A stretch of DNA of 64,000 bases from Blastococcus sp. URHD0036. Lineage in GTDB: Bacteria > Actinomycetota > Actinomycetes > Mycobacteriales > Geodermatophilaceae. The position numbers were made by a program, and so were the translations under genes. Positions 1 to 64,000 of this stretch are shown one piece after another. The DNA lies in assembly GCF_000701365.1 (NCBI RefSeq), contig NZ_JNIK01000015.1:186001-250000 (forward strand). The letters run 5' to 3'. The stretch's first letter is position 1; every line of letters starts with the position of its first letter. The notes below the pieces were generated by a model. It was not told where the DNA came from, ran no database searches, and was given only the letters and a program-made list of their open reading frames with translations.

Positions 1-165
1 GCACCGGACCCGAGGGTCCGGGAGGCGGCTGGGCTCCTCGAGCGCGCGCTCGCAGAACTCGTGCAGCTGCTCGACGACGACTTCCTCCACACCGGGCGCG
101 GTATCCGGGAAGTCCTGCGTGCGTACGCGGACGATCACGGACATCCCGGTGCCCGGCCGGCCTGA
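1..165 (+). CDS. C-terminal end of an unrecognised protein (5' end outside window)
   Basis: An open frame runs from the first base to a TGA and encodes 54 residues with regular acidic/leucine patterning (for example RALAELVQLLDDDFL), which looks like the helical tail of a real protein. No family motif is visible and the start lies outside the window. It converges on the phosphoketolase remnant, whose stop is 15 bp away. The function is unknown. Coding status is supported only by the clean frame and its composition. Confidence 0.4.
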   Translation, partial: APDPRVREAAGLLERALAELVQLLDDDFLHTGRGIREVLRAYADDHGHPGARPA

Positions 166-180
166 GGGCGTCGGGCTGCC

Positions 181-386
181 TCACCCCTGCCAGGTCCAGT
201 CGCGCACCTCGGGAGCAAGCGCGGCTTGATCTGGACGGCCTGCAGCGGCTCCCGCAGCAGCGGGTTCTCCTTGAGGTCGATCTGCGCCGCGGTCAGGTAG
301 TTGGCCGCCGCCCACCAGCGCAGGTCGGCTTCGAGGTCCCGCGGATCGGTGACCGCGGATGCCGACAGGACCTCGAGTGCACTCAT
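181..386 (-). pseudogene. xfp: phosphoketolase remnant: both ends kept, catalytic middle deleted
   Basis: The frame starts at an ATG with a GGAGGA ribosome site 8 nt upstream. It encodes 58 residues typical of the N-terminus of D-xylulose-5-phosphate/fructose-6-phosphate phosphoketolase (WAAANYLTAAQ, LKENPLLREPL, then IKPRLL). Immediately after that point, in another frame, the DNA encodes APEVRDWTWQG followed by TGA. This resembles the conserved PEIRDW tail that ends full-length phosphoketolases of roughly 790 residues. The simplest reading is an internal deletion of more than 2 kb that fused the two ends out of frame. All thiamine-diphosphate and catalytic segments are gone, so no enzyme is made. 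The promoter-side box, ribosome site and start codon survive, so the scar may still be transcribed. Confidence 0.8.
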
Positions 387-453
387 GCTGGGGTTCCTCC
401 GATGGACGGTGTGCGACCCGTCGATGGTGCGGGCACGACGCCTGCGCGCGCGG

Positions 454-467
454 GGGCCGGAGGTCGT
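454..467. promoter_or_regulatory. DosR-box-like site upstream of the phosphoketolase remnant
   Basis: The plus strand reads GGGCCGGAGGTCGT. This matches 13 of 14 bases of the box at 27836 and is close to the reverse complement of the window's best box, GGGACCTTCGGCCC. It lies 67 bp upstream of the remnant's ATG on the minus strand. It suggests that the lost phosphoketolase once belonged to the DevR regulon. Confidence 0.5.
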
Positions 468-501
468 CGGTCCCCGCGCCGTTCGGTACCTCCGAGGGAG
501 C

Positions 502-1497
502 TCAGGTCCAGGGCTCGTCGAAGGCGTCGATCGTGTCGTCGACCGGGCGACGCCCGGTCGGCGGCACCGGGGTGGCGCCGATGGGTGCCCAGCCCAGGCG
601 GATCAGGACGTGGGGGGAGCGCCCGGAGGGCAGGCAGTCGGCGGCGAGCCGGGCCCGGGTCTCGGGCACCTCGAACGGCTGGCTGATCGGGTCGGTCGCC
701 AGGCCGGTCGCAGTCGCGGCCAGGAGCACGGCACTCAACGCCTCACCGGCGCGCAGCCGGTCCACGGGACCGTCACCGTCGGTCGCCAGGAGGGCGAGGA
801 CCGTGCCGTCCGACTCGTACCGGCCGAGTCCGTTCTGCGGCATCTCGTGGGCGGCGAAGTGACGCACGGGTACCTCGGCGGTCACGTCCCCCGGCACGTT
901 GGCTGCCGGGACCCCTTCGGCCGCGCCGCGCGCCCGACCGCTCCACGCGGCGACCTCCTGGGCGTGGCCCGGGGTAAGGGCCTGCTGGACCGCTGCGCGT
1001 TCGATCAGGCGCGTCACCTCCCACCGTCGATTGGGGTCGAGGACGAGGAACGTAGCCCCTTCCGAGACAGCAGCCCTGCGCAGGTCCTCGAGGAACTCGT
1101 CCGGGACCTCCCAGGTGGAGAAGACCCGCCGGTCGCTGTGCCGGTTCTCGATCGCACGGGCGAGAGCGAGGTCGTCAGCGGTCGGCTCCGCCGGCGCCAG
1201 CTCCACCGCCGCCAGGTGATGTGGATGCGCCGGGTCGGGCATGCGGTCGACCCGGCCGGCCGACCCTGTCGCCAGCAACGCCGTCCGGAGGTGGTGCAGC
1301 GCGGCGCCACAGCTGATGAGCAGGTCGCGCCCTTCCGGATCGGTCGCAGGCAATGCGCGCTCGGGGTCGGCGAAGAGGTGGACGCTGGACGCGCCGATGC
1401 GCCAACGCCAGGGCTGGGAGTTGTGGATGGACGGTGCGCGGTTCGCCAGGGCGATGGCGGCGCGCACGGTGGGGCGGTCGAGCCGGGTCGTCAGCAC
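502..1497 (-). CDS. Acg-family FMN-dependent nitroreductase
   Basis: This 331-residue protein carries the Acg signature near its N-terminus (RAPSIHNSQPWRW), an internal AIENRHSDRRVFS segment and the NGLGRYESDGTVLALL region seen in Mycobacterium tuberculosis Rv2032 (Acg) and its paralogues. The family has a duplicated nitroreductase fold with an unusual lid and binds FMN. Its physiological substrate is uncertain, and in mycobacteria the genes belong to the hypoxia/NO dormancy regulon. The chosen start is a GTG with GGAGGA 3 nt before it. A DosR-like box lies 88 bp upstream, just behind the stop of the neighbouring flavodoxin gene. It is probably cytosolic, as no signal peptide is visible. Confidence 0.88.
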   Translation of the reverse strand: MLTTRLDRPTVRAAIALANRAPSIHNSQPWRWRIGASSVHLFADPERALPATDPEGRDLLISCGAALHHLRTALLATGSAGRVDRMPDPAHPHHLAAVELAPAEPTADDLALARAIENRHSDRRVFSTWEVPDEFLEDLRRAAVSEGATFLVLDPNRRWEVTRLIERAAVQQALTPGHAQEVAAWSGRARGAAEGVPAANVPGDVTAEVPVRHFAAHEMPQNGLGRYESDGTVLALLATDGDGPVDRLRAGEALSAVLLAATATGLATDPISQPFEVPETRARLAADCLPSGRSPHVLIRLGWAPIGATPVPPTGRRPVDDTIDAFDEPWT

Positions 1498-1584
1498 GGG
1501 TCCTCCAGGCGGGTGGTTCTCCGGTCGGTCTGTCGCCGGTGTGGGGATGACCCGAGCCTGCGGGCACCAGGACGGCGCGAGGCA

Positions 1585-1598
1585 GTGACCGAGGTCCC
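1585..1598. promoter_or_regulatory. DosR-box-like site upstream of the first Acg nitroreductase
   Basis: The sequence GTGACCGAGGTCCC (reverse GGGACCTCGGTCAC) recurs base for base at 7571. It sits 88 bp upstream of the nitroreductase GTG and 4 bp beyond the flavodoxin stop codon. It therefore gives the nitroreductase its own probable promoter rather than only read-through from the upstream gene. Confidence 0.65.
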
Positions 1599-1602
1599 GT
1601 TC

Positions 1603-2175
1603 TCAGGGGCCGACCGGCGGGCGGTGTGCTCGCTCCGGCGATCCGGCCCCGGCGGAACGGGCCGGCAGAGCGGCGGCGATGCCGTCGGCCCACGCGGTGA
1701 CCGCCGGCCAGTCGCGGTGGTCGCCGGCCCGCTGGCGAGCGAGCAGGTAGAACAGCCGCCCCCAGAGGGGCACGCCGTCCATGTGCACCACCCCGCCGAA
1801 CAGCCGGTGATCGCGCGGCGCGAGGTCCGCCGGCAGTCCCTGCGCTATCCGGGCCACTTCCTGGGAGGCCATCCACCGCCGGACCAGGCCTCGTGGATCG
1901 ATGCCCGCCACGCTGAAGCACCAGACGGGACGCCCGCCGAGGACCGGCGCGAGCCGCCCGGCCAGCGCGCGTGCCGGCTCCAGCCAGGCCATGTCGTGCA
2001 CGGCGCTGCCGAGCACGAAGGCGTCGTAGGGCCCCACGTCGAGCTCGGGACCGGCTGGCCGGACCTCGACGTCGGCCACCGTCCGGAGCCGGCCGGCGAT
2101 GCGCTCGGCGATCTCCGCGGTGGATCCCGACGCGGTCGCGTGGACGATCAGGACCCGGGGCAGGACGTCGGCCAT
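1603..2175 (-). CDS. flavodoxin-domain protein (HemG/protoporphyrinogen-oxidase-like)
   Basis: This 190-residue protein has an FMN phosphate-binding loop near the N-terminus (HATASGSTAEIAERIA) and the segments YDAFVLGSAVHDMAWLEPAR and PVWCFSVAG, typical of flavodoxin-fold proteins in the menaquinone-dependent protoporphyrinogen oxidase group. It probably acts as a soluble FMN electron carrier or quinone/flavin reductase. The heme-pathway role is only a family analogy. It is transcribed away from devR across a gap holding two DosR-like boxes, the nearer one 37 bp before its ATG. A second flavodoxin of the same type lies at 5377. Confidence 0.8.
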   Translation of the reverse strand: MADVLPRVLIVHATASGSTAEIAERIAGRLRTVADVEVRPAGPELDVGPYDAFVLGSAVHDMAWLEPARALAGRLAPVLGGRPVWCFSVAGIDPRGLVRRWMASQEVARIAQGLPADLAPRDHRLFGGVVHMDGVPLWGRLFYLLARQRAGDHRDWPAVTAWADGIAAALPARSAGAGSPERAHRPPVGP

Positions 2176-2211
2176 GGCTCCACCGTGGCCTGCGGGAGCC
2201 AGGACCGGTCA

Positions 2212-2277
2212 GGGACGGACGGCCCGCCGGGCGGAGCAGGAGGTCGCCGTCCCGGCCAGGATCGGGACCTTCGGCCC
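2212..2277. promoter_or_regulatory. two DosR-box-like sites in the flavodoxin/devR divergent gap
   Basis: The boxes are GGGACGGACGGCCC at 2212-2225 and GGGACCTTCGGCCC at 2264-2277. Their starts are 52 bp apart, about five helical turns. The second is one of three exact copies of the best 14-mer. The pair lies between the flavodoxin start (minus strand) and the devR start (plus strand). It would allow DevR autoregulation, as is known for M. tuberculosis DosR. Confidence 0.78.
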
Positions 2278-2376
2278 TGAGTGCTGGGGGGTGTGCTGCG
2301 CATAGCCTCGCGAGTGCCACCGGAGCGGCCGGCGGTCGAGCGGTCGCGGGCCCGCGGCAGGTACGGAGCGACAACA

Positions 2377-3039
2377 GTGGACGACGGTCAGGACGCCATC
2401 CGGGTCTTCCTCCTCGACGACCACGAGATGGTGCGCCGGGGGGTCGCGGACATGCTGAGCAGCGATCCGGGCATCAGCATCGTGGGCGAGGCCAAGAACG
2501 CCGCCGAGGCCCTCGCCCGGGTCCCGGCGTTGCGGCCGGACGTCGCGGTCCTCGACGTGCGCCTGCCCGATGGGGACGGCGTCTCGGTCTGCCGCGAGCT
2601 CCGGTCGAAGATGCCGGAGCTCAAGGTGATCATGCTGACCAGCTACAGCGACGACGAGGCGCTGTTCGAGGCCATCATGGCCGGGGCCTCGGGCTACCTG
2701 CTCAAGCAGATCCTCGGCCAGGACCTCGTCACCGGCGTCCGCACGGTCGCGGCGGGCGGCTCGCTGCTCGACCCGACCGCGACCACGGCCGTGCTCGAGC
2801 GGATGCGCCGGTCGACCGAGCCCAGCGGGCCGCTGGCGAAGCTCAGCGAGCAGGAACGGACCGTCCTCGAGCTGATCGGGGAGGGCCTGACGAACCGGCA
2901 GATCGGCGAGCGGATGTTCCTGGCCGAGAAGACGGTGAAGAACTACGTGTCCCACCTGCTGGCGAAGCTCGGGCTGGAGCGCCGCACCCAGGCGGCCGTG
3001 CTGGCGACCGAGCTGCGCGGTTCCCAGCCCTCCCGCTGA
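2377..3039 (+). CDS. devR: DevR/DosR-type NarL-family response regulator
   Basis: This 220-residue response regulator has acidic residues D14 and D15, a phospho-acceptor aspartate at D60 ([13 protein letters not shown]), the conserved lysine in GYLLKQI, and a C-terminal LuxR/NarL helix-turn-helix. The recognition segment ([20 protein letters not shown], then ERRTQAAV) is almost identical to that of M. tuberculosis DosR, including the K-x-x-K-N DNA contacts. The length also matches DosR (217 residues). The start is a GTG with a GGAGC ribosome site; an upstream in-frame GTG would overlap the box region. It probably activates the box-bearing promoters of this half of the window. Unusually, it converges on devS instead of preceding it in an operon. 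Confidence 0.93.
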
Positions 3040-3051
3040 CCCGGCGGCCGC

Positions 3052-5338
<2,287 letters not shown>

Positions 5339-5376
5339 GCGTTCGCCCGCGTTCGCGCCGACGCCCGCAGCCGAGG

Positions 5377-5934
5377 TCACGACCGCAGACCGGACGGAGG
5401 GCTGCCGGCGGAGGTCCGGGCCGGCGTCAGGCTGCTCGCGATCTCGTCCGCCCACGCCCGGAGCCCGGCCCAGTCCCGCGCGTCACCCACGGGTGCCCGC
5501 ATGGCCGTGACCACGGCCCGCTCCGCGAAGCCGAGCAGCGCCGGCTCCAGCCGCCCGGGCAGCACCCGCGAGCCGCGCGGGGCCAGCAGCGCCGTCATGG
5601 TCGCCACGTCGTACGGCTCCGCATCCGGGAACGGGGGCGACCCGATGGGTCCGCTGGAGAAGAGCCACAGCGGCCGGCTGCGCAGAGCGGAGGCAGTGGC
5701 GGTGGCGTACTCCCGCGCGGCCGGGAGCCAGCAGCCCCCGTAGACGGCGCTGCCGAGGACGACGGCGTCGTACCGAAGGGGATCGGGGTGCTGCTCGACG
5801 GGGACGACGGAGGCGATCACGTCCAGGCCGGTGGCCGCCGGGTTGCCCGTGAGACCGCGTGCGAGTGCCGCCGCGAGCTCGCGGGTGGACCCGTGCCGGC
5901 TGGCCACCGTGACGAGGACCCGGTAGGTGCTCAC
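5377..5934 (-). CDS. flavodoxin-domain protein, second copy
   Basis: This 185-residue flavodoxin-fold protein has an N-terminal FMN loop (TVASRHGSTRELAAALA), YDAVVLGSAVYGGCWLPAAREY and RPLWLFSSGPIG. It resembles the flavodoxin at 1603 and HemG-like proteins. Its GTG start overlaps the stop of the upstream stress-protein gene by 4 bp (GTGA), indicating translational coupling. It probably supplies or uses FMN-linked electrons in the same dormancy operon. The partner is unknown. Confidence 0.8.
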   Translation of the reverse strand: MSTYRVLVTVASRHGSTRELAAALARGLTGNPAATGLDVIASVVPVEQHPDPLRYDAVVLGSAVYGGCWLPAAREYATATASALRSRPLWLFSSGPIGSPPFPDAEPYDVATMTALLAPRGSRVLPGRLEPALLGFAERAVVTAMRAPVGDARDWAGLRAWADEIASSLTPARTSAGSPPSGLRS

Positions 5935-6827
5935 TGCGCCCCGCCGATGGGCACCACGGCCAGCGGGCACCCGGCCCGGTGCAGGACGGCGTGGGTCACC
6001 GACCCGAGGCGGTCGAGCCGGCGGCGGTGCCGGTGACCCACCACCAGCAGCTGGGCGGTCAGGCCGGCCGAGAGCAGCGCCGCGGCGGCCCGGTCGCGGA
6101 CGACGACCTCCCGGACGACGAGGTCGGGTTCTGCCTCCTGCCACCCGGCGAGGGCCTCGGACAGCACCAGCTCCTCGTCGGCGAGCACCCCGGCCCAGTC
6201 GACGAGCGGGCCCATCGACCGGAAGGCGGTCTCCAGGACGGCGTCCTGCCAGGCGTGGACGGCCACGAGCTCCGTGTCCCGGGCGACTGCCTCGGCGACG
6301 GCGAACGCGAGGACCTCCTCGTCCTCGGGGCTGCCCTCCACCCCGACCACGACGGACGCCCGGTCGCGGACGACCACAGCCGTCTCGTCCGGCAGCACCA
6401 TCAGGGGGCACGGCGCCGCGGTGACCAGGCCCGCCGCGGTCGACCCCAGGAGGAGCCCCGCGACGCCGCCGACCCCGCGGGCCCCGACGACGAGGAGCTG
6501 GGCGTCTCCGGCGGCGGCGGCCAGGCCGCCGACGGCGTCGCCGTCCTCCACCGACCAGGTCACCCGCTCGGGACCGAGGAGGTCGGCGGCCTCTGCTGCG
6601 AGGTCACGCAGGAGGACCTCCGCGCCGCCGCGGACCACACCGACGAGCTCGGTCGTCCGGACGGACCTCCGGGAGGCGTCGCGGATCGGCCAGGTCGTGA
6701 TCGTCACCATGCGGAGCGGTGCGCGCCGCAGCCGTGCCTCGTCGATGGCCGCGCGCACGCCGGCGCGGGAGTCGAGGGACCCGTCGACGCCCACGACCAC
6801 GGGGCGCGGCGCGGTGCCGGAGTTCAT
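5931..6827 (-). CDS. tandem universal stress protein (two Usp domains)
   Basis: The 298-residue protein contains two Usp domains. The first opens with VVVGVDGSLDSRAGVRAA and holds the ATP-loop-like VVGARGVGGVAGLLLGSTA. The second opens with VVVGVEGSPEDEEVLAFA and ends with a weaker loop (VVGHRHRRRLDRLGSVTHAV). Tandem Usp proteins of this size are typical DosR-regulon members in actinobacteria and bind ATP. The biochemical output is not known. It starts 9 bp after the CBS-domain gene and overlaps the following flavodoxin gene by 4 bp. Confidence 0.88.
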   Translation of the reverse strand: MNSGTAPRPVVVGVDGSLDSRAGVRAAIDEARLRRAPLRMVTITTWPIRDASRRSVRTTELVGVVRGGAEVLLRDLAAEAADLLGPERVTWSVEDGDAVGGLAAAAGDAQLLVVGARGVGGVAGLLLGSTAAGLVTAAPCPLMVLPDETAVVVRDRASVVVGVEGSPEDEEVLAFAVAEAVARDTELVAVHAWQDAVLETAFRSMGPLVDWAGVLADEELVLSEALAGWQEAEPDLVVREVVVRDRAAAALLSAGLTAQLLVVGHRHRRRLDRLGSVTHAVLHRAGCPLAVVPIGGAQ

Positions 6828-6836
6828 CGCTGCGAC

Positions 6837-7490
6837 TCAGCCGTGGGTGGACGGCGGGCCGGGGACGTCGGCGCGGGCGGGCAGCACGGTGACGGCGATG
6901 ACGCCACCGACGGTCCGCGCGAGAGCGACGAGCGTGCGCTCCTCGGTGCCCGGCGGATCCATGGACTCGCCCCGTGTGCGGCGGACGGTCACCACGCCCT
7001 CCGTGACGGCGACGTCCCAGGCGCCGAGCTCGCCGGTGTATCGCTCGACCAGGTCGTTGACCTCGGCGCGGATCTCCGGGTCGGTCCGCACCAGGGCGCG
7101 CAGCAGGTCGCGACGGCTGACGATGCCCGCGAGGCGCTCGCCGTCGACGACCGGCACGCTGCGCAGACGCTCGTCGACGACGAGCTTCGCGACGTCGGAG
7201 ACGTCCGCCCCCGACTCGACACTCCGGACGTCCTCGGTCATGACACCGCGGACGAGCAGGGGGAGGACGTGCGCCTGGTCGCCGTCGCGGCGGAGGTGCA
7301 GCCGGGGGTCACGGGGCAGGCGGTCGCGCAGCACGTCGGCCTCGGTCACGATCCCCACCAGCCGGGCGTCCTCGTCGACGACCGGCAGCGCGGTGAACCC
7401 GTGCTCGGCCAGCACCTCGCCGGCGTACTTGGCGGAGGTCTCCGGTCCCACGGTGACAACCTCGCACGTCATGACGTCTCTGACCTGCAC
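6837..7490 (-). CDS. CBS-pair plus BON domain protein
   Basis: Two CBS motifs occupy about residues 1-130 (RDVMTCEVVTVGP with LVGIVTEADVL, and RGVMTEDVRSVES with LAGIVSRRDLL). A BON domain follows from about 135 to 205 (VNDLVERYTGELGAWDVAVTEGVVTV). CBS pairs usually bind adenosine nucleotides, and BON suggests contact with membranes or other ligands. The first domain pair recalls M. tuberculosis HRP1 (Rv2626c), a strongly DosR-induced protein, but the BON domain is extra. It is the first gene of a minus-strand operon (CBS, Usp, flavodoxin, PNPOx, devS). Its ATG lies 80 bp from the nearer of two DosR-like boxes. Confidence 0.87.
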   Translation of the reverse strand: MQVRDVMTCEVVTVGPETSAKYAGEVLAEHGFTALPVVDEDARLVGIVTEADVLRDRLPRDPRLHLRRDGDQAHVLPLLVRGVMTEDVRSVESGADVSDVAKLVVDERLRSVPVVDGERLAGIVSRRDLLRALVRTDPEIRAEVNDLVERYTGELGAWDVAVTEGVVTVRRTRGESMDPPGTEERTLVALARTVGGVIAVTVLPARADVPGPPSTHG

Positions 7491-7570
7491 GGGTTCCTCC
7501 TCGATCGGGGTCGAGGGCGACGCTAGGCAGCGGCGCGCGCCTGCCCCAGGGCCGCCGGGCCGGGCGTCGC

Positions 7571-7606
7571 GTGACCGAGGTCCCTGCGCGGCGGGACGTC
7601 CGGCCC
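7571..7606. promoter_or_regulatory. paired DosR-box-like sites of the CBS/Usp divergent promoter
   Basis: Two boxes, GTGACCGAGGTCCC (7571-7584) and GGGACGTCCGGCCC (7593-7606), have starts 22 bp apart, two helical turns. The first begins 81 bp from the CBS-operon start and the second ends 81 bp from the plus-strand Usp start. The gap is therefore nearly mirror-symmetric, as expected for a shared divergent promoter. Confidence 0.78.
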
Positions 7607-7686
7607 GGCGACGGCCCGGCGATCAGGGGACATCTTTCGAGACGACGCCGGGCCCGGGTCCCGGTGCAGACGACAGGAGCAGCTCC

Positions 7687-8658
7687 GTGGCACCACCCGA
7701 CCAGTGCGCGCCCCGGCCCCGGGTCGTGGTGGGTCTCGACGGCTCCGCCGGTGGCCAGGCCGCACTCCGCTACGCCTTGACGGCGGCGGCGAGGCGGGGT
7801 GCCGGTCTCGAGGTGCTGGTCGGGTGCGCACGGGAGCTGTACCGGATGAGCGGCGGCCCGCTGGTGGTGCTCGACGTGTCGGCGATCGAGGCGGCGGCCC
7901 GTCAGCGCGCCGCGGATGTGCTTGCCGAGGCCCGGCGGACGCTCCCGGGGACGGCGGACGTGCCGGTGGACGTGCTCAGCACGGTGCAGGCGGCGGCGCC
8001 GGAGCTCGTGCGGCTCGCAGCGGGCGCCGATCTCGTCGTGGTGGGCAGCCGGGGCCACGGCGTGGTCCGCAGCGCGCTGCTGGGCTCCGTGGCCCTGCAC
8101 GTGACGACGCACGCCCCCTGCCCCGTGGTCGTGGTGCACGGCCCGGGTGGGGACGCATCCGGCGCGCTGACGGGCTCGTCGCGGGTCGTGGTCGGTGTCG
8201 ACGGCTCGCCGAGCGCGGCCGCCGGCCTCGCCGCGGCGGTCGAGGAGGCCGCCCGCCTGGACGCCGACCTCGACGTGGTCGCCTGCTTCACGATGGAGAC
8301 CTACTGGTCGGACCTGTGGCAGGTGATGGTGCCCCCGGTGAGCGAGGTCCGGGACGACGTCCGGCGGGAGGCCGAGGCGCAGCTGGCCGCGGTTCTCGCG
8401 GCCCGGCCGGCCGGGACGCCGGAGCCGAGGGCGCACGTCGAGGTGGTGGAAGGTGCCCCCTCGGACGTCCTGGTCCGGCGGGCGCGGGATGCTGCGCTGC
8501 TCGTCGTCGGCAGCCGCGGTCGGGGAGCCGTACGCGCGGCGCTCCTGGGCTCGGTGGCGCTGCACTGCGTCATGCACGCCTCCTGCCCGGTGCTCGTCGT
8601 CCATCCGTCCGCGGCTCGCGCGCCGCAGGCGGCGCTCTCCGGCACCGCACCCGCGTGA
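7687..8658 (+). CDS. tandem universal stress protein
   Basis: This 323-residue protein has two complete Usp domains. Each has an N-terminal VVVG(L/V)DGS motif and the ATP-binding loop VVGSRGHGVVRSALLGSVALH or VVGSRGRGAVRAALLGS (G-2x-G-9x-G-S/T pattern intact in both). Both domains end in the HAPCPVVVVH-type strand. The GTG start has AGGAGC 6 nt before it. It is transcribed divergently from the CBS operon, and its stop overlaps the following ABC-transporter ATPase gene by 4 bp, tying the stress protein to an exporter. Confidence 0.9.
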   Translation: MAPPDQCAPRPRVVVGLDGSAGGQAALRYALTAAARRGAGLEVLVGCARELYRMSGGPLVVLDVSAIEAAARQRAADVLAEARRTLPGTADVPVDVLSTVQAAAPELVRLAAGADLVVVGSRGHGVVRSALLGSVALHVTTHAPCPVVVVHGPGGDASGALTGSSRVVVGVDGSPSAAAGLAAAVEEAARLDADLDVVACFTMETYWSDLWQVMVPPVSEVRDDVRREAEAQLAAVLAARPAGTPEPRAHVEVVEGAPSDVLVRRARDAALLVVGSRGRGAVRAALLGSVALHCVMHASCPVLVVHPSAARAPQAALSGTAPA

Positions 8659-9575
8659 CCGGTGCCGGCACGGCGGCCGTCGTCGAGTGCGCCGGCCTGA
8701 CCAAGCGATTCGGCCGCACGGTGGCGCTGTGCGACGTGGACCTGGTGGTCGGCCCGGGGGAGGTGGTCGGCTACCTGGGTCCCAACGGCGCCGGGAAGAC
8801 CACGACCCTGCGGATCCTCATGGGGTTCGTCCGTCCCACGGCCGGGTCGGCGCGGGTCCTGGGCCGGGACGCCTGGCGGGAGGCGGCCCGGGTGCACCGC
8901 GACGTCGGCCACCTGTCGGGGGAGCCGGCGCTGCACGACCGGTTGACCGGCCGCGAGCACGTGCGCGCGACCGCCCGGCTGCGCGGGCAGGACGACCTGC
9001 GTCGGGCGATGCAGATCGCCGGCCGGCTGGATCTCGACCTGGACCGGCCCGCCCGCGCGCTGTCGAAGGGGAACCGGCAGAAGCTGGCCGTCGTCCTGGC
9101 GTTCATGTCCGATCCGTTGCTGCTGGTGCTCGACGAGCCCACGAGCGGCTTCGATCCGCTGGTCCAGCAGGAGTTCCAGGCGATGCTCGCCGAGCACACC
9201 GCGGCGGGCGGGAGCGCACTGCTCTCCTCGCACGTGCTCGGAGAGGTGCAGCGGACCGCTGACCGGATCGCCGTCCTACGCGCCGGCCGGCTGGTCGCCG
9301 TCGAGGAGATGGACGTGCTCCGGGCGCGCTCGCTGCACCGGGTGCGCGCCTCCTTCGCCGACCCGGTGGCTGCGTCCGACTTCGCCGGTGTGTTGGGCCT
9401 GCGGGACCTGGTGGTCACGGCCGAGACGCTGACCTGCAGCGCACCGGCAGCGGCGCTGGACGCGCTCGTCGGGCGGCTGGCCGGTCATCGCCTCCTCGAT
9501 CTGGAGTGCACCGAGGCGGATCTCGAGGAGACGTTCCTGGCCTTCTACGGTTCGGAGCAGCCCGATGCGGCCTGA
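8655..9575 (+). CDS. ABC transporter ATP-binding protein
   Basis: The 306-residue protein has Walker A GPNGAGKTTT, the signature-like ALSKGNRQKLAVV, Walker B LLLVLDEPTSGFD, and an H-loop in LLSSHVLGE. This is the DrrA/CcmA-type single-ATPase subunit of drug, lipid or antibiotic exporters, with a C-terminal regulatory extension of about 90 residues. The GTG start overlaps the upstream Usp stop (GTGA), and the 3' end overlaps the permease gene by 11 bp. The substrate cannot be inferred. Confidence 0.9.
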   Translation: MTGAGTAAVVECAGLTKRFGRTVALCDVDLVVGPGEVVGYLGPNGAGKTTTLRILMGFVRPTAGSARVLGRDAWREAARVHRDVGHLSGEPALHDRLTGREHVRATARLRGQDDLRRAMQIAGRLDLDLDRPARALSKGNRQKLAVVLAFMSDPLLLVLDEPTSGFDPLVQQEFQAMLAEHTAAGGSALLSSHVLGEVQRTADRIAVLRAGRLVAVEEMDVLRARSLHRVRASFADPVAASDFAGVLGLRDLVVTAETLTCSAPAAALDALVGRLAGHRLLDLECTEADLEETFLAFYGSEQPDAA

Positions 9576-10440
9576 CCTGCTCCCTGCCGAGCCCGGCACC
9601 TCGTCGCCGGACTCGCACCGGGCACGGGTCGTTCTCCGTGGCCCGCGGATCGGCGAGGTGATGTGGCAGACGCTGCGCCTGCAGCGCCGGGCTCTGCTGC
9701 TCTGGGCGGTGGGGCTGACCGGGATGGTCGCCCTGTACGGATCGCTGTGGCCGAGCCTCCGCGACCAGGCCTCGGTGACCGAGCTGATGGACCAGCTGCC
9801 CGAGGTGGTGCGGTCCCTGCTGGCGGTCTCGGACATGTCGACGCCGGTCGGGTACGTGCAGGCGGAGCTGCTGGGACTGACCGGCCCGTTGCTGGTGATC
9901 CTCTTCGCGGTGCTCTCCGGCTCGAACGGGGTCGCCGGGGAGGAGGACCGCCGGTCGCTTGACCTCCTGCTGGCCGACCCCGTGAGCCGCACCCGGGTGG
10001 TGCTGGAGCGGATGGCAGCCATGGTCGTCGGGATCGCGGTGCTGGTGGCCGCGATCGGTCTCGCCCTCGTCGCGGCCGGGGTACTGGCGGGGCTGGACCT
10101 GCCGGTGGCCCGGGTGGGTGCGGCGATGCTGCACCTCGGGCTGCTCGGCAGCGTGTTCGGCGCCCTGGCGGCCGCCGTGGGTGCGGCCACGGGCCGACCC
10201 GCGGTGGCGCGAGCGGTCCCCGCGGTCGTCGCCGTCCTGGCCTACCTGGTCGACGGGCTCGCCCCGCTGGTCGGCTGGCTGGAGCCGCTGCGCGGCCTCT
10301 CCCCGTTCGCGCAGTACTCCGATCACGTGCCGCTGGTGAACGGCGTCTCGGTGTCCGGCGTCTCCATCGCCGTCGGCACGGTCGCGGCGCTGGCCGCGGC
10401 GGCCGCGCTCACGTTCCGGCGCCGGGACGTCGCGGGATGA
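9565..10440 (+). CDS. ABC-2 type transporter permease
   Basis: The 291-residue protein has about six membrane segments (ALLLWAVGLTGMVAL, LGLTGPLLVILFAVLSG, MVVGIAVLVAAIGLALVAAG, LGLLGSVFGALAAAVGAA, AVVAVLAYLVDGL, and a last helix near the C-terminus). It also has the EEDRRSLDLLLADPVSR motif of the ABC-2 permease coupling region. It pairs with the preceding ATPase by overlap. It converges with the SRPBCC gene, leaving 9 bp between stops. Confidence 0.88.
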   Translation: MRPDLLPAEPGTSSPDSHRARVVLRGPRIGEVMWQTLRLQRRALLLWAVGLTGMVALYGSLWPSLRDQASVTELMDQLPEVVRSLLAVSDMSTPVGYVQAELLGLTGPLLVILFAVLSGSNGVAGEEDRRSLDLLLADPVSRTRVVLERMAAMVVGIAVLVAAIGLALVAAGVLAGLDLPVARVGAAMLHLGLLGSVFGALAAAVGAATGRPAVARAVPAVVAVLAYLVDGLAPLVGWLEPLRGLSPFAQYSDHVPLVNGVSVSGVSIAVGTVAALAAAAALTFRRRDVAG

Positions 10441-10449
10441 GCCCCACCG

Positions 10450-11121
10450 TCAGCTCGTGCCGGTGGGGACCGGGACCGGCACGGGGGACCCCTCGGCGAA
10501 CCGCCGCTCGGCGCGGGCGGCGATGCCGCACAGCATCCGGCGGGTCATGACGAGCGTGACGGGCTCCATGACCCGATTCGCCAGACGCATGCCCATCCCG
10601 TGCGGCCGCCGGGCGACGGAGCGGGAGAGCAGCCGGCATCGGCCCGGCCCGTGCGGGATCAGGTGGAACGACCACACCGCGTTCCACGGGTGCTCCGGCG
10701 GCGCCTGGCGCAGCACCAGCGCCCGGCCGGGGACCACCTGCGCCACCGGGAAGGAGTAGCCCTGCGGTATCGGCCCGTAGCCCTCGGGGACCACGACCAC
10801 GCGGTCGCCGGGCACCAGGTGCTGCCACTCCTCGCGGATCTCCTCGGTCGAGTGGATGTCCAGGCCGACGAGGTTCTCCAGGCAGTCGTAGCTGTACATG
10901 CCGCCGCGGTCCTGCCCGATCTGCACGAGCCACGGCCAGACCGCCTCGGCCGGGGCCTCGACCGTGAGGGCCAGAGTCGTCTGCTCGACCGGCCCGGGGA
11001 CGAGCTCGTCGCCGGGCAGGACCCGCTGGGCCTCGCCATGGGTGGCACCCCAGTTGCGCGTGCCGTGCAGCAGTTGCAGGGCCAGCGCCGCGATCCCAGC
11101 TGCGGCCGAGAGTGTCCGCAT
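10450..11121 (-). CDS. SRPBCC-fold protein with N-terminal membrane anchor
   Basis: This 223-residue protein begins with a hydrophobic stretch (AAAGIAALALQLLHG) and then shows the SRPBCC/START-like pattern VEAPAEAVWPWLVQIGQDRGGMYSYDCLENL, WQHLVPGD and HPWNAVWSFHLIPH. These proteins hold hydrophobic ligands in a deep pocket. The ligand is unknown. Its ATG overlaps the stop of the DUF6544 gene by one base (CATCA junction), so the two are probably one operon from the box at 12083. Confidence 0.72.
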   Translation of the reverse strand: MRTLSAAAGIAALALQLLHGTRNWGATHGEAQRVLPGDELVPGPVEQTTLALTVEAPAEAVWPWLVQIGQDRGGMYSYDCLENLVGLDIHSTEEIREEWQHLVPGDRVVVVPEGYGPIPQGYSFPVAQVVPGRALVLRQAPPEHPWNAVWSFHLIPHGPGRCRLLSRSVARRPHGMGMRLANRVMEPVTLVMTRRMLCGIAARAERRFAEGSPVPVPVPTGTS

Positions 11122-11987
11122 CACCGGGCTGCCTCCCCGGGAGCGATGTCGTACTCGAGGTCGGTGACCGTCATGTCGCCGTAGGGCAGCTCCCGTCCGT
11201 CCGGCAGGTGCCACACCGCGCAGGCCCGGCCCAGCCGGGGCCGGCCGTCGACGACGCCCCAGTCAAGGACCGGGGTGCTCCACGTGGCCCGGACCAGGCC
11301 GCCGGGCAGGTCGGCCCAGCGGTCGTCGGTGCGGACGTCGTAGGGGCGGCCGTGAGCTCCGAGCCGGACCTCCGCGCCGACGGTCCGCCCGGCATCGGTC
11401 ACCGCGACCCGGAAGGAGTCCGCGCCGGTCTCCTCCCAGCCGACCCGCGGGTCCAGCAGCATGCCGGGGGCCATGAGGACGGCGTCGTCGAGCCAGGTGA
11501 CCAGCTCGCTGGTGTCGAACTCGGGCCCGGAACCGTTCGCGACGGGGACCAGGCCGAGCAGCTTGCCGCGCATCCGGCCGTGCCCGGCGCGGTAGGTGTC
11601 CCAGCCCCACAGGGGCACCGCGCGGCCGACGAGCAGCCGCATCCGGAACAGCCGGGTGATCCCGTCGACGGTGTTGTACTGCCACGCGTCGCACGGCATC
11701 CACGGTGCGTCCGGTCCGCGCCGGAACCGGCCGCTCAAGTGGGCCCGGAACGACCGGGTGCGCGGCCGGCCGACCACACCCATGGCATGCAGGTACCGGC
11801 GCACGGGAGGGGGGAGCGCGGCGAGGTCGTCCTCGGTGACCGGGGCCCCCTCGGTCGCGACGGCGGGCAGCCCCGCGGCGGCGACGCCGCGGCGGAAGGC
11901 ACGCGGGGGCCGCTCAGCAGTGGCCGGCGGCTCCGCGACGTCCGGGGACACGGGGCTGCTCGGGGCTCGAGACGCCGCGCTGCTCAT
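11121..11987 (-). CDS. DUF6544 family protein
   Basis: This 288-residue protein of unknown function contains LPPPVRRYLHAMGVVGRPRTRSF near residue 60, then WMPCDAWQYNTVDGITRLFRMR, the MRGKLLGLVPVANGSGPEFD region and LVTWLDDAVLMAPGMLL. These are the conserved features of DUF6544, predicted beta-rich lipid-binding-like proteins. A GGAGGG ribosome site lies 7 nt before the ATG. It is first in a two-gene operon with the SRPBCC protein and divergent from a Usp gene across a perfect DosR-like box. Confidence 0.72.
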   Translation of the reverse strand: MSSAASRAPSSPVSPDVAEPPATAERPPRAFRRGVAAAGLPAVATEGAPVTEDDLAALPPPVRRYLHAMGVVGRPRTRSFRAHLSGRFRRGPDAPWMPCDAWQYNTVDGITRLFRMRLLVGRAVPLWGWDTYRAGHGRMRGKLLGLVPVANGSGPEFDTSELVTWLDDAVLMAPGMLLDPRVGWEETGADSFRVAVTDAGRTVGAEVRLGAHGRPYDVRTDDRWADLPGGLVRATWSTPVLDWGVVDGRPRLGRACAVWHLPDGRELPYGDMTVTDLEYDIAPGEAAR

Positions 11988-12082
11988 GCAGATTCCCTCC
12001 GTCCCCGGTGCACCGACCGGCTCCCGGGTGACGCTAGGAGGGGACGGCGTGGCCGGGCGGCGGCTGGAGGGCCTCCCGGCGC

Positions 12083-12096
12083 GGGCCGAAGGTCCC
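12083..12096. promoter_or_regulatory. DosR-box-like site, exact best 14-mer, divergent gap
   Basis: GGGCCGAAGGTCCC is the exact reverse complement of the boxes at 2264 and 19083. It lies 95 bp from the DUF6544 ATG (minus strand) and 97 bp from the Usp GTG (plus strand), so a single near-central box probably serves both promoters. Confidence 0.75.
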
Positions 12097-12193
12097 CACC
12101 GCGGAGGACATCGGGCCGCGGCCGGCCGGCGGGCGGGCGTCGAGGGTGGGTCGAGGCCCGGCGAGCGACCGGGCGGAGAGCCGAGGGACGACG

Positions 12194-13207
12194 GTGACGC
12201 CACAGCAGACCGCTCCGGACCGCGTCGCGCCACCGCGGGACGGGCAGGCAGACCCGGAGCCGGCGCGGTGGGTCGTGGGAGTCGACGGTTCGCCCGGTGC
12301 GCGTGCCGCCCTCGCCTGGGCCCTCACCGCGGCCGCCGGATCGGGCGCGAACCTCGAGCTGGTCAGTTCCTATCCGGCCGACTCCTACTGGATGGATCCG
12401 TTCCTGCTGGACGTGGGCCGGCTCGACGCCATCCGCGACGACACCACGGCACGGGTCCGGGAGTTCCTCGCCGAGGTCCTCCGGGACCCCACCGTCACCG
12501 CTGTCCCCGGCGCCGCCGAGGTGCCCACCGACGTGGTGGTGGCCGGGGGAGCTCCCGCCGAGCACCTCGTCGCCCGGGCCGGTGGTGCGCAGCTCCTGGT
12601 GGTGGGCAGCCGGGGCCGGGGTGGGGTGCGCAGCACGCTGCTCGGGTCCGTGGCGCTGCACTGCGTCGCGCACGCGCCCTGCCCGGTGGTCGTCGTCCAT
12701 GCCGGCGCGGTGCAGCCGCCGCCACGGGTCGTGGTCGGGATCGACGACTCGGCGATGTCCCGGACCGCGCTGGCGCGGGCCGCCGATGAGGCGCGCCGGC
12801 GGGGGGCCGAGCTCGAGGTCGTCGCGGTGCACCAGGTCGAGTCGTACTGGAGCGACCTCTACGCGGTGACCTTCCCGCCGGTGACGGACACGCTCGACTC
12901 GGCCCGCGCCCGGGTCGAGGAGATCGTGACCGAGGTGCTCGGTTCCGCAACCGGCGTCCGGCTGCGCATCGAGTCCGGCGCGCCGGCGGAGGAACTCGTC
13001 CGCGCGGCGGACGGCGCCGTTCTCCTGGTGGTCGGCAGCCGCAGCCACAGCCGCATCGCCGGGATGGTGCTGGGCTCCGTGGCGCTGCACTGCGCCGTGC
13101 ACGCGGCGTGCCCGGTGATGGTGGTGCACCCGGAGCCGACGGGCACCGCGAGCGGCTCGGCGGCGCGGTCGGCCCAGGAGCCGGCGCAGGCGTCGGCTGG
13201 GAGCTGA
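12194..13207 (+). CDS. tandem universal stress protein
   Basis: This 337-residue protein has two Usp domains, opening with WVVGVDGSPGARAALAWAL and VVVGIDDSAMSRTALARAA. The ATP loops are VVGSRGRGGVRSTLLGSV (canonical) and VVGSRSHSRIAGMVLGSV (the second glycine replaced by serine). A Ser/Ala/Glu tail follows. The start is a GTG with GAGGG 6 nt before it. It is followed after 6 bp by an AdhA-like dehydrogenase gene, with which it probably forms an operon. It closely resembles the Usp at 7687, which suggests local duplication. Confidence 0.89.
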   Translation: MTPQQTAPDRVAPPRDGQADPEPARWVVGVDGSPGARAALAWALTAAAGSGANLELVSSYPADSYWMDPFLLDVGRLDAIRDDTTARVREFLAEVLRDPTVTAVPGAAEVPTDVVVAGGAPAEHLVARAGGAQLLVVGSRGRGGVRSTLLGSVALHCVAHAPCPVVVVHAGAVQPPPRVVVGIDDSAMSRTALARAADEARRRGAELEVVAVHQVESYWSDLYAVTFPPVTDTLDSARARVEEIVTEVLGSATGVRLRIESGAPAEELVRAADGAVLLVVGSRSHSRIAGMVLGSVALHCAVHAACPVMVVHPEPTGTASGSAARSAQEPAQASAGS

Positions 13208-13213
13208 CCGCCC

Positions 13214-14212
13214 GTGCGGGCCTGGGTGGTGGACACGCCGACGCCGATCGCGGCCGGACCGCTCGTGCGGATGGAGCGGCCGCCGCCCGAGCCCGGCCCT
13301 GGCCAGGTCCGCGTGGACGTGTCGTGCTGCGGTGTCTGCCGCACCGACCTGCACCTCGCCGAGGGCGACCTGCCGCCGCGGCGTCCCGGCGTCGTCCCGG
13401 GGCACGAGGTGGTCGGGCGCGTGGGAGCGCTCGGGGCCGGGGCGACCCGGTTCGCGCTGGGGGAGCGGGTCGGCGTGCCCTGGCTCGGGCGGACCGACGG
13501 CACCTGCCGCTTCTGCCGCCGCGGCGACGAGAACCTCTGCACCACGCCGCTCTTCACCGGCTGGGACCTCGACGGCGGCTACGCCGACGCCTGCCTGGTG
13601 GAGGAGCGGTTCGCCTACCGGCTGCCCGAGGACCTCGCCGACGAGCAGGCCGCACCGCTGCTGTGCGCCGGCGTCATCGGCTACCGGGCGCTGCGCTGTG
13701 CCGAGGTCCCGCCCGGCGGGCGGCTGGGGATCTACGGCTTCGGGGGCAGCGCGCACCTGACGGCTCAGGTCGCGCTCGCCCAGGGCCTGCGGGTGCACGT
13801 CCTCACCAGGGGTGAGCACAACCGGGAGCTGGCCCGAGAGCTCGGTGCCGACTCCGTCGGCGGAGCCACCGGCGCGCCTCCGGAGCCGCTGGACGGGGCG
13901 ATCCTCTTCACGCCCGCCGGTGAGCTGGTACCGGTCGCGCTCCGCGCCCTCGACCGGGGCGGCACGCTGGCGGTCGCCGGCATCTGGCTGTCACCGATCC
14001 CGGCGCTCGACTACGCGGACGACCTGTTCGAGGAGCGCCGGCTGCGCAGCGTCACGGCCAACACCCGCCGCGACGGCGAGGAGTTCCTCCGGCTGGCCGC
14101 TCGCCTCGGCGTCCGTGCCACCACGACCGCCTACGCGATGGACGACGCCCCGCACGCCCTCGCCGACCTGGCCGCCGGCCGCTTCGGCGGCGCTGCGGTG
14201 CTGCACACCTGA
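13214..14212 (+). CDS. zinc-dependent alcohol dehydrogenase, AdhA-like
   Basis: The 332-residue medium-chain dehydrogenase shows catalytic-zinc residues C42 (CGVCRTDLH), H64 and E65 (GHEVVG) and the Rossmann GXGGXA-like loop YGFGGSAHLTAQVA. In the structural-zinc loop, where four cysteines are usual, the first is replaced by aspartate (D95, then C98, C101, C109). That site may be weak or Asp-ligated. Relatives such as mycobacterial AdhA reduce aldehydes or oxidise primary alcohols with NAD(P). Co-transcription with the upstream Usp gene fits a fermentative, redox-balancing role in hypoxia. Confidence 0.85.
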   Translation: MRAWVVDTPTPIAAGPLVRMERPPPEPGPGQVRVDVSCCGVCRTDLHLAEGDLPPRRPGVVPGHEVVGRVGALGAGATRFALGERVGVPWLGRTDGTCRFCRRGDENLCTTPLFTGWDLDGGYADACLVEERFAYRLPEDLADEQAAPLLCAGVIGYRALRCAEVPPGGRLGIYGFGGSAHLTAQVALAQGLRVHVLTRGEHNRELARELGADSVGGATGAPPEPLDGAILFTPAGELVPVALRALDRGGTLAVAGIWLSPIPALDYADDLFEERRLRSVTANTRRDGEEFLRLAARLGVRATTTAYAMDDAPHALADLAAGRFGGAAVLHT

Positions 14213-14277
14213 CGCGCCGGAGCCGACGACGGCATCGGCAACGGACGCGCCACGACGTCGCCGCGCGTGGCTGGTCG

Positions 14278-15429
14278 TCACACCCAGGTCGTCCCTCCGC
14301 GACCGTCGGAGACGGGACGGCGACGGGCTCTGCCGTCCGCCGCCCGGGTCTCGTGCTGCGGCCCGACTGGCGGGGTGGGCAGGGGCCGCGGCTCCGTCTC
14401 CGGCGGTCGGGTGCTGTTCTCCACCACGTCGTCCCGCAGCCGGTGCGGGGGTGCGGGGGTGGCCTCGGCACGGCCGATGCGCAGCAACGCCTGTGGATGG
14501 GAGGTCCACGTCAGCGCCGACCGCAGCTGCGTGCGGGTCAGTGGCACCTCGATCGCCTGCGTCAGTGGACTGGCGGCCCATCCTCGCCGGGTCAGCTCGA
14601 GCAGCACCCGCTCCAGGGCCTCGCCGGCCCGCAACCAGGCCGCCTGGTCGTCGCGAGCCGTGGCCAGGAGGACGAGGGTCTGGCGCATGGTGGACCGCGT
14701 CTCGGGCGGGAGTCCGCCGGCGCCCGCGCTGTCGAAGTCTCGGAGGGGGAGGTCGTCGCGCTGGCGACCGTCGACGTGCGGAACAGCGCTGGTCGGAACG
14801 CCGTCCCGGCTGGCTGCCGACCGCGTGGTCCACGCGCGCAGCTCCGCGCGGTATGCGGCGTCGGCGTTCTGCACGGCGTCGGCCTGCTGGGTCAGGCGGG
14901 CCACGAGCTGTCGGTGGTGCTCCTGCCTCACGACGACGAGCTCGGCGTCCTCCGCCGCCACAGCATCTGCGAGGGCGCGCAGTGCGTCGTCGGGGAGCTC
15001 CTCGTCGCTGAAGGCGCGGCGGTTGGTGCGCCGCTGGGGGACCGCCGGGGCCAGGGCGGCGAGCTCGGGGTCCGAGGCGCCGTCGACCGGGCGGACCACC
15101 GCCATCAGGTCGGGGTCGCGGGCATCGGGCAGCCGCTCGGTCACGACCGACCACCCGGCCGCGGCGAGGGCGACCCGCGCGTTGAACAGCGCGGCTCCGA
15201 CGCTCAGGGCCAGCGCTCGCCCCACGGGATCGAGGGTCGGCAGCTGCCGCGTCCGGTCGGCGTGCAGGTCCAGCCGGTCGTCGTGCAGGACCAGCCGCCA
15301 GGGCTGGGTGTTGTGCACCGATGGGGCGAGGAGTGCCAGGTCGACGGCGACCTCGAGCGCGTCGGTCCGGGGCAGGCGCGAGGTGGTCGCGGCCGGGGGC
15401 GCCGGGGCGGGATGGGTGGTCGGCGGCAT
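14278..15429 (-). CDS. Acg-family nitroreductase, second copy
   Basis: This 383-residue Acg-type protein has the signature LLAPSVHNTQPWRL near residue 35, VPQRRTNRRAFSDEELP and the QTLVLLATARDDQAAWLRAGEALERVLL region. A C-terminal tail of about 50 residues, rich in Pro, Arg and Glu, is beyond the usual family length and may be disordered. The ATG has GAGAGGAG a few bases upstream. Two DosR-like boxes lie 111-147 bp upstream in the gap shared with the DUF4389 gene. It is probably a cytosolic FMN enzyme of unknown substrate. Confidence 0.87.
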   Translation of the reverse strand: MPPTTHPAPAPPAATTSRLPRTDALEVAVDLALLAPSVHNTQPWRLVLHDDRLDLHADRTRQLPTLDPVGRALALSVGAALFNARVALAAAGWSVVTERLPDARDPDLMAVVRPVDGASDPELAALAPAVPQRRTNRRAFSDEELPDDALRALADAVAAEDAELVVVRQEHHRQLVARLTQQADAVQNADAAYRAELRAWTTRSAASRDGVPTSAVPHVDGRQRDDLPLRDFDSAGAGGLPPETRSTMRQTLVLLATARDDQAAWLRAGEALERVLLELTRRGWAASPLTQAIEVPLTRTQLRSALTWTSHPQALLRIGRAEATPAPPHRLRDDVVENSTRPPETEPRPLPTPPVGPQHETRAADGRARRRPVSDGRGGTTWV

Positions 15430-15539
15430 GGGAACTCCTCTCCGCGATGGTGCCTGTCCAGGCTGCGGCCGAGCCGGGCGCGGCCGCCCGGGGCCCGGTG
15501 TCCTGACACCCGGTGACGAACGTCCCGCGCTGCCGACCG

Positions 15540-15576
15540 GCGCCGGAGGTCCCTGTGCGCGGCTGACCCAGGTCCC
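15540..15576. promoter_or_regulatory. paired DosR-box-like sites between nitroreductase and DUF4389 gene
   Basis: GCGCCGGAGGTCCC (15540-15553) and CTGACCCAGGTCCC (15563-15576) each differ at two positions from better boxes elsewhere in the window. Their starts are 23 bp apart, like the pair at 7571. They probably serve the minus-strand nitroreductase and the plus-strand DUF4389 gene. Confidence 0.6.
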
Positions 15577-15696
15577 ACCGGGATGCGCCCCACGACCCCA
15601 CCGCTGAGGCCGCCACGGCGGCGACGCTGCTCGGGACGCCGGAACCCCGGGACGACGCGCGCCCGGGAGCACGTCCGGCGGGAAGAGGAGGACGGC

Positions 15697-17294
15697 GTGA
15701 CCGAGAACCGGACGCCCTATCCCGTGCGCGTCGACGCGTCGCTGGACGACTCGCTCTCGCGGGGACTCTGGCTCGTCAAGTGGCTCCTGCTGATCCCGCA
15801 CCTCGTGGTGCTGGCGTTCCTGTGGCTGGGCTTCGCGGTCGTCAGCGTGCTGGCGTTCTTCGCGATCCTGGTCACCGGCCGGTATCCGCGCGCGCTGTTC
15901 GAGACGACGTCGGGGTTCTGCGGTGGACGTGGCGGGTGCACTACTACGGATACGGGGCCCTGGGCACCGACCGCTACCCGCCGTTCACCCTCGCCGACGT
16001 GCCGGACTACCCGGCGCACCTGGACGTGCCCTACCCGGAGCGGCTCTCCCGCGGGCTGGTGCTCGTCAAGTGGTGGCTTCTCGCTCTGCCGCACTACGTC
16101 GTCGTCGCCGTGTTCGTCGGCGGTGGCATCTGGTTCGGCACCGGCGCCGACGGCAGGTGGGACGACGGCTGGGGCGCCGGTGGCCTCGTCGGCCTCCTGG
16201 TCTTCGTCGCCGGCGTCGTGCTGCTCTTCGCCGGCCGCTACCCGCGCGGCCTCTACGACTTCGTGCTGGGCATGGACCGCTGGGTCCTGCGCGTCGCGGC
16301 CTACGCCGCCCTGATGACCGATGCGTACCCGCCGTTCCGGATGGACATGGGCGGCAGCGATCCGGGCTCGCTTCCGACCGGGCCGCTCCCGGCCGGCCCC
16401 GGGGGCGGCGGTGCGGTGCACCCCGTGACCGGCCCGGTCGGCGGCCCGTCCGGCGCTGTGGCCGCCGGCGGGAGGACGCGCGGCGGCTGGCCCGCGGGCC
16501 GGATCGTCACCCTGGTGATCGGCTCGGTGCTGCTCGCGACGGCCACCGGCTTCGTCGGCGCCGGCGGTGCGGTCCTCTGGGCGGACCAGACCCAGCGGGA
16601 CGACGACGGGTGGCTGGTGTCGCCGGACGCCGAGTTGTCCGGCAAGGGCTACGCGGTGACCACCGACGGGTTCCTGTTGGAGGGCGATGGCCTGGACTGG
16701 GTGGTCGACGACCTCATCGGCACCGCGCGGATCGAGGTCACGTCGAGAACCGGCAGCGACCTGTTCATCGGTCTGGGCCGCACGTCCGACGTGGAGACAT
16801 ACCTGGACGGCGTGGGACGCAGCGTGCTGGACGACCTGGCCGTCTCGGCCGAGGGGGAGCGGGACGTGCTCCGCGGCATGACCGACGTGGCGGGCGGTCC
16901 GCCGGCCACGCCTCCCGGCGACGCCGATGTGTGGGTCGCGTCGGCCACCGGCAGCGGGACCCAGGTGCTGGACTGGCGCCCCACCGAGGGCGACTGGACG
17001 GTGGTCGTCATGCGCGCCGACGGCGCGGCCGGCATCCAGGCCGAGGTCCGCGCGGGCGCGACGCTGCCCGGCCTGACCTGGTTCTCCTGGGTCCTCATCG
17101 GCATCGGCGGTGTCATCGCACTGGCCGGCGGGCTGCTCGTGGCGCTGGCGGTGCGCGGTGCGCGGCAGGTCCCGCCGCCCGGTGGACAGCCGGCGGAGCA
17201 GCTGCCTCCGATCCCGCCGGCGCCTCCGGCGGGTGTTCCGGCGCCGGTGCTCAGTGGCGGCCCGAGTGATGGGACGCCGAGCGCGTCGACGTGA
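15697..17294 (+). pseudogene. DUF4389 membrane protein, broken by a one-base frameshift
   Basis: A GTG start with GAGGAGG upstream opens a protein with a first DUF4389 unit (LSRGLWLVKWLLLIPHLVVL) that reads in frame to RALFETTSGF. There the sequence gggttctgcgg stands where gggttcctgcgg would continue as FLRWTWRVHYYGYGALGTDRY in the next frame. The second unit (RLSRGLVLVKWWLLALPHYVV), a Pro/Gly linker and a further membrane-anchored domain then run open to the TGA. Restoring one C near 15918 gives one continuous protein of about 532 residues. The loss is either a natural mutation or a sequencing or assembly error. The function of DUF4389 proteins is unknown. Confidence 0.85.
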
Positions 17295-17330
17295 CAGCGC
17301 CGTGCCCGGCATGCCCTCGGCGCGGGCCGG

Positions 17331-18965
17331 TCAGAAGGGCGGCGGATCGTCGGCCGGGTCCGGCTCGACCGGTGGGTCGGGCCGGGTGACGAGGACGCGG
17401 GGGGTGGTCAGCGGCAGGTCGGGTGGGTCGGCGCCGTGCCATCGGGTGCCGGCCGTGGCGGCGCGGGCGGCCCGGGGTGGGCGGCTGGTGCGGGTCACGC
17501 CGCTGGGGGTGGTGACGGTGAGGGTGCCGTCGGGGGCCAGGGTGTGCCGCCAGCCGGGGGCGTGGGTCTTGAGCCGGTGGTGGCGGCGGCACAGGCAGCA
17601 CAGGTTCTCGCAGCTGGTCTGGCCGCCCTCGCCGTGGGGGACGACGTGGTCGCAGTCGGACCAGCCGGCGCGGTTGGCGCAGCCGGGGTGGCGGCAGGTG
17701 CGGTCGCGGGTGTGCAGGTACCGCACCTGGGAGGCGCTGGGCCGGTACCGGTCCACTGCCGCGGGGATGCCGAGCACCGGGCAGCCGCACGCGGCGTCGG
17801 GGTGGGCGGAGCAGCCGCGGCGGGCAGCGGTTCGCAGTTCGGCGTCCGTGGCGACGGCGAGTAGCGCGCCGTCCCCGGCGGTGAAGGCGAACCGCAGGCT
17901 GCCGCCGGCCGGGGCCCGCAGCCCGATCGCGTCGAGGTCGGTGAGCAGCCGACGGACATGGGCGGCGGTGACCGGCTCGCCGTCGACCTGCCCGGTGGGT
18001 GCGGCGACGGCGCCGGGGTGGGTCAGCACTGCCGGGAGCGGGCTGCCCTCGGCGAGGAACCGCTCGGCGGTCAGCGCGGTGATCGGGACGTCGACGGTGA
18101 CCGAGGCCGTCACCGACGGCTGCCGGTCGTCCCAGGGCTGCAGCACCCGATCGGCCAGTGCCCCGGTGCGGAGCTGACCGAGCAGCCGGTCGTCGCCGTC
18201 GGCCTTCGCGGCCCGGGCGTCGGCGTCGACCTTCCGGGCGCACGCCACCGCCAGCTCGTGCGGCATGCGGGAGACCAGCTCGCTGATCCCGTCGCCGACC
18301 GGGCGGACGGTCACGTCGCAGGCGCGTTCGGCATCCGCGCGGCGCCGGTCGGAGGCGGCCGCGTCACGGGCGGCCAGTTCCCGCCGGACCGCGGCCCGCA
18401 GCTGCGTGATCGACCACTCGGGCGCGGCCGGCAGCACCGCGGCCTCGACCTCGGCGATGACGGTCAGCGCGACCGCGCGGGCCTTCCAGCCCAGCTCGTC
18501 GGCGATCGCCCGGGCCCGGGGCCAGTCCAGGCGGCCGGCGTTCAGGGCGGCCCAGGTGGCGGGCAGCTTCTCGGCCAGCGCCGCGCACTGGTCGGCGAGC
18601 TTGCTCGCCGCGGTCCGCGAGCAGGACAGCACGAGCGCCAACTCGTCGACGAAGAACTCACTGACCCCGTCCAGCCGGCCGGGCCCGGGCGCCTCGTCGG
18701 CACCGGAGCGGACGAACCGACGATCGGCGGAGTCAGGGCGGACCGCGGCGATCTCCATGACCGCCTGCACCCGCAGACCGGCCAGCATCGCCTCCGCCGC
18801 GGTGATCTGCTGGAGCAGCCGGGCGTTCTCCGCCGCACTCCGGCCCCGGGGGAGCAGTTCCGGCAGCGTCTCGGGCTCGCGGTACGGGTCCGGCTCGGCG
18901 GACTCCCGCGGCGCGGACAGCGGTACGAGGGTCACCCCGACCGCGTACCGCTGCCCCGACGTCAT
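17331..18965 (-). CDS. DUF222/HNH endonuclease of the 13E12-repeat type
   Basis: The 544-residue protein has an N-terminal and central DUF222 region (about 20-330) and a C-terminal HNH nuclease motif (RTCRHPGCANRAGWSDCDHV, then GGQTSCENLCCLCRRHHRLKTH), with C-x4-C and C-x2-C pairs flanking the D-H-V catalytic core. Such proteins occur in many copies per actinobacterial genome and match the M. tuberculosis REP13E12 family. They are thought to be domesticated or mobile homing-type elements, and a cellular role is not established. It interrupts the run of dormancy genes, and no flanking repeats were recognised. Confidence 0.88.
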   Translation of the reverse strand: MTSGQRYAVGVTLVPLSAPRESAEPDPYREPETLPELLPRGRSAAENARLLQQITAAEAMLAGLRVQAVMEIAAVRPDSADRRFVRSGADEAPGPGRLDGVSEFFVDELALVLSCSRTAASKLADQCAALAEKLPATWAALNAGRLDWPRARAIADELGWKARAVALTVIAEVEAAVLPAAPEWSITQLRAAVRRELAARDAAASDRRRADAERACDVTVRPVGDGISELVSRMPHELAVACARKVDADARAAKADGDDRLLGQLRTGALADRVLQPWDDRQPSVTASVTVDVPITALTAERFLAEGSPLPAVLTHPGAVAAPTGQVDGEPVTAAHVRRLLTDLDAIGLRAPAGGSLRFAFTAGDGALLAVATDAELRTAARRGCSAHPDAACGCPVLGIPAAVDRYRPSASQVRYLHTRDRTCRHPGCANRAGWSDCDHVVPHGEGGQTSCENLCCLCRRHHRLKTHAPGWRHTLAPDGTLTVTTPSGVTRTSRPPRAARAATAGTRWHGADPPDLPLTTPRVLVTRPDPPVEPDPADDPPPF

Positions 18966-19082
18966 GCCCCCACGCTAGGGCGGGGGTACGACAGAAACGG
19001 GCCGCTGAGCAGCACGAACGAATGTCTGCACAGACGGGGGAGTCGGGGCGGGGGGTCAGGGGGCTGGTGTTCCGGCAGGCGC

Positions 19083-19096
19083 GGGACCTTCGGCCC
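19083..19096. promoter_or_regulatory. DosR-box-like site, exact best 14-mer, before the CtpF-like ATPase
   Basis: GGGACCTTCGGCCC is identical to the box at 2264 and ends 58 bp before the ATPase ATG. In M. tuberculosis the ctpF gene is also part of the DosR regulon, so both the box and the gene type agree. Confidence 0.78.
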
Positions 19097-19154
19097 GGCC
19101 TGCCCGCCTTTCGGACGTGCCGGTTCGCCGGGCGGGCCGGTGCACTGGACAGCG

Positions 19155-21938
19155 ATGTCCCCGCACCCGCTCCCGCTCACCCCCGAGGCCCGGCCCGCCC
19201 GAGCGCTCGTCGACCGGCACGCCCGAGCCGCGACGCGAGTGCCTGCGCCACAGCCGACGATGGAGGCCGATCCGCGAGAACCGGTCACCCGTCTCCTGCG
19301 TGACCTCCGGTCGGGTGAGGACGGGCTGAGCGCCACCGAGGCCGCCCGCCGGCTGGTCACCGTCGGCCCGAACGAGCTCCCCACGATCGCCCGGCAGCCC
19401 TGGTGGTCGGAACTGATCGCTCAGGTGGTGCACCCCCTCGCCTTGCTGCTGTGGGTCGCCGCTCTGCTCGCCGCCGTGTCGGGCTCTCCGCAGCTCGCTG
19501 TGGCGATCGTGGTCGTGGTGCTGCTCAACGCCGGGTTCGCCTACTGGCAGGAGAGCCAGGCAGAGCGCGCTGTCGAGGCCCTGCGTGGCTACCTGCCGGA
19601 CGTGGTGCTGACCTGGCGCGACGGGCATCACGCACATGTCCCGGCCCGCGAGCTCGTCCCCGGCGACCTCGTCGCCCTCGAGGAGGGGCAGCGGGTGCCG
19701 GCTGACGTCCGGCTGATCACCGGTGCCCTCGAGGTGGACACGGCTGCGCTGACGGGAGAGTCCTTCCCGGTGGCCCGCAGCGCCGACGCCGTCGACGACG
19801 CGTCGCGTCTGCTGGACTCGCCCGTCCTGGTCTTCAGCGGCTCGGCCTGCACCGCCGGGTCGGCGACTGCCGTCGTGTACGCCACCGGCGCGCACACGGA
19901 GCTGGGCCGCATCGCGGCGCTCTCCCAGGGCGTCCGGGAGGAGAGCAGTCCGCTGGAGCGGCAGGTGCGGCGGGTGGCCTGGCTGATCGCCGCGGTCGCC
20001 GTCGGGGTGGGCGCCGCCTTCTTGCCCATCGGGCTGCTCGCCGGATTGTCCCTGAGCGCGGCCGCGGTGTTCGCCATCGGCCTGCTGGTCGCGAACGTCC
20101 CGGAGGGGCTGCTGCCGACGATCACCCTGGCGCTGGCCGCAGGCGTCCGGCAGATGGCCGCTCGCGGCGCCGTGGTGAAGCGGCTCTCGGCGGTGGAGAC
20201 GCTGGGCTCGACCACCGTCATCTGCACCGACAAGACCGGCACGCTGACCGCCAACCGGATGACCGTGGTGGCCGTCGCCCTGGAGGACGACCTGTCACAC
20301 GAGGCGCCGGCCTCGCGCGCTGCCGCGGAAGTGCTGGTCCGTTGCTCGACCGCGGATGTGGAGGACGGCGACGGGGATCCCACGGAACTCGCCCTGCTCG
20401 GTTGGGCCCGGGACAACGGCGTGGTCCTGCCACCCGCCGCGCGCGACACTGAGCGCTGGGCGCTCCACCGCTTCGAGGCCCGGTATCGGCGCATGACGAC
20501 GCTCGACCGGATCGACGGGCGCGTGGTCGCGTCGGTGAAGGGCGCCCCCGAGCAGGTGCTGCCCCGGTGCACCGCCGCACTGTCGCCCGGAGGCGACGTC
20601 GTGCCGCTGGACGAGCCGCTGCTCGGCAGGCTGGAGGACACCGCGGCGCGCCTGGCCGGCCACGGCCTGCGGGTGCTGGCAGTGGCGCGTCGTGACCTGG
20701 GGCTCGAGCAGGCAGGGACGACCCCACCGGACCGGGAGACCACCGACCAGCAGCTGTGCCTGATCGGTCTCGTCGGGCTGGAGGACCCCCCGCGGCCCCG
20801 GGTCGCCGAGGCGGTCGCGGCTTGCCACGCCGCGGGCATCCGCATCCACGTCGTCACCGGCGATCACGGCAGCACGGCCGCCGAGATCGCCCGTCGGGTG
20901 GGCATCCGGGCCGACCGCGTGGTGGACGGTCAGGTCGTCGACGGGTTGCCGGAGGCCGGGTTGGCCGAGCTCCTCTCCGGTGGGGACGAGATCGTCTTCG
21001 CCCGCGCCACGCCGGAGACGAAGCTGCGGATCGCCGACGCCCTGCACCGGCTCGGCGAGGTAGTGGCCATGACCGGCGACGGCGTGAACGACGCGCCCGC
21101 TCTCCGGCGAGCCGACATCGGCGTGGCCATGGGTGCAAGCGGGACCGACGTCGCGCGCGAGGCCGCCACGGTCGTCCTCACCGACGACGACTTCAGCACG
21201 CTCACCGCCGGCGTCGAGGAGGGCCGCCGGGTCTTCGACAACGTGCGGAAGTTCGTCCTCTACATCTTCGCCCACGCGATTCCGGAGATCGTGCCCTTCC
21301 TGGTCTTCGCCCTCTCCGGCGGCGCGATCCCGCTGCCTCTGACCGTGTTGCAGATCCTCGCCATCGACCTGGGCACCGAGACGTTGCCCGCGCTGGCACT
21401 GGGCCGCGAGCCGGCCGAGCCCGGTCTCATGGCGCGCCCCCCGCGGCCGCACGGCGAGGGCGTCATCACCCGCCGGCTGCTGGCGCGTGCCTGGGGTGTC
21501 ATGGGACTGCTGTCGGCGGCGCTGGTGATGGGCGGCTTCCTGGCCGTCCTGCTGCACGCCGGCTGGCGGCCGGGGGACGACGTGGGGGCGAGCAGCACGC
21601 TCCACACGGCCTATCTGCAGGCCACGACGGCGACGTTCGTCGGCATCGTCGCCTGTCAGCTGGGGACGGCGATCGCGTCCCGGACCGAGTGGGCGTCCCT
21701 GCGCGCGGTCGGCCTGACCAGCAACCGGCTGCTGCTGTACGCGATGGCCGGGGAGCTGCTGTTCACCGCGGTCGTCGTGTACTGGCCGCCGGCCCAGCGC
21801 GTGTTCGGGACCGCGGCGCTGCCGCCGTGGGTCCTGCTCGCCCTCCTGCCCTTCCCGTTCCTGGTGTGGGGGCTCGACGAGGCGCTGCGCGCCCGTCGCA
21901 GGTCCTCACATCGGCGCTCTGCGCCGACGAGCCCCTGA
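19155..21938 (+). CDS. CtpF-like P2-type cation-transporting ATPase
   Basis: The 927-residue P-type ATPase has an N-terminal cation-ATPase domain, the actuator motif ALTGESFPV, M4 motif VANVPEGLLPT, phosphorylation site CTDKTGTLT (D359), nucleotide-binding KGAPEQVL, and hinge MTGDGVNDAPAL. Several C-terminal helices follow. The PEGLL motif and P2 layout match Ca2+/Mg2+ or Na+/K+-type pumps and M. tuberculosis CtpF (Rv1997). The ion is not resolved from sequence. No convincing ribosome site precedes the chosen ATG; a second ATG at 19260 (MEADPREP) is possible. It is followed by a small hydrophobic protein and a DUF302 gene on the same strand. Confidence 0.9.
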   Translation: MSPHPLPLTPEARPARALVDRHARAATRVPAPQPTMEADPREPVTRLLRDLRSGEDGLSATEAARRLVTVGPNELPTIARQPWWSELIAQVVHPLALLLWVAALLAAVSGSPQLAVAIVVVVLLNAGFAYWQESQAERAVEALRGYLPDVVLTWRDGHHAHVPARELVPGDLVALEEGQRVPADVRLITGALEVDTAALTGESFPVARSADAVDDASRLLDSPVLVFSGSACTAGSATAVVYATGAHTELGRIAALSQGVREESSPLERQVRRVAWLIAAVAVGVGAAFLPIGLLAGLSLSAAAVFAIGLLVANVPEGLLPTITLALAAGVRQMAARGAVVKRLSAVETLGSTTVICTDKTGTLTANRMTVVAVALEDDLSHEAPASRAAAEVLVRCSTADVEDGDGDPTELALLGWARDNGVVLPPAARDTERWALHRFEARYRRMTTLDRIDGRVVASVKGAPEQVLPRCTAALSPGGDVVPLDEPLLGRLEDTAARLAGHGLRVLAVARRDLGLEQAGTTPPDRETTDQQLCLIGLVGLEDPPRPRVAEAVAACHAAGIRIHVVTGDHGSTAAEIARRVGIRADRVVDGQVVDGLPEAGLAELLSGGDEIVFARATPETKLRIADALHRLGEVVAMTGDGVNDAPALRRADIGVAMGASGTDVAREAATVVLTDDDFSTLTAGVEEGRRVFDNVRKFVLYIFAHAIPEIVPFLVFALSGGAIPLPLTVLQILAIDLGTETLPALALGREPAEPGLMARPPRPHGEGVITRRLLARAWGVMGLLSAALVMGGFLAVLLHAGWRPGDDVGASSTLHTAYLQATTATFVGIVACQLGTAIASRTEWASLRAVGLTSNRLLLYAMAGELLFTAVVVYWPPAQRVFGTAALPPWVLLALLPFPFLVWGLDEALRARRRSSHRRSAPTSP

Positions 21939-21962
21939 CCCGTCCACCCTCTGGAGGTCCCG

Positions 21963-22229
21963 ATGAGCACGTCTCGTCCGATCCGCGTCCGCCGTCCCGT
22001 TCGCCTGGGTCCCGTGGCCGGCGGCCCGGTCGCCCTGCGGGCCGCCGCGGCCGGCGCCCTCGCCCTGGGCTCGTTCGCCGTGGGCGGTCTGGTGGTGGGG
22101 TCGCTGGCGGTGGGGCGGCTCGCCGTCGGCCGGGCAGAGTTGAAACGGGTGCACATCGCGCGGCTCGAGGTCGACGAGCTGCTCGTCCACTCGGTCACCG
22201 GACTCCCGGCCGCCGGGGATGCGCCGTGA
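21963..22229 (+). CDS. small Gly/Ala/Val-rich repeat membrane protein
   Basis: This 88-residue protein has a strong GGAGG ribosome site. The middle carries a short-period pattern (LALGSFAVGGLVVGSLAVGR, then LAVGRAELKRVHIARLEVDE). The five-residue spacing of Gly and hydrophobic residues gives either a membrane helix or a tiny pentapeptide-like solenoid. It follows the P-type ATPase by 24 bp and overlaps the DUF302 gene by 4 bp (GTGA), so it is probably co-expressed. No family was recognised. Confidence 0.65.
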   Translation: MSTSRPIRVRRPVRLGPVAGGPVALRAAAAGALALGSFAVGGLVVGSLAVGRLAVGRAELKRVHIARLEVDELLVHSVTGLPAAGDAP

Positions 22230-22654
22230 GCGGCTACGCGATCGCGACCACGCTCGACGTCCCCTTCGCCGACGCCGTGGCGCGGACGCGCGAGGCGCTG
22301 GCCGATCAGGGATTCGGCGTCCTCACCGAGATCGACGTCGCGGCCACCATGCGGGCCAAGCTGGACATCGAGGTCCCGGCGCAGGTCGTGCTGGGCGCCT
22401 GCAACCCGGCGCTGGCCCACCGCGGCCTCACCGCCGAGCCGGACCTCGGTCTCCTGCTGCCGTGCAACGTCGTCGTCCGCGCGGACGACGACGGCGTCCG
22501 GGTCTCGGCGGTCGACCCGGGCGTGCTTGTCTCGGTGTCGGGCAACGCGGAGCTGGCCGCGATCGCGGACGAGGCGCGGACCCGCCTGCGCGCCGTCATC
22601 GACGCGATGACCGTCCATCCCCGGGTCATCGCGTCGGGTGCGACGAAGGAGTAG
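22226..22654 (+). CDS. DUF302 domain protein
   Basis: This 142-residue protein contains the DUF302 pattern: an N-terminal strand with FADAVARTREALADQGFGVLTEIDVAATMRAKL in two adjoining segments, the VLGACNPALAHRGL motif and LLLPCNVVVR. DUF302 proteins are small, often linked to metal or redox stress and to P-type ATPases. The biochemical role is unknown. The cysteines in GACNP and LPCNV are conserved in the family. The GTG start overlaps the preceding small gene's stop. Confidence 0.83.
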   Translation: MSGYAIATTLDVPFADAVARTREALADQGFGVLTEIDVAATMRAKLDIEVPAQVVLGACNPALAHRGLTAEPDLGLLLPCNVVVRADDDGVRVSAVDPGVLVSVSGNAELAAIADEARTRLRAVIDAMTVHPRVIASGATKE

Positions 22655-22786
22655 CGGCACCGGACAGGAATCGACACGGCTACCGCTTTCCACAGACTCG
22701 CCCGGACGGCCTGAGGGCGCGAGGGGCTTCCGTCCCGCCACGAGGAGCCTCGGAACCCGGGTCCGACCGCCCACGGGCGGACCCCT

Positions 22787-22960
22787 GTGACTGCGGAACC
22801 GGTCGCTCCCGTGGCCCTCGTCGTGTGCTGGGCCACCTCCTGGGTGCCCTGCCTCACCGACGAGACCTTCCAGGTGCTCGGCGTGGTCGGCGCCGCGATC
22901 GGCGTCCTCGCTGCGCTGGTCTCGCTGGTCCGGATGCGAGGGGCCGAGCGGGTCCGGTGA
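22787..22960 (+). CDS. small single-span membrane peptide
   Basis: This 57-codon frame encodes two cysteines in a hydrophobic N-terminal part (VALVVCWATSWVPC), then a membrane helix VLGVVGAAIGVLAALVSLV and a basic tail. The GTG start has no clear ribosome site. It ends 10 bp before the stop of the converging degenerate nitroreductase gene. The helix supports a real gene, but the evidence is limited to composition. Confidence 0.4.
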   Translation: MTAEPVAPVALVVCWATSWVPCLTDETFQVLGVVGAAIGVLAALVSLVRMRGAERVR

Positions 22961-22969
22961 CGGATCGGC

Positions 22970-23752
22970 TCATGGCTCCTGTCCGGTCGGGCGGAGGAGG
23001 AGCAGGGCCTGCGGGTGCCGCTCCCACGTGAGCTCCGCGCGCAGTTCGGCGCGCGCGGGCGACGCTCCGGTGAGAGCGGCGACGGGCTCCGCCGTCCACC
23101 CCTGCCGGGCGAGTTGCCGGGAGAGGCGCTGCTGTGCCTCACCGGTCCGCAGCCAGGCGTACGCGTCGTCGTCCCGGGTCGACAGCAGGAGACCGCGCAG
23201 GCCGGCCCGGTCGGCCGCCCCGGACATCCGCCCGAGGCGCTCCAGCAGCGGAGCCGACCCTCCGCGCACGAGGAGGAGGTCGGTCTCCTCGTCCCGCGCG
23301 GCGACGCCGAGCCGGCGGATGAGGCCGGGGGGCAGTCGGCCGCGGTCGCAGTCGGGGGCGTCCGCGCACTCGGGAGCGGGGAGGGCGAGCGCCGCCAGGG
23401 CCGGATCGGGCGGACCGTCCACGGGCCGGAGGACGGCGAGCAGGTCCGGGTCGTCCGGAGCGGCCAGCCGGTCCACCTCGGCTGCCCAGCCGGACGCGGC
23501 CACCGCCACGCGGGCGTCCAGCAGCGCCGCCCCGGCGGAGTGGAGGAGCGCCCGGTCGTCCAGGGTGCTGCCGGCAGGCCGATGCGCCCGCAGATCGACA
23601 CGGTCCTCGTGCCGCACGCACCGCACCGACCGCTCGGACCCGGCCGGCCCGGCGGCGGCCGTGGCGGCGTCGTCGAGCGCTGTCGCGAAGGACGGCGGCA
23701 CGGGCTCCCAGAGACCTGGTGCGTGCGGATGCAAGGCGCCTCGGGCGGGCAC
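22970..23752 (-). CDS. Acg-family nitroreductase-like protein lacking the N-terminal signature
   Basis: This 260-residue protein retains the Acg middle and C-terminal regions (LLHSAGAALLDARVAVAASGW, DDPDLLAVLRPVDGPPDPAL, YAWLRTGEAQQRLS, TWERHPQALLLLRPTG). It lacks the PSxHNTQPW signature and the following strand found in both other copies. FMN binding is therefore doubtful, and it may be a decaying duplicate or a regulatory paralogue. A GTG start with GAGAGGAGC upstream fixes the N-terminus. It follows the LGFP-repeat hydrolase gene by 13 bp on the same strand. Confidence 0.7.
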   Translation of the reverse strand: MPARGALHPHAPGLWEPVPPSFATALDDAATAAAGPAGSERSVRCVRHEDRVDLRAHRPAGSTLDDRALLHSAGAALLDARVAVAASGWAAEVDRLAAPDDPDLLAVLRPVDGPPDPALAALALPAPECADAPDCDRGRLPPGLIRRLGVAARDEETDLLLVRGGSAPLLERLGRMSGAADRAGLRGLLLSTRDDDAYAWLRTGEAQQRLSRQLARQGWTAEPVAALTGASPARAELRAELTWERHPQALLLLRPTGQEP

Positions 23753-23765
23753 GGGTGCTCCTCTC

Positions 23766-25340
23766 TCAGCAGCCGCGGACGGCGTAGTCGCGGACGGGCG
23801 GCCAGGACGCCGCCGGAGTCGTGTTCCAGTCCCAGATCGACACCCCGATGGCGCCGCGGTCGGCGGCCGCCCGCGCCATGGCCGCGTAGTCGGAGGCGGG
23901 GATGTCGGTGCCGAAGCCGCCGATGACCGACACGGCGGCGCACGGCTCACCGAGGTCGCTCCGCACCCGGGCGATGTTCTCGCTCGTGTACCGGTAGGCG
24001 TCGCGCCAGCCCGAGGCCGCGGTCCGGTTGCTCCAGTACGCCATCGGCATCCACACCTGGTAGAGCGGGGCGAGCTCCCGCCAGGGGAACCGCGGCCAGT
24101 AGGTGGGGTTGAGCACGTCGGTGGCCACCGGCGGCAGGACGATGGCGCCGAGGGTGGTGGTCGGTGCGTACGCGGCCAGGCGGGTGGACAGGTCGACGAG
24201 CCGGGCGTTGCGCAGGTCGACGTCGGTCACCGTCAGGTCCTCGATGTCCACCGCCACCGCGTCGAAGCCCTGACCCGCAGCGCGGAAGTCGACCATGGCC
24301 CGCAGCCGTCGCAGATCCGCCTCGACGTCGGTGAACTCCGGCAGGTACCAGGCGACCACCTGGATGCCGCGGGCGTGAGCGCGGGTGAGGAACTGGCCGA
24401 GCAGGTCGGGACTGATCAGGTCCGGGTAGCGGGGGTCCTTGGAGGCGGCCTGCAGGTAGATGGTGTCCACCCCGGCCGCGGCCATGGTGCCGACGGCCGA
24501 CGGGGGAATCGGTGGGTTCGCGCCGCCGAACTCGCGGCTGAACCCGAACCGGGACACCCAGGTGCCCGACCGGTCGTAGGCCCCGAGCAGCGCGGTGCGC
24601 ACGGCGCCGGTCGCGGCCGTCCAGCGCAGGAACCCGCCCTGGAAGTCGCTCTGCCGGCCGGCGTTGACGCCGTACTCGTCGGTGATGGGGTACCCCAGCG
24701 GACTGCGCTCCCAGCCCATCGACGCCCACGTCGCGAGGATCGCGCCGTGCACCTCGTGCGCGCCGGTCGCCGGGGTCCAGTAGATCGCCCCACCCTGGAA
24801 GAAGCTGGCGCGGCCGACCCCGTCGGGCATGGAGAACTCGTCGGTGACGGGGTAGCCGAGCACGCTGCGCTCCCAGCCCATCTCCCGCCACGTGGCGAGG
24901 ATGGCGCCGTGCACCTCGTGCGCCCCCGTGGACGGGGTCCAGTAGATCGCCCCGCCCTGGAAGAACGAGCCCCGACCGATGCCGTCCGGGGCGGTCAGCT
25001 CGTCGGTGACCGGGTACCCGAGGAAGCTCCGCTCCCAGCCGAACGTGCGCCACGTGGCGAGGATGGCGCCGTGCACCTCATGGGCGCCGGTGGACGGCGT
25101 CCAGTAGATGGACCCACCGGCGTAGTACTGGAAGCGGCCGACCCGGTCGGGAGCGGGCAGCACCGCCGCGGTCGGGGCCCCGAGGAAGCCCGTCACCCCG
25201 CCGAGCTCGCAGTGGTGGCGCACCACCGGGTCGGCCTGGGTGCACACCGGCGCGGCCGTCGCCGAGGGGACGTGCAGCAGACCGGCCGCGAGCACGAGGG
25301 CCAGCAGCGCCGTCAGGACACCGGGTCGCCGGAGCGGCAC
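23766..25340 (-). CDS. secreted LGFP-repeat protein with C-terminal TIM-barrel-like domain
   Basis: The 524-residue precursor has a signal peptide (LTALLALVLAAGLLHVPSATA). About four LGFP-type repeats follow (TGFLGAPTAAVLPAPD; SFLGYPVTDELTAPDGIGRG; SVLGYPVTDEFSMPDGVGRA; SPLGYPITDEYG), three of them with the near-identical spacer GAIYWTPSTGAHEVHGAILA. LGFP repeats bind mycolyl or arabinogalactan-type cell walls. The C-terminal half (SAVGTMAAAGVDTIYLQAAS, QVVAWYLPEF, DAVAVDIEDL, GVSIWDWN) resembles putative glycoside-hydrolase barrels. The substrate is unknown. GGAGGTGG precedes the GTG start. Confidence 0.82.
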   Translation of the reverse strand: MPLRRPGVLTALLALVLAAGLLHVPSATAAPVCTQADPVVRHHCELGGVTGFLGAPTAAVLPAPDRVGRFQYYAGGSIYWTPSTGAHEVHGAILATWRTFGWERSFLGYPVTDELTAPDGIGRGSFFQGGAIYWTPSTGAHEVHGAILATWREMGWERSVLGYPVTDEFSMPDGVGRASFFQGGAIYWTPATGAHEVHGAILATWASMGWERSPLGYPITDEYGVNAGRQSDFQGGFLRWTAATGAVRTALLGAYDRSGTWVSRFGFSREFGGANPPIPPSAVGTMAAAGVDTIYLQAASKDPRYPDLISPDLLGQFLTRAHARGIQVVAWYLPEFTDVEADLRRLRAMVDFRAAGQGFDAVAVDIEDLTVTDVDLRNARLVDLSTRLAAYAPTTTLGAIVLPPVATDVLNPTYWPRFPWRELAPLYQVWMPMAYWSNRTAASGWRDAYRYTSENIARVRSDLGEPCAAVSVIGGFGTDIPASDYAAMARAAADRGAIGVSIWDWNTTPAASWPPVRDYAVRGC

Positions 25341-25453
25341 GGGAACCACCTCCCCGGGAGGGCGCCGGAGCCACAGCGGCACGGCGGCGCACCGTCTCCC
25401 CGAGGCTCACCGTCGGTCGGGCGGGTCTCCAGGGTCGGGCGCCCCCCTCGCCA

Positions 25454-25467
25454 GGGCCGTTCGGACC
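25454..25467. promoter_or_regulatory. weak DosR-box-like site, WS/DGAT-like gene versus LGFP gene
   Basis: GGGCCGTTCGGACC keeps both half-site cores but differs from the best box in the centre. It lies 113 bp from the LGFP gene start and 64 bp from the WS/DGAT-like start. It is the least convincing site of the set. Confidence 0.35.
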
Positions 25468-25531
25468 GCGGACCCGGCCACCCCGTGCTCCTAGCGTGGG
25501 GGCATCGGCGACGTCGGGCCGGGGAGACGCG

Positions 25532-26923
25532 ATGGCAGGGATGCAGAACGTTCGTCGGCAGGACCGGCCCCCGAGGGAGCGCCCTGCGGTGAACCGCGCC
25601 GATCCCGCCGACCTGGCCATGCGGTCGATGGGCGGACAGCCGCCGATGCAGCTGGCGGCCGTGCTGGTGCTGGCGCCCGGGGCGGCCGGGCCCGGCGAGG
25701 TCGCGCAGGTCCTCATCCAGCGGCTGGGTGCGTTGCGCCGACTGCGCCGGCGGCTGGTGCGGGTGCCGCCGGGCGGTGGCCGGCCGGTGTGGGTGGACGA
25801 CCCGGGCGCCGATCCGGCGCGGCACGTCCGGCAGTTCCCCTGCCCGCCACCCGGGGACGAGCAGGCGCTCCTCGATCTGGCCACGGAGCTGGTGAGCGAG
25901 CCGCTGCCCGCGGACCGGCCGGCGTGGGCGGCCACCGTCGTGCCGGGTCTGCGCGGGGACCGGACGGGTGTGGTGGTCGTCCTGTCGCACATCGTGGCCG
26001 ACGGCATCGGCGGCCTGGGTCTGCTCGGGGCGGTGGTGGACGGCGCTCCGCCGGCCGGCCCCGAACCGGTCGAGATCCGACCTCCGTACCCGGTCCTCGC
26101 GGCCGAGGCCATGCGCAGCCGAGGCCGAGCGCTGCTCCGCTGGCGGACCGGTCTGCCAGCGTTGCGGGACGCGGTCCGGGCGGCCGGCGGACCGCAGCTC
26201 CCGCGGGCGCTCGACTGCTCGCTGCTGGCCCCGACCGGGCCGCGCCGCCGGGCCGCTGCCCTGCGCGTGGACCTCGGACGGCTGCGGGCTTCCGCGCACC
26301 GGGCGGGCGGCACCGTGAACGACGCCCTCCTGATCGCGGTCGCCGGGGCGCTGGGCGGCCTCCTGTGCACGCGCGGCGAGGCGGTCGACCCGGTCCTCGT
26401 GACGGTGGTCGTCTCGGCTCGGCGGGTGGTGGGGCCGGACGACGCCGGCAACGCGAACACGCCGCTGGTGGTCGCCGTCCCGGTGGCCGGCAGTGCCGCT
26501 GAGCGCCTGCGGGCGTTCGCGGGCACGGTCCGGGCGGCCCGGGACTCGGCCACCGGCCCGTCGCTCCCGGCGCTGCTGGGCCCGCTGTTCCGGCTCCTCG
26601 CGGCGACGGGGGCCTACCGCTGGTACCTGCGCCACCAGCGCCGGTTCCACACGCTCGTGAGCAACGTGCCCGGACCCGACCACCCGCTCGCCCTGGCCGG
26701 CCGCACCGTCGAGCGCATCCTCCCGCTGGCCGTCGGAGAGGCGGGCAACGTGACCGTCGCCTTCGGCGCGCTGTCCTACGCCGGCGCCCTGACCGTCACG
26801 GCGGTTGCCGACCCCGACCGCGTTCCCGACCTGCCGGTCCTGATGACTGCGCTCCGGCAGCAGTTCGACGCGCTCGTCGAGGGCGCTCAGCCGTCGACGA
26901 CGATCACAGGGCACGGTGCGTAG
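25532..26923 (+). CDS. WS/DGAT-like acyltransferase with altered active-site motif
   Basis: This 463-residue protein has the wax ester synthase/diacylglycerol acyltransferase layout: LRRRLVRVPPGGGRPVWVDD, the active-site loop, GGTVNDALLIAV, VSNVPGPDHPL and SYAGALTVTAVAD. The catalytic HHxxxDG motif reads SHIVADG (S152, H153, D157). The second histidine, thought to be the catalytic base, is therefore kept and the first is lost. It may be active with reduced efficiency or have another acyl acceptor. GGGGAG precedes the ATG. Its 3' end overlaps the converging Usp gene by 37 bp. Confidence 0.82.
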   Translation: MAGMQNVRRQDRPPRERPAVNRADPADLAMRSMGGQPPMQLAAVLVLAPGAAGPGEVAQVLIQRLGALRRLRRRLVRVPPGGGRPVWVDDPGADPARHVRQFPCPPPGDEQALLDLATELVSEPLPADRPAWAATVVPGLRGDRTGVVVVLSHIVADGIGGLGLLGAVVDGAPPAGPEPVEIRPPYPVLAAEAMRSRGRALLRWRTGLPALRDAVRAAGGPQLPRALDCSLLAPTGPRRRAAALRVDLGRLRASAHRAGGTVNDALLIAVAGALGGLLCTRGEAVDPVLVTVVVSARRVVGPDDAGNANTPLVVAVPVAGSAAERLRAFAGTVRAARDSATGPSLPALLGPLFRLLAATGAYRWYLRHQRRFHTLVSNVPGPDHPLALAGRTVERILPLAVGEAGNVTVAFGALSYAGALTVTAVADPDRVPDLPVLMTALRQQFDALVEGAQPSTTITGHGA

Positions 26924-27798
26924 TGGGCGATCGCATGGCTCACGCTGCCCAGCGGTGCCGCCGAGCCGGCGCGGCCGTGCCGCCCCACGACGATCACCGC
27001 CGCCTCCGTGGCCAGCTCGAGCAGCGCTCGCGCCGGCCGGTCGGCACGGGTCACCGGATGCACCCGGATCTCCCGGTGCCGGTGCCCGACCTCGGCGAGG
27101 CAGCCGGCGAGGAACGCGGTCGCCCGCTCCTCGAGCGCACCGCGCTCGAGGTCCACGCGGCCGGCCAGCGCGGCGAGCGGGATGTCGGACCAGGTGTGCA
27201 CCGCGACCACGTCCCGGCCGTGCCGTCCGGCGAGCTCGAAGCCGAGCCTGACGGCCGCCCGGGACGCGGGTGAGCCGTCGACGCCGATGACGACCGGACC
27301 CCTACCGTCCATCCCGGGGTGATCTCGGACGACGGCGACCGGGGTGGTCACCGTCCGGACGAGCTCGGCGGCGGTCGAGCCGAGCAGGACGGTCGGCACG
27401 GCGGTCTGCCCCGACGCGCCCAGGACGAGCAGCGAGGCGTCGGCCGCGGCCTTCGTCAGCACCTCGCCCGCGTCCCCCTCCAGCACCTCGCCGGACACAT
27501 CGAGCCCGGGCACCTGTTCCCCGCAACGCATCAGGGTGACGTGGATCTCGGCGCTCGCGGCGAGCCGGGCCCGGTCGACGTCCAGCGCCGCGTCGGGCAG
27601 CCCGAGGCCGGCCAGCTCGGGCAGCGGCCAGCGCAGCGCGTGGACGAGCCGGAGCGCGCGCCCCGAGCGGGCGGCCTCGTCGGCCGCCCAGTGCGCCGCG
27701 CGCCGCGCGGGTGCCGAGCCGTCGAAGGCGACGACCACCGGGCGCCGGTCGGTCGACCCGGGATCGGGCATCTCGGTGTGGCTGGTGGTGGTCTCCAT
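26887..27798 (-). CDS. tandem universal stress protein
   Basis: This 303-residue protein has two Usp domains, opening with VVVAFDGSAPARRAAHWAAD and VVIGVDGSPASRAAVRLGFE. The loops are VLGASGQTAVPTVLLGST and VVGRHGRAGSAAPLGSVS. The start was placed at METTTSHTEMPD, because the upstream frame runs through two DosR-like boxes located 38-66 bp before it. It is more divergent from the Usp at 7687 and 12194 than those two are from each other. Confidence 0.87.
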   Translation of the reverse strand: METTTSHTEMPDPGSTDRRPVVVAFDGSAPARRAAHWAADEAARSGRALRLVHALRWPLPELAGLGLPDAALDVDRARLAASAEIHVTLMRCGEQVPGLDVSGEVLEGDAGEVLTKAAADASLLVLGASGQTAVPTVLLGSTAAELVRTVTTPVAVVRDHPGMDGRGPVVIGVDGSPASRAAVRLGFELAGRHGRDVVAVHTWSDIPLAALAGRVDLERGALEERATAFLAGCLAEVGHRHREIRVHPVTRADRPARALLELATEAAVIVVGRHGRAGSAAPLGSVSHAIAHYAPCPVIVVDG

Positions 27799-27835
27799 GG
27801 CGGCAGCGTCGTCGGCTGCGCGGGGGGTCGCACAG

Positions 27836-27864
27836 GGGCCGGAGGTCCTCGGGCCCGAGGTCCT
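27836..27864. promoter_or_regulatory. tandem DosR-box-like sites, Usp/carboxylesterase gap
   Basis: GGGCCGGAGGTCCT (27836-27849) and GGGCCCGAGGTCCT (27851-27864) lie in tandem with starts 15 bp apart. This is closer than the 22-23 bp pairs elsewhere in the window. They lie 38 bp before the Usp ATG and 99 bp before the carboxylesterase ATG. Confidence 0.68.
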
Positions 27865-27962
27865 CGGGAGGTGGAGCCCTTCGCCCGCGTCCCGCCGGAG
27901 AGGCCGGACGGAGGGTCGGGAGCGGGTTCCCCGCGCCCGGCGGGGCCAGTCCGGGAGGACCG

Positions 27963-29543
27963 ATGAACGCTCCCAGCACCTCAACCTCCATCCCTGCGGC
28001 CGCCGTCGACGCCGGCTCCGGAGGGCCCGTCGTGCGGACCCGTGCCGGGTCGGTGCGCGGAACCTCGGCCGGCGGGGTGCAGGCCTTCCTCGGCATCTCC
28101 TACGCCGCTCCGCCGGTGGGGGAGCTCCGCCTCCGCCCCCCGGCTCCGGTCGAGCCCTGGGACGGCGTCCGCGACGCCACGGCGCTGGGCCCGGAACCGC
28201 CGCAGCCGCGGTTCGGCGAGGACCCCACCGGCCTGCTCTACGACCCCGCCGTCCCGGGAGACGACTGCCTCAACCTCAACGTCTGGACGCCGGATCCCGC
28301 CGCGACCGGGTTGCCGGTGCTGGTGTGGACACCGGGCGGCTCCTTCCACTTCTCCTCCGGGGGCAGCTACGACGGGAGCCGGTTCGCCCGCGACAGGGTC
28401 GTCTGCGTGACGATCAACTGGCGGACGGGTGCCGACGGGTTCCTCTACCTGGGCACGGGGGACGACGGGGCGAACCTCGGCCTGCTCGACCACGTCGCAG
28501 CACTCACCTGGGTGCAGGAGAACATCGCCGCCTTCGGGGGCGATCCCGACCAGGTCACCCTCTGCGGCGAGTCCGCCGGCGCCATGTGCATCGGCGACCT
28601 GCTGGCCATGCCGCGTGCCGCGGGCCTGTTCCGGCGCGCGATCCTGCAGAGCGGCGCCGCGCACCACGTCGTCCCCGCCGCCGAGGCGGCCCGGATCGGC
28701 AGGCGCTTGGCCGAGCTCCTCGGCGTCCCGCCGACCCGGGAGGCCCTGGCGCGGGTTCCGGTCGACCGGTTGCTCGCGGCGCAGGCACAGGTCGACGCGG
28801 ACGTCGTGACCGCGCCGGATCCGGCGCGCTGGGGCAGCGAGGTGGTGGCCAGCACGATGCCCTTCCACCCGGTCGTCGACGGGAACGTGTTGCCGGGTCC
28901 GCCGATCGACCGGATCGCTGCCGGCGCCGCCGGGGAGGTCGACCTCCTGCTCGGCACGAACTCCGACGACTGGCGGATGTTCCCGGTGCTCGGGGGCTAC
29001 GTCGACGCGGTGACGGAGGAGGTGCTGACCGGGCCGGCGGAGGTGCACGGCTCCTTGAGCCTGGCCGCCTTCGGGCTGGGGCCGGAGGCGGCGCTGGCCG
29101 CCTACCGGGCCGCCCAGCCCGGCGCCGGTGCCGGCGAGCTGCTGGTGCAGGCGCTGACCGACTGGTGGGTGCGGGTCCCGGCCCTCCGGCTGGCGGACGC
29201 CCACGCGCCGGGGCCGGCGGGGACGTACGTGTACGAGTTCGCCTGGCCGTCGCCGGCGTTCGGCGGACGCCTGGGTGCCTGCCACGCCCTGGAGATCCCG
29301 TTCGTGTTCGACACGCTCGACCTCGGCCGGCGGCAGATGCTGGGCGGAGCGCTCGGCGACGCCCCGCCCCAGGCGCTGGCCGACACCGTGCACCGGGCCT
29401 GGGTGGACTTCGCCGCGACGGGCGATCCGGGCTGGCCGCGCTACGACCGGGCCCGGCGGGCCGTACAGCGGCTGGACGTGGAGCCGCGCCTGCTCGAGGA
29501 CCCGTACGCGCGGGAGCGCGCCCTGTGGGAGGGCATCCGCTGA
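27963..29543 (+). CDS. type-B carboxylesterase
   Basis: This 526-residue alpha/beta hydrolase has the family's N-terminal LGISYAAPPVGELRL, EDCLNLNVW-like DDCLNLNVWTPD, oxyanion segment WTPGGSFHF, and nucleophile elbow CGESAGA (S204). The likely histidine lies in CHALEIPFVF. The catalytic acid position, usually E in GTNRDEG, reads GTNSDDW, an Asp alternative. It has no signal peptide and is presumably cytosolic, hydrolysing unknown esters. A tandem DosR-like box pair sits 99 bp upstream. Confidence 0.87.
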   Translation: MNAPSTSTSIPAAAVDAGSGGPVVRTRAGSVRGTSAGGVQAFLGISYAAPPVGELRLRPPAPVEPWDGVRDATALGPEPPQPRFGEDPTGLLYDPAVPGDDCLNLNVWTPDPAATGLPVLVWTPGGSFHFSSGGSYDGSRFARDRVVCVTINWRTGADGFLYLGTGDDGANLGLLDHVAALTWVQENIAAFGGDPDQVTLCGESAGAMCIGDLLAMPRAAGLFRRAILQSGAAHHVVPAAEAARIGRRLAELLGVPPTREALARVPVDRLLAAQAQVDADVVTAPDPARWGSEVVASTMPFHPVVDGNVLPGPPIDRIAAGAAGEVDLLLGTNSDDWRMFPVLGGYVDAVTEEVLTGPAEVHGSLSLAAFGLGPEAALAAYRAAQPGAGAGELLVQALTDWWVRVPALRLADAHAPGPAGTYVYEFAWPSPAFGGRLGACHALEIPFVFDTLDLGRRQMLGGALGDAPPQALADTVHRAWVDFAATGDPGWPRYDRARRAVQRLDVEPRLLEDPYARERALWEGIR

Positions 29544-29568
29544 TCGAGGGCGGGCGGCCCCGTCTCCC

Positions 29569-29582
29569 GGGACCTTCGGCGT
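29569..29582. promoter_or_regulatory. DosR-box-like site before zinc alcohol dehydrogenase
   Basis: GGGACCTTCGGCGT matches the first 12 bases of the best 14-mer. It lies 59 bp before the dehydrogenase ATG in the 98-bp gap behind the carboxylesterase gene, so the dehydrogenase probably has its own regulated promoter. Confidence 0.65.
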
Positions 29583-29641
29583 CTGGGACCACAGCGGCCT
29601 CGGCGATGGACTGGACGGATCGACGAGTCAGGAGGTCCGCC

Positions 29642-30679
29642 ATGGAGGCGCTGGTGTATTACGGCCCGGGCAAGCGGAGCTGGGAGGAGGTACCGGATCC
29701 GCGGATCGAGGACCCGGACGACGTCGTCGTCCGGGTCGACGGGTTCACCATCTGCGGAACCGACCTGCACATCCTGCGCGGCGACGTGCCCGAGGTCGCG
29801 CCCGGCACCGTCCTGGGGCACGAGGCCGTCGGCACCGTGACGGAGGTCGGTCCCGGCGTGCGGACGGTCACGGTCGGCGAGCGGGTGCTCGTGTCGTGCA
29901 TCAGCTCGTGCGGACGCTGCGCGTACTGCCGCGAGGGCCGCTACGGGCAGTGCCTCGGCGGTGGGGGCTGGATCCTGGGGCACACCACCCACGGGGTGCA
30001 GGCCGGGTCCGTGCGGGTGCCGTTCGCCGACGGATCGGTGCACCGGCTGCCCGAGGGGGTGGCCGACGAGGCCGCGCTGATGCTGGCCGACATCCTGCCC
30101 ACCTCCTACGAGGTCGGAGCCTTGAACGGGCGCGTCCGGCCCGGCGACACCGTCGTCGTGGTGGGCGCCGGCCCGATCGGTCTGGCCGCGATCATGACCG
30201 CCGGGCTGTACACGCCGCAGCGGATCGTCGTCGTCGATCCGGTCGAGTCCCGGCGGGCCGCGGCCACGGCCTTCGGCGCGGACCTGGCGCTGTCGCCGGA
30301 CGACGACGTCGTGGCCGCGGTGCGCGACCTCACCGGCGGACTCGGCGCGGACGTCGGGATCGAGGCCGTCGGGGTGCCGGCCGCGTTCGACCTGGCGGTC
30401 GACGTCGTGCGCCCGGGCGGGCGGATCGCCAACATCGGTGTGCACGGGAAGCCCACGACGCTCCACCTCGAGGAGCTGTGGATCCGCGACGTCACCATCA
30501 CGACGGGTCTGGTCGACACGGTCTCCACGCCGATGCTGCTGCGGATGCTGCAGGCCGGGAAGCTCGACGCGGGTCGCATGGTCACCCATCGCTTCGGCTT
30601 GGACGAGGTTCCGCAGGCCTACGACCTCTTCGACGACCCGGTCGGCTCGGGCGCGCTGAAGGTCGCCGTCCTCCGCTGA
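29642..30679 (+). CDS. zinc-dependent alcohol dehydrogenase
   Basis: This 345-residue medium-chain dehydrogenase has catalytic zinc ligands C38 (CGTDLH), H60 and E61 (GHEAVG) and all four structural-zinc cysteines (C90, C93, C96, C104). The nucleotide loop is VVVGAGPIGLAA, with D in VVVDPVESRR favouring NAD. It resembles alcohol or butanediol-type dehydrogenases. The exact alcohol is unknown. AGGAGGT lies 6 nt before the ATG. Confidence 0.88.
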   Translation: MEALVYYGPGKRSWEEVPDPRIEDPDDVVVRVDGFTICGTDLHILRGDVPEVAPGTVLGHEAVGTVTEVGPGVRTVTVGERVLVSCISSCGRCAYCREGRYGQCLGGGGWILGHTTHGVQAGSVRVPFADGSVHRLPEGVADEAALMLADILPTSYEVGALNGRVRPGDTVVVVGAGPIGLAAIMTAGLYTPQRIVVVDPVESRRAAATAFGADLALSPDDDVVAAVRDLTGGLGADVGIEAVGVPAAFDLAVDVVRPGGRIANIGVHGKPTTLHLEELWIRDVTITTGLVDTVSTPMLLRMLQAGKLDAGRMVTHRFGLDEVPQAYDLFDDPVGSGALKVAVLR

Positions 30680-30716
30680 GCCCGCATGCCCGACGTCCCG
30701 TGACGAGGAGCGCACG

Positions 30717-31364
30717 ATGCCACGGACGATGCTGACGATCCTGGTGCTGGTCGCGGGCCTGCTCGCCGGCTGTGGGGACGACGACGGCGACGGCGGCTCG
30801 ACCGGTTCGACGCCGTCGGCGCAGCCCTCGTCCCCCGCGTCGTCCGCACCGTCCGGCGACGGCGACACGGACGGTGATACCGGCGGGGACACGGACGGCG
30901 ACGGCAAAGCGCAGCCGCCCTTCTCGGCGAACACCGAGCCGGACGGCCAGCAGGCGTCGGCCGATGCGTTCGGCAACGTCACGACGATCCGGATCGGGCA
31001 CCACGACGGGTTCGACCGCGTGGTGCTCGAGTACGCCGGCCCCGGGATGCCCGGTTGGGACGTGCGCTACGTCGACCAGCCGACGCGGCAGGGCAGCGGT
31101 GAACCCGTCGACCTGCCGGGGGACGCGGCGCTCCAGGTGGCGGTGCGCGGGGTCGGCTACCCGCCCGACACGGGGATCGCGGAGTACTCGGGCCCGCAGC
31201 GGGTGTCGGCCGCCGGCACGACGGCGGTCACCGAGGTGTTCTTCGACGGGACCTTCGAGGGCATCACCGCGGTCGTCGTGGGCACGGAGACCCGGACCCC
31301 CTTCCGCGTCGACTCCCTGACCGACCCGATCCGGATCGTCCTCGAGGTCGCCGAGGCCGGCTGA
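30717..31364 (+). CDS. lipoprotein with AMIN-like domain
   Basis: The 215-residue precursor has a lipobox (LLAGC) after a short hydrophobic segment, a Ser/Asp/Gly-rich linker to about residue 75, and a domain with ITTIRIGHHDGFDRVVLEY-type and PIRIVLEV segments characteristic of AMIN-like domains that contact cell-envelope polymers. It should be anchored to the outer face of the membrane. It follows the alcohol dehydrogenase by 37 bp. The two functions do not obviously relate. Confidence 0.78.
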   Translation: MPRTMLTILVLVAGLLAGCGDDDGDGGSTGSTPSAQPSSPASSAPSGDGDTDGDTGGDTDGDGKAQPPFSANTEPDGQQASADAFGNVTTIRIGHHDGFDRVVLEYAGPGMPGWDVRYVDQPTRQGSGEPVDLPGDAALQVAVRGVGYPPDTGIAEYSGPQRVSAAGTTAVTEVFFDGTFEGITAVVVGTETRTPFRVDSLTDPIRIVLEVAEAG

Positions 31365-31392
31365 CCGCCGCGGGGGCCGGGGGGTTGAGTGC

Positions 31393-32691
31393 TCAGGCGC
31401 CGGCGAGGGCCTCGGCAAGCTCGTCGCCGAGCAGCGTCACCAGGGTGTCGGGGTCGGGGACGACGGCGGTGTCGGTCCCGAAGCCGAAGGTGACGGCACC
31501 GGCGTAGCTGAAGACGGTGACGGTGAGCGCCTGCTGCCCGCTCGTGGGCGCCCAGCCGACCACGCCCGCCACCGGGGCACCGGCGAGCGCCATCGCGGAG
31601 CGGGGCCCGGGCACGTTCGTCAGCACGCCGACGGCCTTTCCGGCGAAGAAGCGCATGAGCGCCGCGCCCAGGGGCGTCGGGAGGAGCGCCATCGCCCGGG
31701 CCATCGCCATGGTCAGCGCCGGTTCGTGGGAGTCGCGGATGCGCGCCATGCGCCGGTGCACCTCGGCCAGCCGATGGGGGAAGGCGGCGGCTCCGTGCGG
31801 CAGCACCAGCAGGATCAGGGCGAAGTGGTTGCCCAGATCAGCGGGCGGCGGCCGGCCGGCGGGCTCCAGGTTGACCGGGACCATCCAGGCGACGCCGCTG
31901 TCGCCCGGGGGAGGCGGGGCGACGTGGCCGTCGAGGTAGCGGGCCATCGCCCCGGCCACGAGCGTGGTGCAGACGTCGTTGACCGTGGCACCGGTCCCGC
32001 CGGTGATCGACCTCAGGACCTCCAACGGGACCGGGTCGGTCCAGGCGACGGTCTTCTCGATCCCCGTCCGTCCCTCCAGGGCCGTCCTCGGGTTCCCCCA
32101 GAGCGCGATCTCCGCCAGTCCGACCGCCGTGTTCAGCAGCCGCGAGATCAGGCGGGCGCCGCCCCGGCCGGACGGCACCGGACCCGGCCGGCCGACCCGC
32201 GCCGCCAGCTCGGGCGGCTCGCCGTCGAGGGGCTCCAGGAGGCTGAGCATCAGCTGCGTCGACCGGACCCCGTCGGCGACCGAGTGGTGGAAGCGCGTGA
32301 CCACGGCGCTGCCGCCCTCGTATCCCTGGAGGAGCTGCATCCGCCACATCGGGTGGGTGCGGTCCAGCGGCGTGGCGCGCTCCTCGCCGACGAACGCCTG
32401 GAGCGCGGCGCGGTCGCCGGCGCCGGGCATGGGCCGGACGACCAGGTGCCGGTCGAGGTCGAAGTCGGGGTCGTCGCGCCAGGATCCGCGGTGCACCAGG
32501 CCGTCGTGCGTCTCCGGTCGTCGGCGCAGCGCGGGGAAGTGGTCCACCAGCCGGGTACGGAGCACCTGGCGGAGCCGGTCGGGATCGACCTCCGCTGTCG
32601 TCCACATCAGCGACGTCACCACGGCGAGGTTCTCCGGCCGGTCCAGCTCCAGCCAGAGGCTGTCCGCCGCCGCCATCCGGTGGCGGGTCAT
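31393..32691 (-). CDS. wax ester synthase/diacylglycerol acyltransferase
   Basis: This 432-residue WS/DGAT enzyme has an intact HHSVADG motif (H135, H136, D140). It also has the N-terminal PALRRRPETHDG and WRMQLLQGYEG segments, GATVNDVCTTLVAGA, and the C-terminal LTNVPGPRSAMALAG. Such enzymes transfer acyl-CoA to diacylglycerol or fatty alcohols and make storage lipid. M. tuberculosis tgs1 is a DosR-regulon example. Its start overlaps the end of a second WS/DGAT gene by 4 bp (ATGA). Confidence 0.9.
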   Translation of the reverse strand: MTRHRMAAADSLWLELDRPENLAVVTSLMWTTAEVDPDRLRQVLRTRLVDHFPALRRRPETHDGLVHRGSWRDDPDFDLDRHLVVRPMPGAGDRAALQAFVGEERATPLDRTHPMWRMQLLQGYEGGSAVVTRFHHSVADGVRSTQLMLSLLEPLDGEPPELAARVGRPGPVPSGRGGARLISRLLNTAVGLAEIALWGNPRTALEGRTGIEKTVAWTDPVPLEVLRSITGGTGATVNDVCTTLVAGAMARYLDGHVAPPPPGDSGVAWMVPVNLEPAGRPPPADLGNHFALILLVLPHGAAAFPHRLAEVHRRMARIRDSHEPALTMAMARAMALLPTPLGAALMRFFAGKAVGVLTNVPGPRSAMALAGAPVAGVVGWAPTSGQQALTVTVFSYAGAVTFGFGTDTAVVPDPDTLVTLLGDELAEALAGA

Positions 32692-34103
32692 CGGGCGTCC
32701 CCGGTGGTCGGAGCGGTCGCCGTGCGCGCGGCCTCGACCAGTTCGGCCATCCCGGCCTCGATGCCCCGGGCCAGCGTCCAGACGTCCGCCACACTGTCGT
32801 CGTCCCCGGTCACGCCGAAGGCCAGCCGACCGCAGTAGCTGAAGATCGAGACACCCACGCGCAGCCGCGAGGCGATCGGCACGTACGGGATGATCTCGAC
32901 CAGTTCCCGGCCCAGCGCGTAGAGCGGTTGCCGCGGCCCGGGCACGTCGGTGGTCACCGTGACGACGGAGCGCTGGGGCAGCCGGGCCGCGATCCGCACC
33001 GGCGCGGCCACGAGGGGGAAGGGCCCGACACCCGCCAACCGGAGCAGCGCGGCCCCCGCGTCGGCCTCGTGGCTCGCCTTCAGCGCGGTCATCTCCGCCC
33101 GGACGGCGGCCAGCCGCTCGCCCGGGTCGACCACGTCGACCGGCAGCTCGGCCAGCATCAGCGAGACCCGGTTGTCGCGGATGCTCTCCTCGCCGGGTGC
33201 CCGCACGTTGACCGGGACGAGGGTGCGGACCAGGTGCCTGCCGGGGCGCTCACCGCGGTCGAGCAGCAGCGCCCGGTATCCGGCGGTGACCGCGGCCAGG
33301 ACGACGTCGTTGAAGGTGCCGCCGAGGGCCTGCCGGACCGTGGCGACGTCGGCGACCGAGCCCCGGGCGAAGGCGAAGCGGCGGTGTGCGGAGACCGGTC
33401 CGGACAGCGACGACCGACGGGACGGCAGCAGCGCCGTCGCCAGTGCGGCCGTGCCACGGACGGTGGCCAGCACCTGCCGGGCCAGGACGGCCGGCTGTCC
33501 GGCCGCGGCCACGAGGGCGCGCGTCTGATCGACCGGGAGCCGGACCAGCCGCGCGGCCGCGGAGAGGGACAGGCGCAGCTGCGAGGGCTCGGGTTCCGGG
33601 CGCCAGTCGTCGGGGACGGCGGGCGCGGGCTCGGGGCCGGGATCGAACACCACGCGGTACAGGTCGGTGCCGGAGATGCCGTCGACCATGCAGTGGTGGA
33701 CCTTGGAGATGAGGGCCCAGCGGTCGTGCGCGAGCCCCTCGACGAGCCAGTACTCCCACAGCGGGCGACGGCGGTCGAGCCGGGCGGACATGACCCGGCC
33801 CATGAGCAGCGCCAGCTCCTCGTCGCCGCCCGGTGCGGGCAGCGCCGTCCGGCGGACGTGATGGCCGATGTCGAACTCGGGGTCGTCGATCCATACCGGC
33901 GGGCCCAGGTCGAACGGGACCTCCCGGACCTTCTGGCGGTAGCGCGGGATCAGCGGCAGCCGACCGGCCAGTGCCGTCTCGACCTCACCGGGCGCCGGTG
34001 CGGGGCCCTCGAACACCGCGATGGACGCGATGGCCAGGGAGACTCCTGGCTCCTCGTCCTCGCCCTGCAGGAACGCCGCGTCCAGCGGTGTCATGCGGTC
34101 CAT
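32688..34103 (-). CDS. wax ester synthase/diacylglycerol acyltransferase
   Basis: This 471-residue WS/DGAT has an intact HHCMVDG motif (H136, H137, D141), the N-terminal MTPLDAAFLQGE typical of the family, PVWIDDPEFDIGHHV, GTFNDVVLAAVTAGY, and DVPGPRQPLYALG. It probably makes triacylglycerol from acyl-CoA at the membrane surface. It sits between an unrecognised upstream gene (28-bp gap) and the second acyltransferase (4-bp overlap). The three form an operon behind the box at 34883. Confidence 0.91.
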   Translation of the reverse strand: MDRMTPLDAAFLQGEDEEPGVSLAIASIAVFEGPAPAPGEVETALAGRLPLIPRYRQKVREVPFDLGPPVWIDDPEFDIGHHVRRTALPAPGGDEELALLMGRVMSARLDRRRPLWEYWLVEGLAHDRWALISKVHHCMVDGISGTDLYRVVFDPGPEPAPAVPDDWRPEPEPSQLRLSLSAAARLVRLPVDQTRALVAAAGQPAVLARQVLATVRGTAALATALLPSRRSSLSGPVSAHRRFAFARGSVADVATVRQALGGTFNDVVLAAVTAGYRALLLDRGERPGRHLVRTLVPVNVRAPGEESIRDNRVSLMLAELPVDVVDPGERLAAVRAEMTALKASHEADAGAALLRLAGVGPFPLVAAPVRIAARLPQRSVVTVTTDVPGPRQPLYALGRELVEIIPYVPIASRLRVGVSIFSYCGRLAFGVTGDDDSVADVWTLARGIEAGMAELVEAARTATAPTTGDAR

Positions 34104-34131
34104 GGGCCCACCACCACCTGCCGGCGGCAGG

Positions 34132-34824
34132 TCACGACGCCGCCTGCTCCAGCGGGGGAAAGCTCGTGGTCGGCCGGGGCGTGCGGCCGTGCTCGGCGTG
34201 GCGCTTCATCGACACCAGCGCTCCCCGCAGCATCAGCTGCACGAAGGGGCGCAGCACGAGCCAGTAGGCGGCGAACCGCCGGCGGGCCGCGGCGTCGGTG
34301 CAGAGGGTGCGGCTCTCGTAGGTCAGCAGGGTCCGGCCCTGGCCGTACGGGTGCAGCGCGAACCCGGCGAGCGTCTTGGCATAGCCGGGACCGTCGAACG
34401 ACGCGAAGTCCTCGGGGGAGACCCGCTCGATGCCGTAGTCCCGGCGCCAGAACCGGCCGACCAGCCCGACGAGGAACTCGACCCCCGGGTCGTTCCGGAG
34501 AACGACCCACCCGGAGTCGGCGCCGTCGGCATCCCGCATCCGGAACGTCGGCGGTGTGCTCGGCTGCGGGCCGTCCGGGTGCTGCTCGGCTTCCTTCCCC
34601 CGCACGCGGTTCGGCAGGTCCCGCGCGGCGATCATCAGGTGGGTCAGGCGGTTGTCCATCAGGTCGGCGTCCAGCACGGCCCGATAGGTCTCCAGGAGCC
34701 CCGCGTTGACGACGACGTGCTGCACGACGTTGGCGTCGAACCGCGGCATCACCTCGTCGATGCGCAGGGCCACCGGGGGCGGGGCAGAAGGGCCGGGCGG
34801 GAGCTGATCTGCGATAGCTGTCAT
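34132..34824 (-). CDS. unrecognised protein leading the acyltransferase operon
   Basis: This 230-residue soluble protein has the segments VMPRFDANVVQHVVVNA, LPNRVRGKEAE, GWVVLRNDPGVEFLVGLVGRFWRRDYGIE and TLLTYESRTLCTDAAARRRFAAYWLVLRP. The last is compatible with an SRPBCC/polyketide-cyclase-like fold that would bind a lipid, but I cannot name a family. No strong ribosome site precedes the ATG. It is the first gene of an operon with two WS/DGAT genes and lies 58 bp from a perfect-palindrome box, so a role in lipid storage is a reasonable inference. Confidence 0.7.
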   Translation of the reverse strand: MTAIADQLPPGPSAPPPVALRIDEVMPRFDANVVQHVVVNAGLLETYRAVLDADLMDNRLTHLMIAARDLPNRVRGKEAEQHPDGPQPSTPPTFRMRDADGADSGWVVLRNDPGVEFLVGLVGRFWRRDYGIERVSPEDFASFDGPGYAKTLAGFALHPYGQGRTLLTYESRTLCTDAAARRRFAAYWLVLRPFVQLMLRGALVSMKRHAEHGRTPRPTTSFPPLEQAAS

Positions 34825-34882
34825 GCGCGTCAGCGAAGCCCTCGCGCCGGCGGCCGGACAGGGCACACCGGCCTGTTGGCGG

Positions 34883-34896
34883 GGGACCCGCGTCCC
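34883..34896. promoter_or_regulatory. perfectly palindromic DosR-box-like site
   Basis: GGGACCCGCGTCCC has both pentamer arms matching the mycobacterial DosR consensus (GGGAC-N4-GTCCC). It lies 58 bp before the acyltransferase-operon start on the minus strand and 69 bp before a plus-strand gene. Confidence 0.75.
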
Positions 34897-34965
34897 TGCC
34901 CGCGGCACCTGTCCGAGGCGAGGGTGGCGGAAGACATCGATGCCGCGAGCCGCCGAGGAGCCGGG

Positions 34966-35364
34966 ATGACCGCTGACCGGGCCACGCCGTCCCCGTTGCT
35001 GGAGGCGGTGCAGGCGTCGTGGGGCATGGCCGTCGCGCTGCTCGACGTCGACGCCCTCGCCGACGTCATGGGCGAACGCCACCGGATCATCAGCAACGAC
35101 CGCCTGGCCGCGCACCTGCAGGCGGTCACGGCGGACCTGCTGGCGCGGGCGGCGCTGATGCTCGACCGTCTCGACCTGACTCCGGCCGCCCTGCGCGCCG
35201 ACCTCGCCGCCGGCCGGGTGACCCCGCGTCGGTTGTACGCCGCGGCCGAGGTCATCTCCCGCGCGGCCGACCTGTGCTGCGACTCGGCGGGGCTGGTCCA
35301 CGACAACGAACGCCGCTGGCGGGTGTTCCGGGACCGCGTCGACGAGGTCGTGCACCGGCCGTGA
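34966..35364 (+). CDS. unrecognised helical protein upstream of an F420-type reductase
   Basis: This 132-residue, mainly helical protein has MAVALLDVDALADVMGERHRIISNDRLAAHLQ near the start and PRRLYAAAEVISRAADLCCDSAGL near the end. GAGGAG precedes the ATG. Its stop overlaps the start of the F420-type nitroreductase gene (GTGA), so the two are coupled. No family is recognised. It might be a small partner or adaptor. Confidence 0.62.
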   Translation: MTADRATPSPLLEAVQASWGMAVALLDVDALADVMGERHRIISNDRLAAHLQAVTADLLARAALMLDRLDLTPAALRADLAAGRVTPRRLYAAAEVISRAADLCCDSAGLVHDNERRWRVFRDRVDEVVHRP

Positions 35365-35789
35365 CCGGCCGCGGCACGGGTGTGCAGGCTGTCCTGGCGG
35401 CGCACGGCATCGGCCCGGCGCGCATCGTGGTGCTGGAGGTGGCCGGTCGGCGGACAGGCCGGACGGTGTCCCTCCCGGTGGTGGTGGCCGACCTCGACGG
35501 GGAGCGCTACCTGGTCTCGATGCTGGGCGATGGCACCCAGTGGGTGCGCAACGTCCGGGCCGCGCGAGGCCGGGTCACCCTGCGACACCGCGGCCGGCAG
35601 GACGTCGTCCTCGAGGAGGTCGAACCCGCCCGCCGGGCACCGGTCCTGCGCCGCTACCTCGACCTGGCGCCGGGAGCCCGCGCACACATCCCCGTCGACC
35701 GCCGGGCGCCGGTGACGGACTTCGATCAGATCGCCGCGGACTTCCCGGTCTTCCGCATCACCACCGCGCCACCCGCCGGGTGGGGATGA
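35361..35789 (+). CDS. F420-dependent nitroreductase/quinone reductase family (Ddn-like)
   Basis: This 142-residue split-barrel protein has VVLEVAGRRTGRTVSLPVVVADLDGERYLVSMLG, an arrangement typical of deazaflavin (F420H2)-dependent reductases of the Ddn family, and then WVRNVRAARGRVTLRHRGRQ. Known relatives reduce menaquinone or nitroimidazoles with F420H2. The GTG start overlaps the preceding stop by 4 bp. It probably contributes to quinone redox balance under low oxygen. Confidence 0.83.
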   Translation: MTGRGTGVQAVLAAHGIGPARIVVLEVAGRRTGRTVSLPVVVADLDGERYLVSMLGDGTQWVRNVRAARGRVTLRHRGRQDVVLEEVEPARRAPVLRRYLDLAPGARAHIPVDRRAPVTDFDQIAADFPVFRITTAPPAGWG

Positions 35790-35840
35790 ACCTCCCTGCC
35801 GCCAGGGGGAGAGGGTGGGGCCTCCCGGCACCGGTGAGCG

Positions 35841-35854
35841 GGGACCTTGGCCCG
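35841..35854. promoter_or_regulatory. DosR-box-like site before the acyl-CoA synthetase gene
   Basis: GGGACCTTGGCCCG retains GGGAC and a shifted GGCCC half-site. It lies 101 bp before the synthetase ATG in a 166-bp gap. The spacing of the half-sites is one base short of the best box, so activity is less certain. Confidence 0.5.
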
Positions 35855-35955
35855 TCCACCGCACGGGTCGGCGCCCCGAGGATGGAGCGCACGCAACCCG
35901 CTCAGCCGGTCCGCGGCTCCCGTCCGACCGAGGCCGACGCAGCTCCGAGGTGCCC

Positions 35956-37815
35956 ATGACCACGACCAGCGCAATGACCGACCGCCCCGGCTCTCGCACG
36001 CCGGCGCTGTCGGTCGCCCACATGTTCCGCGACCGGGTCGCGGCGAGCCCCGACGCCGAGGCCTACCGGTTCCCCGCTCATGGCGGCTGGAGGTCGCTGA
36101 CCTGGCGGGACACGGCGGCCACGGTCGACGCCCTGGCGGCCGGCCTGCTCGCGTCGGGCATCGGTCCCGAGGACCGGGTCGCCATCGTCAGCGGCACGCG
36201 GATCGAGTGGATCCAGGCCGACCTGGCGATCATGTGCGCGGGCGGGGCCACGACCGCCGTCTACCCCTCGAGCAGCGAAGAGGACATCGCCTACATCGTG
36301 AGCGACAGCGGATCGCGGATCGTCTTGGCCGAGGACGAGGTCCAGGTCGCCAAGCTGCGGGCCCGGCGCGGGCAGCTGCCCGATGTGATCCGGGTGGTCA
36401 CCTTCGCCGGCGGGGCCGACGGCGACTGGGTGATCGGGCTGGCGGACCTGCGTGCCCTGGGCGCCGAGCTGCTCGCTCGGACGCCGGGCGCCGTGGACGA
36501 CGCCGTGGCGTCGGTCGAGCCCGAGCACCTGGCCACGCTGATCTACACCTCGGGGACGACGGGACGCCCCAAGGGCGTGGAGCTACCGCACCGCTGCTGG
36601 ACCTACATCGGCGCGGCGGGCGAGTCGCTCGCCCTGCTCGGCAGCGACGACCTGCAGTACCTCTGGCTGCCGCTGGCGCACTCGTTCGGCAAGATGCTCG
36701 GCGCGGTGCAGCTCCAGGTGGGGTTCGCCAGCGCCGTCGACGGCCGTGTCGACCGGATCGTGGCGAACCTGCCCGTCGTCCGCCCCACGTTCATGGCGGG
36801 TCCGCCGCGGATCTTCGAGAAGGTGTACGCGGCCGTCGGGCAGACCGTCGAGGAGGGGGGCGGGCTCAAGCTCCGGCTCTACACCTGGGCCTTCGCGGTC
36901 GGGAAGCGGGTCTGGAGGGCCCGCGTGGAGGGCACCGGGGTCGGCCCGGCGCTCCGCGCGCAGCACGTGCTGGCCGACCGACTGGTGCTGTCGAGGATCC
37001 GCGCCCGGCTCGGCGGGAGGATCCGGTACCTCGTCTCGGGCAGCGCGGCCCTCTCCCCGGACATCTCGCAGTGGTTCGGCGCCGCCGGGATGCCCCTGCT
37101 CGAGGGCTACGGGCTGACCGAGTCCTCCGGGGGCTCCTGCCTGAGCGATCTCGACCGGCCCACCCCGGGGGTGGTGGGGCGGCCGCTGCCGGGCACGGAG
37201 ATCGCCCTCGCCGGCGACGGGGAGATCCTGATCCGGGGTCCGCTGGTCATGCGGGGGTACCACGACCGGCCCGACGCCACCGCCGAGACGTTGCGCGCCG
37301 ACGGCTGGCTCGCCACCGGGGACGTCGGCGAGCTCGACGGCGAGGGACGGCTGCGTGTCACGGATCGCAAGAAGGACCTGATCAAGACGTCCGGCGGCAA
37401 GTACATCGCCCCGCAGGCCGTGGAGAGCACCTTCCACGCGGTCTGCCCGATCGCCGGCCAGATGGTGGTGCACGGCGACGGCCGCAACTACGCGACGGCG
37501 CTGATCTCCCTCGATCCCGATGCGCTGGCCCGCTGGAGCCGGGCCGAGGGACTGGCGACCAGCGACTACGCCACTCTCGCCGCGGACCCCGCCGTCCACG
37601 AGTACGTGCAGGGCTGCGTGCAGGAGCTCAATGCGCGGCTCAACCGCTGGGAGACGATCAAGGACTTCCGCATCCTCGACCACGACATGACCGTGGAGGA
37701 CGGCGAGCTGACGCCGAGCATGAAGGTGAAGCGGAAGGTGGTCGAGTCGAGGTACGCGGCGCTGCTCGATTCGATGTACCCGACCCGGCCGGCGGTCGGC
37801 GGGACAGCGCGGTGA
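35956..37815 (+). CDS. long-chain acyl-CoA synthetase (AMP-dependent)
   Basis: The 619-residue adenylate-forming enzyme has the P-loop-like IYTSGTTGRPKGVE, LPLAHSFGKMLG, GYGLTESSGG, the ATP-binding WLATGDVGELD and the hinge/lysine region RKKDLIKTSGGKYIAPQ. It matches FadD-type long-chain fatty acyl-CoA ligases. It would supply acyl-CoA to the neighbouring WS/DGAT enzymes. The ATG is internal to a longer open frame; the chosen start gives the usual N-terminus with VAHMFRDRVAASPDAEAY. It overlaps the DUF998 gene by 4 bp. Confidence 0.9.
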   Translation: MTTTSAMTDRPGSRTPALSVAHMFRDRVAASPDAEAYRFPAHGGWRSLTWRDTAATVDALAAGLLASGIGPEDRVAIVSGTRIEWIQADLAIMCAGGATTAVYPSSSEEDIAYIVSDSGSRIVLAEDEVQVAKLRARRGQLPDVIRVVTFAGGADGDWVIGLADLRALGAELLARTPGAVDDAVASVEPEHLATLIYTSGTTGRPKGVELPHRCWTYIGAAGESLALLGSDDLQYLWLPLAHSFGKMLGAVQLQVGFASAVDGRVDRIVANLPVVRPTFMAGPPRIFEKVYAAVGQTVEEGGGLKLRLYTWAFAVGKRVWRARVEGTGVGPALRAQHVLADRLVLSRIRARLGGRIRYLVSGSAALSPDISQWFGAAGMPLLEGYGLTESSGGSCLSDLDRPTPGVVGRPLPGTEIALAGDGEILIRGPLVMRGYHDRPDATAETLRADGWLATGDVGELDGEGRLRVTDRKKDLIKTSGGKYIAPQAVESTFHAVCPIAGQMVVHGDGRNYATALISLDPDALARWSRAEGLATSDYATLAADPAVHEYVQGCVQELNARLNRWETIKDFRILDHDMTVEDGELTPSMKVKRKVVESRYAALLDSMYPTRPAVGGTAR

Positions 37816-38513
37816 CCACCACCCGGAGCCACCGCGGCACCGTTCCACGCGCGGACACCGAGGGACCCGGGGGATCGCGCGACCGCAGCGTGGCCGGGCT
37901 GCTCCTGCTCGTCGCGGGCTCGGCGGTCGTGCTCGGCATCATGACCGCCGAGGCCCTCTACCCGGTCGCCTACGACGTCCACGACGACACCGTCAGCGAC
38001 CTGGCGGCCATGCGGCCCGACGACATCGTGCGGCAACCGTCCGCGGCGATCTTCAACACCACGATGATCGTCGGCGGTCTGCTGATCGGGTTCGCCGCCG
38101 TGCTGCTGTACCGCTCGCGCGCCGGGCTCCGCGCCGTGATCCCCGTCGTCGGACTGGGTGTCGGCATGGTCGGCGTCGGGGTCTTCCCCGGTAACACCGT
38201 GATGGCCGTGCACCAGCTGGTCTCGATCGCGACGTTCGTGTCCGGCGGGCTCGCGGCGATCCTGACCGCGCGGCTGACGTCGCCGATGCTGCGCCCGGTG
38301 CACCTGCTCCTCGGGGGCATCGCGCTGACCTTCCTGGTGGGGTACACGGCCCTGCCGGACCTCGCGTTCTTCGCGCGGCTCGGAGAAGGCGGCGTCGAGC
38401 GCTGGATCGTCTATCCCGTCGTCCTCTGGATCGTGGTCCTCGGCGCGGCACTGGCCGGGCGTTCCCGGGACGACAGCCGTCCGACCGGGCCCCACGAGAG
38501 GAACCCGCGATGA
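37812..38513 (+). CDS. DUF998 membrane protein
   Basis: This 233-residue protein has about six membrane helices (VAGLLLLVAGSAVVLGIMTA; TTMIVGGLLIGFAAVLLY; VIPVVGLGVGMVGVGVFPGN; VSIATFVSGGLAAIL; LLLGGIALTFLVGYTAL; VYPVVLWIVVLGAALAG) and the DUF998 motif DTVSDLAAM in the first loop. The function is unknown. It is translationally coupled to the acyl-CoA synthetase (GTGA) and overlaps the start of the LuxR pseudogene. Confidence 0.82.
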   Translation: MTTTRSHRGTVPRADTEGPGGSRDRSVAGLLLLVAGSAVVLGIMTAEALYPVAYDVHDDTVSDLAAMRPDDIVRQPSAAIFNTTMIVGGLLIGFAAVLLYRSRAGLRAVIPVVGLGVGMVGVGVFPGNTVMAVHQLVSIATFVSGGLAAILTARLTSPMLRPVHLLLGGIALTFLVGYTALPDLAFFARLGEGGVERWIVYPVVLWIVVLGAALAGRSRDDSRPTGPHERNPR

Positions 38514-39234
38514 CCGCCGCCGCTCGCCCGGTGGGCACGCTCGCTCGGGTCGACCTCACGACCCCGTTCCTCGCCGCCGCGGCGGACTTGTGCTCCGGGC
38601 TGCCCGGCTGGGAGGTCGAGTTCGCCGACACCCCGGTGGGTGGCCACGTCACCTGCTCGGCGCCCGGGCCCTTCGCTCCGCGCGCCGCCTCGGTGCCACC
38701 GAGCTGCAGCGACCGGCCGGGATCCCGGACGCGAGACGCATCGCCGTGGTCACCGGCCCGGCCGGTGCGGTGACCGGCCTCATGGGGTCCCACAACGGCG
38801 CTCGATGGTCCGCGGCGGGCGAGGCGCGGTGGTCCGGGTGGAGATGCAGAGCCGCGACGTGCCGGCCAGGCGATCACCGCTGCGCGGCCGGAACGTCGTC
38901 GCCGTCTCGCGCTGCGGCCGGGGCCCACCGCGCACCTGCTCCGGGTCATTCCGGACCTGCTCGTCGGTCAGGTCTGGCTCGTCGCGCCTGGCGACGGCCC
39001 GCCGCTGGAGGGGACGACGGGGCGGCCGTGGGGCCCACCCGTGGAACGGCTCACCGCGCGGGAGACGACGGTGCTGACCGTATGTCCGAGGCCATGCCCG
39101 CGGATGACATCGCGCGGGACCTCTTCCTCTCGGTGAACACCGTCAAGACCCACCAGCGCAGCATCTACGGGAAGCTCGCGATCACCAGCCGGTACGACGC
39201 CGTCCGAAGGGCTCGCGAGCTGGGGCTCGTGTGA
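38510..39234 (+). pseudogene. LuxR-type regulator fragmented over three frames
   Basis: The segment starts with a plausible N-terminus (FLAAAADLCSGLPGWEVEFA) overlapping the DUF998 stop. It continues in a second frame (RSARRLGATELQRPAGIPDA, RRIAVVTGPAGAVTGLM) and then a third (LLRVIPDLLVGQVWLVAPGD, VERLTARETTVLT). After one more shift near 39080 it ends with a complete LuxR DNA-binding helix pair (DIARDLFLSVNTVKTHQRSI) and stop. At least three indels separate these pieces, so no intact regulator is made. The C-terminal piece has its own ATG codons and could in principle yield a short DNA-binding peptide, but no ribosome site is seen. Confidence 0.8.
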
Positions 39235-39332
39235 CCGGGCGGACCGGGAGCTCACACGTGGCAGAAGACGTCCAGGTCGAAGTCGCCGACGAAGGATTCC
39301 GGCGTACCGCCCGCCCAGTTCGGAGGAACCGC

Positions 39333-39896
39333 ATGACCTCCCCCTGCACCGCCCTGCCGGTCGCCGTGGTCGTCGCCGGATGGCGGGGGACCGCCGCCGC
39401 CGAGCGCGCGCTGCACTCGCTACGCGTGACCCCTGCCGGCATCGCGTCTGGGCTCACTGCTGTCGCGACCCTCGTCGTCGAGCGGGACGGTGAGGTGCGA
39501 ACGCTCGACACGACCGGCGTCGGACGCCTCGCCGCCGGGCCGGCGGAGAGCGCGGCGCTGGGTGCCGTGCTCCGAGAACTGACGGCCGGCATCAGATGGC
39601 TGGCTGCCGACCCGGAACCCGTCCCGGCCTGCGAACACCGCGACGACCGCGTGCGGGCGCTGGGTGAGCGGATGGCGTGCGGGTTCTCCGTGCTCGTCGC
39701 CGTGCTGGAACCTGCCTCCGCCGAGGACGTCGCGGAGCTCTTGGCGGCCGGGGGTGCCGACACGACGACAACCATCGTCGGCGGCGACGGGCCATGTGGG
39801 GCACTCGAGCTGCCTGACACGGGTCGGTTGGTGGCCATCCGATCGGACGCGGTCGTGATGCAAGCCCTGGAGAGCCCCCGCGCCCGTTCGGCGTAG
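39333..39896 (+). CDS. unrecognised 187-residue soluble protein
   Basis: A clear CGGAGGAA ribosome site precedes the ATG. The protein begins with VAVVVAGWRGTAAAERALHS and contains ATLVVERDGEVRTLDTTGVG and VAVLEPASAEDVAELLAAGG. This two-part pattern of alternating strands and helices is ferredoxin-like and faintly recalls DUF1269-type proteins. No catalytic motif is visible. It stands alone between the LuxR pseudogene and a long gene-free stretch. Confidence 0.6.
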   Translation: MTSPCTALPVAVVVAGWRGTAAAERALHSLRVTPAGIASGLTAVATLVVERDGEVRTLDTTGVGRLAAGPAESAALGAVLRELTAGIRWLAADPEPVPACEHRDDRVRALGERMACGFSVLVAVLEPASAEDVAELLAAGGADTTTTIVGGDGPCGALELPDTGRLVAIRSDAVVMQALESPRARSA

Positions 39897-40366
39897 ACCA
39901 CTCGCCGGGCGGGCCCCTCCCGGGGTCCGGTGGGTGCCGCGACACCCCCGCATCTGCCCGACACCCTGCGCCGGTCGGGGCACGCCCTTGACCTGCGCTG
40001 CACCGTCCGGGCGGCCCCGCGCACCGGCGGCGCCCGGCCCGGCTGGTGGACGCGGTCCGGCGGACGAGGCTGCGGCGGCTGGTGCTGCTGAGCGACGTCT
40101 CCAGGGTCGATGGAGTCCTGCACGCGGGTGTACCCGGCACTGCTGCCGGGGATGCCGCGGCGGGCGTTGGTCGCGGTCCCCGTGGGGGGCGAGCAGGACG
40201 CCCGCGCACACGGGCCCTGCCACCGATCACCAGGGGCTGCCGCCGTTGACTTCATTCCATCAGGGGAGTGCAATCACGCTCTGTGACAGGGATGCTCGGG
40301 GACGGCGGCCATCGCGCTCGCCAGGGCGCGGCGCGATGACGCTGCGTGACGACGGGGGTAAGAAGG
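39897..40366. other. gene-free stretch separating dormancy genes from the SARP island
   Basis: I recognise no gene here. The open frames on both strands have low-complexity Arg/Pro/Ala content and no ribosome sites. There is a TGACG-type pair at 40336 and 40346, spaced 10 bp rather than 11. No DosR-like box, transfer RNA or inverted terminal repeat was noticed. The stretch marks the boundary between the two modules. Confidence 0.5.
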
Positions 40367-40588
40367 GTGGCCGTGGCCGACGATCCGAGCGCCGTTCTGC
40401 TCATCCGTGTCTGGCTGGAAGGCGAGGACCGGGCGTTCCGTGCCCGGCTGTCCGGCATCGGAGGACCGGATGACGCGGCGCCGGGAGGCAGCACCGTCGC
40501 GGTGACCGCCACCCCCGGGGACGTCGTCGTCGCGGTCGAGCGCTGGCTCGCGGAGTTTCTCGAAGGAGCCCGCCAGGGAGGGCAGTAA
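40367..40588 (+). CDS. small unrecognised protein next to the SARP gene
   Basis: The 73-residue frame VAVADDPSAVLLIRVWLEGE, RAFRARLSGI, TVAVTATPGDVVVAVERWL has a regular strand-helix pattern. The start is one of two GTG codons (40367 or 40373), the second with AAGAAGG before it. It ends 71 bp before the SARP gene, so the two may be co-transcribed. No family is recognised. Confidence 0.55.
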   Translation: MAVADDPSAVLLIRVWLEGEDRAFRARLSGIGGPDDAAPGGSTVAVTATPGDVVVAVERWLAEFLEGARQGGQ

Positions 40589-40659
40589 GTCCCTGACAAC
40601 GTGCGGTGGCCCTGCCACGCTTGCAAGTCGTCGCACAGTCGACCCAGAGGATGGTCGCG

Positions 40660-41409
40660 ATGATGGACGATGCGCCGCAGGTGACATTGCTCGACGGATT
40701 CGCGATCCGGACTGCCGCAGGCGACCCGCAGGCCTCGGGCGCCGAACTCCCGCACGTGGTGCAGCGGCTCGTCGCCCATCTGTGTCTCTCCGGCCGCCCG
40801 CCGCGGTCCGCTCTCGCCGGCCAGCTGTGGCCGGAGGCGTCCGAGGCCCACGCGCACGGCAGCCTGAGGTCGGCCCTGTGGCGGGTGCACAAGGCGCTGC
40901 CCGGTCTCGTGCAGGCCTCCGGTGACCACCTCTCCCTGGTCGACGGCGTCCGGGTCGACGTCCACGAGCTGGGAGACTGGGCCCAGCGCGTCCGGGATCC
41001 GAGATCCCCGCTGGAGGACGTGGAGATCCCCGCCTCGGGGCTCCGCGGAGAGCTGCTGCCGGGCTGGTACGACGACTGGGTCCTGCTCGAGCGCGAGCGG
41101 CTCCGCCAGGTGCGCCTCCACGCGCTCGAGCGGGTCGCCACCCGGCTCGCCGCCGCCGGGCGCTACGGCGACGCCCTCGAGGCCGCCTACGCCGCCGTGC
41201 GCGCCGAGCCGCTCCGCGAGAGCGCACACCGCACCGTGGTCTGCGTGCACCTGGCGGAGGGGAACGTGGCCGAGGCCCTCCGGGCCTACGACCAGTTCTG
41301 CGTGCTCCTCTCGGACGAGCTGGGGGTTGCGCCCAGTGACCACATGAGGCGGCTGGTCCCGCAGCTCGCCCGCGTCCCCGAGATGCGGCAACGGCTGCTG
41401 GTCGGGTGA
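40660..41409 (+). CDS. SARP-family transcriptional regulator (winged helix plus BTAD)
   Basis: This 249-residue regulator of the AfsR/DnrI/RedD type has an N-terminal OmpR-like winged helix (VTLLDGFAIRTAAG; LVAHLCLSGRPPRSALAGQL; WPEASEAHAHGSLRSALWRV; HKALPG). A bacterial transcriptional activator domain of TPR-like helices follows (LRGELLPGWYDDWVLLERER; EAAYAAVRAEPLRESAHRTV; AEALRAYDQFCVLLSDELGV). No ATPase or sensor domain is present, so it is a small SARP. SARPs bind heptamer direct repeats spaced 11 bp just upstream of the -10 element. Such repeats precede six transcription units in the next 15 kb. The ATG was chosen for its AGAGGA ribosome site. Confidence 0.88.
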   Translation: MMDDAPQVTLLDGFAIRTAAGDPQASGAELPHVVQRLVAHLCLSGRPPRSALAGQLWPEASEAHAHGSLRSALWRVHKALPGLVQASGDHLSLVDGVRVDVHELGDWAQRVRDPRSPLEDVEIPASGLRGELLPGWYDDWVLLERERLRQVRLHALERVATRLAAAGRYGDALEAAYAAVRAEPLRESAHRTVVCVHLAEGNVAEALRAYDQFCVLLSDELGVAPSDHMRRLVPQLARVPEMRQRLLVG

Positions 41410-41438
41410 CGTCGGGCTCGACCGGGAGCCTCGACCGC

Positions 41439-41470
41439 GTGACGGTCCCGTGACGGAGCCGTGTGAGTCT
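41439..41470 (+). promoter_or_regulatory. SARP-type operator/promoter of the HAD-M28 gene
   Basis: GTGACGG at 41439 and GTGACGG at 41450 are exactly 11 bp apart, and a degenerate third heptad (GTGTGAG) starts at 41461. An xAxxxT element (GAGTCT, 41465-41470) lies 8 bp after the second heptad. This implies transcription from about 41477, so translation should begin at the ATG at 41493 rather than at the upstream GTG. Confidence 0.72.
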
Positions 41471-41492
41471 GCCCGACCAGGGGGTGCGGGCG

Positions 41493-43136
41493 ATGGTGAT
41501 GGTGCTGTTCGACCTGGGCGAGACGCTGGAGTCCGACGGCGTGCTCCGGGCCGGAGCGTTGGAGGTCCTGCAGGAGCTCGCCGACCTGCGCCGGGACGGG
41601 CGTCCGGCCGCCGTGCTGGGCCTCCTGTCGGACACCCGGACCCCGGCGGGGCCGGACGACCTCGCCGCGATCGTCGCGGAGTACCGGGCGCTCCTCGACG
41701 AGCTCGGCATCCGCCGGTTCTTCCAGCCCTTCTCGCGGCGCGTGACCCTGTCGGCCCAGGTGGGCGTCGGGAAGCCCGCCGCGGCCGCGTTCCGGGCTGC
41801 CGTGGCGCGGGCCGACCCGACGCTCGGCTTCGCCGACGTCGTCTTCGTCACGGAGAACCCCGACCACGTGCGCGCCGCGCGAGTCCTCGGCATGACCGCT
41901 GTCCACGTGCGGCCGGCCGGCTCGCCGGGCGCCGGTGGAGCAGAGCTCCCCGCCGTCCTCCCCGTCGTGCGCGACCTGCTGGCCGCCGCCTCGGACGACG
42001 TCCCGGTGCTGGGCGGCGACCGGGCCCTCGCCTCGGTCGGCGCGCCCGCGGGGGAACGGCTGTTCCTCGTCGTGCAGAACGGCCGGCTGTTCCAGGTCGA
42101 CCACCCCGAGGTGCCGGTTCTCCTCGACACCGGTCGGCACCTGGTCGTGGACCTGGAGCCGGAGGTCGCGCAGGAGCTCGAGGACTCCGGCGGCGCCTGC
42201 TGGACGCTGCGTCCGCTCCCCGTCGGCCCGGTGGTCACCACCCCGGCCGCTTCCGGACGCGGACCCGAGACCGAGGCGGTACGGCGCTGCGTGGACCAGT
42301 TGTCCCGCGACCGGTTCGCGGCCGACCTCGCGACGCTCGCGGGACACGCCACACGCCACTCGGCGAGCGCGGACTTCGACGCCGCCGCGACATGGGCCGC
42401 CGCGCAGCTGGCGGAGGCCGGGTTCGCCGTGACGACGCAGCCGGTTCCCCGGGTCGGCGGGCGCTGCCGCAACGTGATCGCCGACCGGCCCGGCACGGGC
42501 CCGGCGCCCCGGGACGTCGTCCTGGTGACCGCGCACCTGGACTCGGTGAACCTCCGCGGCCCCGAGGCCCCCGCGCCGGGAGCGGACGACAACGCCTCCG
42601 GCAGCGCGGGCGTGCTGGCGATCGCGCGGGCGCTCGACGGGGCGGAGACCGAGCTGGATCTCCGGCTGGTGCTCTTCGGCGGTGAGGAGCAGGGGCTGTT
42701 CGGCAGCAGCCACCACGTCGCCGGACTGACCGGCGCGGAGCGGGCCCGCATCCGGGCGGTGGTGAACATGGACATGATCGCGGGCCTGAACACCGCCGTC
42801 CGGGGGGTGCTGCTCGAGGGCGCGGCCGTCTCCCGGACCGTCCTCGACGCGCTGGCGGAGGCCGCGGCGACCTACACCGGCCTCGCCGTCAGCATCGGGC
42901 TGAGCCCCGCCAACAGCGACCACGTCCCCTTCATCGACGTCGGCGTCCCGGCCGTGCTGACCATCGAGGGCGCCGACGGGACCAATCGGCGCGTCCACAC
43001 CGAGCGGGACACGGTGGCGGAGCTGGACCTCGACCTGGCGATGGAGATCCTCCGCATGAACGTGGCCTTCGTGGCCGGGGCGCTCGTCCCGGCCTCAGTG
43101 GGTGCCGGGAGCCGGGAGCTCGTGACGCCCCGGTGA
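41493..43136 (+). CDS. HAD-like domain fused to M28 zinc aminopeptidase
   Basis: This 547-residue protein has an N-terminal HAD-type region (LFDLGETLES at the start, GVGKPAAAAFRAAV and VVFVTENPDHVRAARVLGMT later, about residues 1-165). A linker follows, and then an M28 peptidase domain (about 260-535) with the ordered metal ligands VTAHLDS, GADDNASGSAG, FGGEEQGLFGS, NMDMIAG and NSDHVPF. The HAD part has D-x-G-x-T, so phosphatase activity is uncertain. No signal peptide is present, which is unusual for M28 enzymes. It is the first peptidase gene behind the SARP gene, with its own SARP-type operator. Confidence 0.85.
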   Translation: MVMVLFDLGETLESDGVLRAGALEVLQELADLRRDGRPAAVLGLLSDTRTPAGPDDLAAIVAEYRALLDELGIRRFFQPFSRRVTLSAQVGVGKPAAAAFRAAVARADPTLGFADVVFVTENPDHVRAARVLGMTAVHVRPAGSPGAGGAELPAVLPVVRDLLAAASDDVPVLGGDRALASVGAPAGERLFLVVQNGRLFQVDHPEVPVLLDTGRHLVVDLEPEVAQELEDSGGACWTLRPLPVGPVVTTPAASGRGPETEAVRRCVDQLSRDRFAADLATLAGHATRHSASADFDAAATWAAAQLAEAGFAVTTQPVPRVGGRCRNVIADRPGTGPAPRDVVLVTAHLDSVNLRGPEAPAPGADDNASGSAGVLAIARALDGAETELDLRLVLFGGEEQGLFGSSHHVAGLTGAERARIRAVVNMDMIAGLNTAVRGVLLEGAAVSRTVLDALAEAAATYTGLAVSIGLSPANSDHVPFIDVGVPAVLTIEGADGTNRRVHTERDTVAELDLDLAMEILRMNVAFVAGALVPASVGAGSRELVTPR

Positions 43137-43153
43137 TGCCGGGCGGTCAGCAT
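43122..43153 (+). promoter_or_regulatory. SARP-type operator/promoter of the M36 gene
   Basis: GTGACGC at 43122 and GTGATGC at 43133 are 11 bp apart and overlap the end of the HAD-M28 gene. An xAxxxT element (CAGCAT, 43148-43153) follows after exactly 8 bp. The implied transcript begins near 43160, just before an AGGGGA ribosome site and the ATG at 43192. Confidence 0.68.
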
Positions 43154-43241
43154 CGGGCCGACGACGGGGCGACGCCCGGACAGGGGACGACATGGCCACG
43201 AGAGACCTGCCGCAGGACTTCACGCGCTCTACGACGTAGGC

Positions 43242-45287
43242 GTGCGGAGCCTCCGCGGTGGGCCGCCGGCCGGGGTGGCGCCGCGCGCCGCGGGCCCGGC
43301 GGTCGGCGGCGGCGGACCGCGTCTGGACCTGGACGAGGCGACCGGGCTGCCCAACCGGGTGTCGGGGCTGGCCGCGCCCGCCCGATCGGTCGCGGCGGCG
43401 GCCGACTCGCCCGAGGCGGCGGTCGGCCGGCTCCTGGCCGAGCGCGCGGACCTCTGGCAGCTCTCGCCGGAGGACGCCGCAGGCATCGCCGTCGCCTCGG
43501 TGAGCGGCTCCCGCCTGCGCACCGCCCACCTCGTCCAGCGCGTCGACGGCGTCGACGTCTTCGGGTCCGACGTCACCGCCGCCATCGGCCCGGGCGGTGA
43601 GGTGGTCTCCGTGGCCGGCCAGTTCTTCCCCGGGGCGGCGGAGTCGGGCCCGCCCGGCCGCGCGGACGGGATCTCGCCGGAGCAGGCGATCGCGCTCGCC
43701 GCGACCGACCTGACCGGCCTGCCGGTCGACGCCTCTGCGTTCGTCGCGGAGGAGCGGGACGAGCAGGAGGAGCAGGACGGAACGGGTGACGGCGGCTACC
43801 GCAGCTACCTGGTCCCGCCGGCGGAGGCCTCGGGGGAGCTCCGGTTCGACCGCCCCGTCCGGGTCCGGGAGGTGCTGTTCCCGCTCGGCGGCCGGCGGTT
43901 CGCCCGCGGCTGGTACCTGGAACTGTGGATCGCGACCTTCCCGGCGTTCGCCTACGTCGTCGAGGCCGACGGTGCGCCGGAGGTCCTCTTCCGCCGGAAC
44001 CTCCGCGCCGACGTCGCCTTCGGCTACCGGGTCCACAACACCGGCGACGCCGTGTTCCGGCCGGAGGACGGCCCGGCACCGGGGTCGCCGCACCCGACCG
44101 GCGTCCCCGACGGCTTCCAGGCGCCGCCCGTCCCCGAGCGGCTGATCATCCTGGAGAGCCTGCTGCCCGGCCGGCCGTGGCTGCCGGACGGGGCGACCAC
44201 GACCGACGGCAACAACTGCCTGGCCTACGCCGACCTGCGCGGGCCCGACGGCCTCGGCAAGGGCGACGTCCTCGGGCAGGTCACCAGCCCGGGCGTGTTC
44301 GACCACACCTACGACCACGCGAAGCCGGCCTCGGACCCGGAGAACCTGCAGGCCAGCCTGGTCGGGATGTTCTTCCACGTGAACTGGCTGCACGACCGGT
44401 GGTACGAGGCCGGCTTCGACGAGGCCGCGGGCAACGCGCAGCAGGTGGCCATCGACGGGGGCGGCGTGGCCGGCGACCCGATCCTCGCCGAGGGCAACGA
44501 CTTCAGCGGCACCGACAACGCCAACATGCAGACGCCGGCGGACGGCAGCAGCCCCCGCATGCAGATGTTCGAGTTCCGGGGCACGTCGCCGTCGCGGACC
44601 AGCAACCACGAGGCCCTGATCACCTTCCACGAGATGGGCCACTACGTGACCAACCGGCTGGTCGGCAACGCCGCCGGGCTGGCCAACCGGCAGGGCCGCG
44701 CGATGGGGGAGGGCTGGGGGGACTTCTTCGCGATCTGCATGACCTCGCAGGAGACCGATGCCTTCGCCACCGGCGTGTTCCCGGTCGGCGGGTGGACCGA
44801 CCTGACCCCCACCTTCACCGACAACTACTACTTCTCGATCCGCCGCTACCCGTACTCGGCGGACATGGCGAAGAACCCGCTGACCTTCCGCCACATCGGC
44901 GACGGCGCCCTGCTGCCCCTCGGCCCGCCGCGCAGCCCGCAGGGCGGCGGCGCCAACAGCGCGGTGCACAACGCCGGGGAGATCTGGTGCGCGGCGCTGT
45001 GGGAGGTCTTCGTCGGCCTGGTGGCCCGGCACGGGCACGCGGAGGCCGAACGGCGGGTGCTCGAGTACGTCATCGGCGGCCTCAAGCTCACGCCGTCCAT
45101 GCCCACCTACACCCAGGCCCGCGACGGCATCCTCGACGCCGTCGCCGCGCTGGACCCGGACGACGTGTCCACCGTGTGGGCCGGCTTCGCCAAGCGCGGG
45201 ATGGGCGTCGACGCGGTGTCGCCACCTGCCACCTCGACGTCCCTGGCCGGGGTGGTCGAGAGCTTCGCCACCCCCTCGCCGCTCTAG
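43242..45287 (+). CDS. M36-type (fungalysin-like) metallopeptidase, probable 5' frameshift
   Basis: The frame from the GTG encodes 681 residues: an FTP-like propeptide (about 20-145) and an M36 catalytic domain with zinc motif HEMGHYVTNRL (463-467 HExxH) and the downstream ligand region GEGWGDFFAI. No signal peptide is seen. A better start, ATG at 43192 with AGGGGA upstream, encodes MATRDLPQDFTR and then stops. The bases that follow read LYDVGVRSL in the frame of the main gene. Adding one base near 43226 joins them, so the true product probably starts at 43192 or the N-terminus has been lost. The membrane-protein gene follows after 32 bp. Confidence 0.82.
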   Translation: MRSLRGGPPAGVAPRAAGPAVGGGGPRLDLDEATGLPNRVSGLAAPARSVAAAADSPEAAVGRLLAERADLWQLSPEDAAGIAVASVSGSRLRTAHLVQRVDGVDVFGSDVTAAIGPGGEVVSVAGQFFPGAAESGPPGRADGISPEQAIALAATDLTGLPVDASAFVAEERDEQEEQDGTGDGGYRSYLVPPAEASGELRFDRPVRVREVLFPLGGRRFARGWYLELWIATFPAFAYVVEADGAPEVLFRRNLRADVAFGYRVHNTGDAVFRPEDGPAPGSPHPTGVPDGFQAPPVPERLIILESLLPGRPWLPDGATTTDGNNCLAYADLRGPDGLGKGDVLGQVTSPGVFDHTYDHAKPASDPENLQASLVGMFFHVNWLHDRWYEAGFDEAAGNAQQVAIDGGGVAGDPILAEGNDFSGTDNANMQTPADGSSPRMQMFEFRGTSPSRTSNHEALITFHEMGHYVTNRLVGNAAGLANRQGRAMGEGWGDFFAICMTSQETDAFATGVFPVGGWTDLTPTFTDNYYFSIRRYPYSADMAKNPLTFRHIGDGALLPLGPPRSPQGGGANSAVHNAGEIWCAALWEVFVGLVARHGHAEAERRVLEYVIGGLKLTPSMPTYTQARDGILDAVAALDPDDVSTVWAGFAKRGMGVDAVSPPATSTSLAGVVESFATPSPL

Positions 45288-45319
45288 AGCCGCGCCCACC
45301 GGTCCCGGCAGGAGGCGGA

Positions 45320-47200
45320 GTGCAGCAGCAGCAGCGGGACGAGCTCGCCGGATACCTCGCCGGCTTCCTGCCGGCCCTGGACCTGAGGACCGCCACGGAG
45401 TTCGGCCGCGACGGACGGCCGGGGGAGTGGGACCCCGACCTGGCCTGCGCGATCCGCGTGGAGGTGGGCGAGCTGGTCGCCCGCAGTCCCGCGCTGCGCA
45501 CCGCGCTGGCGGACGTGCGCCGGGGCGCGGACCCGAGGCAGCTGGTGCCCTCGCTGGCGGCGGCGCTCGACGGCGACGACCCCCACCGCGCCGAGGTGCT
45601 GTGGGCCCTGCTCGGCGGCGATCCGCAGGAGCCGGTCGCCGGCCAGGACGGCCGCGGGCACCGGTTCAAGAGCGACGGCTGGCTGGCCCGGGGCTTCGCG
45701 GCCGGCTTGATGAACGTGCTGGTGCTGGCGACCGTGGTGATCGGGGTCCTCGCCGCCGGGGGCGGCCTGGAACCGCCGGCCGCGCGGGAGAGCCTGGCGG
45801 TGACCCTGCTCCGGCTGTTCACGCTCTGGTGCCTGGCCTTCCTCCCCGGCTGGCTGTACATCCGCTTCCTCGGCCAGCGGGCGGGCTCGGTGTGGCAGGA
45901 GTTCGTGGTGCACCTGCACCGGCTGGGCTGGGACGAGCCGCAGTTCCTCCCGCGGCCGCCCGAGAGCTCGCAGTTCCGTGCGGCCTGGCAGCAGGCCGGG
46001 GGCGCGCTGGTCGACCAGCGCCGGAACCTCTACCGCCTGAAGTTCGACAGCTACTACGGCCGGTCCGTCGTCGAGAACGTCCACAACACCAACTTCGCCG
46101 TCCGGGTCGAGACGATGTTCCCCGTGTTCCTCGCGACGGCGGTCTACTCCGTCGGCTGGTTCACGGTCCTCTGGGACACGACGGCCCTCGCCGATCCGAC
46201 CTCGCTGTGGGACGTGCTCCGCTTCGCGTTCCTCGGGGCCTACGTGTTCATCGTGCAGAGCCTGATCCGCCGGTACTTCCAGAACGACCTGCGGCCCGGC
46301 GCGTACGCCCACGCCGTCCTGCGCATCGTCGTGGTGCTGCTGATCGTCGTGGCGCTCCACCAGGTGATGCCGGGCGACGACGTCCGGGTGGAGGCAGCGA
46401 TGGCCTTCGTCGTCGGCATCTTCCCGATCATCGCGCTGCAGGCGCTGCAGCGGCTGGCGGCCAGCACGCTGCGGGTCGTCGTCCCGCAGCTGAGTCCCGA
46501 CTACCCGCTCAACCAGCTGGACGGGCTCGACATCTGGTACGAGGCCCGGCTCCTGGAAGAGGGCATCGAGGACATGCAGAACCTCCGGACCGCCAACCTG
46601 GTGGACGTCATGCTGCACACCCGCGTGCCGGTCGGGCGGCTCGTCGACTGGGTGGACCAGGCCACCCTCTACGTGCACCTGGACCGCATCGAGCGGGGCT
46701 TCGCCGAGCGGCGGCTGGTCCGTCAGGCCCGCAACACCGTGGCCCGCGCCCACCGGGTGGCGCACCGGCCCGGGGCGAAGGAGCCGGCGCCGGCTACGCC
46801 GGACCCGCCGGCGGTCCCCTCCCGCATCCGGGGCTCGGTCAACCCGGCGCTGCGGGCCGGCACCGAGACCCGCGTCCGCCTGCGCCAGCTGGGCATCCGG
46901 ACGGCGACCGACCTGCTCAAGGCGTTCCCGCCCGATCAGATCGACCCGCGGGACCCGCCCGGGACCGACGGGTCCCCGGTCTTCCGCCACCCCTTCCCCG
47001 ACGAGGGCCTGGACGTCGACCAGATCAGGACGCTGGTCCGGGTCCTCGACGAGGACACCCACCTGGCCGCCGTCTGGAACTGGCAGGCCCACGGCGTGGT
47101 CGCCCGGAGTGCGGCACACCGGCCGCGGTCGGCGGGCGAGCGCCGTCCTCCCGTCGAGCCGACGGGACGGGTGGGTGATGCGCCGGTGACGGCGTCGTGA
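45320..47200 (+). CDS. unrecognised polytopic membrane protein of the peptidase island
   Basis: This 626-residue protein starts at a GTG with GGAGG upstream. About six helices lie between residues 130 and 380 (LMNVLVLATVVIGVLAAGGG; LLRLFTLWCLAFLPGWLYIR; MFPVFLATAVYSVGWFTVLW; VLRFAFLGAYVFIVQSLI; VLRIVVVLLIVVAL; AMAFVVGIFPIIALQAL). A long cytosolic C-terminal part includes PALRAGTETRVRLRQLGIRT, which resembles a helix-hairpin-helix. The N-terminal 120 residues are soluble. No family is recognised. It is co-oriented with the M36 gene, 32 bp behind it, and may localise or release the island's signal-less hydrolases. That role is inference. Confidence 0.72.
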   Translation: MQQQQRDELAGYLAGFLPALDLRTATEFGRDGRPGEWDPDLACAIRVEVGELVARSPALRTALADVRRGADPRQLVPSLAAALDGDDPHRAEVLWALLGGDPQEPVAGQDGRGHRFKSDGWLARGFAAGLMNVLVLATVVIGVLAAGGGLEPPAARESLAVTLLRLFTLWCLAFLPGWLYIRFLGQRAGSVWQEFVVHLHRLGWDEPQFLPRPPESSQFRAAWQQAGGALVDQRRNLYRLKFDSYYGRSVVENVHNTNFAVRVETMFPVFLATAVYSVGWFTVLWDTTALADPTSLWDVLRFAFLGAYVFIVQSLIRRYFQNDLRPGAYAHAVLRIVVVLLIVVALHQVMPGDDVRVEAAMAFVVGIFPIIALQALQRLAASTLRVVVPQLSPDYPLNQLDGLDIWYEARLLEEGIEDMQNLRTANLVDVMLHTRVPVGRLVDWVDQATLYVHLDRIERGFAERRLVRQARNTVARAHRVAHRPGAKEPAPATPDPPAVPSRIRGSVNPALRAGTETRVRLRQLGIRTATDLLKAFPPDQIDPRDPPGTDGSPVFRHPFPDEGLDVDQIRTLVRVLDEDTHLAAVWNWQAHGVVARSAAHRPRSAGERRPPVEPTGRVGDAPVTAS

Positions 47201-47217
47201 CGGCCGGCGCGTGAGGT
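47175..47217 (+). promoter_or_regulatory. three-repeat SARP-type operator with -10, leaderless nuclease promoter
   Basis: GTGATGC (47175), GTGACGG (47186) and GTGACGG (47197) form three heptads at exact 11-bp steps, partly inside the end of the membrane-protein gene. TGAGGT (47212-47217) follows the last heptad after 8 bp and precedes the nuclease ATG by only 6 bp. Transcription and translation would therefore start at or next to the same base. Confidence 0.75.
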
Positions 47218-47223
47218 GGGGGC

Positions 47224-48057
47224 ATGACCGACGTGCTGGCCGTCGAGGTGCGCGAGGGCTACGACCCGGCCTTCCTCGAGGTGGAGATCCCGGTCCCCGC
47301 GCCGGTCGACGCCGTCTCGGCCGACGTGGCGCACACGGTCGACGGGGGGACCCTCGTGCGGCACGTGCACTTCTCGCTGCAGATGAGCGCCTCGCGGCGG
47401 TTCGCCCTGTGGGTCGGGTGGAACATCGACGGCGGCAGCCTCAAGGCGCTCAGCCGCACGGGCCAGGAGTTCGTCAACGACCCGCAGATCGCCGCAGCCG
47501 GCCAGGTGGGGAACGCCCTGTACGCCGGCAACCGCCTCGACCGGGGCCACATCGCGCGCCGGGCGGACCTGCTCTGGGGCAGCCTCGCCGAGGCCGGCCG
47601 GGCCAACCGTGACTCGTTCCTCTTCACCAACATCACGCCGCAGATGGACGACTTCAACCAGAGCGCGCAGGACGGCGTCTGGGGCCGGCTCGAGGACGCG
47701 GTCTTCGCCGACGTGGAGGTCCAGGACCTGCGGGTGAGCGTCTTCGGCGGCCCCGTCTTCGCCGCCGACGACCGCGCCTACCGCGGGGTGCGGCTGCCAC
47801 GGGAGTACTGGAAGCTCATCGCCTTCCGGGAGGCGGGGGTGCTCAAGGCGCGGGCGTTCCTGCTCACGCAGGCCCTCGACCAGCTCGAGCTGCTGGACCT
47901 GGACGAGTTCCGCGTCTTCCAGGTGGCGGTCGCCGAGCTCGAGGCGCGCACCGGTCTGCGCTTCCCGGACGTGCTCCGGGCTGCCGACGTGGGTGCGCTG
48001 CCCGGGCTGGTGGGGGAGCGGGAGCCACTCGGCAGCCCGGCCGACATCCGGTGGTGA
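47224..48057 (+). CDS. DNA/RNA non-specific endonuclease (NUC family)
   Basis: This 277-residue nuclease has the beta-beta-alpha-metal active site of the Serratia nuclease family: NRLDRGHIARRAD (D106-R-G-H109, H109 the general base) and FTNITPQMDDFNQSAQ (N145 the Mg ligand). The family hydrolyses single- and double-stranded DNA and RNA and is normally exported. Here no signal peptide is present, and no ribosome site lies between the -10-like element and the ATG, which suggests a leaderless mRNA. It converges with the hydrolase gene, leaving 9 bp between stops. Confidence 0.88.
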   Translation: MTDVLAVEVREGYDPAFLEVEIPVPAPVDAVSADVAHTVDGGTLVRHVHFSLQMSASRRFALWVGWNIDGGSLKALSRTGQEFVNDPQIAAAGQVGNALYAGNRLDRGHIARRADLLWGSLAEAGRANRDSFLFTNITPQMDDFNQSAQDGVWGRLEDAVFADVEVQDLRVSVFGGPVFAADDRAYRGVRLPREYWKLIAFREAGVLKARAFLLTQALDQLELLDLDEFRVFQVAVAELEARTGLRFPDVLRAADVGALPGLVGEREPLGSPADIRW

Positions 48058-48066
48058 GCCCGCGGC

Positions 48067-49368
<1,302 letters not shown>

Positions 49369-49376
49369 CGGGCCTC

Positions 49377-51125
49377 CTAGATGGACTGGATCGCACGCAT
49401 GAGGTCGAGCAGGCCGTGGCCCTCGAAGTAGCGCTCGCGGCCCAGCGGGGTCGCACTCGCCAGGAAGATCTCCTTGACCTCCAGTGGCCGGCCGATGAAC
49501 TCGCGCCGGATGGACAGGAAGGCCGCGATGGCCCCCGAGACGTGCGGCGCGGCCATGCTGGTGCCGCTGTCCTCGACGTAGAAGGCGGGGTCCGGGTCGC
49601 CGGTCGCCGTGGCCACGGCGTGCTCGTGGTCGGCGGGGAGGGGCTCCATGTGCGAGAGCGCGTCGGCCTTCTTCCGCCCCGCCGCGCACGACAGGATCCG
49701 TTCCCCCGGCGCCACGAGGTCCGGCTTCAGCCGGCCGTCGCCCGTGGGCCCCTTCGAGGAGAAGTAGGAGATGCCGAACATGTGCGGCGACTCCCGGTGC
49801 GTCGAGCCGACCGTGAGCGCGTGCTGGGCGTTGCCCGGGTCGTTGATGGTGTTCGACAGGCCCACCTTGGTCACGCGGCCGTTCGCCGTCAGAGCCGTGT
49901 AGCCGGTGTTGCCGGCCGCGGTCACGACGACCACCCCCGACTGCACCAGCCGGTTCACCTCGGTGCACAGCGGGCTCTGCCCGCAGGCGAACATCTCGGC
50001 GTCGAACTCGTAGCCCACGCTGAGGTTGACGCCGTGGACGCGGAGCAGCTTCGGGTTGTCGTTGAGCTTCTCCCGGATGTACTCCAGGGCGCGCACGATG
50101 GTGCTGGAGCGCCCGCCGCCGTCGTCGTCGAGCACCCGGAGGCTGACCAGCCGGCAGCGCGGGGCGACCCCGTGGAAGCGGTCGCGCTCGCGGTCGGTGC
50201 GGACCAGCCGCTCGGTGGTCGTCCGCTTCCGCTTCGGCAGGTTCTCCTGCTCGTCGTCGGCGACGATGCGCTCCTCCTGCTCCAGGACCACCGCCGGCAC
50301 GTCCGGGGGGACGCGGCCGGCGATGATCCCGGCGACGTGCGTCCCGTGGCCGAGCGGGTCGTCGAGCGCGTGCTCCACGTGCGCCGCCAGCCGGGTCCGC
50401 CGCTCCGCCTCGTCGAGCATCGCTCCGCCCGGGAGCTCCTCGTCGGGGTCGGCGAGCCGCGCGCCGTCGATCGGCACGAAGCAGCGGTGCAGGTTGCTCA
50501 CCGACGGGTCGCGCAGCGCGTGGTCCCCCGGCGGGCCGAAGTGCGGGTGCGACGCGTCGATCCCGGAGTCGATGACCGCCCAGGTGACGTTCTCCCCGGT
50601 GGCCTCGAAGGAGCGCAGCGCCGCGTCGCCCTTGATCGTGGCGACGGACCGGGAGATCTGGGCCCGCACCGGGAAGTCGGGCCAGAGCTTGTAGATGATG
50701 CGGTACCGCATCTCGTCCGGATCGTGACCGGCCGCGTCGCCCGCCGCGTCCCGGCGGGACCGTGCCGCGGCCTGCTGCTCGTCGGCGGCGACGAGCGTCT
50801 TCCACTCGCGCAGGGTCATGTCCGCGCGGAAGTAGGCCTTGGACACCTTGGCGACGTCCCACGGCGGACCGGGCTCCCAGTTGCCGATGACCTGCCGGAA
50901 CAGCTCACGGAACGCCGAGCCGGCGCCGGCCAGCCCGTCGACGTGCAGGACGTTGAGCTCCACCATGTACGGGCCGCGCTCGTCCGGCGTGGAGCCCAGG
51001 CCCCAGCGCCGGCGGTTGGCGTCGTCCTCGAGCTCCGGTGGAGCCGTCAGGCGGGACAGCCGGTCGCTGCGGAACTCGCCGCTGGGCACCGCCTCCGCGT
51101 CGGTGCCGTCGTCGCCGCTGGTCAT
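49377..51125 (-). CDS. subtilisin-like serine protease (S8)
   Basis: This 582-residue protease has the complete S8 triad: D186 (WAVIDSGIDASHPHF), H260 (GHGTHVAG) and S523 (GTSMAAPH), with the oxyanion asparagine region VVVTAAGNTGYTAL. The first 170 residues form a soluble N-terminal region and no signal peptide is present, which is atypical for a subtilase. A polar insertion around 290-320 (LEQEERIVADDEQENLPKRK) may be an autocleavage or regulatory loop. GGAGGAA precedes the ATG. It is third in the minus-strand operon. Confidence 0.88.
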   Translation of the reverse strand: MTSGDDGTDAEAVPSGEFRSDRLSRLTAPPELEDDANRRRWGLGSTPDERGPYMVELNVLHVDGLAGAGSAFRELFRQVIGNWEPGPPWDVAKVSKAYFRADMTLREWKTLVAADEQQAAARSRRDAAGDAAGHDPDEMRYRIIYKLWPDFPVRAQISRSVATIKGDAALRSFEATGENVTWAVIDSGIDASHPHFGPPGDHALRDPSVSNLHRCFVPIDGARLADPDEELPGGAMLDEAERRTRLAAHVEHALDDPLGHGTHVAGIIAGRVPPDVPAVVLEQEERIVADDEQENLPKRKRTTTERLVRTDRERDRFHGVAPRCRLVSLRVLDDDGGGRSSTIVRALEYIREKLNDNPKLLRVHGVNLSVGYEFDAEMFACGQSPLCTEVNRLVQSGVVVVTAAGNTGYTALTANGRVTKVGLSNTINDPGNAQHALTVGSTHRESPHMFGISYFSSKGPTGDGRLKPDLVAPGERILSCAAGRKKADALSHMEPLPADHEHAVATATGDPDPAFYVEDSGTSMAAPHVSGAIAAFLSIRREFIGRPLEVKEIFLASATPLGRERYFEGHGLLDLMRAIQSI

Positions 51126-51152
51126 CGCGTTCCTCCGCGTCAGGTGTGCTGG

Positions 51153-51455
51153 CTACGCCGGCTCGACGCGCAGGTCGCCGTCCGCCGGGTACGGCTCCGC
51201 GACCGCCCCCTCGGGGACCGACCGCGCCCGGAAGGTGAGCCGTGCGCCGGGGTCGGCACCGGCCAGCAGCTCTCGGCGGAAGGAGACCGCCAGGTCGCCG
51301 CCGACGCGGCCCGACAGCAGGTCGGCGCGGCCGGCCACGGGCGCGGCGTCCTCGACGGCGACCTCGACGACGTCCCATCCGGTCCGCCGCGGGTCGGGCC
51401 CGCGGGCGCGCACCCGCCCACGGATGCGGGTCAGGTTGTCGATCCCCTGCACCAC
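51153..51455 (-). CDS. small unrecognised protein between M6 and S8 peptidase genes
   Basis: A frame of about 100 codons contains VQGIDNLTRIRGRVRARG, TGWDVVEVAVEDAAPV, GDLAVSFRRELLAGADPGAR and LTFRARSVP, a regular beta-rich pattern. The start is uncertain (GTG at 51455 or 51452); no good ribosome site is visible. It ends 27 bp before the S8 start and follows the M6 stop by about 40 bp. By position it could be a peptidase chaperone or inhibitor, though this is only inference. Confidence 0.6.
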   Translation of the reverse strand: MVQGIDNLTRIRGRVRARGPDPRRTGWDVVEVAVEDAAPVAGRADLLSGRVGGDLAVSFRRELLAGADPGARLTFRARSVPEGAVAEPYPADGDLRVEPA

Positions 51456-51496
51456 CGGAGGTGCCGGCTGCCGGACGGGGCCGCCCGGAGACCTCC

Positions 51497-53008
51497 TCAG
51501 CCGGCTCCCGGGCCGGCCGCGGCGACGAGCCGCTTCAGGGACTCGAGGTCGGACTCCAGGTGCGCCAGGACGGTGGTGACCTCCCCGTTCGTCCGGGGGC
51601 TCGGCACGAGGGCCCGCTCGCCGTCCGCGGCGTCGGCCGGCGACGCCGCGGGGCTCACCGACACGGTTGCCGTCATCGTCGGACCCGGCGCCGAGATCTG
51701 GGTGATCGCCACCGCGGTGTCCCGCCCGGTGTACGAGCCCGTGCTCGGTGTCGACGTGGGGGTCAGCTCGGTGTTCGCGCTGGTCCCCGGGTAGCAGTCG
51801 CCCGCGTCCCCGCGGTTGCGGTTGCGCTCGAGGTCCCGTTTCCCGTCGGCCTGGACCAGCCCGACCAGGTAGTGGTTCTCGTCGGCGTTGCTCGGCTGGT
51901 CGTCGTCCACGTGCCAGACCAGCAGGCCGCCGCCCGGCAGCAGGCCGTCGTAGCCGCTCTGCTGCCGGTTCTCCACGAGGAAGTACTCCGACCCCCGTGT
52001 GCCGTCGCGCCAGAGCCGGTGCACCTTTCGGCCGGCCTTGACGTCCTCGAAGGTCACCTTCCCGGCCTTGGTGACGCCGACCTCCGTCACCCAGCCCTGC
52101 TGCAGCTTGCACCAAGCCGAGGGGTGCGCCGGGAGGTCTCCGCCGCCGTTCCACGAGCCCCCGGCCATGAGGCACCAGTTCCCGATGCCCTCCGAGGTGT
52201 CGTCGGTGTCGTACAGGTCCGGGAAGCCGAACAGCAGGTGCCCGAGCTCGTGCGCGCTGACGCCGATCTTCGCGTCCTCGGGGATGGTGAGGTAGGCGAA
52301 GATCTTGGTGCCGTCGACGGCGTACTCGGTGGGCAGGACCCACTTGTGCGACCAGATGTCGCCCGGCTCGCCCGTCGCCTCGCCGCCGCGACCGGCGTGG
52401 ACGACCACGAACGCGTCGACGAAGCCGTTGCCGTCGTTGTCGTAGGGCTTGTAGTCCACCGTGCGGTTCGCGGCCTTCGCCGCGTCCCTGGCCAGGAACT
52501 GCGCACGCGGCGTCCCGGTGGGCCGGCCGATCCCGAAGTTGCCGTTGGCGTACCAGGACAGGCTCCGCGGCAGCCGGACCGGGCCGACCACCTCGCCCAC
52601 GAGGTCGATGAGGCCCCCGCTGACCTCCTTGTAGTACTCGGCGACACTGCCGCGCGGGAGCACCCCGGTGGAGAAGAACAGGTCCGTGAAGTGCTGCGTC
52701 GTCTGGGTCATCGGCCGGTCCGCGAAGTCCGCCAGCACGACGACGACCCGCACCTTGCCGCGCAGCGGGGTCCGCTCCGCCGCCGCGCGCGTGATGCTCC
52801 GGCTGGAGGTGCCCAGCGGGAACTGGTCGGGCGGGATGATCGTCCCGTCGTCGAAACCCGGCCAGTGGGGGCGGCGGGGCAGGGTCAGCTGGCGCAGGAT
52901 CGGCGACTCGGCGTCGGCGCGGAACTGCTGCAGCTCCTCGCGCAGGCGTTCCCGCAGTTCCGGGCTGGGCGCCACGGCGCAGAGGTCCCGCCACACGGCA
53001 ACGGACAT
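51497..53008 (-). CDS. M6-family (immune-inhibitor-A-like) metallopeptidase
   Basis: This 503-residue enzyme has the zinc motif SAHELGHLLFGFPDLYD (HExxH at 253-257, with the following F-P-D-L-Y-D characteristic of M6). It also has an N-terminal VVVVLADFADRPM strand, Ca-type DNDGNGFVDAFVVVHAG and VENRQQSGYDGLLPG. It starts at MSVAVWRDLC with GGGAG upstream, and no signal peptide is present although M6 enzymes are normally secreted. A SARP-type repeat pair lies 52-69 bp upstream. It leads the operon M6, small protein, S8, alpha/beta hydrolase. Confidence 0.86.
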   Translation of the reverse strand: MSVAVWRDLCAVAPSPELRERLREELQQFRADAESPILRQLTLPRRPHWPGFDDGTIIPPDQFPLGTSSRSITRAAAERTPLRGKVRVVVVLADFADRPMTQTTQHFTDLFFSTGVLPRGSVAEYYKEVSGGLIDLVGEVVGPVRLPRSLSWYANGNFGIGRPTGTPRAQFLARDAAKAANRTVDYKPYDNDGNGFVDAFVVVHAGRGGEATGEPGDIWSHKWVLPTEYAVDGTKIFAYLTIPEDAKIGVSAHELGHLLFGFPDLYDTDDTSEGIGNWCLMAGGSWNGGGDLPAHPSAWCKLQQGWVTEVGVTKAGKVTFEDVKAGRKVHRLWRDGTRGSEYFLVENRQQSGYDGLLPGGGLLVWHVDDDQPSNADENHYLVGLVQADGKRDLERNRNRGDAGDCYPGTSANTELTPTSTPSTGSYTGRDTAVAITQISAPGPTMTATVSVSPAASPADAADGERALVPSPRTNGEVTTVLAHLESDLESLKRLVAAAGPGAG

Positions 53009-53045
53009 GGCACATCTCCCGCTCTGATCGGCTGTCGGTCCCGTC

Positions 53046-53077
53046 ATGCTCGGCGGGCTGCGTCACGCCGGCGTCAC
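53046..53077 (-). promoter_or_regulatory. SARP-type operator/promoter of the M6-S8 operon
   Basis: On the minus strand GTGACGC starts at 53077 and again at 53066, exactly 11 bp apart. An xAxxxT element (GAGCAT, 53051 down to 53046) follows after 8 bp. Transcription would start about 30 nt before the M6 ATG. Confidence 0.7.
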
Positions 53078-53098
53078 CGGCACGTTCCCCCCGCCGCG

Positions 53099-53131
53099 GT
53101 GACACCGCGGTGACGCGCCGGGCGCCACGCT
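53099..53131 (+). promoter_or_regulatory. SARP-type operator/promoter of the DUF3616-M4 operon
   Basis: GTGACAC (53099) and GTGACGC (53110) are 11 bp apart. An xAxxxT element (CACGCT, 53126-53131) follows after 9 bp. This pair is back to back with the minus-strand pair at 53077, so the 166-bp divergent gap holds two opposed operators. Confidence 0.66.
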
Positions 53132-53174
53132 GCTCCGCGGACGTCCCGGACCGGGGCGTGGACGGCGCTGGGGG

Positions 53175-54272
53175 ATGGACATGGAGCCGGATCGCCAGGT
53201 GCTCCTCCGCTTCGGGACCGGAGCCGCCGCGACCGACGGCGCGGACCTGTCCGCCGTCGTCTGCGACGGGGACCTGCTGTGGGTCGCGGGTGACGAGGCG
53301 CCGGTGCTGCACCGCTTCACCCGGCAGGACGGCGGCTCCTACGGCGCCATCCGGACGTTCCCCCTCGACGTGCTCGCCGGGCTCGAGGCGGACGCGGAGA
53401 TCGACGTCGAGGGCATGGACCGCGCCGCCGACGACCTCTGGCTGGTCGGGTCGCACAGCCGGACCAGGAAGGAACCCGACGACGACGACGGCGACGACAA
53501 GGTGCTCGAGAAGCTGGCGACGGTGCGGGAGCGCCGGACCCGGAACGTCGTCCTCAGGCTGCCGCTCGAGGGGGAGGGGGCGGCAGCCCACCCGGTCGGC
53601 GCCGGCGACGGCGGCCGGCGGACGGTCGCCGTGCTGGACGGCGACCTCCTGACCGCACTGGCCACCGACACGCTCCTGGCGCCCTTCCTCCCGCTGCCCG
53701 GCAAGGACGGCGGGCTGGACATCGAAGGCCTCGTGGCGCTGGACGGCGCGCTGCTCCTGGGCCTCCGGGGCCCGGTCCTGCGCGGCTGGGCGGTCGTGCT
53801 GGAGGTACGGCTGCGCACCGATCCGGACGACGCCGGCCGGCTCCGCCTCGACGCGGCCGCCGGGCCCGGCTACCGCTCGATCGTGCTGGACCTGGACGGC
53901 CTCGGCGTCCGGGACCTGTGCCGGGTCGGCGACGACGTCCTGGTGCTGGCCGGGCCGACCATGGCCCTCGACGGGCCGTTCCGGCTCTACCGCTGGCCGG
54001 GCGCGGTCGCGGACCGGCAGCGGGTCGTCCGGAGCGCCGAGCTCACCCGCCTCGCGGAGCTGCCGTCCGGACGCGGCGCCGACGAGGGGCTCGACCACCC
54101 CGAGGGCGTCACGCCGCTCGGCGACGACGCCGTCCTCGTCGTCTACGACAGCCCGGCGCCCGGTCGCCTCTCGGCCTCGCGGACCGTGCTCGCCGACGTC
54201 TTCCCGCTGGATCCCAGCCGTTCCCTCGCCGAACCGATCGCAGGAGAGGTCCCATGTCCATCCGCACCCTGA
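53175..54272 (+). CDS. DUF3616 family protein
   Basis: This 365-residue protein is built from repeated strand units (DLSAVVCDGDLLWVAGDEAP; DVEGMDRAADDLWLVGSHSR; LDIEGLVALDGALLLGLRGP; DLDGLGVRDLCRVGDDVLVL), matching DUF3616, a predicted beta-propeller often coded next to hydrolases. A charged loop (RKEPDDDDGDDKVLEK) interrupts it. No signal peptide or catalytic triad is apparent. The start is ATG at 53175 or 53181. It overlaps the M4 peptidase gene by 19 bp. Confidence 0.8.
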   Translation: MDMEPDRQVLLRFGTGAAATDGADLSAVVCDGDLLWVAGDEAPVLHRFTRQDGGSYGAIRTFPLDVLAGLEADAEIDVEGMDRAADDLWLVGSHSRTRKEPDDDDGDDKVLEKLATVRERRTRNVVLRLPLEGEGAAAHPVGAGDGGRRTVAVLDGDLLTALATDTLLAPFLPLPGKDGGLDIEGLVALDGALLLGLRGPVLRGWAVVLEVRLRTDPDDAGRLRLDAAAGPGYRSIVLDLDGLGVRDLCRVGDDVLVLAGPTMALDGPFRLYRWPGAVADRQRVVRSAELTRLAELPSGRGADEGLDHPEGVTPLGDDAVLVVYDSPAPGRLSASRTVLADVFPLDPSRSLAEPIAGEVPCPSAP

Positions 54273-55480
54273 ACTGCATCGTCCCGCCGCACGTCCTCGA
54301 GCACCTGCGGCAGAGCAGCGACACCGCCGTCCGGGAGGCCGCCCTCACGACCCTGCTGGACACGACGATGCTCCGGGGTCAGCGGTCCGTCCGCGGGTCG
54401 CTCCTGGGGCTCGCCTCGCCGGCGCAGGGACGGCGGACGGTCTTCGACTGCGGGCACCGGACGAACCTGGCCACCGCCGTGCTGGCCCGCAGCGAGGACG
54501 GCGCCGCCTCGGCCGACGCCTCGGTCGACCAGGCCTTCGACGGCCTGGGATCGACCCGGCAGTTCTACGGCGACGTCCTGGGCCGCAACTCCATCGACGA
54601 CCGGGGGATGCGCCTGGACGGGTACGTCCACCGCGGCGTCCGGTACAACAACGCGTTCTGGGACGGCCAGGAGATGGTGTTCGGCGACGGTGACGGGCGG
54701 ATCTTCACCGACTTCACCGGCTCCCTCGACGTGATCGGCCACGAGCTCACCCACGGGGTCACCGAGTTCACGGCCGGCCTGGAGTACCACGTGCAGTCCG
54801 GCGCCCTGAACGAGTCGATCTCCGACGTGTTCGGCTCGCTGGTGAAGCAGTGGGTGCGCCAGCAGACCGCCGACCAGGCCGACTGGCTGATCGGCGACGA
54901 GATCTTCACCCCGGACGTGGACGCCGACGCGCTGCGCTCGCTGAAGAGCCCGGGGGAGGCCTACGACAGCGAACTGCTCGGCAAGGACCCCCAGCCGGCC
55001 CACATGCGCGACTTCGTCGACCTGCCCGACACCGAGGCGGGCGACAACGGCGGGGTGCACGTCAACTCCGGCATCCCCAACAAGGCGTTCTACCTCGTGG
55101 CGACCGGCATCGGCGGCTACGCGTGGGAGGCCCCCGGCCACATCTGGTACGAGTCGCTGCGGGCGTCCACGGCCACGACCGACTTCCAGGGCTTCGCCGA
55201 CACGACGTTCAGCAAGGCGGGGGAGCTGTTCGGGCAGGACAGCGTGGAGCAGAAGGCGGTGGCGTCCGCCTGGGGCGATGTCGGCCTCCCCGTGAGCTGC
55301 GCTCCCAAGGGCATGCGATCGGGGCCGTCGGGCGGGGCCGGGGGCGGTGGCGACCCGCTCGGCGACCTGAGCCGGCAGGTGTCGGAACTCGCGCGGCAGC
55401 TGCAGGAGCTCACGCAGCAGGTGCAGGGGCAGCCGAAGCCGTCCGGCAAGGGCGGCCGATCGGGCGCCGGACGGGCGTGA
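54254..55480 (+). CDS. protealysin-like M4 metallopeptidase
   Basis: This 408-residue enzyme begins with the short protealysin-type propeptide (NCIVPPHVLEHL), without a signal peptide. It has zinc motif HELTH (163-167), the glutamate ligand region GALNESISDVFGS and the substrate-binding GGVHVNSGIPNKAFYL. A Gly/Ser-rich linker and a coiled tail (LSRQVSELARQLQELTQQVQ) follow. Protealysin-like enzymes are known to be made without signal peptides and can act inside the cell or after release. The AGGAGAGG site lies inside the upstream gene. The emfourin gene follows by 19 bp. Confidence 0.9.
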   Translation: MSIRTLNCIVPPHVLEHLRQSSDTAVREAALTTLLDTTMLRGQRSVRGSLLGLASPAQGRRTVFDCGHRTNLATAVLARSEDGAASADASVDQAFDGLGSTRQFYGDVLGRNSIDDRGMRLDGYVHRGVRYNNAFWDGQEMVFGDGDGRIFTDFTGSLDVIGHELTHGVTEFTAGLEYHVQSGALNESISDVFGSLVKQWVRQQTADQADWLIGDEIFTPDVDADALRSLKSPGEAYDSELLGKDPQPAHMRDFVDLPDTEAGDNGGVHVNSGIPNKAFYLVATGIGGYAWEAPGHIWYESLRASTATTDFQGFADTTFSKAGELFGQDSVEQKAVASAWGDVGLPVSCAPKGMRSGPSGGAGGGGDPLGDLSRQVSELARQLQELTQQVQGQPKPSGKGGRSGAGRA

Positions 55481-55499
55481 CGGGCCCCAGACTGTCCGC

Positions 55500-55805
55500 G
55501 TGAAGGTCACGCTCGAGACGCACGGCGGGCTGGCCGGCGGGCTGCGGCTCGGCGGCCGGCCGGTCGTCCTCGACGCCGCCCGGCTGCCGGAGGACGACGC
55601 CCGGACGCTCGGGGACCTCGTGGCGGCGGCCCGCGCCGAGCCCGCCCCTCAGTCGGCTCGTCGCTCCGCACCGGACGCGATGAGCTACACCGTGACGGTC
55701 GAGGACGGGAGCGCGTCGGACGTCCTCCACCGGTCCGACGACGGCATGACGCCGGCCTTCGCCGCGCTGCTGGACTGGCTCGGCGGCCGGGAGCCCGTCG
55801 GCTGA
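55500..55805 (+). CDS. emfourin-like inhibitor of the M4 peptidase
   Basis: This 101-residue acidic protein has MKVTLETHGGLAGGLRLGGR, a variable middle, AMSYTVTVEDG and TPAFAALLDWL. This is the layout of emfourin (M4in), the slow tight-binding protealysin inhibitor coded next to protealysin genes. The position, 19 bp after a protealysin-type M4 gene on the same strand, agrees. The start is a GTG. It presumably keeps the M4 enzyme inactive in the cytosol. Confidence 0.82.
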   Translation: MKVTLETHGGLAGGLRLGGRPVVLDAARLPEDDARTLGDLVAAARAEPAPQSARRSAPDAMSYTVTVEDGSASDVLHRSDDGMTPAFAALLDWLGGREPVG

Positions 55806-55824
55806 CTCCCGGCCCCGGAACGCG

Positions 55825-55856
55825 GTGATGTCGCGGTGACGGGTGCTCCGCACAGT
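55825..55856 (+). promoter_or_regulatory. SARP-type operator/promoter of the S1 protease gene
   Basis: GTGATGT (55825) and GTGACGG (55836) are 11 bp apart, and CACAGT (55851-55856) follows after exactly 8 bp. The implied transcript begins near 55863, so the in-frame start at 55843 is excluded and ATG 55924 is favoured. Confidence 0.7.
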
Positions 55857-55923
55857 TCAGGCATCCCTGGACGACACGGGGGACCGCACCTCCGACGACG
55901 CACGACGGAACGGAGTGGGACAC

Positions 55924-57000
55924 ATGTCCGAGTTGACCTCCCCGGCCCTGAGCCTCGACGACCTCGCGAACGCCGCGCCGATCGCGGCCACCGAGAGCAT
56001 GCCGCCGGAGATGGCGGAGTTGATCGAGCCGCACTCGGGCATCTACGTGCTCTCCGACGACAAGCCCGCCCTGGACCTCGGGTCCGCCCGTGCCCGGGCG
56101 GCGAGCGACGTGTGGCACGTCGACGCCACGCACGGTGACCTCCGGACGACGATCCCCGGGCTGGACCGGACCGAACTCCCGGTGGAGGCCGCCGAGTCGG
56201 CACGCGCCGAGGAGACAGGTACGGAGAGCTACCGCCCGGCGTGGCAGGAACAGCAGTTCCTCCCCAGGCTCGCGCCCTTCAGCCTGTCCGGCCGGGAGAC
56301 CGGCTCGCCGACCGCTCGGGTGTTCCTGGAGCCGCGCGCGGCGGAGGCGGAGCGGCTGGCCTACCCGTGGTGCACCATCGGCCGGGTCATCACGAACAGC
56401 TCCGCCGGTTCGTGGATCGGCAGCGGTGTCCTCGTGGGTCCGAACCTGGTGCTGACCGCGGGTCACGTCGCGCCCTGGGGCGGGAGCAACTGGTCGATGG
56501 AGTTCGTCCCCGCGCTGCGGCAGGGCGATCCCAACCCCCGTCCCTTCGGCAGCTCGTTCGTCTCCCAGTACCGGGGTTACAACCGGCCGGGCGACGTCTT
56601 CGGCTACGACTACGTCATCTGCCAGCTGTACAACCCCCTCGGCCAGGCGCTCGGCTGGATGGGCAGCCAGTCCTGGGGCAACGAGGACGAGTACGAGCGT
56701 CGGGACTACACGTCCTCGGGGTACCCGGCCACCTTCGGCGGGCGGCCGGCCGTCCAGTTCAGCGTCGGGATCCGGGACCTCGACAACGACAACCCCGGCA
56801 AGGAGCTGGAGACCGTCGAGTACACGACGGGCGGCTGGTCGGGCGGCCCGCTGTGGTTCTTCGCCGGAACGAGCCCGTTGATCGTCGGCGTCCTCAGCGG
56901 TGCCGAGACCGACGGGTTCGACCCGCGGCGGGACGTCTACGCCGGCTACTCGGCGATGATCGACCTCGTGCGGTTCGGCCTGGACAACTGGCGGCCGTGA
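55924..57000 (+). CDS. trypsin-like serine protease (S1/V8-type)
   Basis: This 358-residue protease has the triad H181 (LTAGHV), D229 (YDYVICQL) and S306 (GGWSGGPL), within a V8/glutamyl-endopeptidase-like domain from about 130 onward (VGPNLVLTAGHVAPW). The first 130 residues are acidic and probably a propeptide, with no signal peptide. The ATG at 55924 (MSELTSP, GGAGTG upstream) was chosen over an upstream in-frame ATG that overlaps the SARP-type promoter. It converges with the FAD oxidoreductase gene. Confidence 0.85.
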   Translation: MSELTSPALSLDDLANAAPIAATESMPPEMAELIEPHSGIYVLSDDKPALDLGSARARAASDVWHVDATHGDLRTTIPGLDRTELPVEAAESARAEETGTESYRPAWQEQQFLPRLAPFSLSGRETGSPTARVFLEPRAAEAERLAYPWCTIGRVITNSSAGSWIGSGVLVGPNLVLTAGHVAPWGGSNWSMEFVPALRQGDPNPRPFGSSFVSQYRGYNRPGDVFGYDYVICQLYNPLGQALGWMGSQSWGNEDEYERRDYTSSGYPATFGGRPAVQFSVGIRDLDNDNPGKELETVEYTTGGWSGGPLWFFAGTSPLIVGVLSGAETDGFDPRRDVYAGYSAMIDLVRFGLDNWRP

Positions 57001-57016
57001 GCCACGACGTGGGCGC

Positions 57017-58321
57017 TCACCGGGCTGTGGCCGCTCGGCTCGGGGCGATGTTGTGGTTCAGGTGGAAGACGTTGTCGGGATCCACGGCGTCCTTCAGCCT
57101 GCTCAGCCGCGCGAGCTTCGCCGGCGGGTAGGCGCGGTGGACGCCGGCCACGCCGTCGTCGGAGAGCGCGTTGACGTAGGCCCCGCTCGAGTAGGGCGCC
57201 AGCGCCTCGGCGCTCTGCCGGGCGGTGGCCATGCGGACGTCGTCCTCGTCCGGGTCCGACCACCGGGTCGCCACCACGTACTCGAACGCGGCGGACCGGT
57301 GGCTGAACGCGGTCGCCTCGTCGGCGACGTCCGCGATCGCGCCGCCGTAGGCCTGCAGGCCGGCGGAGACCGAGGGGTCGTGCGCGAGCAGCGCGGCGAT
57401 CGCCGCGTCGGACAGCTCGCGGACGTAGTGGCCCTTCCAGTAGCGGCGCTGGGTGTGTCCCTGGACGTCGTCGTCGCGGCGCTGCAGGTCGAGGTAGCTC
57501 GACTCGACGTCGCGACGGGCGACGGGCTCGCCCAGCGCCTCCAGGCTCCGGGCGTGGTCCCGGCCCTGCTCCGGGTCGCCGGTCCACACGAAGCCGAGCG
57601 TCGCCACGCCGCCGCCCACCGATGCGGTGTAGGTCGCCTGGCGCGGCGCGCCCTCGCTCAGGTCCCGCCACCGGGCGGCGGGCGCCATCGCCCCGGCGAC
57701 GGGGAAGTCCCGTTCGACCGACAGCGCACGGGGATCGGTGCGGTGGAGCCGGAACTCGAACCGCGTCACCACGCCGAAGTTGCCGCCGCCACCTCGCAGC
57801 CCCCAGAACAGCTCGTCGTTCTCCTCGGCGGAGGCCCGGACGACGTCCCCGGAGGCGGTGACGACCTCGCACGAGAGCAGGTTGTCGCAGGCCAGTCCGT
57901 GTTCCCTGGCGAGCCATCCCATCCCGCCGCCGAGGGTCAGCCCGCCCACGCCGGTGTGCGAGACGTTGCCTGCGGTCGTCGCCAGGCCGTACGGCGCGGT
58001 GGCCGCGTCGAGCGCGCCGAGCAGTGCTCCGCCCTGTGCCGTGGCGCGCTGCCGCTGAGGGTCGACACGGATGTCTCCCATCGGAGTGAGGTCGATCATG
58101 AGCCCGCCCTCGGGTACGGCATGGCCGACGACGCCGTGCCCGCCGCAGCGGACGCCGATCTCGAGTCCCTCGGTCCGAGCCCGTGCGACCGCAGCTGCGA
58201 CGTCCGACGTCGTCCGGCAGCGCACGATCAGTGCAGGGCGGCGATCCACCATGGCGTTCCACACGCGTCGTGCGGCGTCGTATCCGGCGTCCCCCGGCCG
58301 CAACACCTCCGGACCTGGCAT
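57017..58321 (-). CDS. FAD-linked oxidoreductase with BBE domain
   Basis: This 434-residue enzyme has the PCMH-type FAD domain (IVRCRTTSDVAAAVA, RCGGHGVVGHA with a potential covalent His, TGVGGLTLGGGMGWLARE, LRGGGGNFGVVTRFEFRLH). The C-terminal berberine-bridge segment is LKDAVDPDNVFHLNHNI. Such enzymes oxidise sugars, alkaloids or phenolics. The substrate is unknown. The ATG at 58321 was selected because it is preceded by GAGAGGCGGGA. An upstream in-frame extension is Arg-rich and unlike the family. Confidence 0.86.
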   Translation of the reverse strand: MPGPEVLRPGDAGYDAARRVWNAMVDRRPALIVRCRTTSDVAAAVARARTEGLEIGVRCGGHGVVGHAVPEGGLMIDLTPMGDIRVDPQRQRATAQGGALLGALDAATAPYGLATTAGNVSHTGVGGLTLGGGMGWLAREHGLACDNLLSCEVVTASGDVVRASAEENDELFWGLRGGGGNFGVVTRFEFRLHRTDPRALSVERDFPVAGAMAPAARWRDLSEGAPRQATYTASVGGGVATLGFVWTGDPEQGRDHARSLEALGEPVARRDVESSYLDLQRRDDDVQGHTQRRYWKGHYVRELSDAAIAALLAHDPSVSAGLQAYGGAIADVADEATAFSHRSAAFEYVVATRWSDPDEDDVRMATARQSAEALAPYSSGAYVNALSDDGVAGVHRAYPPAKLARLSRLKDAVDPDNVFHLNHNIAPSRAATAR

Positions 58322-58827
58322 CGCGATCCCGCCTCTCCGTCGAGTCCTCTCCACGCTTCGACCAGCTGGACGGGCGGAAGTCATCGCCCGTGATCGACGG
58401 CGGCGCCGACGACGCGACACGTGCTGGAGCGGTGGGCGCGCACCGCTGACCGGGTGGACCCGAGGGACGACCGGACGATCCCGCAACGGACACCCGTCCA
58501 CGAGCAGGGCCGGCCGGCACAGCCCGTCCGACCGGCAGCCTCCACCGAGCGCGACGAGGTCCTCGGTGCCCACCGGCCTCCTGCGCGATGCCTTCGTGCC
58601 GGACGTGCCAGCCCCACCGGTCAGGCGACGGGGCGAGGCCGCTTCCCGCTGTCGTGAGGCCCCACGAGAACAGCGGTTCCCGTCGCAGATCGTCCTCCCC
58701 TGGTGATGCGGGCGCGCGCAGACGCTCCATGATCGATTCGACGGGTATCGCGTGGATCCGCCCGGAGCCGATGACCCCCGTCATCCACCGGCTCGCTGCC
58801 GGATCCACCCGGAAGTGGGGGTCAGAC
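58322..58827. other. intergenic region upstream of FAD oxidoreductase and PPK2
   Basis: I see no convincing gene in these 506 bp. Open frames on both strands lack ribosome sites and family motifs. GGGACGACCGGACG at 58464 is a poor match to the DosR-like box (two arm mismatches). An ATG at 58771 is in frame with PPK2 but adds an unlikely N-terminus. Confidence 0.5.
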
Positions 58828-59682
58828 GTGCCCAAGAAGAAGGCGCCACGACCGACGAGTGCACTGGCGCCGTCGGCTCCGGCTAGCGACGTGGGGGCCG
58901 GTCGCCCTCGGAAGATGAAACGCCGAGAGTACGAGACGGAGATGCGGCGGCTGCACGGCGAGCTCGTGGCCATGCAGGAATGGGTCAAGGCGACAGGGAC
59001 CAAGATCTGCATCGTCTTCGAGGGGCGGGACACCGCCGGGAAGGGCGGCACGATCAGGCGTATCACCGAGCGGGTGAGCCCGCGGGTGTTCCGGGTGGTC
59101 GCCCTGCCGGCGCCCACCGACCGCGAGAAGTCGCAGATGTACGTGCAGCGCTACGTCCCACACTTCCCGGCCGCCGGCGAGGTCGTGATCTTCGACCGCA
59201 GCTGGTACAACCGCGCCGGCGTCGAACGCGTGATGGGCTTCTGCACCCCGGCGGAGACCGAGCGGTTCCTCGAACTGGTGCCGCCGTTCGAGAAGGCGAT
59301 GGTGGACGCGGGCATCCTGCTGGTGAAGTACTGGCTCGAGGTCAGTGCCGAGGAGCAGCAGCGGCGGCTGGAGAGCCGCATGGAGGACCCGCGCAAGGTC
59401 TGGAAACTCTCCGACATGGACCTGAGGTCCTACGGCCGCTGGTACGACTACTCCCGGGCACGTGACGCCATGTTCGTCGCCACCGACAGTCCGTGGGCGC
59501 CGTGGTTCCTCGCTCGGACCGACGTGAAGCGGCGCGGTCGGCTCAACATCATCAACCACCTGCTGAGCCAGGTGCCCTACGAGCCGCTCGACCACCGTGA
59601 CATCGCGCTGCCCGAACGGCAGCGGCCCGAGGGGTACGAGGAACCGGACATCCCGCTGCGATTCATCCCCACGCCGTACTGA
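58828..59682 (+). CDS. ppk2: polyphosphate kinase 2 (PPK2)
   Basis: This 284-residue PPK2 has Walker A FEGRDTAGKGGT, a lid-type RVVALPAPTDREKSQMY region, Walker B VVIFDRSWYNRAGVERV, and KYWLEVSAEEQQRRLESR typical of the family. It phosphorylates nucleoside di- or monophosphates with polyphosphate, or the reverse. The class I single-domain size suggests an NDP-type enzyme. The start is a GTG with a G-rich site upstream. It lies 93 bp before a P-type ATPase gene on the same strand, so polyphosphate-derived nucleotide could serve transport, though no direct coupling is shown. Confidence 0.92.
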   Translation: MPKKKAPRPTSALAPSAPASDVGAGRPRKMKRREYETEMRRLHGELVAMQEWVKATGTKICIVFEGRDTAGKGGTIRRITERVSPRVFRVVALPAPTDREKSQMYVQRYVPHFPAAGEVVIFDRSWYNRAGVERVMGFCTPAETERFLELVPPFEKAMVDAGILLVKYWLEVSAEEQQRRLESRMEDPRKVWKLSDMDLRSYGRWYDYSRARDAMFVATDSPWAPWFLARTDVKRRGRLNIINHLLSQVPYEPLDHRDIALPERQRPEGYEEPDIPLRFIPTPY

Positions 59683-59775
59683 GCCGGCGCCGGACCGGTA
59701 GGCGCCTCACCACGTCCAACTCGACCGCGAGCCGCCCACGGCGTCGCGGGTGACCAGCGAAGACCCGGAGTCGAC

Positions 59776-62565
59776 ATGACCGTCGCGCAACATCCTGCTG
59801 AGGATCTCGTCCCGTATGCGCTTCCGGCGCTGGACGTCACGGCACGGCTGCAGGTCGACCCGGATCGGGGGTTGACCGCCGAGGAAGCCGACCGGCGGCT
59901 GGGCCAGTACGGGCACAACGAGCTGCCCCAGGAGCCTCCGCCGAGCCTGTGGGCGGTCGCCTGGGGCCAGCTGGTCAACCCGATGAACATCATGCTGCTG
60001 CTGGTCGTAGCGGCCAGCTTCGCCATCGTGCAGATCGCCACCGCGCTGGTGGTGCTCGGGCTGGTGCTCTTCAACGTGGTCATGGGCACCAGCCAGGAGC
60101 TGAAGGCCCGCGCCAGCGTCGAGGCGCTGGCCCACCTGCAGGTGCCGCACGCCCGGGTGCGCCGCAACGGCCAGGTCGAGCTGGTCGAGTCGACCGAGCT
60201 GGTGCCGGGCGACATCGTCCTGCTGGAGGCAGGTGACGTGGTCCCGGCCGACGGGCGGATCATCTCCTCGGCGACGCTCGAGGCGCAGGAGGCCGCGCTG
60301 ACCGGTGAGAGCGCACCGGTGCCCAAGGACGCCGCGCCCCTGCCCGAGGGCGAGGTGGCCCTGGGCGACCGGACCAACCTGGTGTTCCAGAGCACCCAGG
60401 TCACCCGCGGGACGGCGGTGTGCGTGGTGACCGGCACCGGCGTCGCGACCCAGATGGGGCAGATCGCCGGCATGGTCAACGCGACGAAGCGCTCCAAGTC
60501 GCCGCTCCAGCGCGAACTGGACGGCATGACCAAGGTGTTCGGCGCGCTCGCCTTCCTCGCGGTGGCCGTCATCGGCGTCTTCGGTCTGGCGCGGGGGATG
60601 GACACCACCACGCTGCTGCTCCTGTGCATCTCGACCGCGCTTGCGTCCATCCCCACCGGCCTGCCCACGTTCGTCCAGGCCATGCTGTCCTCGGGAGCGC
60701 GCCGGCTGGCCGAGGCCAAGGCCGTGGTCAAGTCGCTGTCGGACGTGGAGACCCTGGGCGGCACCACGGTCATCAACTCCGACAAGACCGGCACCCTGAC
60801 GATGAACGCGATGACGGCGACCACGATGCTCGCCGGCGGTGACTGGTACACGATCGACGGCCCCGGCTATCAGAAGTCCGGCGCCATCCTCGGCGTGGCC
60901 GGGGGAAGGCCTCCCGACTTCCACCGCCTGGCGCTGGGTCTGGTCCTGTGCACCGACGCGACGGTGGCCGACGACGGCACGGTCATCGGGGACCCGACCG
61001 AGGCGGCGTTCGTCGTGCTCGCCGCGAAGATGGGCGTGGACGCCGAACGGACCCGTCAGACCCTTCCCCGTCGGGCCGAGGTGCCGTTCGACTCCGAGTA
61101 CAAGTTCATGGCCACGTTCCACGACCGTCCCGACGAGCTGGCCGGCGGGATCATCGCCGACGACCACTTCGTCTGCGTGAAGGGGGCGCCGGACGTCGTC
61201 CTGCGACGCTGCGCGGCCGCGCTGTGGCACGGCGAGGTCGTCCCGGTCGCCACGGTCCAGGAAGAGATCCTGGCCGCGAACCGCCGGCTGTCCGAGCGAG
61301 GGCTGCGCGTGCTCGCCTTCGCCGTCCGTGATCTCGACGACGCGGCGATGGCCGCGGCGGACGGCGACCCGATGGCCGCGGTCACCGACCTGGTCCTCGT
61401 CGCGCTCGTCGGGATCGTGGACCCGCTGCGCAGCGAGGCGAAGGACGCGGTGCACGTCGCCCTCGGAGCCGGGATCGACGTGCGGATGATCACCGGTGAC
61501 CACACGGTCACGGCGCGCGCGATCGCCGACGAACTCGGCCTCGGGCCCGGTGTGCTCACCGGTACCGAACTCCAGCACCTCGACGACGACGAGGTGCTGC
61601 GGCAGCTGCCACGCCTGCACGTGTTCGGACGAGTCGCGCCCGAGGACAAGCTGCGGCTGGCCAAGCTCATGCAGCAGGACGGCCAGGTGGTCGCCATGAC
61701 CGGCGACGCGGTCAACGACGCGGCCGCGCTCAAGCAGGCCGACGTCGGCGTCGCCATGGGCAGCGGTTCGGAGGTGTCCAAGCAGGCGGCGAAGATCGTG
61801 CTCACCGACGACAACTTCGCCACGCTGGTGCGGGCCGTCGAGCTGGGCCGCGACATCTACCGGCGGATCTCCACCTACATCAGGATGCAGCTCACCATCC
61901 TGGCCTCGGTGCTCCAGCTGATGGTGTACGCCACGATCCTGAACATCAACGAGGGCGTCGCCCTGTTCCCGCTCCAGCTGCTGTTCTGCAAGTTCTTCGT
62001 GGTCATCACCGTCGTCATCGGATTCATCGCCGACGTCTCCGACCCCGGGGTGATGCAGCGGCCACCGCGCGCGCCCGGCACAAAGATCGTCACCGGGCCA
62101 TGGGTCGCCCGCTGGTTCCTCTTCGGCCTGGTGGTCTCCGCCTCCGCGCTGGCGGTCCTCGCCTGGGGCCCCGACGAGCCGAGCACCACGCAGCCCTCGG
62201 CCAGCATGACCATGGCCTTCGCCGTCGTCTCGCTGTCCGCGGTCAACATCGGCTTGGTGATGCGCCGTGAGCGGCAGGCACCCTGGTCCTCGCCGGTCTT
62301 CCCCTACCTCGGGTGGATCGTCCTGGGGTGGGTCCTGACGTGGGCCGCTGTGGAACTCGGCATGCTCCAGCGGCTGCTCGACACCACCTCGCTCACCGGA
62401 GGCCAGTGGGTCGTCGTGCTGGCGCTGTCCCTCGTCGCCCCCGCCGTCGTCGCCGTGGACAAGGTCCTCCAGCTCCGGCAGCAACGGAAGGTCCAGCCGC
62501 TTCTGGACGAGCCGGCTCCGTCGGCCGAGCCGGTGCCGGCGCTCCCTCGGCCACGCCGCCCCTGA
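59776..62565 (+). CDS. P2-type cation-transporting ATPase
   Basis: This 929-residue P-type ATPase has the actuator motif ALTGESAPV, phosphorylation site SDKTGTLTMN (D336), KGAPDVVL and hinge MTGDAVNDAAAL, with ten predicted helices. The M4 motif reads IPTGLPT in place of the usual PEGLP, and the hinge has AVNDAAAL instead of GVNDAPAL. Both are departures from standard Ca2+ or Na+ pumps, so the ion is uncertain. GGAG precedes the ATG. It is only moderately similar to the CtpF-like pump at 19155. Confidence 0.88.
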   Translation: MTVAQHPAEDLVPYALPALDVTARLQVDPDRGLTAEEADRRLGQYGHNELPQEPPPSLWAVAWGQLVNPMNIMLLLVVAASFAIVQIATALVVLGLVLFNVVMGTSQELKARASVEALAHLQVPHARVRRNGQVELVESTELVPGDIVLLEAGDVVPADGRIISSATLEAQEAALTGESAPVPKDAAPLPEGEVALGDRTNLVFQSTQVTRGTAVCVVTGTGVATQMGQIAGMVNATKRSKSPLQRELDGMTKVFGALAFLAVAVIGVFGLARGMDTTTLLLLCISTALASIPTGLPTFVQAMLSSGARRLAEAKAVVKSLSDVETLGGTTVINSDKTGTLTMNAMTATTMLAGGDWYTIDGPGYQKSGAILGVAGGRPPDFHRLALGLVLCTDATVADDGTVIGDPTEAAFVVLAAKMGVDAERTRQTLPRRAEVPFDSEYKFMATFHDRPDELAGGIIADDHFVCVKGAPDVVLRRCAAALWHGEVVPVATVQEEILAANRRLSERGLRVLAFAVRDLDDAAMAAADGDPMAAVTDLVLVALVGIVDPLRSEAKDAVHVALGAGIDVRMITGDHTVTARAIADELGLGPGVLTGTELQHLDDDEVLRQLPRLHVFGRVAPEDKLRLAKLMQQDGQVVAMTGDAVNDAAALKQADVGVAMGSGSEVSKQAAKIVLTDDNFATLVRAVELGRDIYRRISTYIRMQLTILASVLQLMVYATILNINEGVALFPLQLLFCKFFVVITVVIGFIADVSDPGVMQRPPRAPGTKIVTGPWVARWFLFGLVVSASALAVLAWGPDEPSTTQPSASMTMAFAVVSLSAVNIGLVMRRERQAPWSSPVFPYLGWIVLGWVLTWAAVELGMLQRLLDTTSLTGGQWVVVLALSLVAPAVVAVDKVLQLRQQRKVQPLLDEPAPSAEPVPALPRPRRP

Positions 62566-62850
62566 GGTCCAGACGGGAAACAGCGGGCTCGGAGGCCGTG
62601 ATGCTGCACGGACTCATCGAGCCGTGCAGTGTCGGTCCGCGGCATCGGCGATGCGTGGTCGAGGACGTCGCCCTGCGCAGGACGGCTCGCTGGTGACGAG
62701 GGTCGCGCGGCTCCGACGTCCGACGTGGAGTCCCAGGGGCGACGCCCTGCACACGCACACGTCACCACGTGGTCGCTCGAGCTGGTGGAGGCGGCGGCTG
62801 GTACCGCGTTCGGGGACGGCGTCGCCCGACACCGCAGGGGTGTGGATCTC

Positions 62851-62938
62851 TGGTGTCCGAGGGGGGACTTGAACCCCCACGCCCGATAAAGGGCACTAGC
62901 ACCTCAAGCTAGCGCGTCTGCCATTCCGCCACCCGGAC
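62851..62938 (-). tRNA. tRNA-Leu (anticodon GAG)
   Basis: The minus strand folds as a class II tRNA: acceptor GTCCGGG pairs with CTCGGAC (one G-U), an anticodon stem CTAGC/GCTAG encloses loop TTGAGGT (anticodon GAG), a long variable arm TGCCCTTTATCGGGCG follows, and the T arm contains GGTTCAAGTCC. CCA is encoded at the 3' end. The GAG anticodon reads CUC and CUU leucine codons. Confidence 0.95.
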
Positions 62939-63072
62939 GAGTGCGTGAACAGACTACAAGACCGCCGTCCGGCTCCGACGCACCCCCGGAGCTTCCGCTC
63001 CGGGCGGTGTCGGCCCTAGCCTGCGCGACGGCGGCGGCCGATCCCCGCTGCACCGAGGTGCCGGGAGGCCGC

Positions 63073-63831
63073 GTGATCCTGCCCGACACCGATCCGAAGC
63101 CGTTCCTGCCCGTGGCACGGATCCGGGACGTCCTGCTGCTCGGCCTGGGGGTCGCGGCCGGCGCGGCCGCCATCACGATCCTGTCGCGGATCATGCGGTC
63201 GGTCGGTGAGGTGGGGGGCTCCTGTGCCGACGGCGGCCCGTACGTCTCGGCGCAGCCGTGCCCCGACGGCACCGGCCCGGCGATCCTGGCCACGGTGCTG
63301 CTCGGCTTCGTCTGCGTCGGCGCGACGCTGTGGGGTGCGCCCAAGCTCGAGGCGCCGATCCCGCTCTTCTGGGCCTGGCCGGCGCTGTTCTTCACGCTCG
63401 GCTGGAACTTCCTCGAGGACGGCTGGATCGACCCGCCGGCCGGGGCCGGGATCAGCGGCGGGTACCTGTTCTGCGGGGTGCTGTTCTTCCTCATGGCGGC
63501 CGCGCCGCTGCTGCTCGGGTGGTTCGCGCTCCGGCAGTCGGCGCGCACGGAGCGGGAGGCGGCGGACCGGCAGCGCAAGCAGGCGCTCACCGCGGTGGCC
63601 ACCACACTCTCCCGGCGTGCGACGCCGCCCCGCCCACCTGCACCGCGGGTCGCGGTGCCCGCACCGACCCAGCCGGACGACCTGCCCGGCGGCGACGCCC
63701 CCGACGACGCCGCCGCCACCCTCGCCGGTCGGCTGGAGCGGCTCGCGGCCCTCCACGCCTCCGGCGACCTGACCGACGACGAGTTCCGGCGGGCCAAGTC
63801 GGCCACCCTGCGCGAGGAGATCGACCGATGA
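63073..63831 (+). CDS. membrane protein with C-terminal SHOCT-like domain
   Basis: This 252-residue protein has about four helices (DVLLLGLGVAAGAAAITIL; ILATVLLGFVCVGATLWGA; FFWAWPALFFTLGW-like; GYLFCGVLFFLMAAAPLLLG). A basic and Pro-rich linker follows, and a final LERLAALHASGDLTDDEFRR segment matches SHOCT, a short oligomerisation motif. GGGAGG precedes the GTG start. Its last codons overlap the next small gene (ATGA). The function is unknown. Confidence 0.78.
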   Translation: MILPDTDPKPFLPVARIRDVLLLGLGVAAGAAAITILSRIMRSVGEVGGSCADGGPYVSAQPCPDGTGPAILATVLLGFVCVGATLWGAPKLEAPIPLFWAWPALFFTLGWNFLEDGWIDPPAGAGISGGYLFCGVLFFLMAAAPLLLGWFALRQSARTEREAADRQRKQALTAVATTLSRRATPPRPPAPRVAVPAPTQPDDLPGGDAPDDAAATLAGRLERLAALHASGDLTDDEFRRAKSATLREEIDR

Positions 63832-63941
63832 CCGGACCCGGGACCCCGCGCGGCACCGGTCGCTGGTGGCTCTACTACCTGGTCGCGGCCGGTCTGGGCG
63901 TCTGGGGCGGCAGCGCGTTCTTCACCTGGGTGAGCACCTGA
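63828..63941 (+). CDS. 37-residue single-span membrane peptide
   Basis: The ATG overlaps the preceding TGA (ATGA). The product has a short basic N-terminus and one helix (WWLYYLVAAGLGVWGGSAFF). Translational coupling to the SHOCT-type membrane protein suggests a small subunit of the same membrane assembly. No family is recognised. Confidence 0.6.
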   Translation: MTGPGTPRGTGRWWLYYLVAAGLGVWGGSAFFTWVST

Positions 63942-63970
63942 GGCGCCGGCCGCCCGCCTAGGCTCGCGGC

Positions 63971-64000
63971 ATGGACGACGCGCCTGCCGAACCGCTCGAC
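63971..64000 (+). CDS. start of a further gene (3' end outside window)
   Basis: The ATG encodes MDDAPAEPLD before the window ends. A TAGGCT -10-like element lies 7 bp before it with no ribosome site between, the pattern of a leaderless start. Nothing more can be said about the product. Confidence 0.4.
   Translation, partial: MDDAPAEPLD

Follow-up and report, generated by a model that had tools for sequence, protein, structure and literature searches.

A SARP-type regulator gene and a heptad-repeat promoter box associated with dispersed leaderless hydrolases and, in relatives, with contractile injection operons

The window, a 64,000-nucleotide stretch of a Blastococcus sp. URHD0036 contig, carries the gene of a SARP-type activator, followed by an island of peptidase, nuclease, and hydrolase genes with heptad-repeat promoters (Table 1). 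SARPs are known for antibiotic clusters, and such a cluster, the usual but not defining surrounding of a SARP gene, is absent here, as the stretch from 40.6 to 57 kb is occupied by peptidases, a nuclease, and hydrolases. Genes were called with a simple codon-bias script, and their starts are approximate. The N-terminal extension of the M28 peptidase appears HAD-like by eye, with no HAD match reported.

Table 1. Genes and promoter elements of the island, in positions of the window.
Feature	Position	Strand	Evidence or sequence
Weak candidate autoregulatory element	40336..40352	+	ATGACGC and GTGACGA at 10-bp step, 5' of the small ORF and SARP; read directly
73-aa protein with LLIRVW motif, 5' of SARP	40367..40588	+	Gene finder
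SARP-type activator, winged helix + BTAD, 249 aa	40660..41409	+	PF03704 1.1e-19
Box 1	41439..41456	+	GTGACGG-N4-GTGACGG; GAGTCT at 41465-41470
M28 peptidase	41493..43136 (ORF from 41463)	+	PF04389 3.2e-37
Box 2	43122..43139	+	GTGACGC-N4-GTGATGC; CAGCAT at 43148-43153
M36 fungalysin-type metallopeptidase, without signal-peptide-like start (start uncertain)	43242..45287	+	PF02128 1.1e-79; N-terminal hydrophobicity
Membrane protein, no family match (NCBIfam included)	45320..47200	+	Gene finder, N-terminal hydrophobicity
Box 3	47175..47203	+	Three heptads; TGAGGT at 47212-47217, ATG 7 bp beyond
DNA/RNA non-specific endonuclease, without signal-peptide-like start	47224..48057	+	PF01223 2e-40; N-terminal hydrophobicity
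Alpha/beta-hydrolase-like (name by eye), last in minus-strand run	48067..49368	-	Gene finder; 0 NCBIfam matches
S8 subtilase, without signal-peptide-like start	49377..51125	-	PF00082 9.2e-39; N-terminal hydrophobicity
100-aa protein	51153..51455	-	Gene finder; similar protein adjoins M6 in L138
M6-type metallopeptidase, without signal-peptide-like start	51497..53008	-	PF05547 1.3e-22; N-terminal hydrophobicity
Box 4	53060..53077	-	GTGACGC-N4-GTGACGC; GAGCAT at 53051-53046
Box 5	53099..53116	+	GTGACAC-N4-GTGACGC (1 mismatch); CACGCT at 53126-53131
DUF3616 protein	53175..54272	+	PF12275 2.6e-90
M4 metallopeptidase, without signal-peptide-like start	54254..55480	+	PF02868 2.7e-52; N-terminal hydrophobicity
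Emfourin (M4-protease inhibitor family)	55500..55805	+	PF20242 8.5e-19
Box 6	55825..55842	+	GTGATGT-N4-GTGACGG (1 mismatch); CACAGT at 55851-55856
Trypsin-like peptidase, without signal-peptide-like start	55924..57000	+	PF00089 7.8e-05; N-terminal hydrophobicity

The regulator possesses the BTAD domain that defines a SARP (PF03704), and the profile of its family matches AfsR across both domains (5.6e-15, positions 22-223). Its AlphaFold2 model (mean pLDDT, 90.5 overall, >90 over residues 31-110, and 64-84 over residues 1-30) follows the order strand-strand-helix-helix-helix-hairpin, consistent with a predicted N-terminal OmpR-like winged helix. The protein shares this domain pair with AfsR, PimR, and their relatives but lacks an ATPase domain, and its apparent targets are genome-dispersed leaderless hydrolases and, in relatives, the operons of contractile injection systems (eCIS). 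The SARP is missing from both other searched genomes of the genus and is therefore considered accessory. The small protein encoded upstream has no NCBIfam match and was rejected as an obligatory SARP partner because frames with the LIRVW motif lie within 900 bp upstream of only 8 of 71 SARP homologues.

Direct reading of six promoters in the island located the heptad pairs at an exact 11-bp step, in each position and on each strand given by the first-pass annotation. That annotation also assigned an xAxxxT hexamer to all six promoters, with a spacing of 8 bp in five and 9 bp in the sixth. Only five have it: GAGTCT, CAGCAT, GAGCAT, and CACAGT lie 8 bp from the last heptad, and CACGCT lies 9 bp from it. 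At the nuclease promoter (47175-47203), the hexamer at 8 bp reads TGAGGT, whose second letter is G. In two relatives, repeats are followed at an equal distance by TGAGNT (TGAGCT in L163 and TGAGAT in L047), so TGAGGT may be a genuine variant -10. The L047 promoter itself was discarded as a nuclease-type promoter, since the gene behind it has no nuclease match.

Heptad pairs with at most one mismatch per pair number 9 in the window against 1.41 expected, a count reached in 0 of 100 shuffles. Eight of the nine fall within the 15.4-kb island (mean of 0.26 and maximum of 2 in 200 dinucleotide shuffles), where 5 pairs are followed by NANNNT at 8 or 9 bp (mean of 0.01 and maximum of 1 in 200 such shuffles); outside the island, the window has a single pair and no full promoter. 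The 5.18-Mb genome contains 9 exact pairs at 7 places, with 5 pairs (4 places) inside the island, and the reversed-pattern control in the same genome gives 1. The boxes are thus concentrated in the island rather than evenly spread. A chance or codon-usage artifact of GTG-rich, high-GC DNA could account for the overlap of heptads with ORF ends at boxes 2 and 3, an overlap that arises because GTGA contains TGA, but this explanation is contradicted by the shuffles, by the reversed-pattern controls (2 hits over 112 genomes), and by the fixed spacing to the -10, and its probability is negligible.

The arrangement is that of a SARP operator. PimR is described, in the accessible text of its source, as using heptamer direct repeats with 4-bp spacers in 2 to 3 copies (PMC5930380), a layout that the box shares with a different heptad, CGGCAAG there and GTGAYGS here. 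The weak element ahead of the small ORF and the SARP has the 10-bp unit reported in the same text for a secondary PimR operator. A literature search, with subscription papers mostly outside its reach, found no description of the GTGAYGS operator.

We defined a full box as GTGAYGS-N4-GTGAYGS followed 8-9 bp on by NANNNT. Among 112 Geodermatophilaceae genomes, it occurs in 53/58 SARP-positive and 2/54 SARP-negative genomes, with totals of 237 and 2 boxes, respectively. The association is significant within three of four large genera, and the box count climbs with SARP copy number (rho, 0.71). An unbiased de novo search for tandem 6-mers near SARP homologues recovered the identical heptad at 11 bp. 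Behind exact pairs in loci chosen by the pair alone (n = 58), NANNNT is found 17 times at 8 bp and 12 times at 9 bp, and at most 3 times at any other spacing except for 9 occurrences at 19 bp, which reflect a third heptad (8 + 11). The full set of 116 unique pairs, which includes loci fetched for eCIS or known full boxes (L215-L234) that the 58-pair count excludes, gives 43 at 8 bp and 25 at 9 bp. Boxes are also found in other families, which rules out a Geodermatophilaceae-only trait; outside the family, 8 of 41 boxes class-wide have a SARP homologue no more than 2.5 kb away, and the association is weaker (10/50 versus 24/342 genomes; p = 0.006; an overlapping double hit in G473 was counted once). 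Most boxes in three single-contig genomes (24 of 31) are separated from the SARP by more than 100 kb, which suggests action in trans.

OmpR-type sites share this geometry of direct repeats with a period of about 11 bp, and a response regulator of the OmpR family, such as MtrA or PhoP, could in principle use the boxes, with the SARP as a bystander. A triple repeat at C17:41774, between genes resembling by eye a lipoprotein and a D-Ala-D-Ala carboxypeptidase, could fit such a regulator; it was dropped as a regulon member, together with C6:66932, because neither has NANNNT at 8 or 9 bp. Whereas the core response regulators occur in nearly every actinobacterium, if not in every one, the boxes disappear where the SARP is missing and adjoin SARP genes in other families, so that this alternative is very improbable. 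Co-occurrence, adjacency in other families, and the classical operator geometry instead point to the SARP itself as the probable box-binding protein.

The boxes are conserved in front of homologous genes, in locus listings of relatives that omit one-mismatch pairs without NANNNT at 7-9 bp. An M6 homologue with 82% identity (L138) follows a box that shares the GAGCAT hexamer but has it at 9 bp rather than 8, and a nuclease homologue (79%; L163) is the second gene of an operon headed by the TGAGCT box. Homologues of the S8 and alpha/beta-hydrolase proteins (31-47%) lie behind boxes in L142 and L042, with the 31% alpha/beta-hydrolase homologue after S8 in L042/L215, and another DUF3616 gene is under box control by position in L086. 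The six-unit SARP regulon of the first-pass annotation is thereby supported at the level of sequence but was drawn too narrowly: at least one more full box stands elsewhere in the genome, ahead of a leaderless subtilase operon on another contig, and in relatives the box extends to eCIS operons.

The genes behind boxes are scattered over the genome and encode peptidases, nucleases, and phospholipases, among others. Peptidases account for 8/30 sampled box-driven genes and 1/30 controls (p = 0.026), and the sole control peptidase is the second gene of a box operon. Of the 30 sampled box genes, 11 match no family and some look metabolic or mobile (P450, alpha-amylase-like, and transposase); the controls hold hydrolases too (PD-(D/E)XK nuclease, Tle1 fragment, amidase, and beta-lactamase-type and other serine hydrolases), as well as a TIR protein. 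The family scan covered 73 of 76 downstream proteins, three shorter ones being excluded. Enzymes of the M36, M4, M6, S8, M28, and NUC1 types are usually secreted, which would suit a SARP running an ordinary nutrient-scavenging exoenzyme regulon. Signal-peptide-like N termini, judged by hydrophobicity, were found in 0 of 10 soluble window products checked and in 2/51 box genes of relatives (79/553 for other genes), however, and the same box heads eCIS operons. The M4 gene, moreover, adjoins an emfourin gene, and we regard a scavenging role as unlikely. This adjacency is shared with the Serratia protealysin-emfourin operon, for which an antibacterial effector and its immunity protein are proposed in the available portion of the source (PMC9505478); the window pair differs in lying in a SARP-box operon after a DUF3616 gene and in its actinobacterial host. 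A protealysin propeptide, not reported for the window M4 protein, is present in a box-driven relative (L044).

In SARP-bearing genomes of the family, 11 of 18 eCIS loci begin with a box, compared with 0 of 3 in genomes without a SARP, a difference that is not significant alone (p = 0.09). The pairing of the box with the SARP or with eCIS is not strict, because a full box is missing from 5 of the 58 SARP-positive genomes and from the head of 7 of the 18 loci. SARP, repeats, and sheath are adjacent in two Streptomyces and one Streptosporangiaceae; a sheath guessed by eye beside the SARP of G391 (L242) was rejected by tblastn with five eCIS sheaths. The genome of the window has no sheath or tube match (0 to PF04984 and 0 to PF06841), and the window is not an eCIS. 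Since a PF04984 (sheath) hit is missing in 41/58 SARP-positive family genomes, eCIS delivery cannot be the general role of the regulon. Geller et al. (PMC8213781) count BTAD among the eCIS shell domains and suggest that BTAD genes may regulate eCIS; the portion of that study available to us gives no operator, regulon beyond the locus, or dispersed hydrolases, whereas the box defined here occurs with or without eCIS. SlpR/SCO4263 of Streptomyces is likewise a dedicated regulator of an actinobacterial eCIS cluster, and the term "SARP" has 0 occurrences in the main texts of its sources (PMC10286715, PMC13277306, and PMC10020575).

The 41 family genomes that retain the SARP with no sheath hit would also suit an internal programmed-death or anti-phage suicide response, in which the enzymes, once the SARP is induced, break down the contents of the cell that made them, with eCIS as one killing module among several. 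The enzymes are leaderless, box-driven genes include CHAT and a TIR-WD40-like protein (TIR by eye; WD40 among the 25 listed of 100 families), and in S. coelicolor developmental cell death depends on the eCIS, according to the accessible text of PMC10020575. However, neither a trigger nor a sensor was recognized, and an inhibitor encoded with one protease suits antagonism equally; we hold this explanation possible, if somewhat doubtful.

We favor as probable the reading that the SARP activates a leaderless lytic arsenal, eCIS included where present, because the apparent targets are leaderless hydrolases and an inhibitor and the same switch stands before eCIS operons. Under this mechanism, SARP monomers would occupy two or three GTGAYGS heptads whose 11-bp period places them on the same side of the helix, with a weak -10 following at 8-9 bp, and the bound activator would recruit RNA polymerase. 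Its targets would be scattered operons of hydrolases without signal peptides (peptidases, nuclease, and hydrolases) and at least one protease inhibitor, emfourin, and in relatives it would additionally drive eCIS structural operons. The coordinately made products may act once an eCIS has delivered them or lysis has set them free, or else within the producing cell during programmed death. Switch and enzymes are both present in the strain of the window, where no sheath or tube match was found.

To our knowledge, the control and cargo of actinobacterial contractile injection systems are largely open. We tentatively suggest that one SARP lineage with a fixed operator may serve throughout Actinomycetota as a mobile master switch that governs antagonism or cell death, coupling phage-tail injection machines and many chromosome-scattered leaderless hydrolases, such that the box alone would predict eCIS or lysis-released effectors. 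Some strains, including that of the window, would run this program without a machine that they lost or never had. A 30-bp promoter code marking both machines and dispersed leaderless enzymes would directly point out candidate effectors and immunity proteins throughout a genome, and it would move SARPs from antibiotic clusters into the control of protein weapons or cell death.

The heptads listed in the first-pass annotation were all found in place in the window. Pairs of heptads at an 11-bp step, with at most one mismatch, number nine in the window (shuffle mean, 1.41; no shuffle reaches nine) and eight in the 15.4-kb hydrolase island around boxes 1 to 6 (mean of 200 shuffles, 0.26), where five are followed by NANNNT at 8 or 9 bp (mean, 0.01). 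We refer to GTGAYGS-N4-GTGAYGS followed by NANNNT at 8 to 9 bp as the full box. The hexamer spacing proposed for all six promoters holds at 8 bp in four and at 9 bp in one, while the nuclease promoter carries TGAGGT at 8 bp. TGAGNT at 8 bp also follows the repeats in locus L163, in an operon with the nuclease in second position, and in L047, where the gene that comes next gives no nuclease match. Exact pairs occur nine times at seven places in the genome, and four of these places are in the island. Allowing one mismatch gives 56 pairs in the genome and 23 with the reversed pattern; many of the single-mismatch pairs outside the island are therefore background. Contig C1 carries a full box too (TAGCTT at 8 bp), with genes for a 75-aa protein and another subtilase behind it. 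A triple heptad on contig C17, without NANNNT at 8 or 9 bp, is flanked by genes for a BMP-type lipoprotein and a D-Ala-D-Ala carboxypeptidase-like protein (both named by eye) and could be another OmpR-family site.

Features of the island and of related loci
Feature	Location	Strand	Genes or remarks
LuxR-type (GerE, PF00196) gene	window 38513-39234		upstream of SARP
LIRVW-like small proteins	window 40367-40588; L243:6472-6651; L245:6123-6371		adjoining SARPs
SARP (249 aa)	window 40660-41409		followed by box 1
Box 1			M28 peptidase
Box 2			M36 peptidase, membrane protein
15-codon ATG frame	window 43191-43242		ends just before M36 ORF start
Box 3			non-specific endonuclease (47224-48057)
Box 4		minus	M6, 100-aa protein, S8, alpha/beta-hydrolase-like protein
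Box 5			DUF3616, M4, emfourin
Box 6			trypsin-like peptidase
Triple heptad	G000:C17:41774-41802 (L009:1495-1520)
947-aa protein behind a box	L069:4295-7138		box has TAGCGT
Region of the 238-aa gene	L163:11709-13327		gene lies between box and nuclease
Regulators at box-less eCIS loci	L226:11-808; L227:8787-9470

The same geometry was recovered with no motif presupposed. A scan of 45 loci around SARP genes of the Geodermatophilaceae for identical 6-mers in tandem picked out GTGACG at 11 bp (73 occurrences versus 0 to 3 at six other short spacings), which was also the top 6-mer, more weakly, in 32 more distant loci (9 at 11 bp, 8 at 22 bp, and also 7 at 9 bp). Of 58 exact pairs in loci chosen by the pair alone, 17 are followed by NANNNT at 8 bp and 12 at 9 bp; the remaining spacings have counts of 0 to 3, apart from 9 at 19 bp, where the hexamer should fall after a third heptad. 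Across all 116 pairs, the counts are 43 at 8 bp, 25 at 9 bp, 21 at 19 bp, and 0 to 5 elsewhere, while in SARP-negative genomes the hexamer follows 1 of 19 pairs at 8 or 9 bp. SARP operators are reported to have this geometry, with heptamers separated by 4 bp (PMC5930380).

Among 112 family genomes searched for the SARP (match at E 1e-25 or better), the full box is present in 53 of 58 SARP-positive and 2 of 54 SARP-negative genomes (Fisher 1.7e-23, which overstates independence because the genomes are related; the split nevertheless recurs within genera), with box totals of 237 and 2. By genus, SARP-positive versus SARP-negative, the box occurs in 9/9 versus 0/14 (g12), 19/21 versus 0/5 (g4), 12/12 versus 1/11 (g6), and 11/14 versus 0/2 (g11; p 0.08). 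G080, G082, G084, G093, and G106 depart from the split in having the SARP without the box (a stop lies within the G106 match), G010 and G135 in having the box without the SARP. The reversed pattern has two matches across all 112 genomes. Most boxes are distant from the regulator; in three genomes assembled as single contigs, more than 100 kb separates 24 of 31 from the SARP gene. The class was sampled with 394 genomes: of 41 boxes outside the family, 8 have a SARP homologue within 2.5 kb, although the genome-level association there is modest (10/50 versus 24/342, p 0.006). The earlier proposal of a SARP regulon, and of its unusualness, is borne out; the SARP would bind the boxes and activate the target operons.

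The SARP matches AfsR over the winged helix and BTAD (profile E 5.6e-15; single sequence, 1.3e-6), and its AlphaFold2 model has a mean pLDDT of 90.5 (first 30 residues, 64 to 84; last nine, below 50). In the presumed recognition helix (residues 61 to 78), L68 and R69 are invariant among 51 homologues, and W73 and R74 nearly so. Homologues occur in Blastococcus, Geodermatophilus, Modestobacter, Streptomyces, Kutzneria, Micromonospora, Kribbella, Arthrobacter, and others. Of the window's genus, two further genomes were searched, and neither carries one. Small proteins with a LIRVW-like motif adjoin several SARPs, in some cases between SARP and box, and are a possible partner protein. The gene finder calls only the last 50 codons of the LuxR-type gene, which may therefore be a decayed regulator.

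Thirty of 51 box-driven genes were compared with 30 of 553 other genes at the same loci. Peptidases account for eight of the former (M43, S8 twice, M28, M8 twice, M4, and M14) and one of the latter (p 0.026), an S8 whose gene comes second in the C1 box operon. The box-driven sample also holds CHAT, SNase, patatin, tyrosinase, heme peroxidase, DUF3616, LysM, sheath, P450, alpha-amylase-like, and transposase genes, and 11 of its 30 genes lack a family match; a wider set of 73 adds Tle1-type phospholipases (3) and Exo_endo_phos (2). Controls include a Tle1-type phospholipase fragment (from a box locus), a tube gene of a contractile injection system (eCIS), a PD-(D/E)XK nuclease, a TIR protein, an amidase, a beta-lactamase-type protein, another serine hydrolase, and metabolic, regulatory, and transport genes. 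By hydrophobicity, none of 10 soluble window products checked has a signal-peptide-like N terminus, and the island membrane protein has internal hydrophobic segments; N-terminal hydrophobic segments occur in 2 of 51 box-driven versus 79 of 553 other genes (p 0.03). The N terminus of the M36 peptidase may be broken or differently started. The 238-aa L163 gene begins MTDVL, and so does the window nuclease, directly behind its own box, as if the first gene had dropped out there and left its start behind. The protein behind the L069 box has a TIR-like N terminus by eye, which suggests that the regulon includes conflict or defense genes.

The boxes also reach eCIS operons. Twenty family genomes match the sheath profile PF04984 (19 over cut-off), and 17 of them carry the SARP, versus 41 of the 92 others (p 0.001). 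All 18 sheath loci of these 17 genomes were read: in 10, a box (at most one mismatch) heads the gene run holding the sheath, and in one more (G098:C54) the run behind the box is longer and extends into the sheath run. The remaining seven (G005, G065, G083, G084, G086, G118, and G124) have no box, nor do the three loci of SARP-negative genomes (11/18 versus 0/3, p 0.09). A tube match is lacking at 2 of the 21 loci, in G086 (SARP-positive) and G018 (SARP-negative), which look like sheath remnants. Other regulators, judged by eye to be BTAD-like and response-regulator-like, adjoin some box-less loci, so the control of eCIS varies within the family. A locus of Blastococcus sp. DSM 46786 reads S8, alpha/beta hydrolase, box, nuclease (73 to 75% identical to that of the window), box, sheath, tube; in the genome of the window, neither sheath nor tube gave a match. 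Beyond the family, a SARP, heptads, and a sheath adjoin one another in Streptomyces zaomyceticus, S. nymphaeiformis, a Streptosporangiaceae bacterium, and genomes G185 and G050; at 8 bp, the promoters of the two Streptomyces carry TAGACC and TAAGTC, not NANNNT.

BTAD genes near eCIS are already known (PMC8213781), and one report used STRING, without experiment, to predict that SARP and CIS are linked (PMC13102240); our literature searches found neither a named operator nor a dispersed hydrolase regulon. Protealysin-emfourin has been proposed as an effector-immunity pair (PMC9505478), and the S. coelicolor eCIS has been tied to cell death (PMC10020575). The products of the SARP regulon may serve antagonism or cell death. 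More important than the unusual regulon itself are its recurrence in the family and its reach to the eCIS operons.
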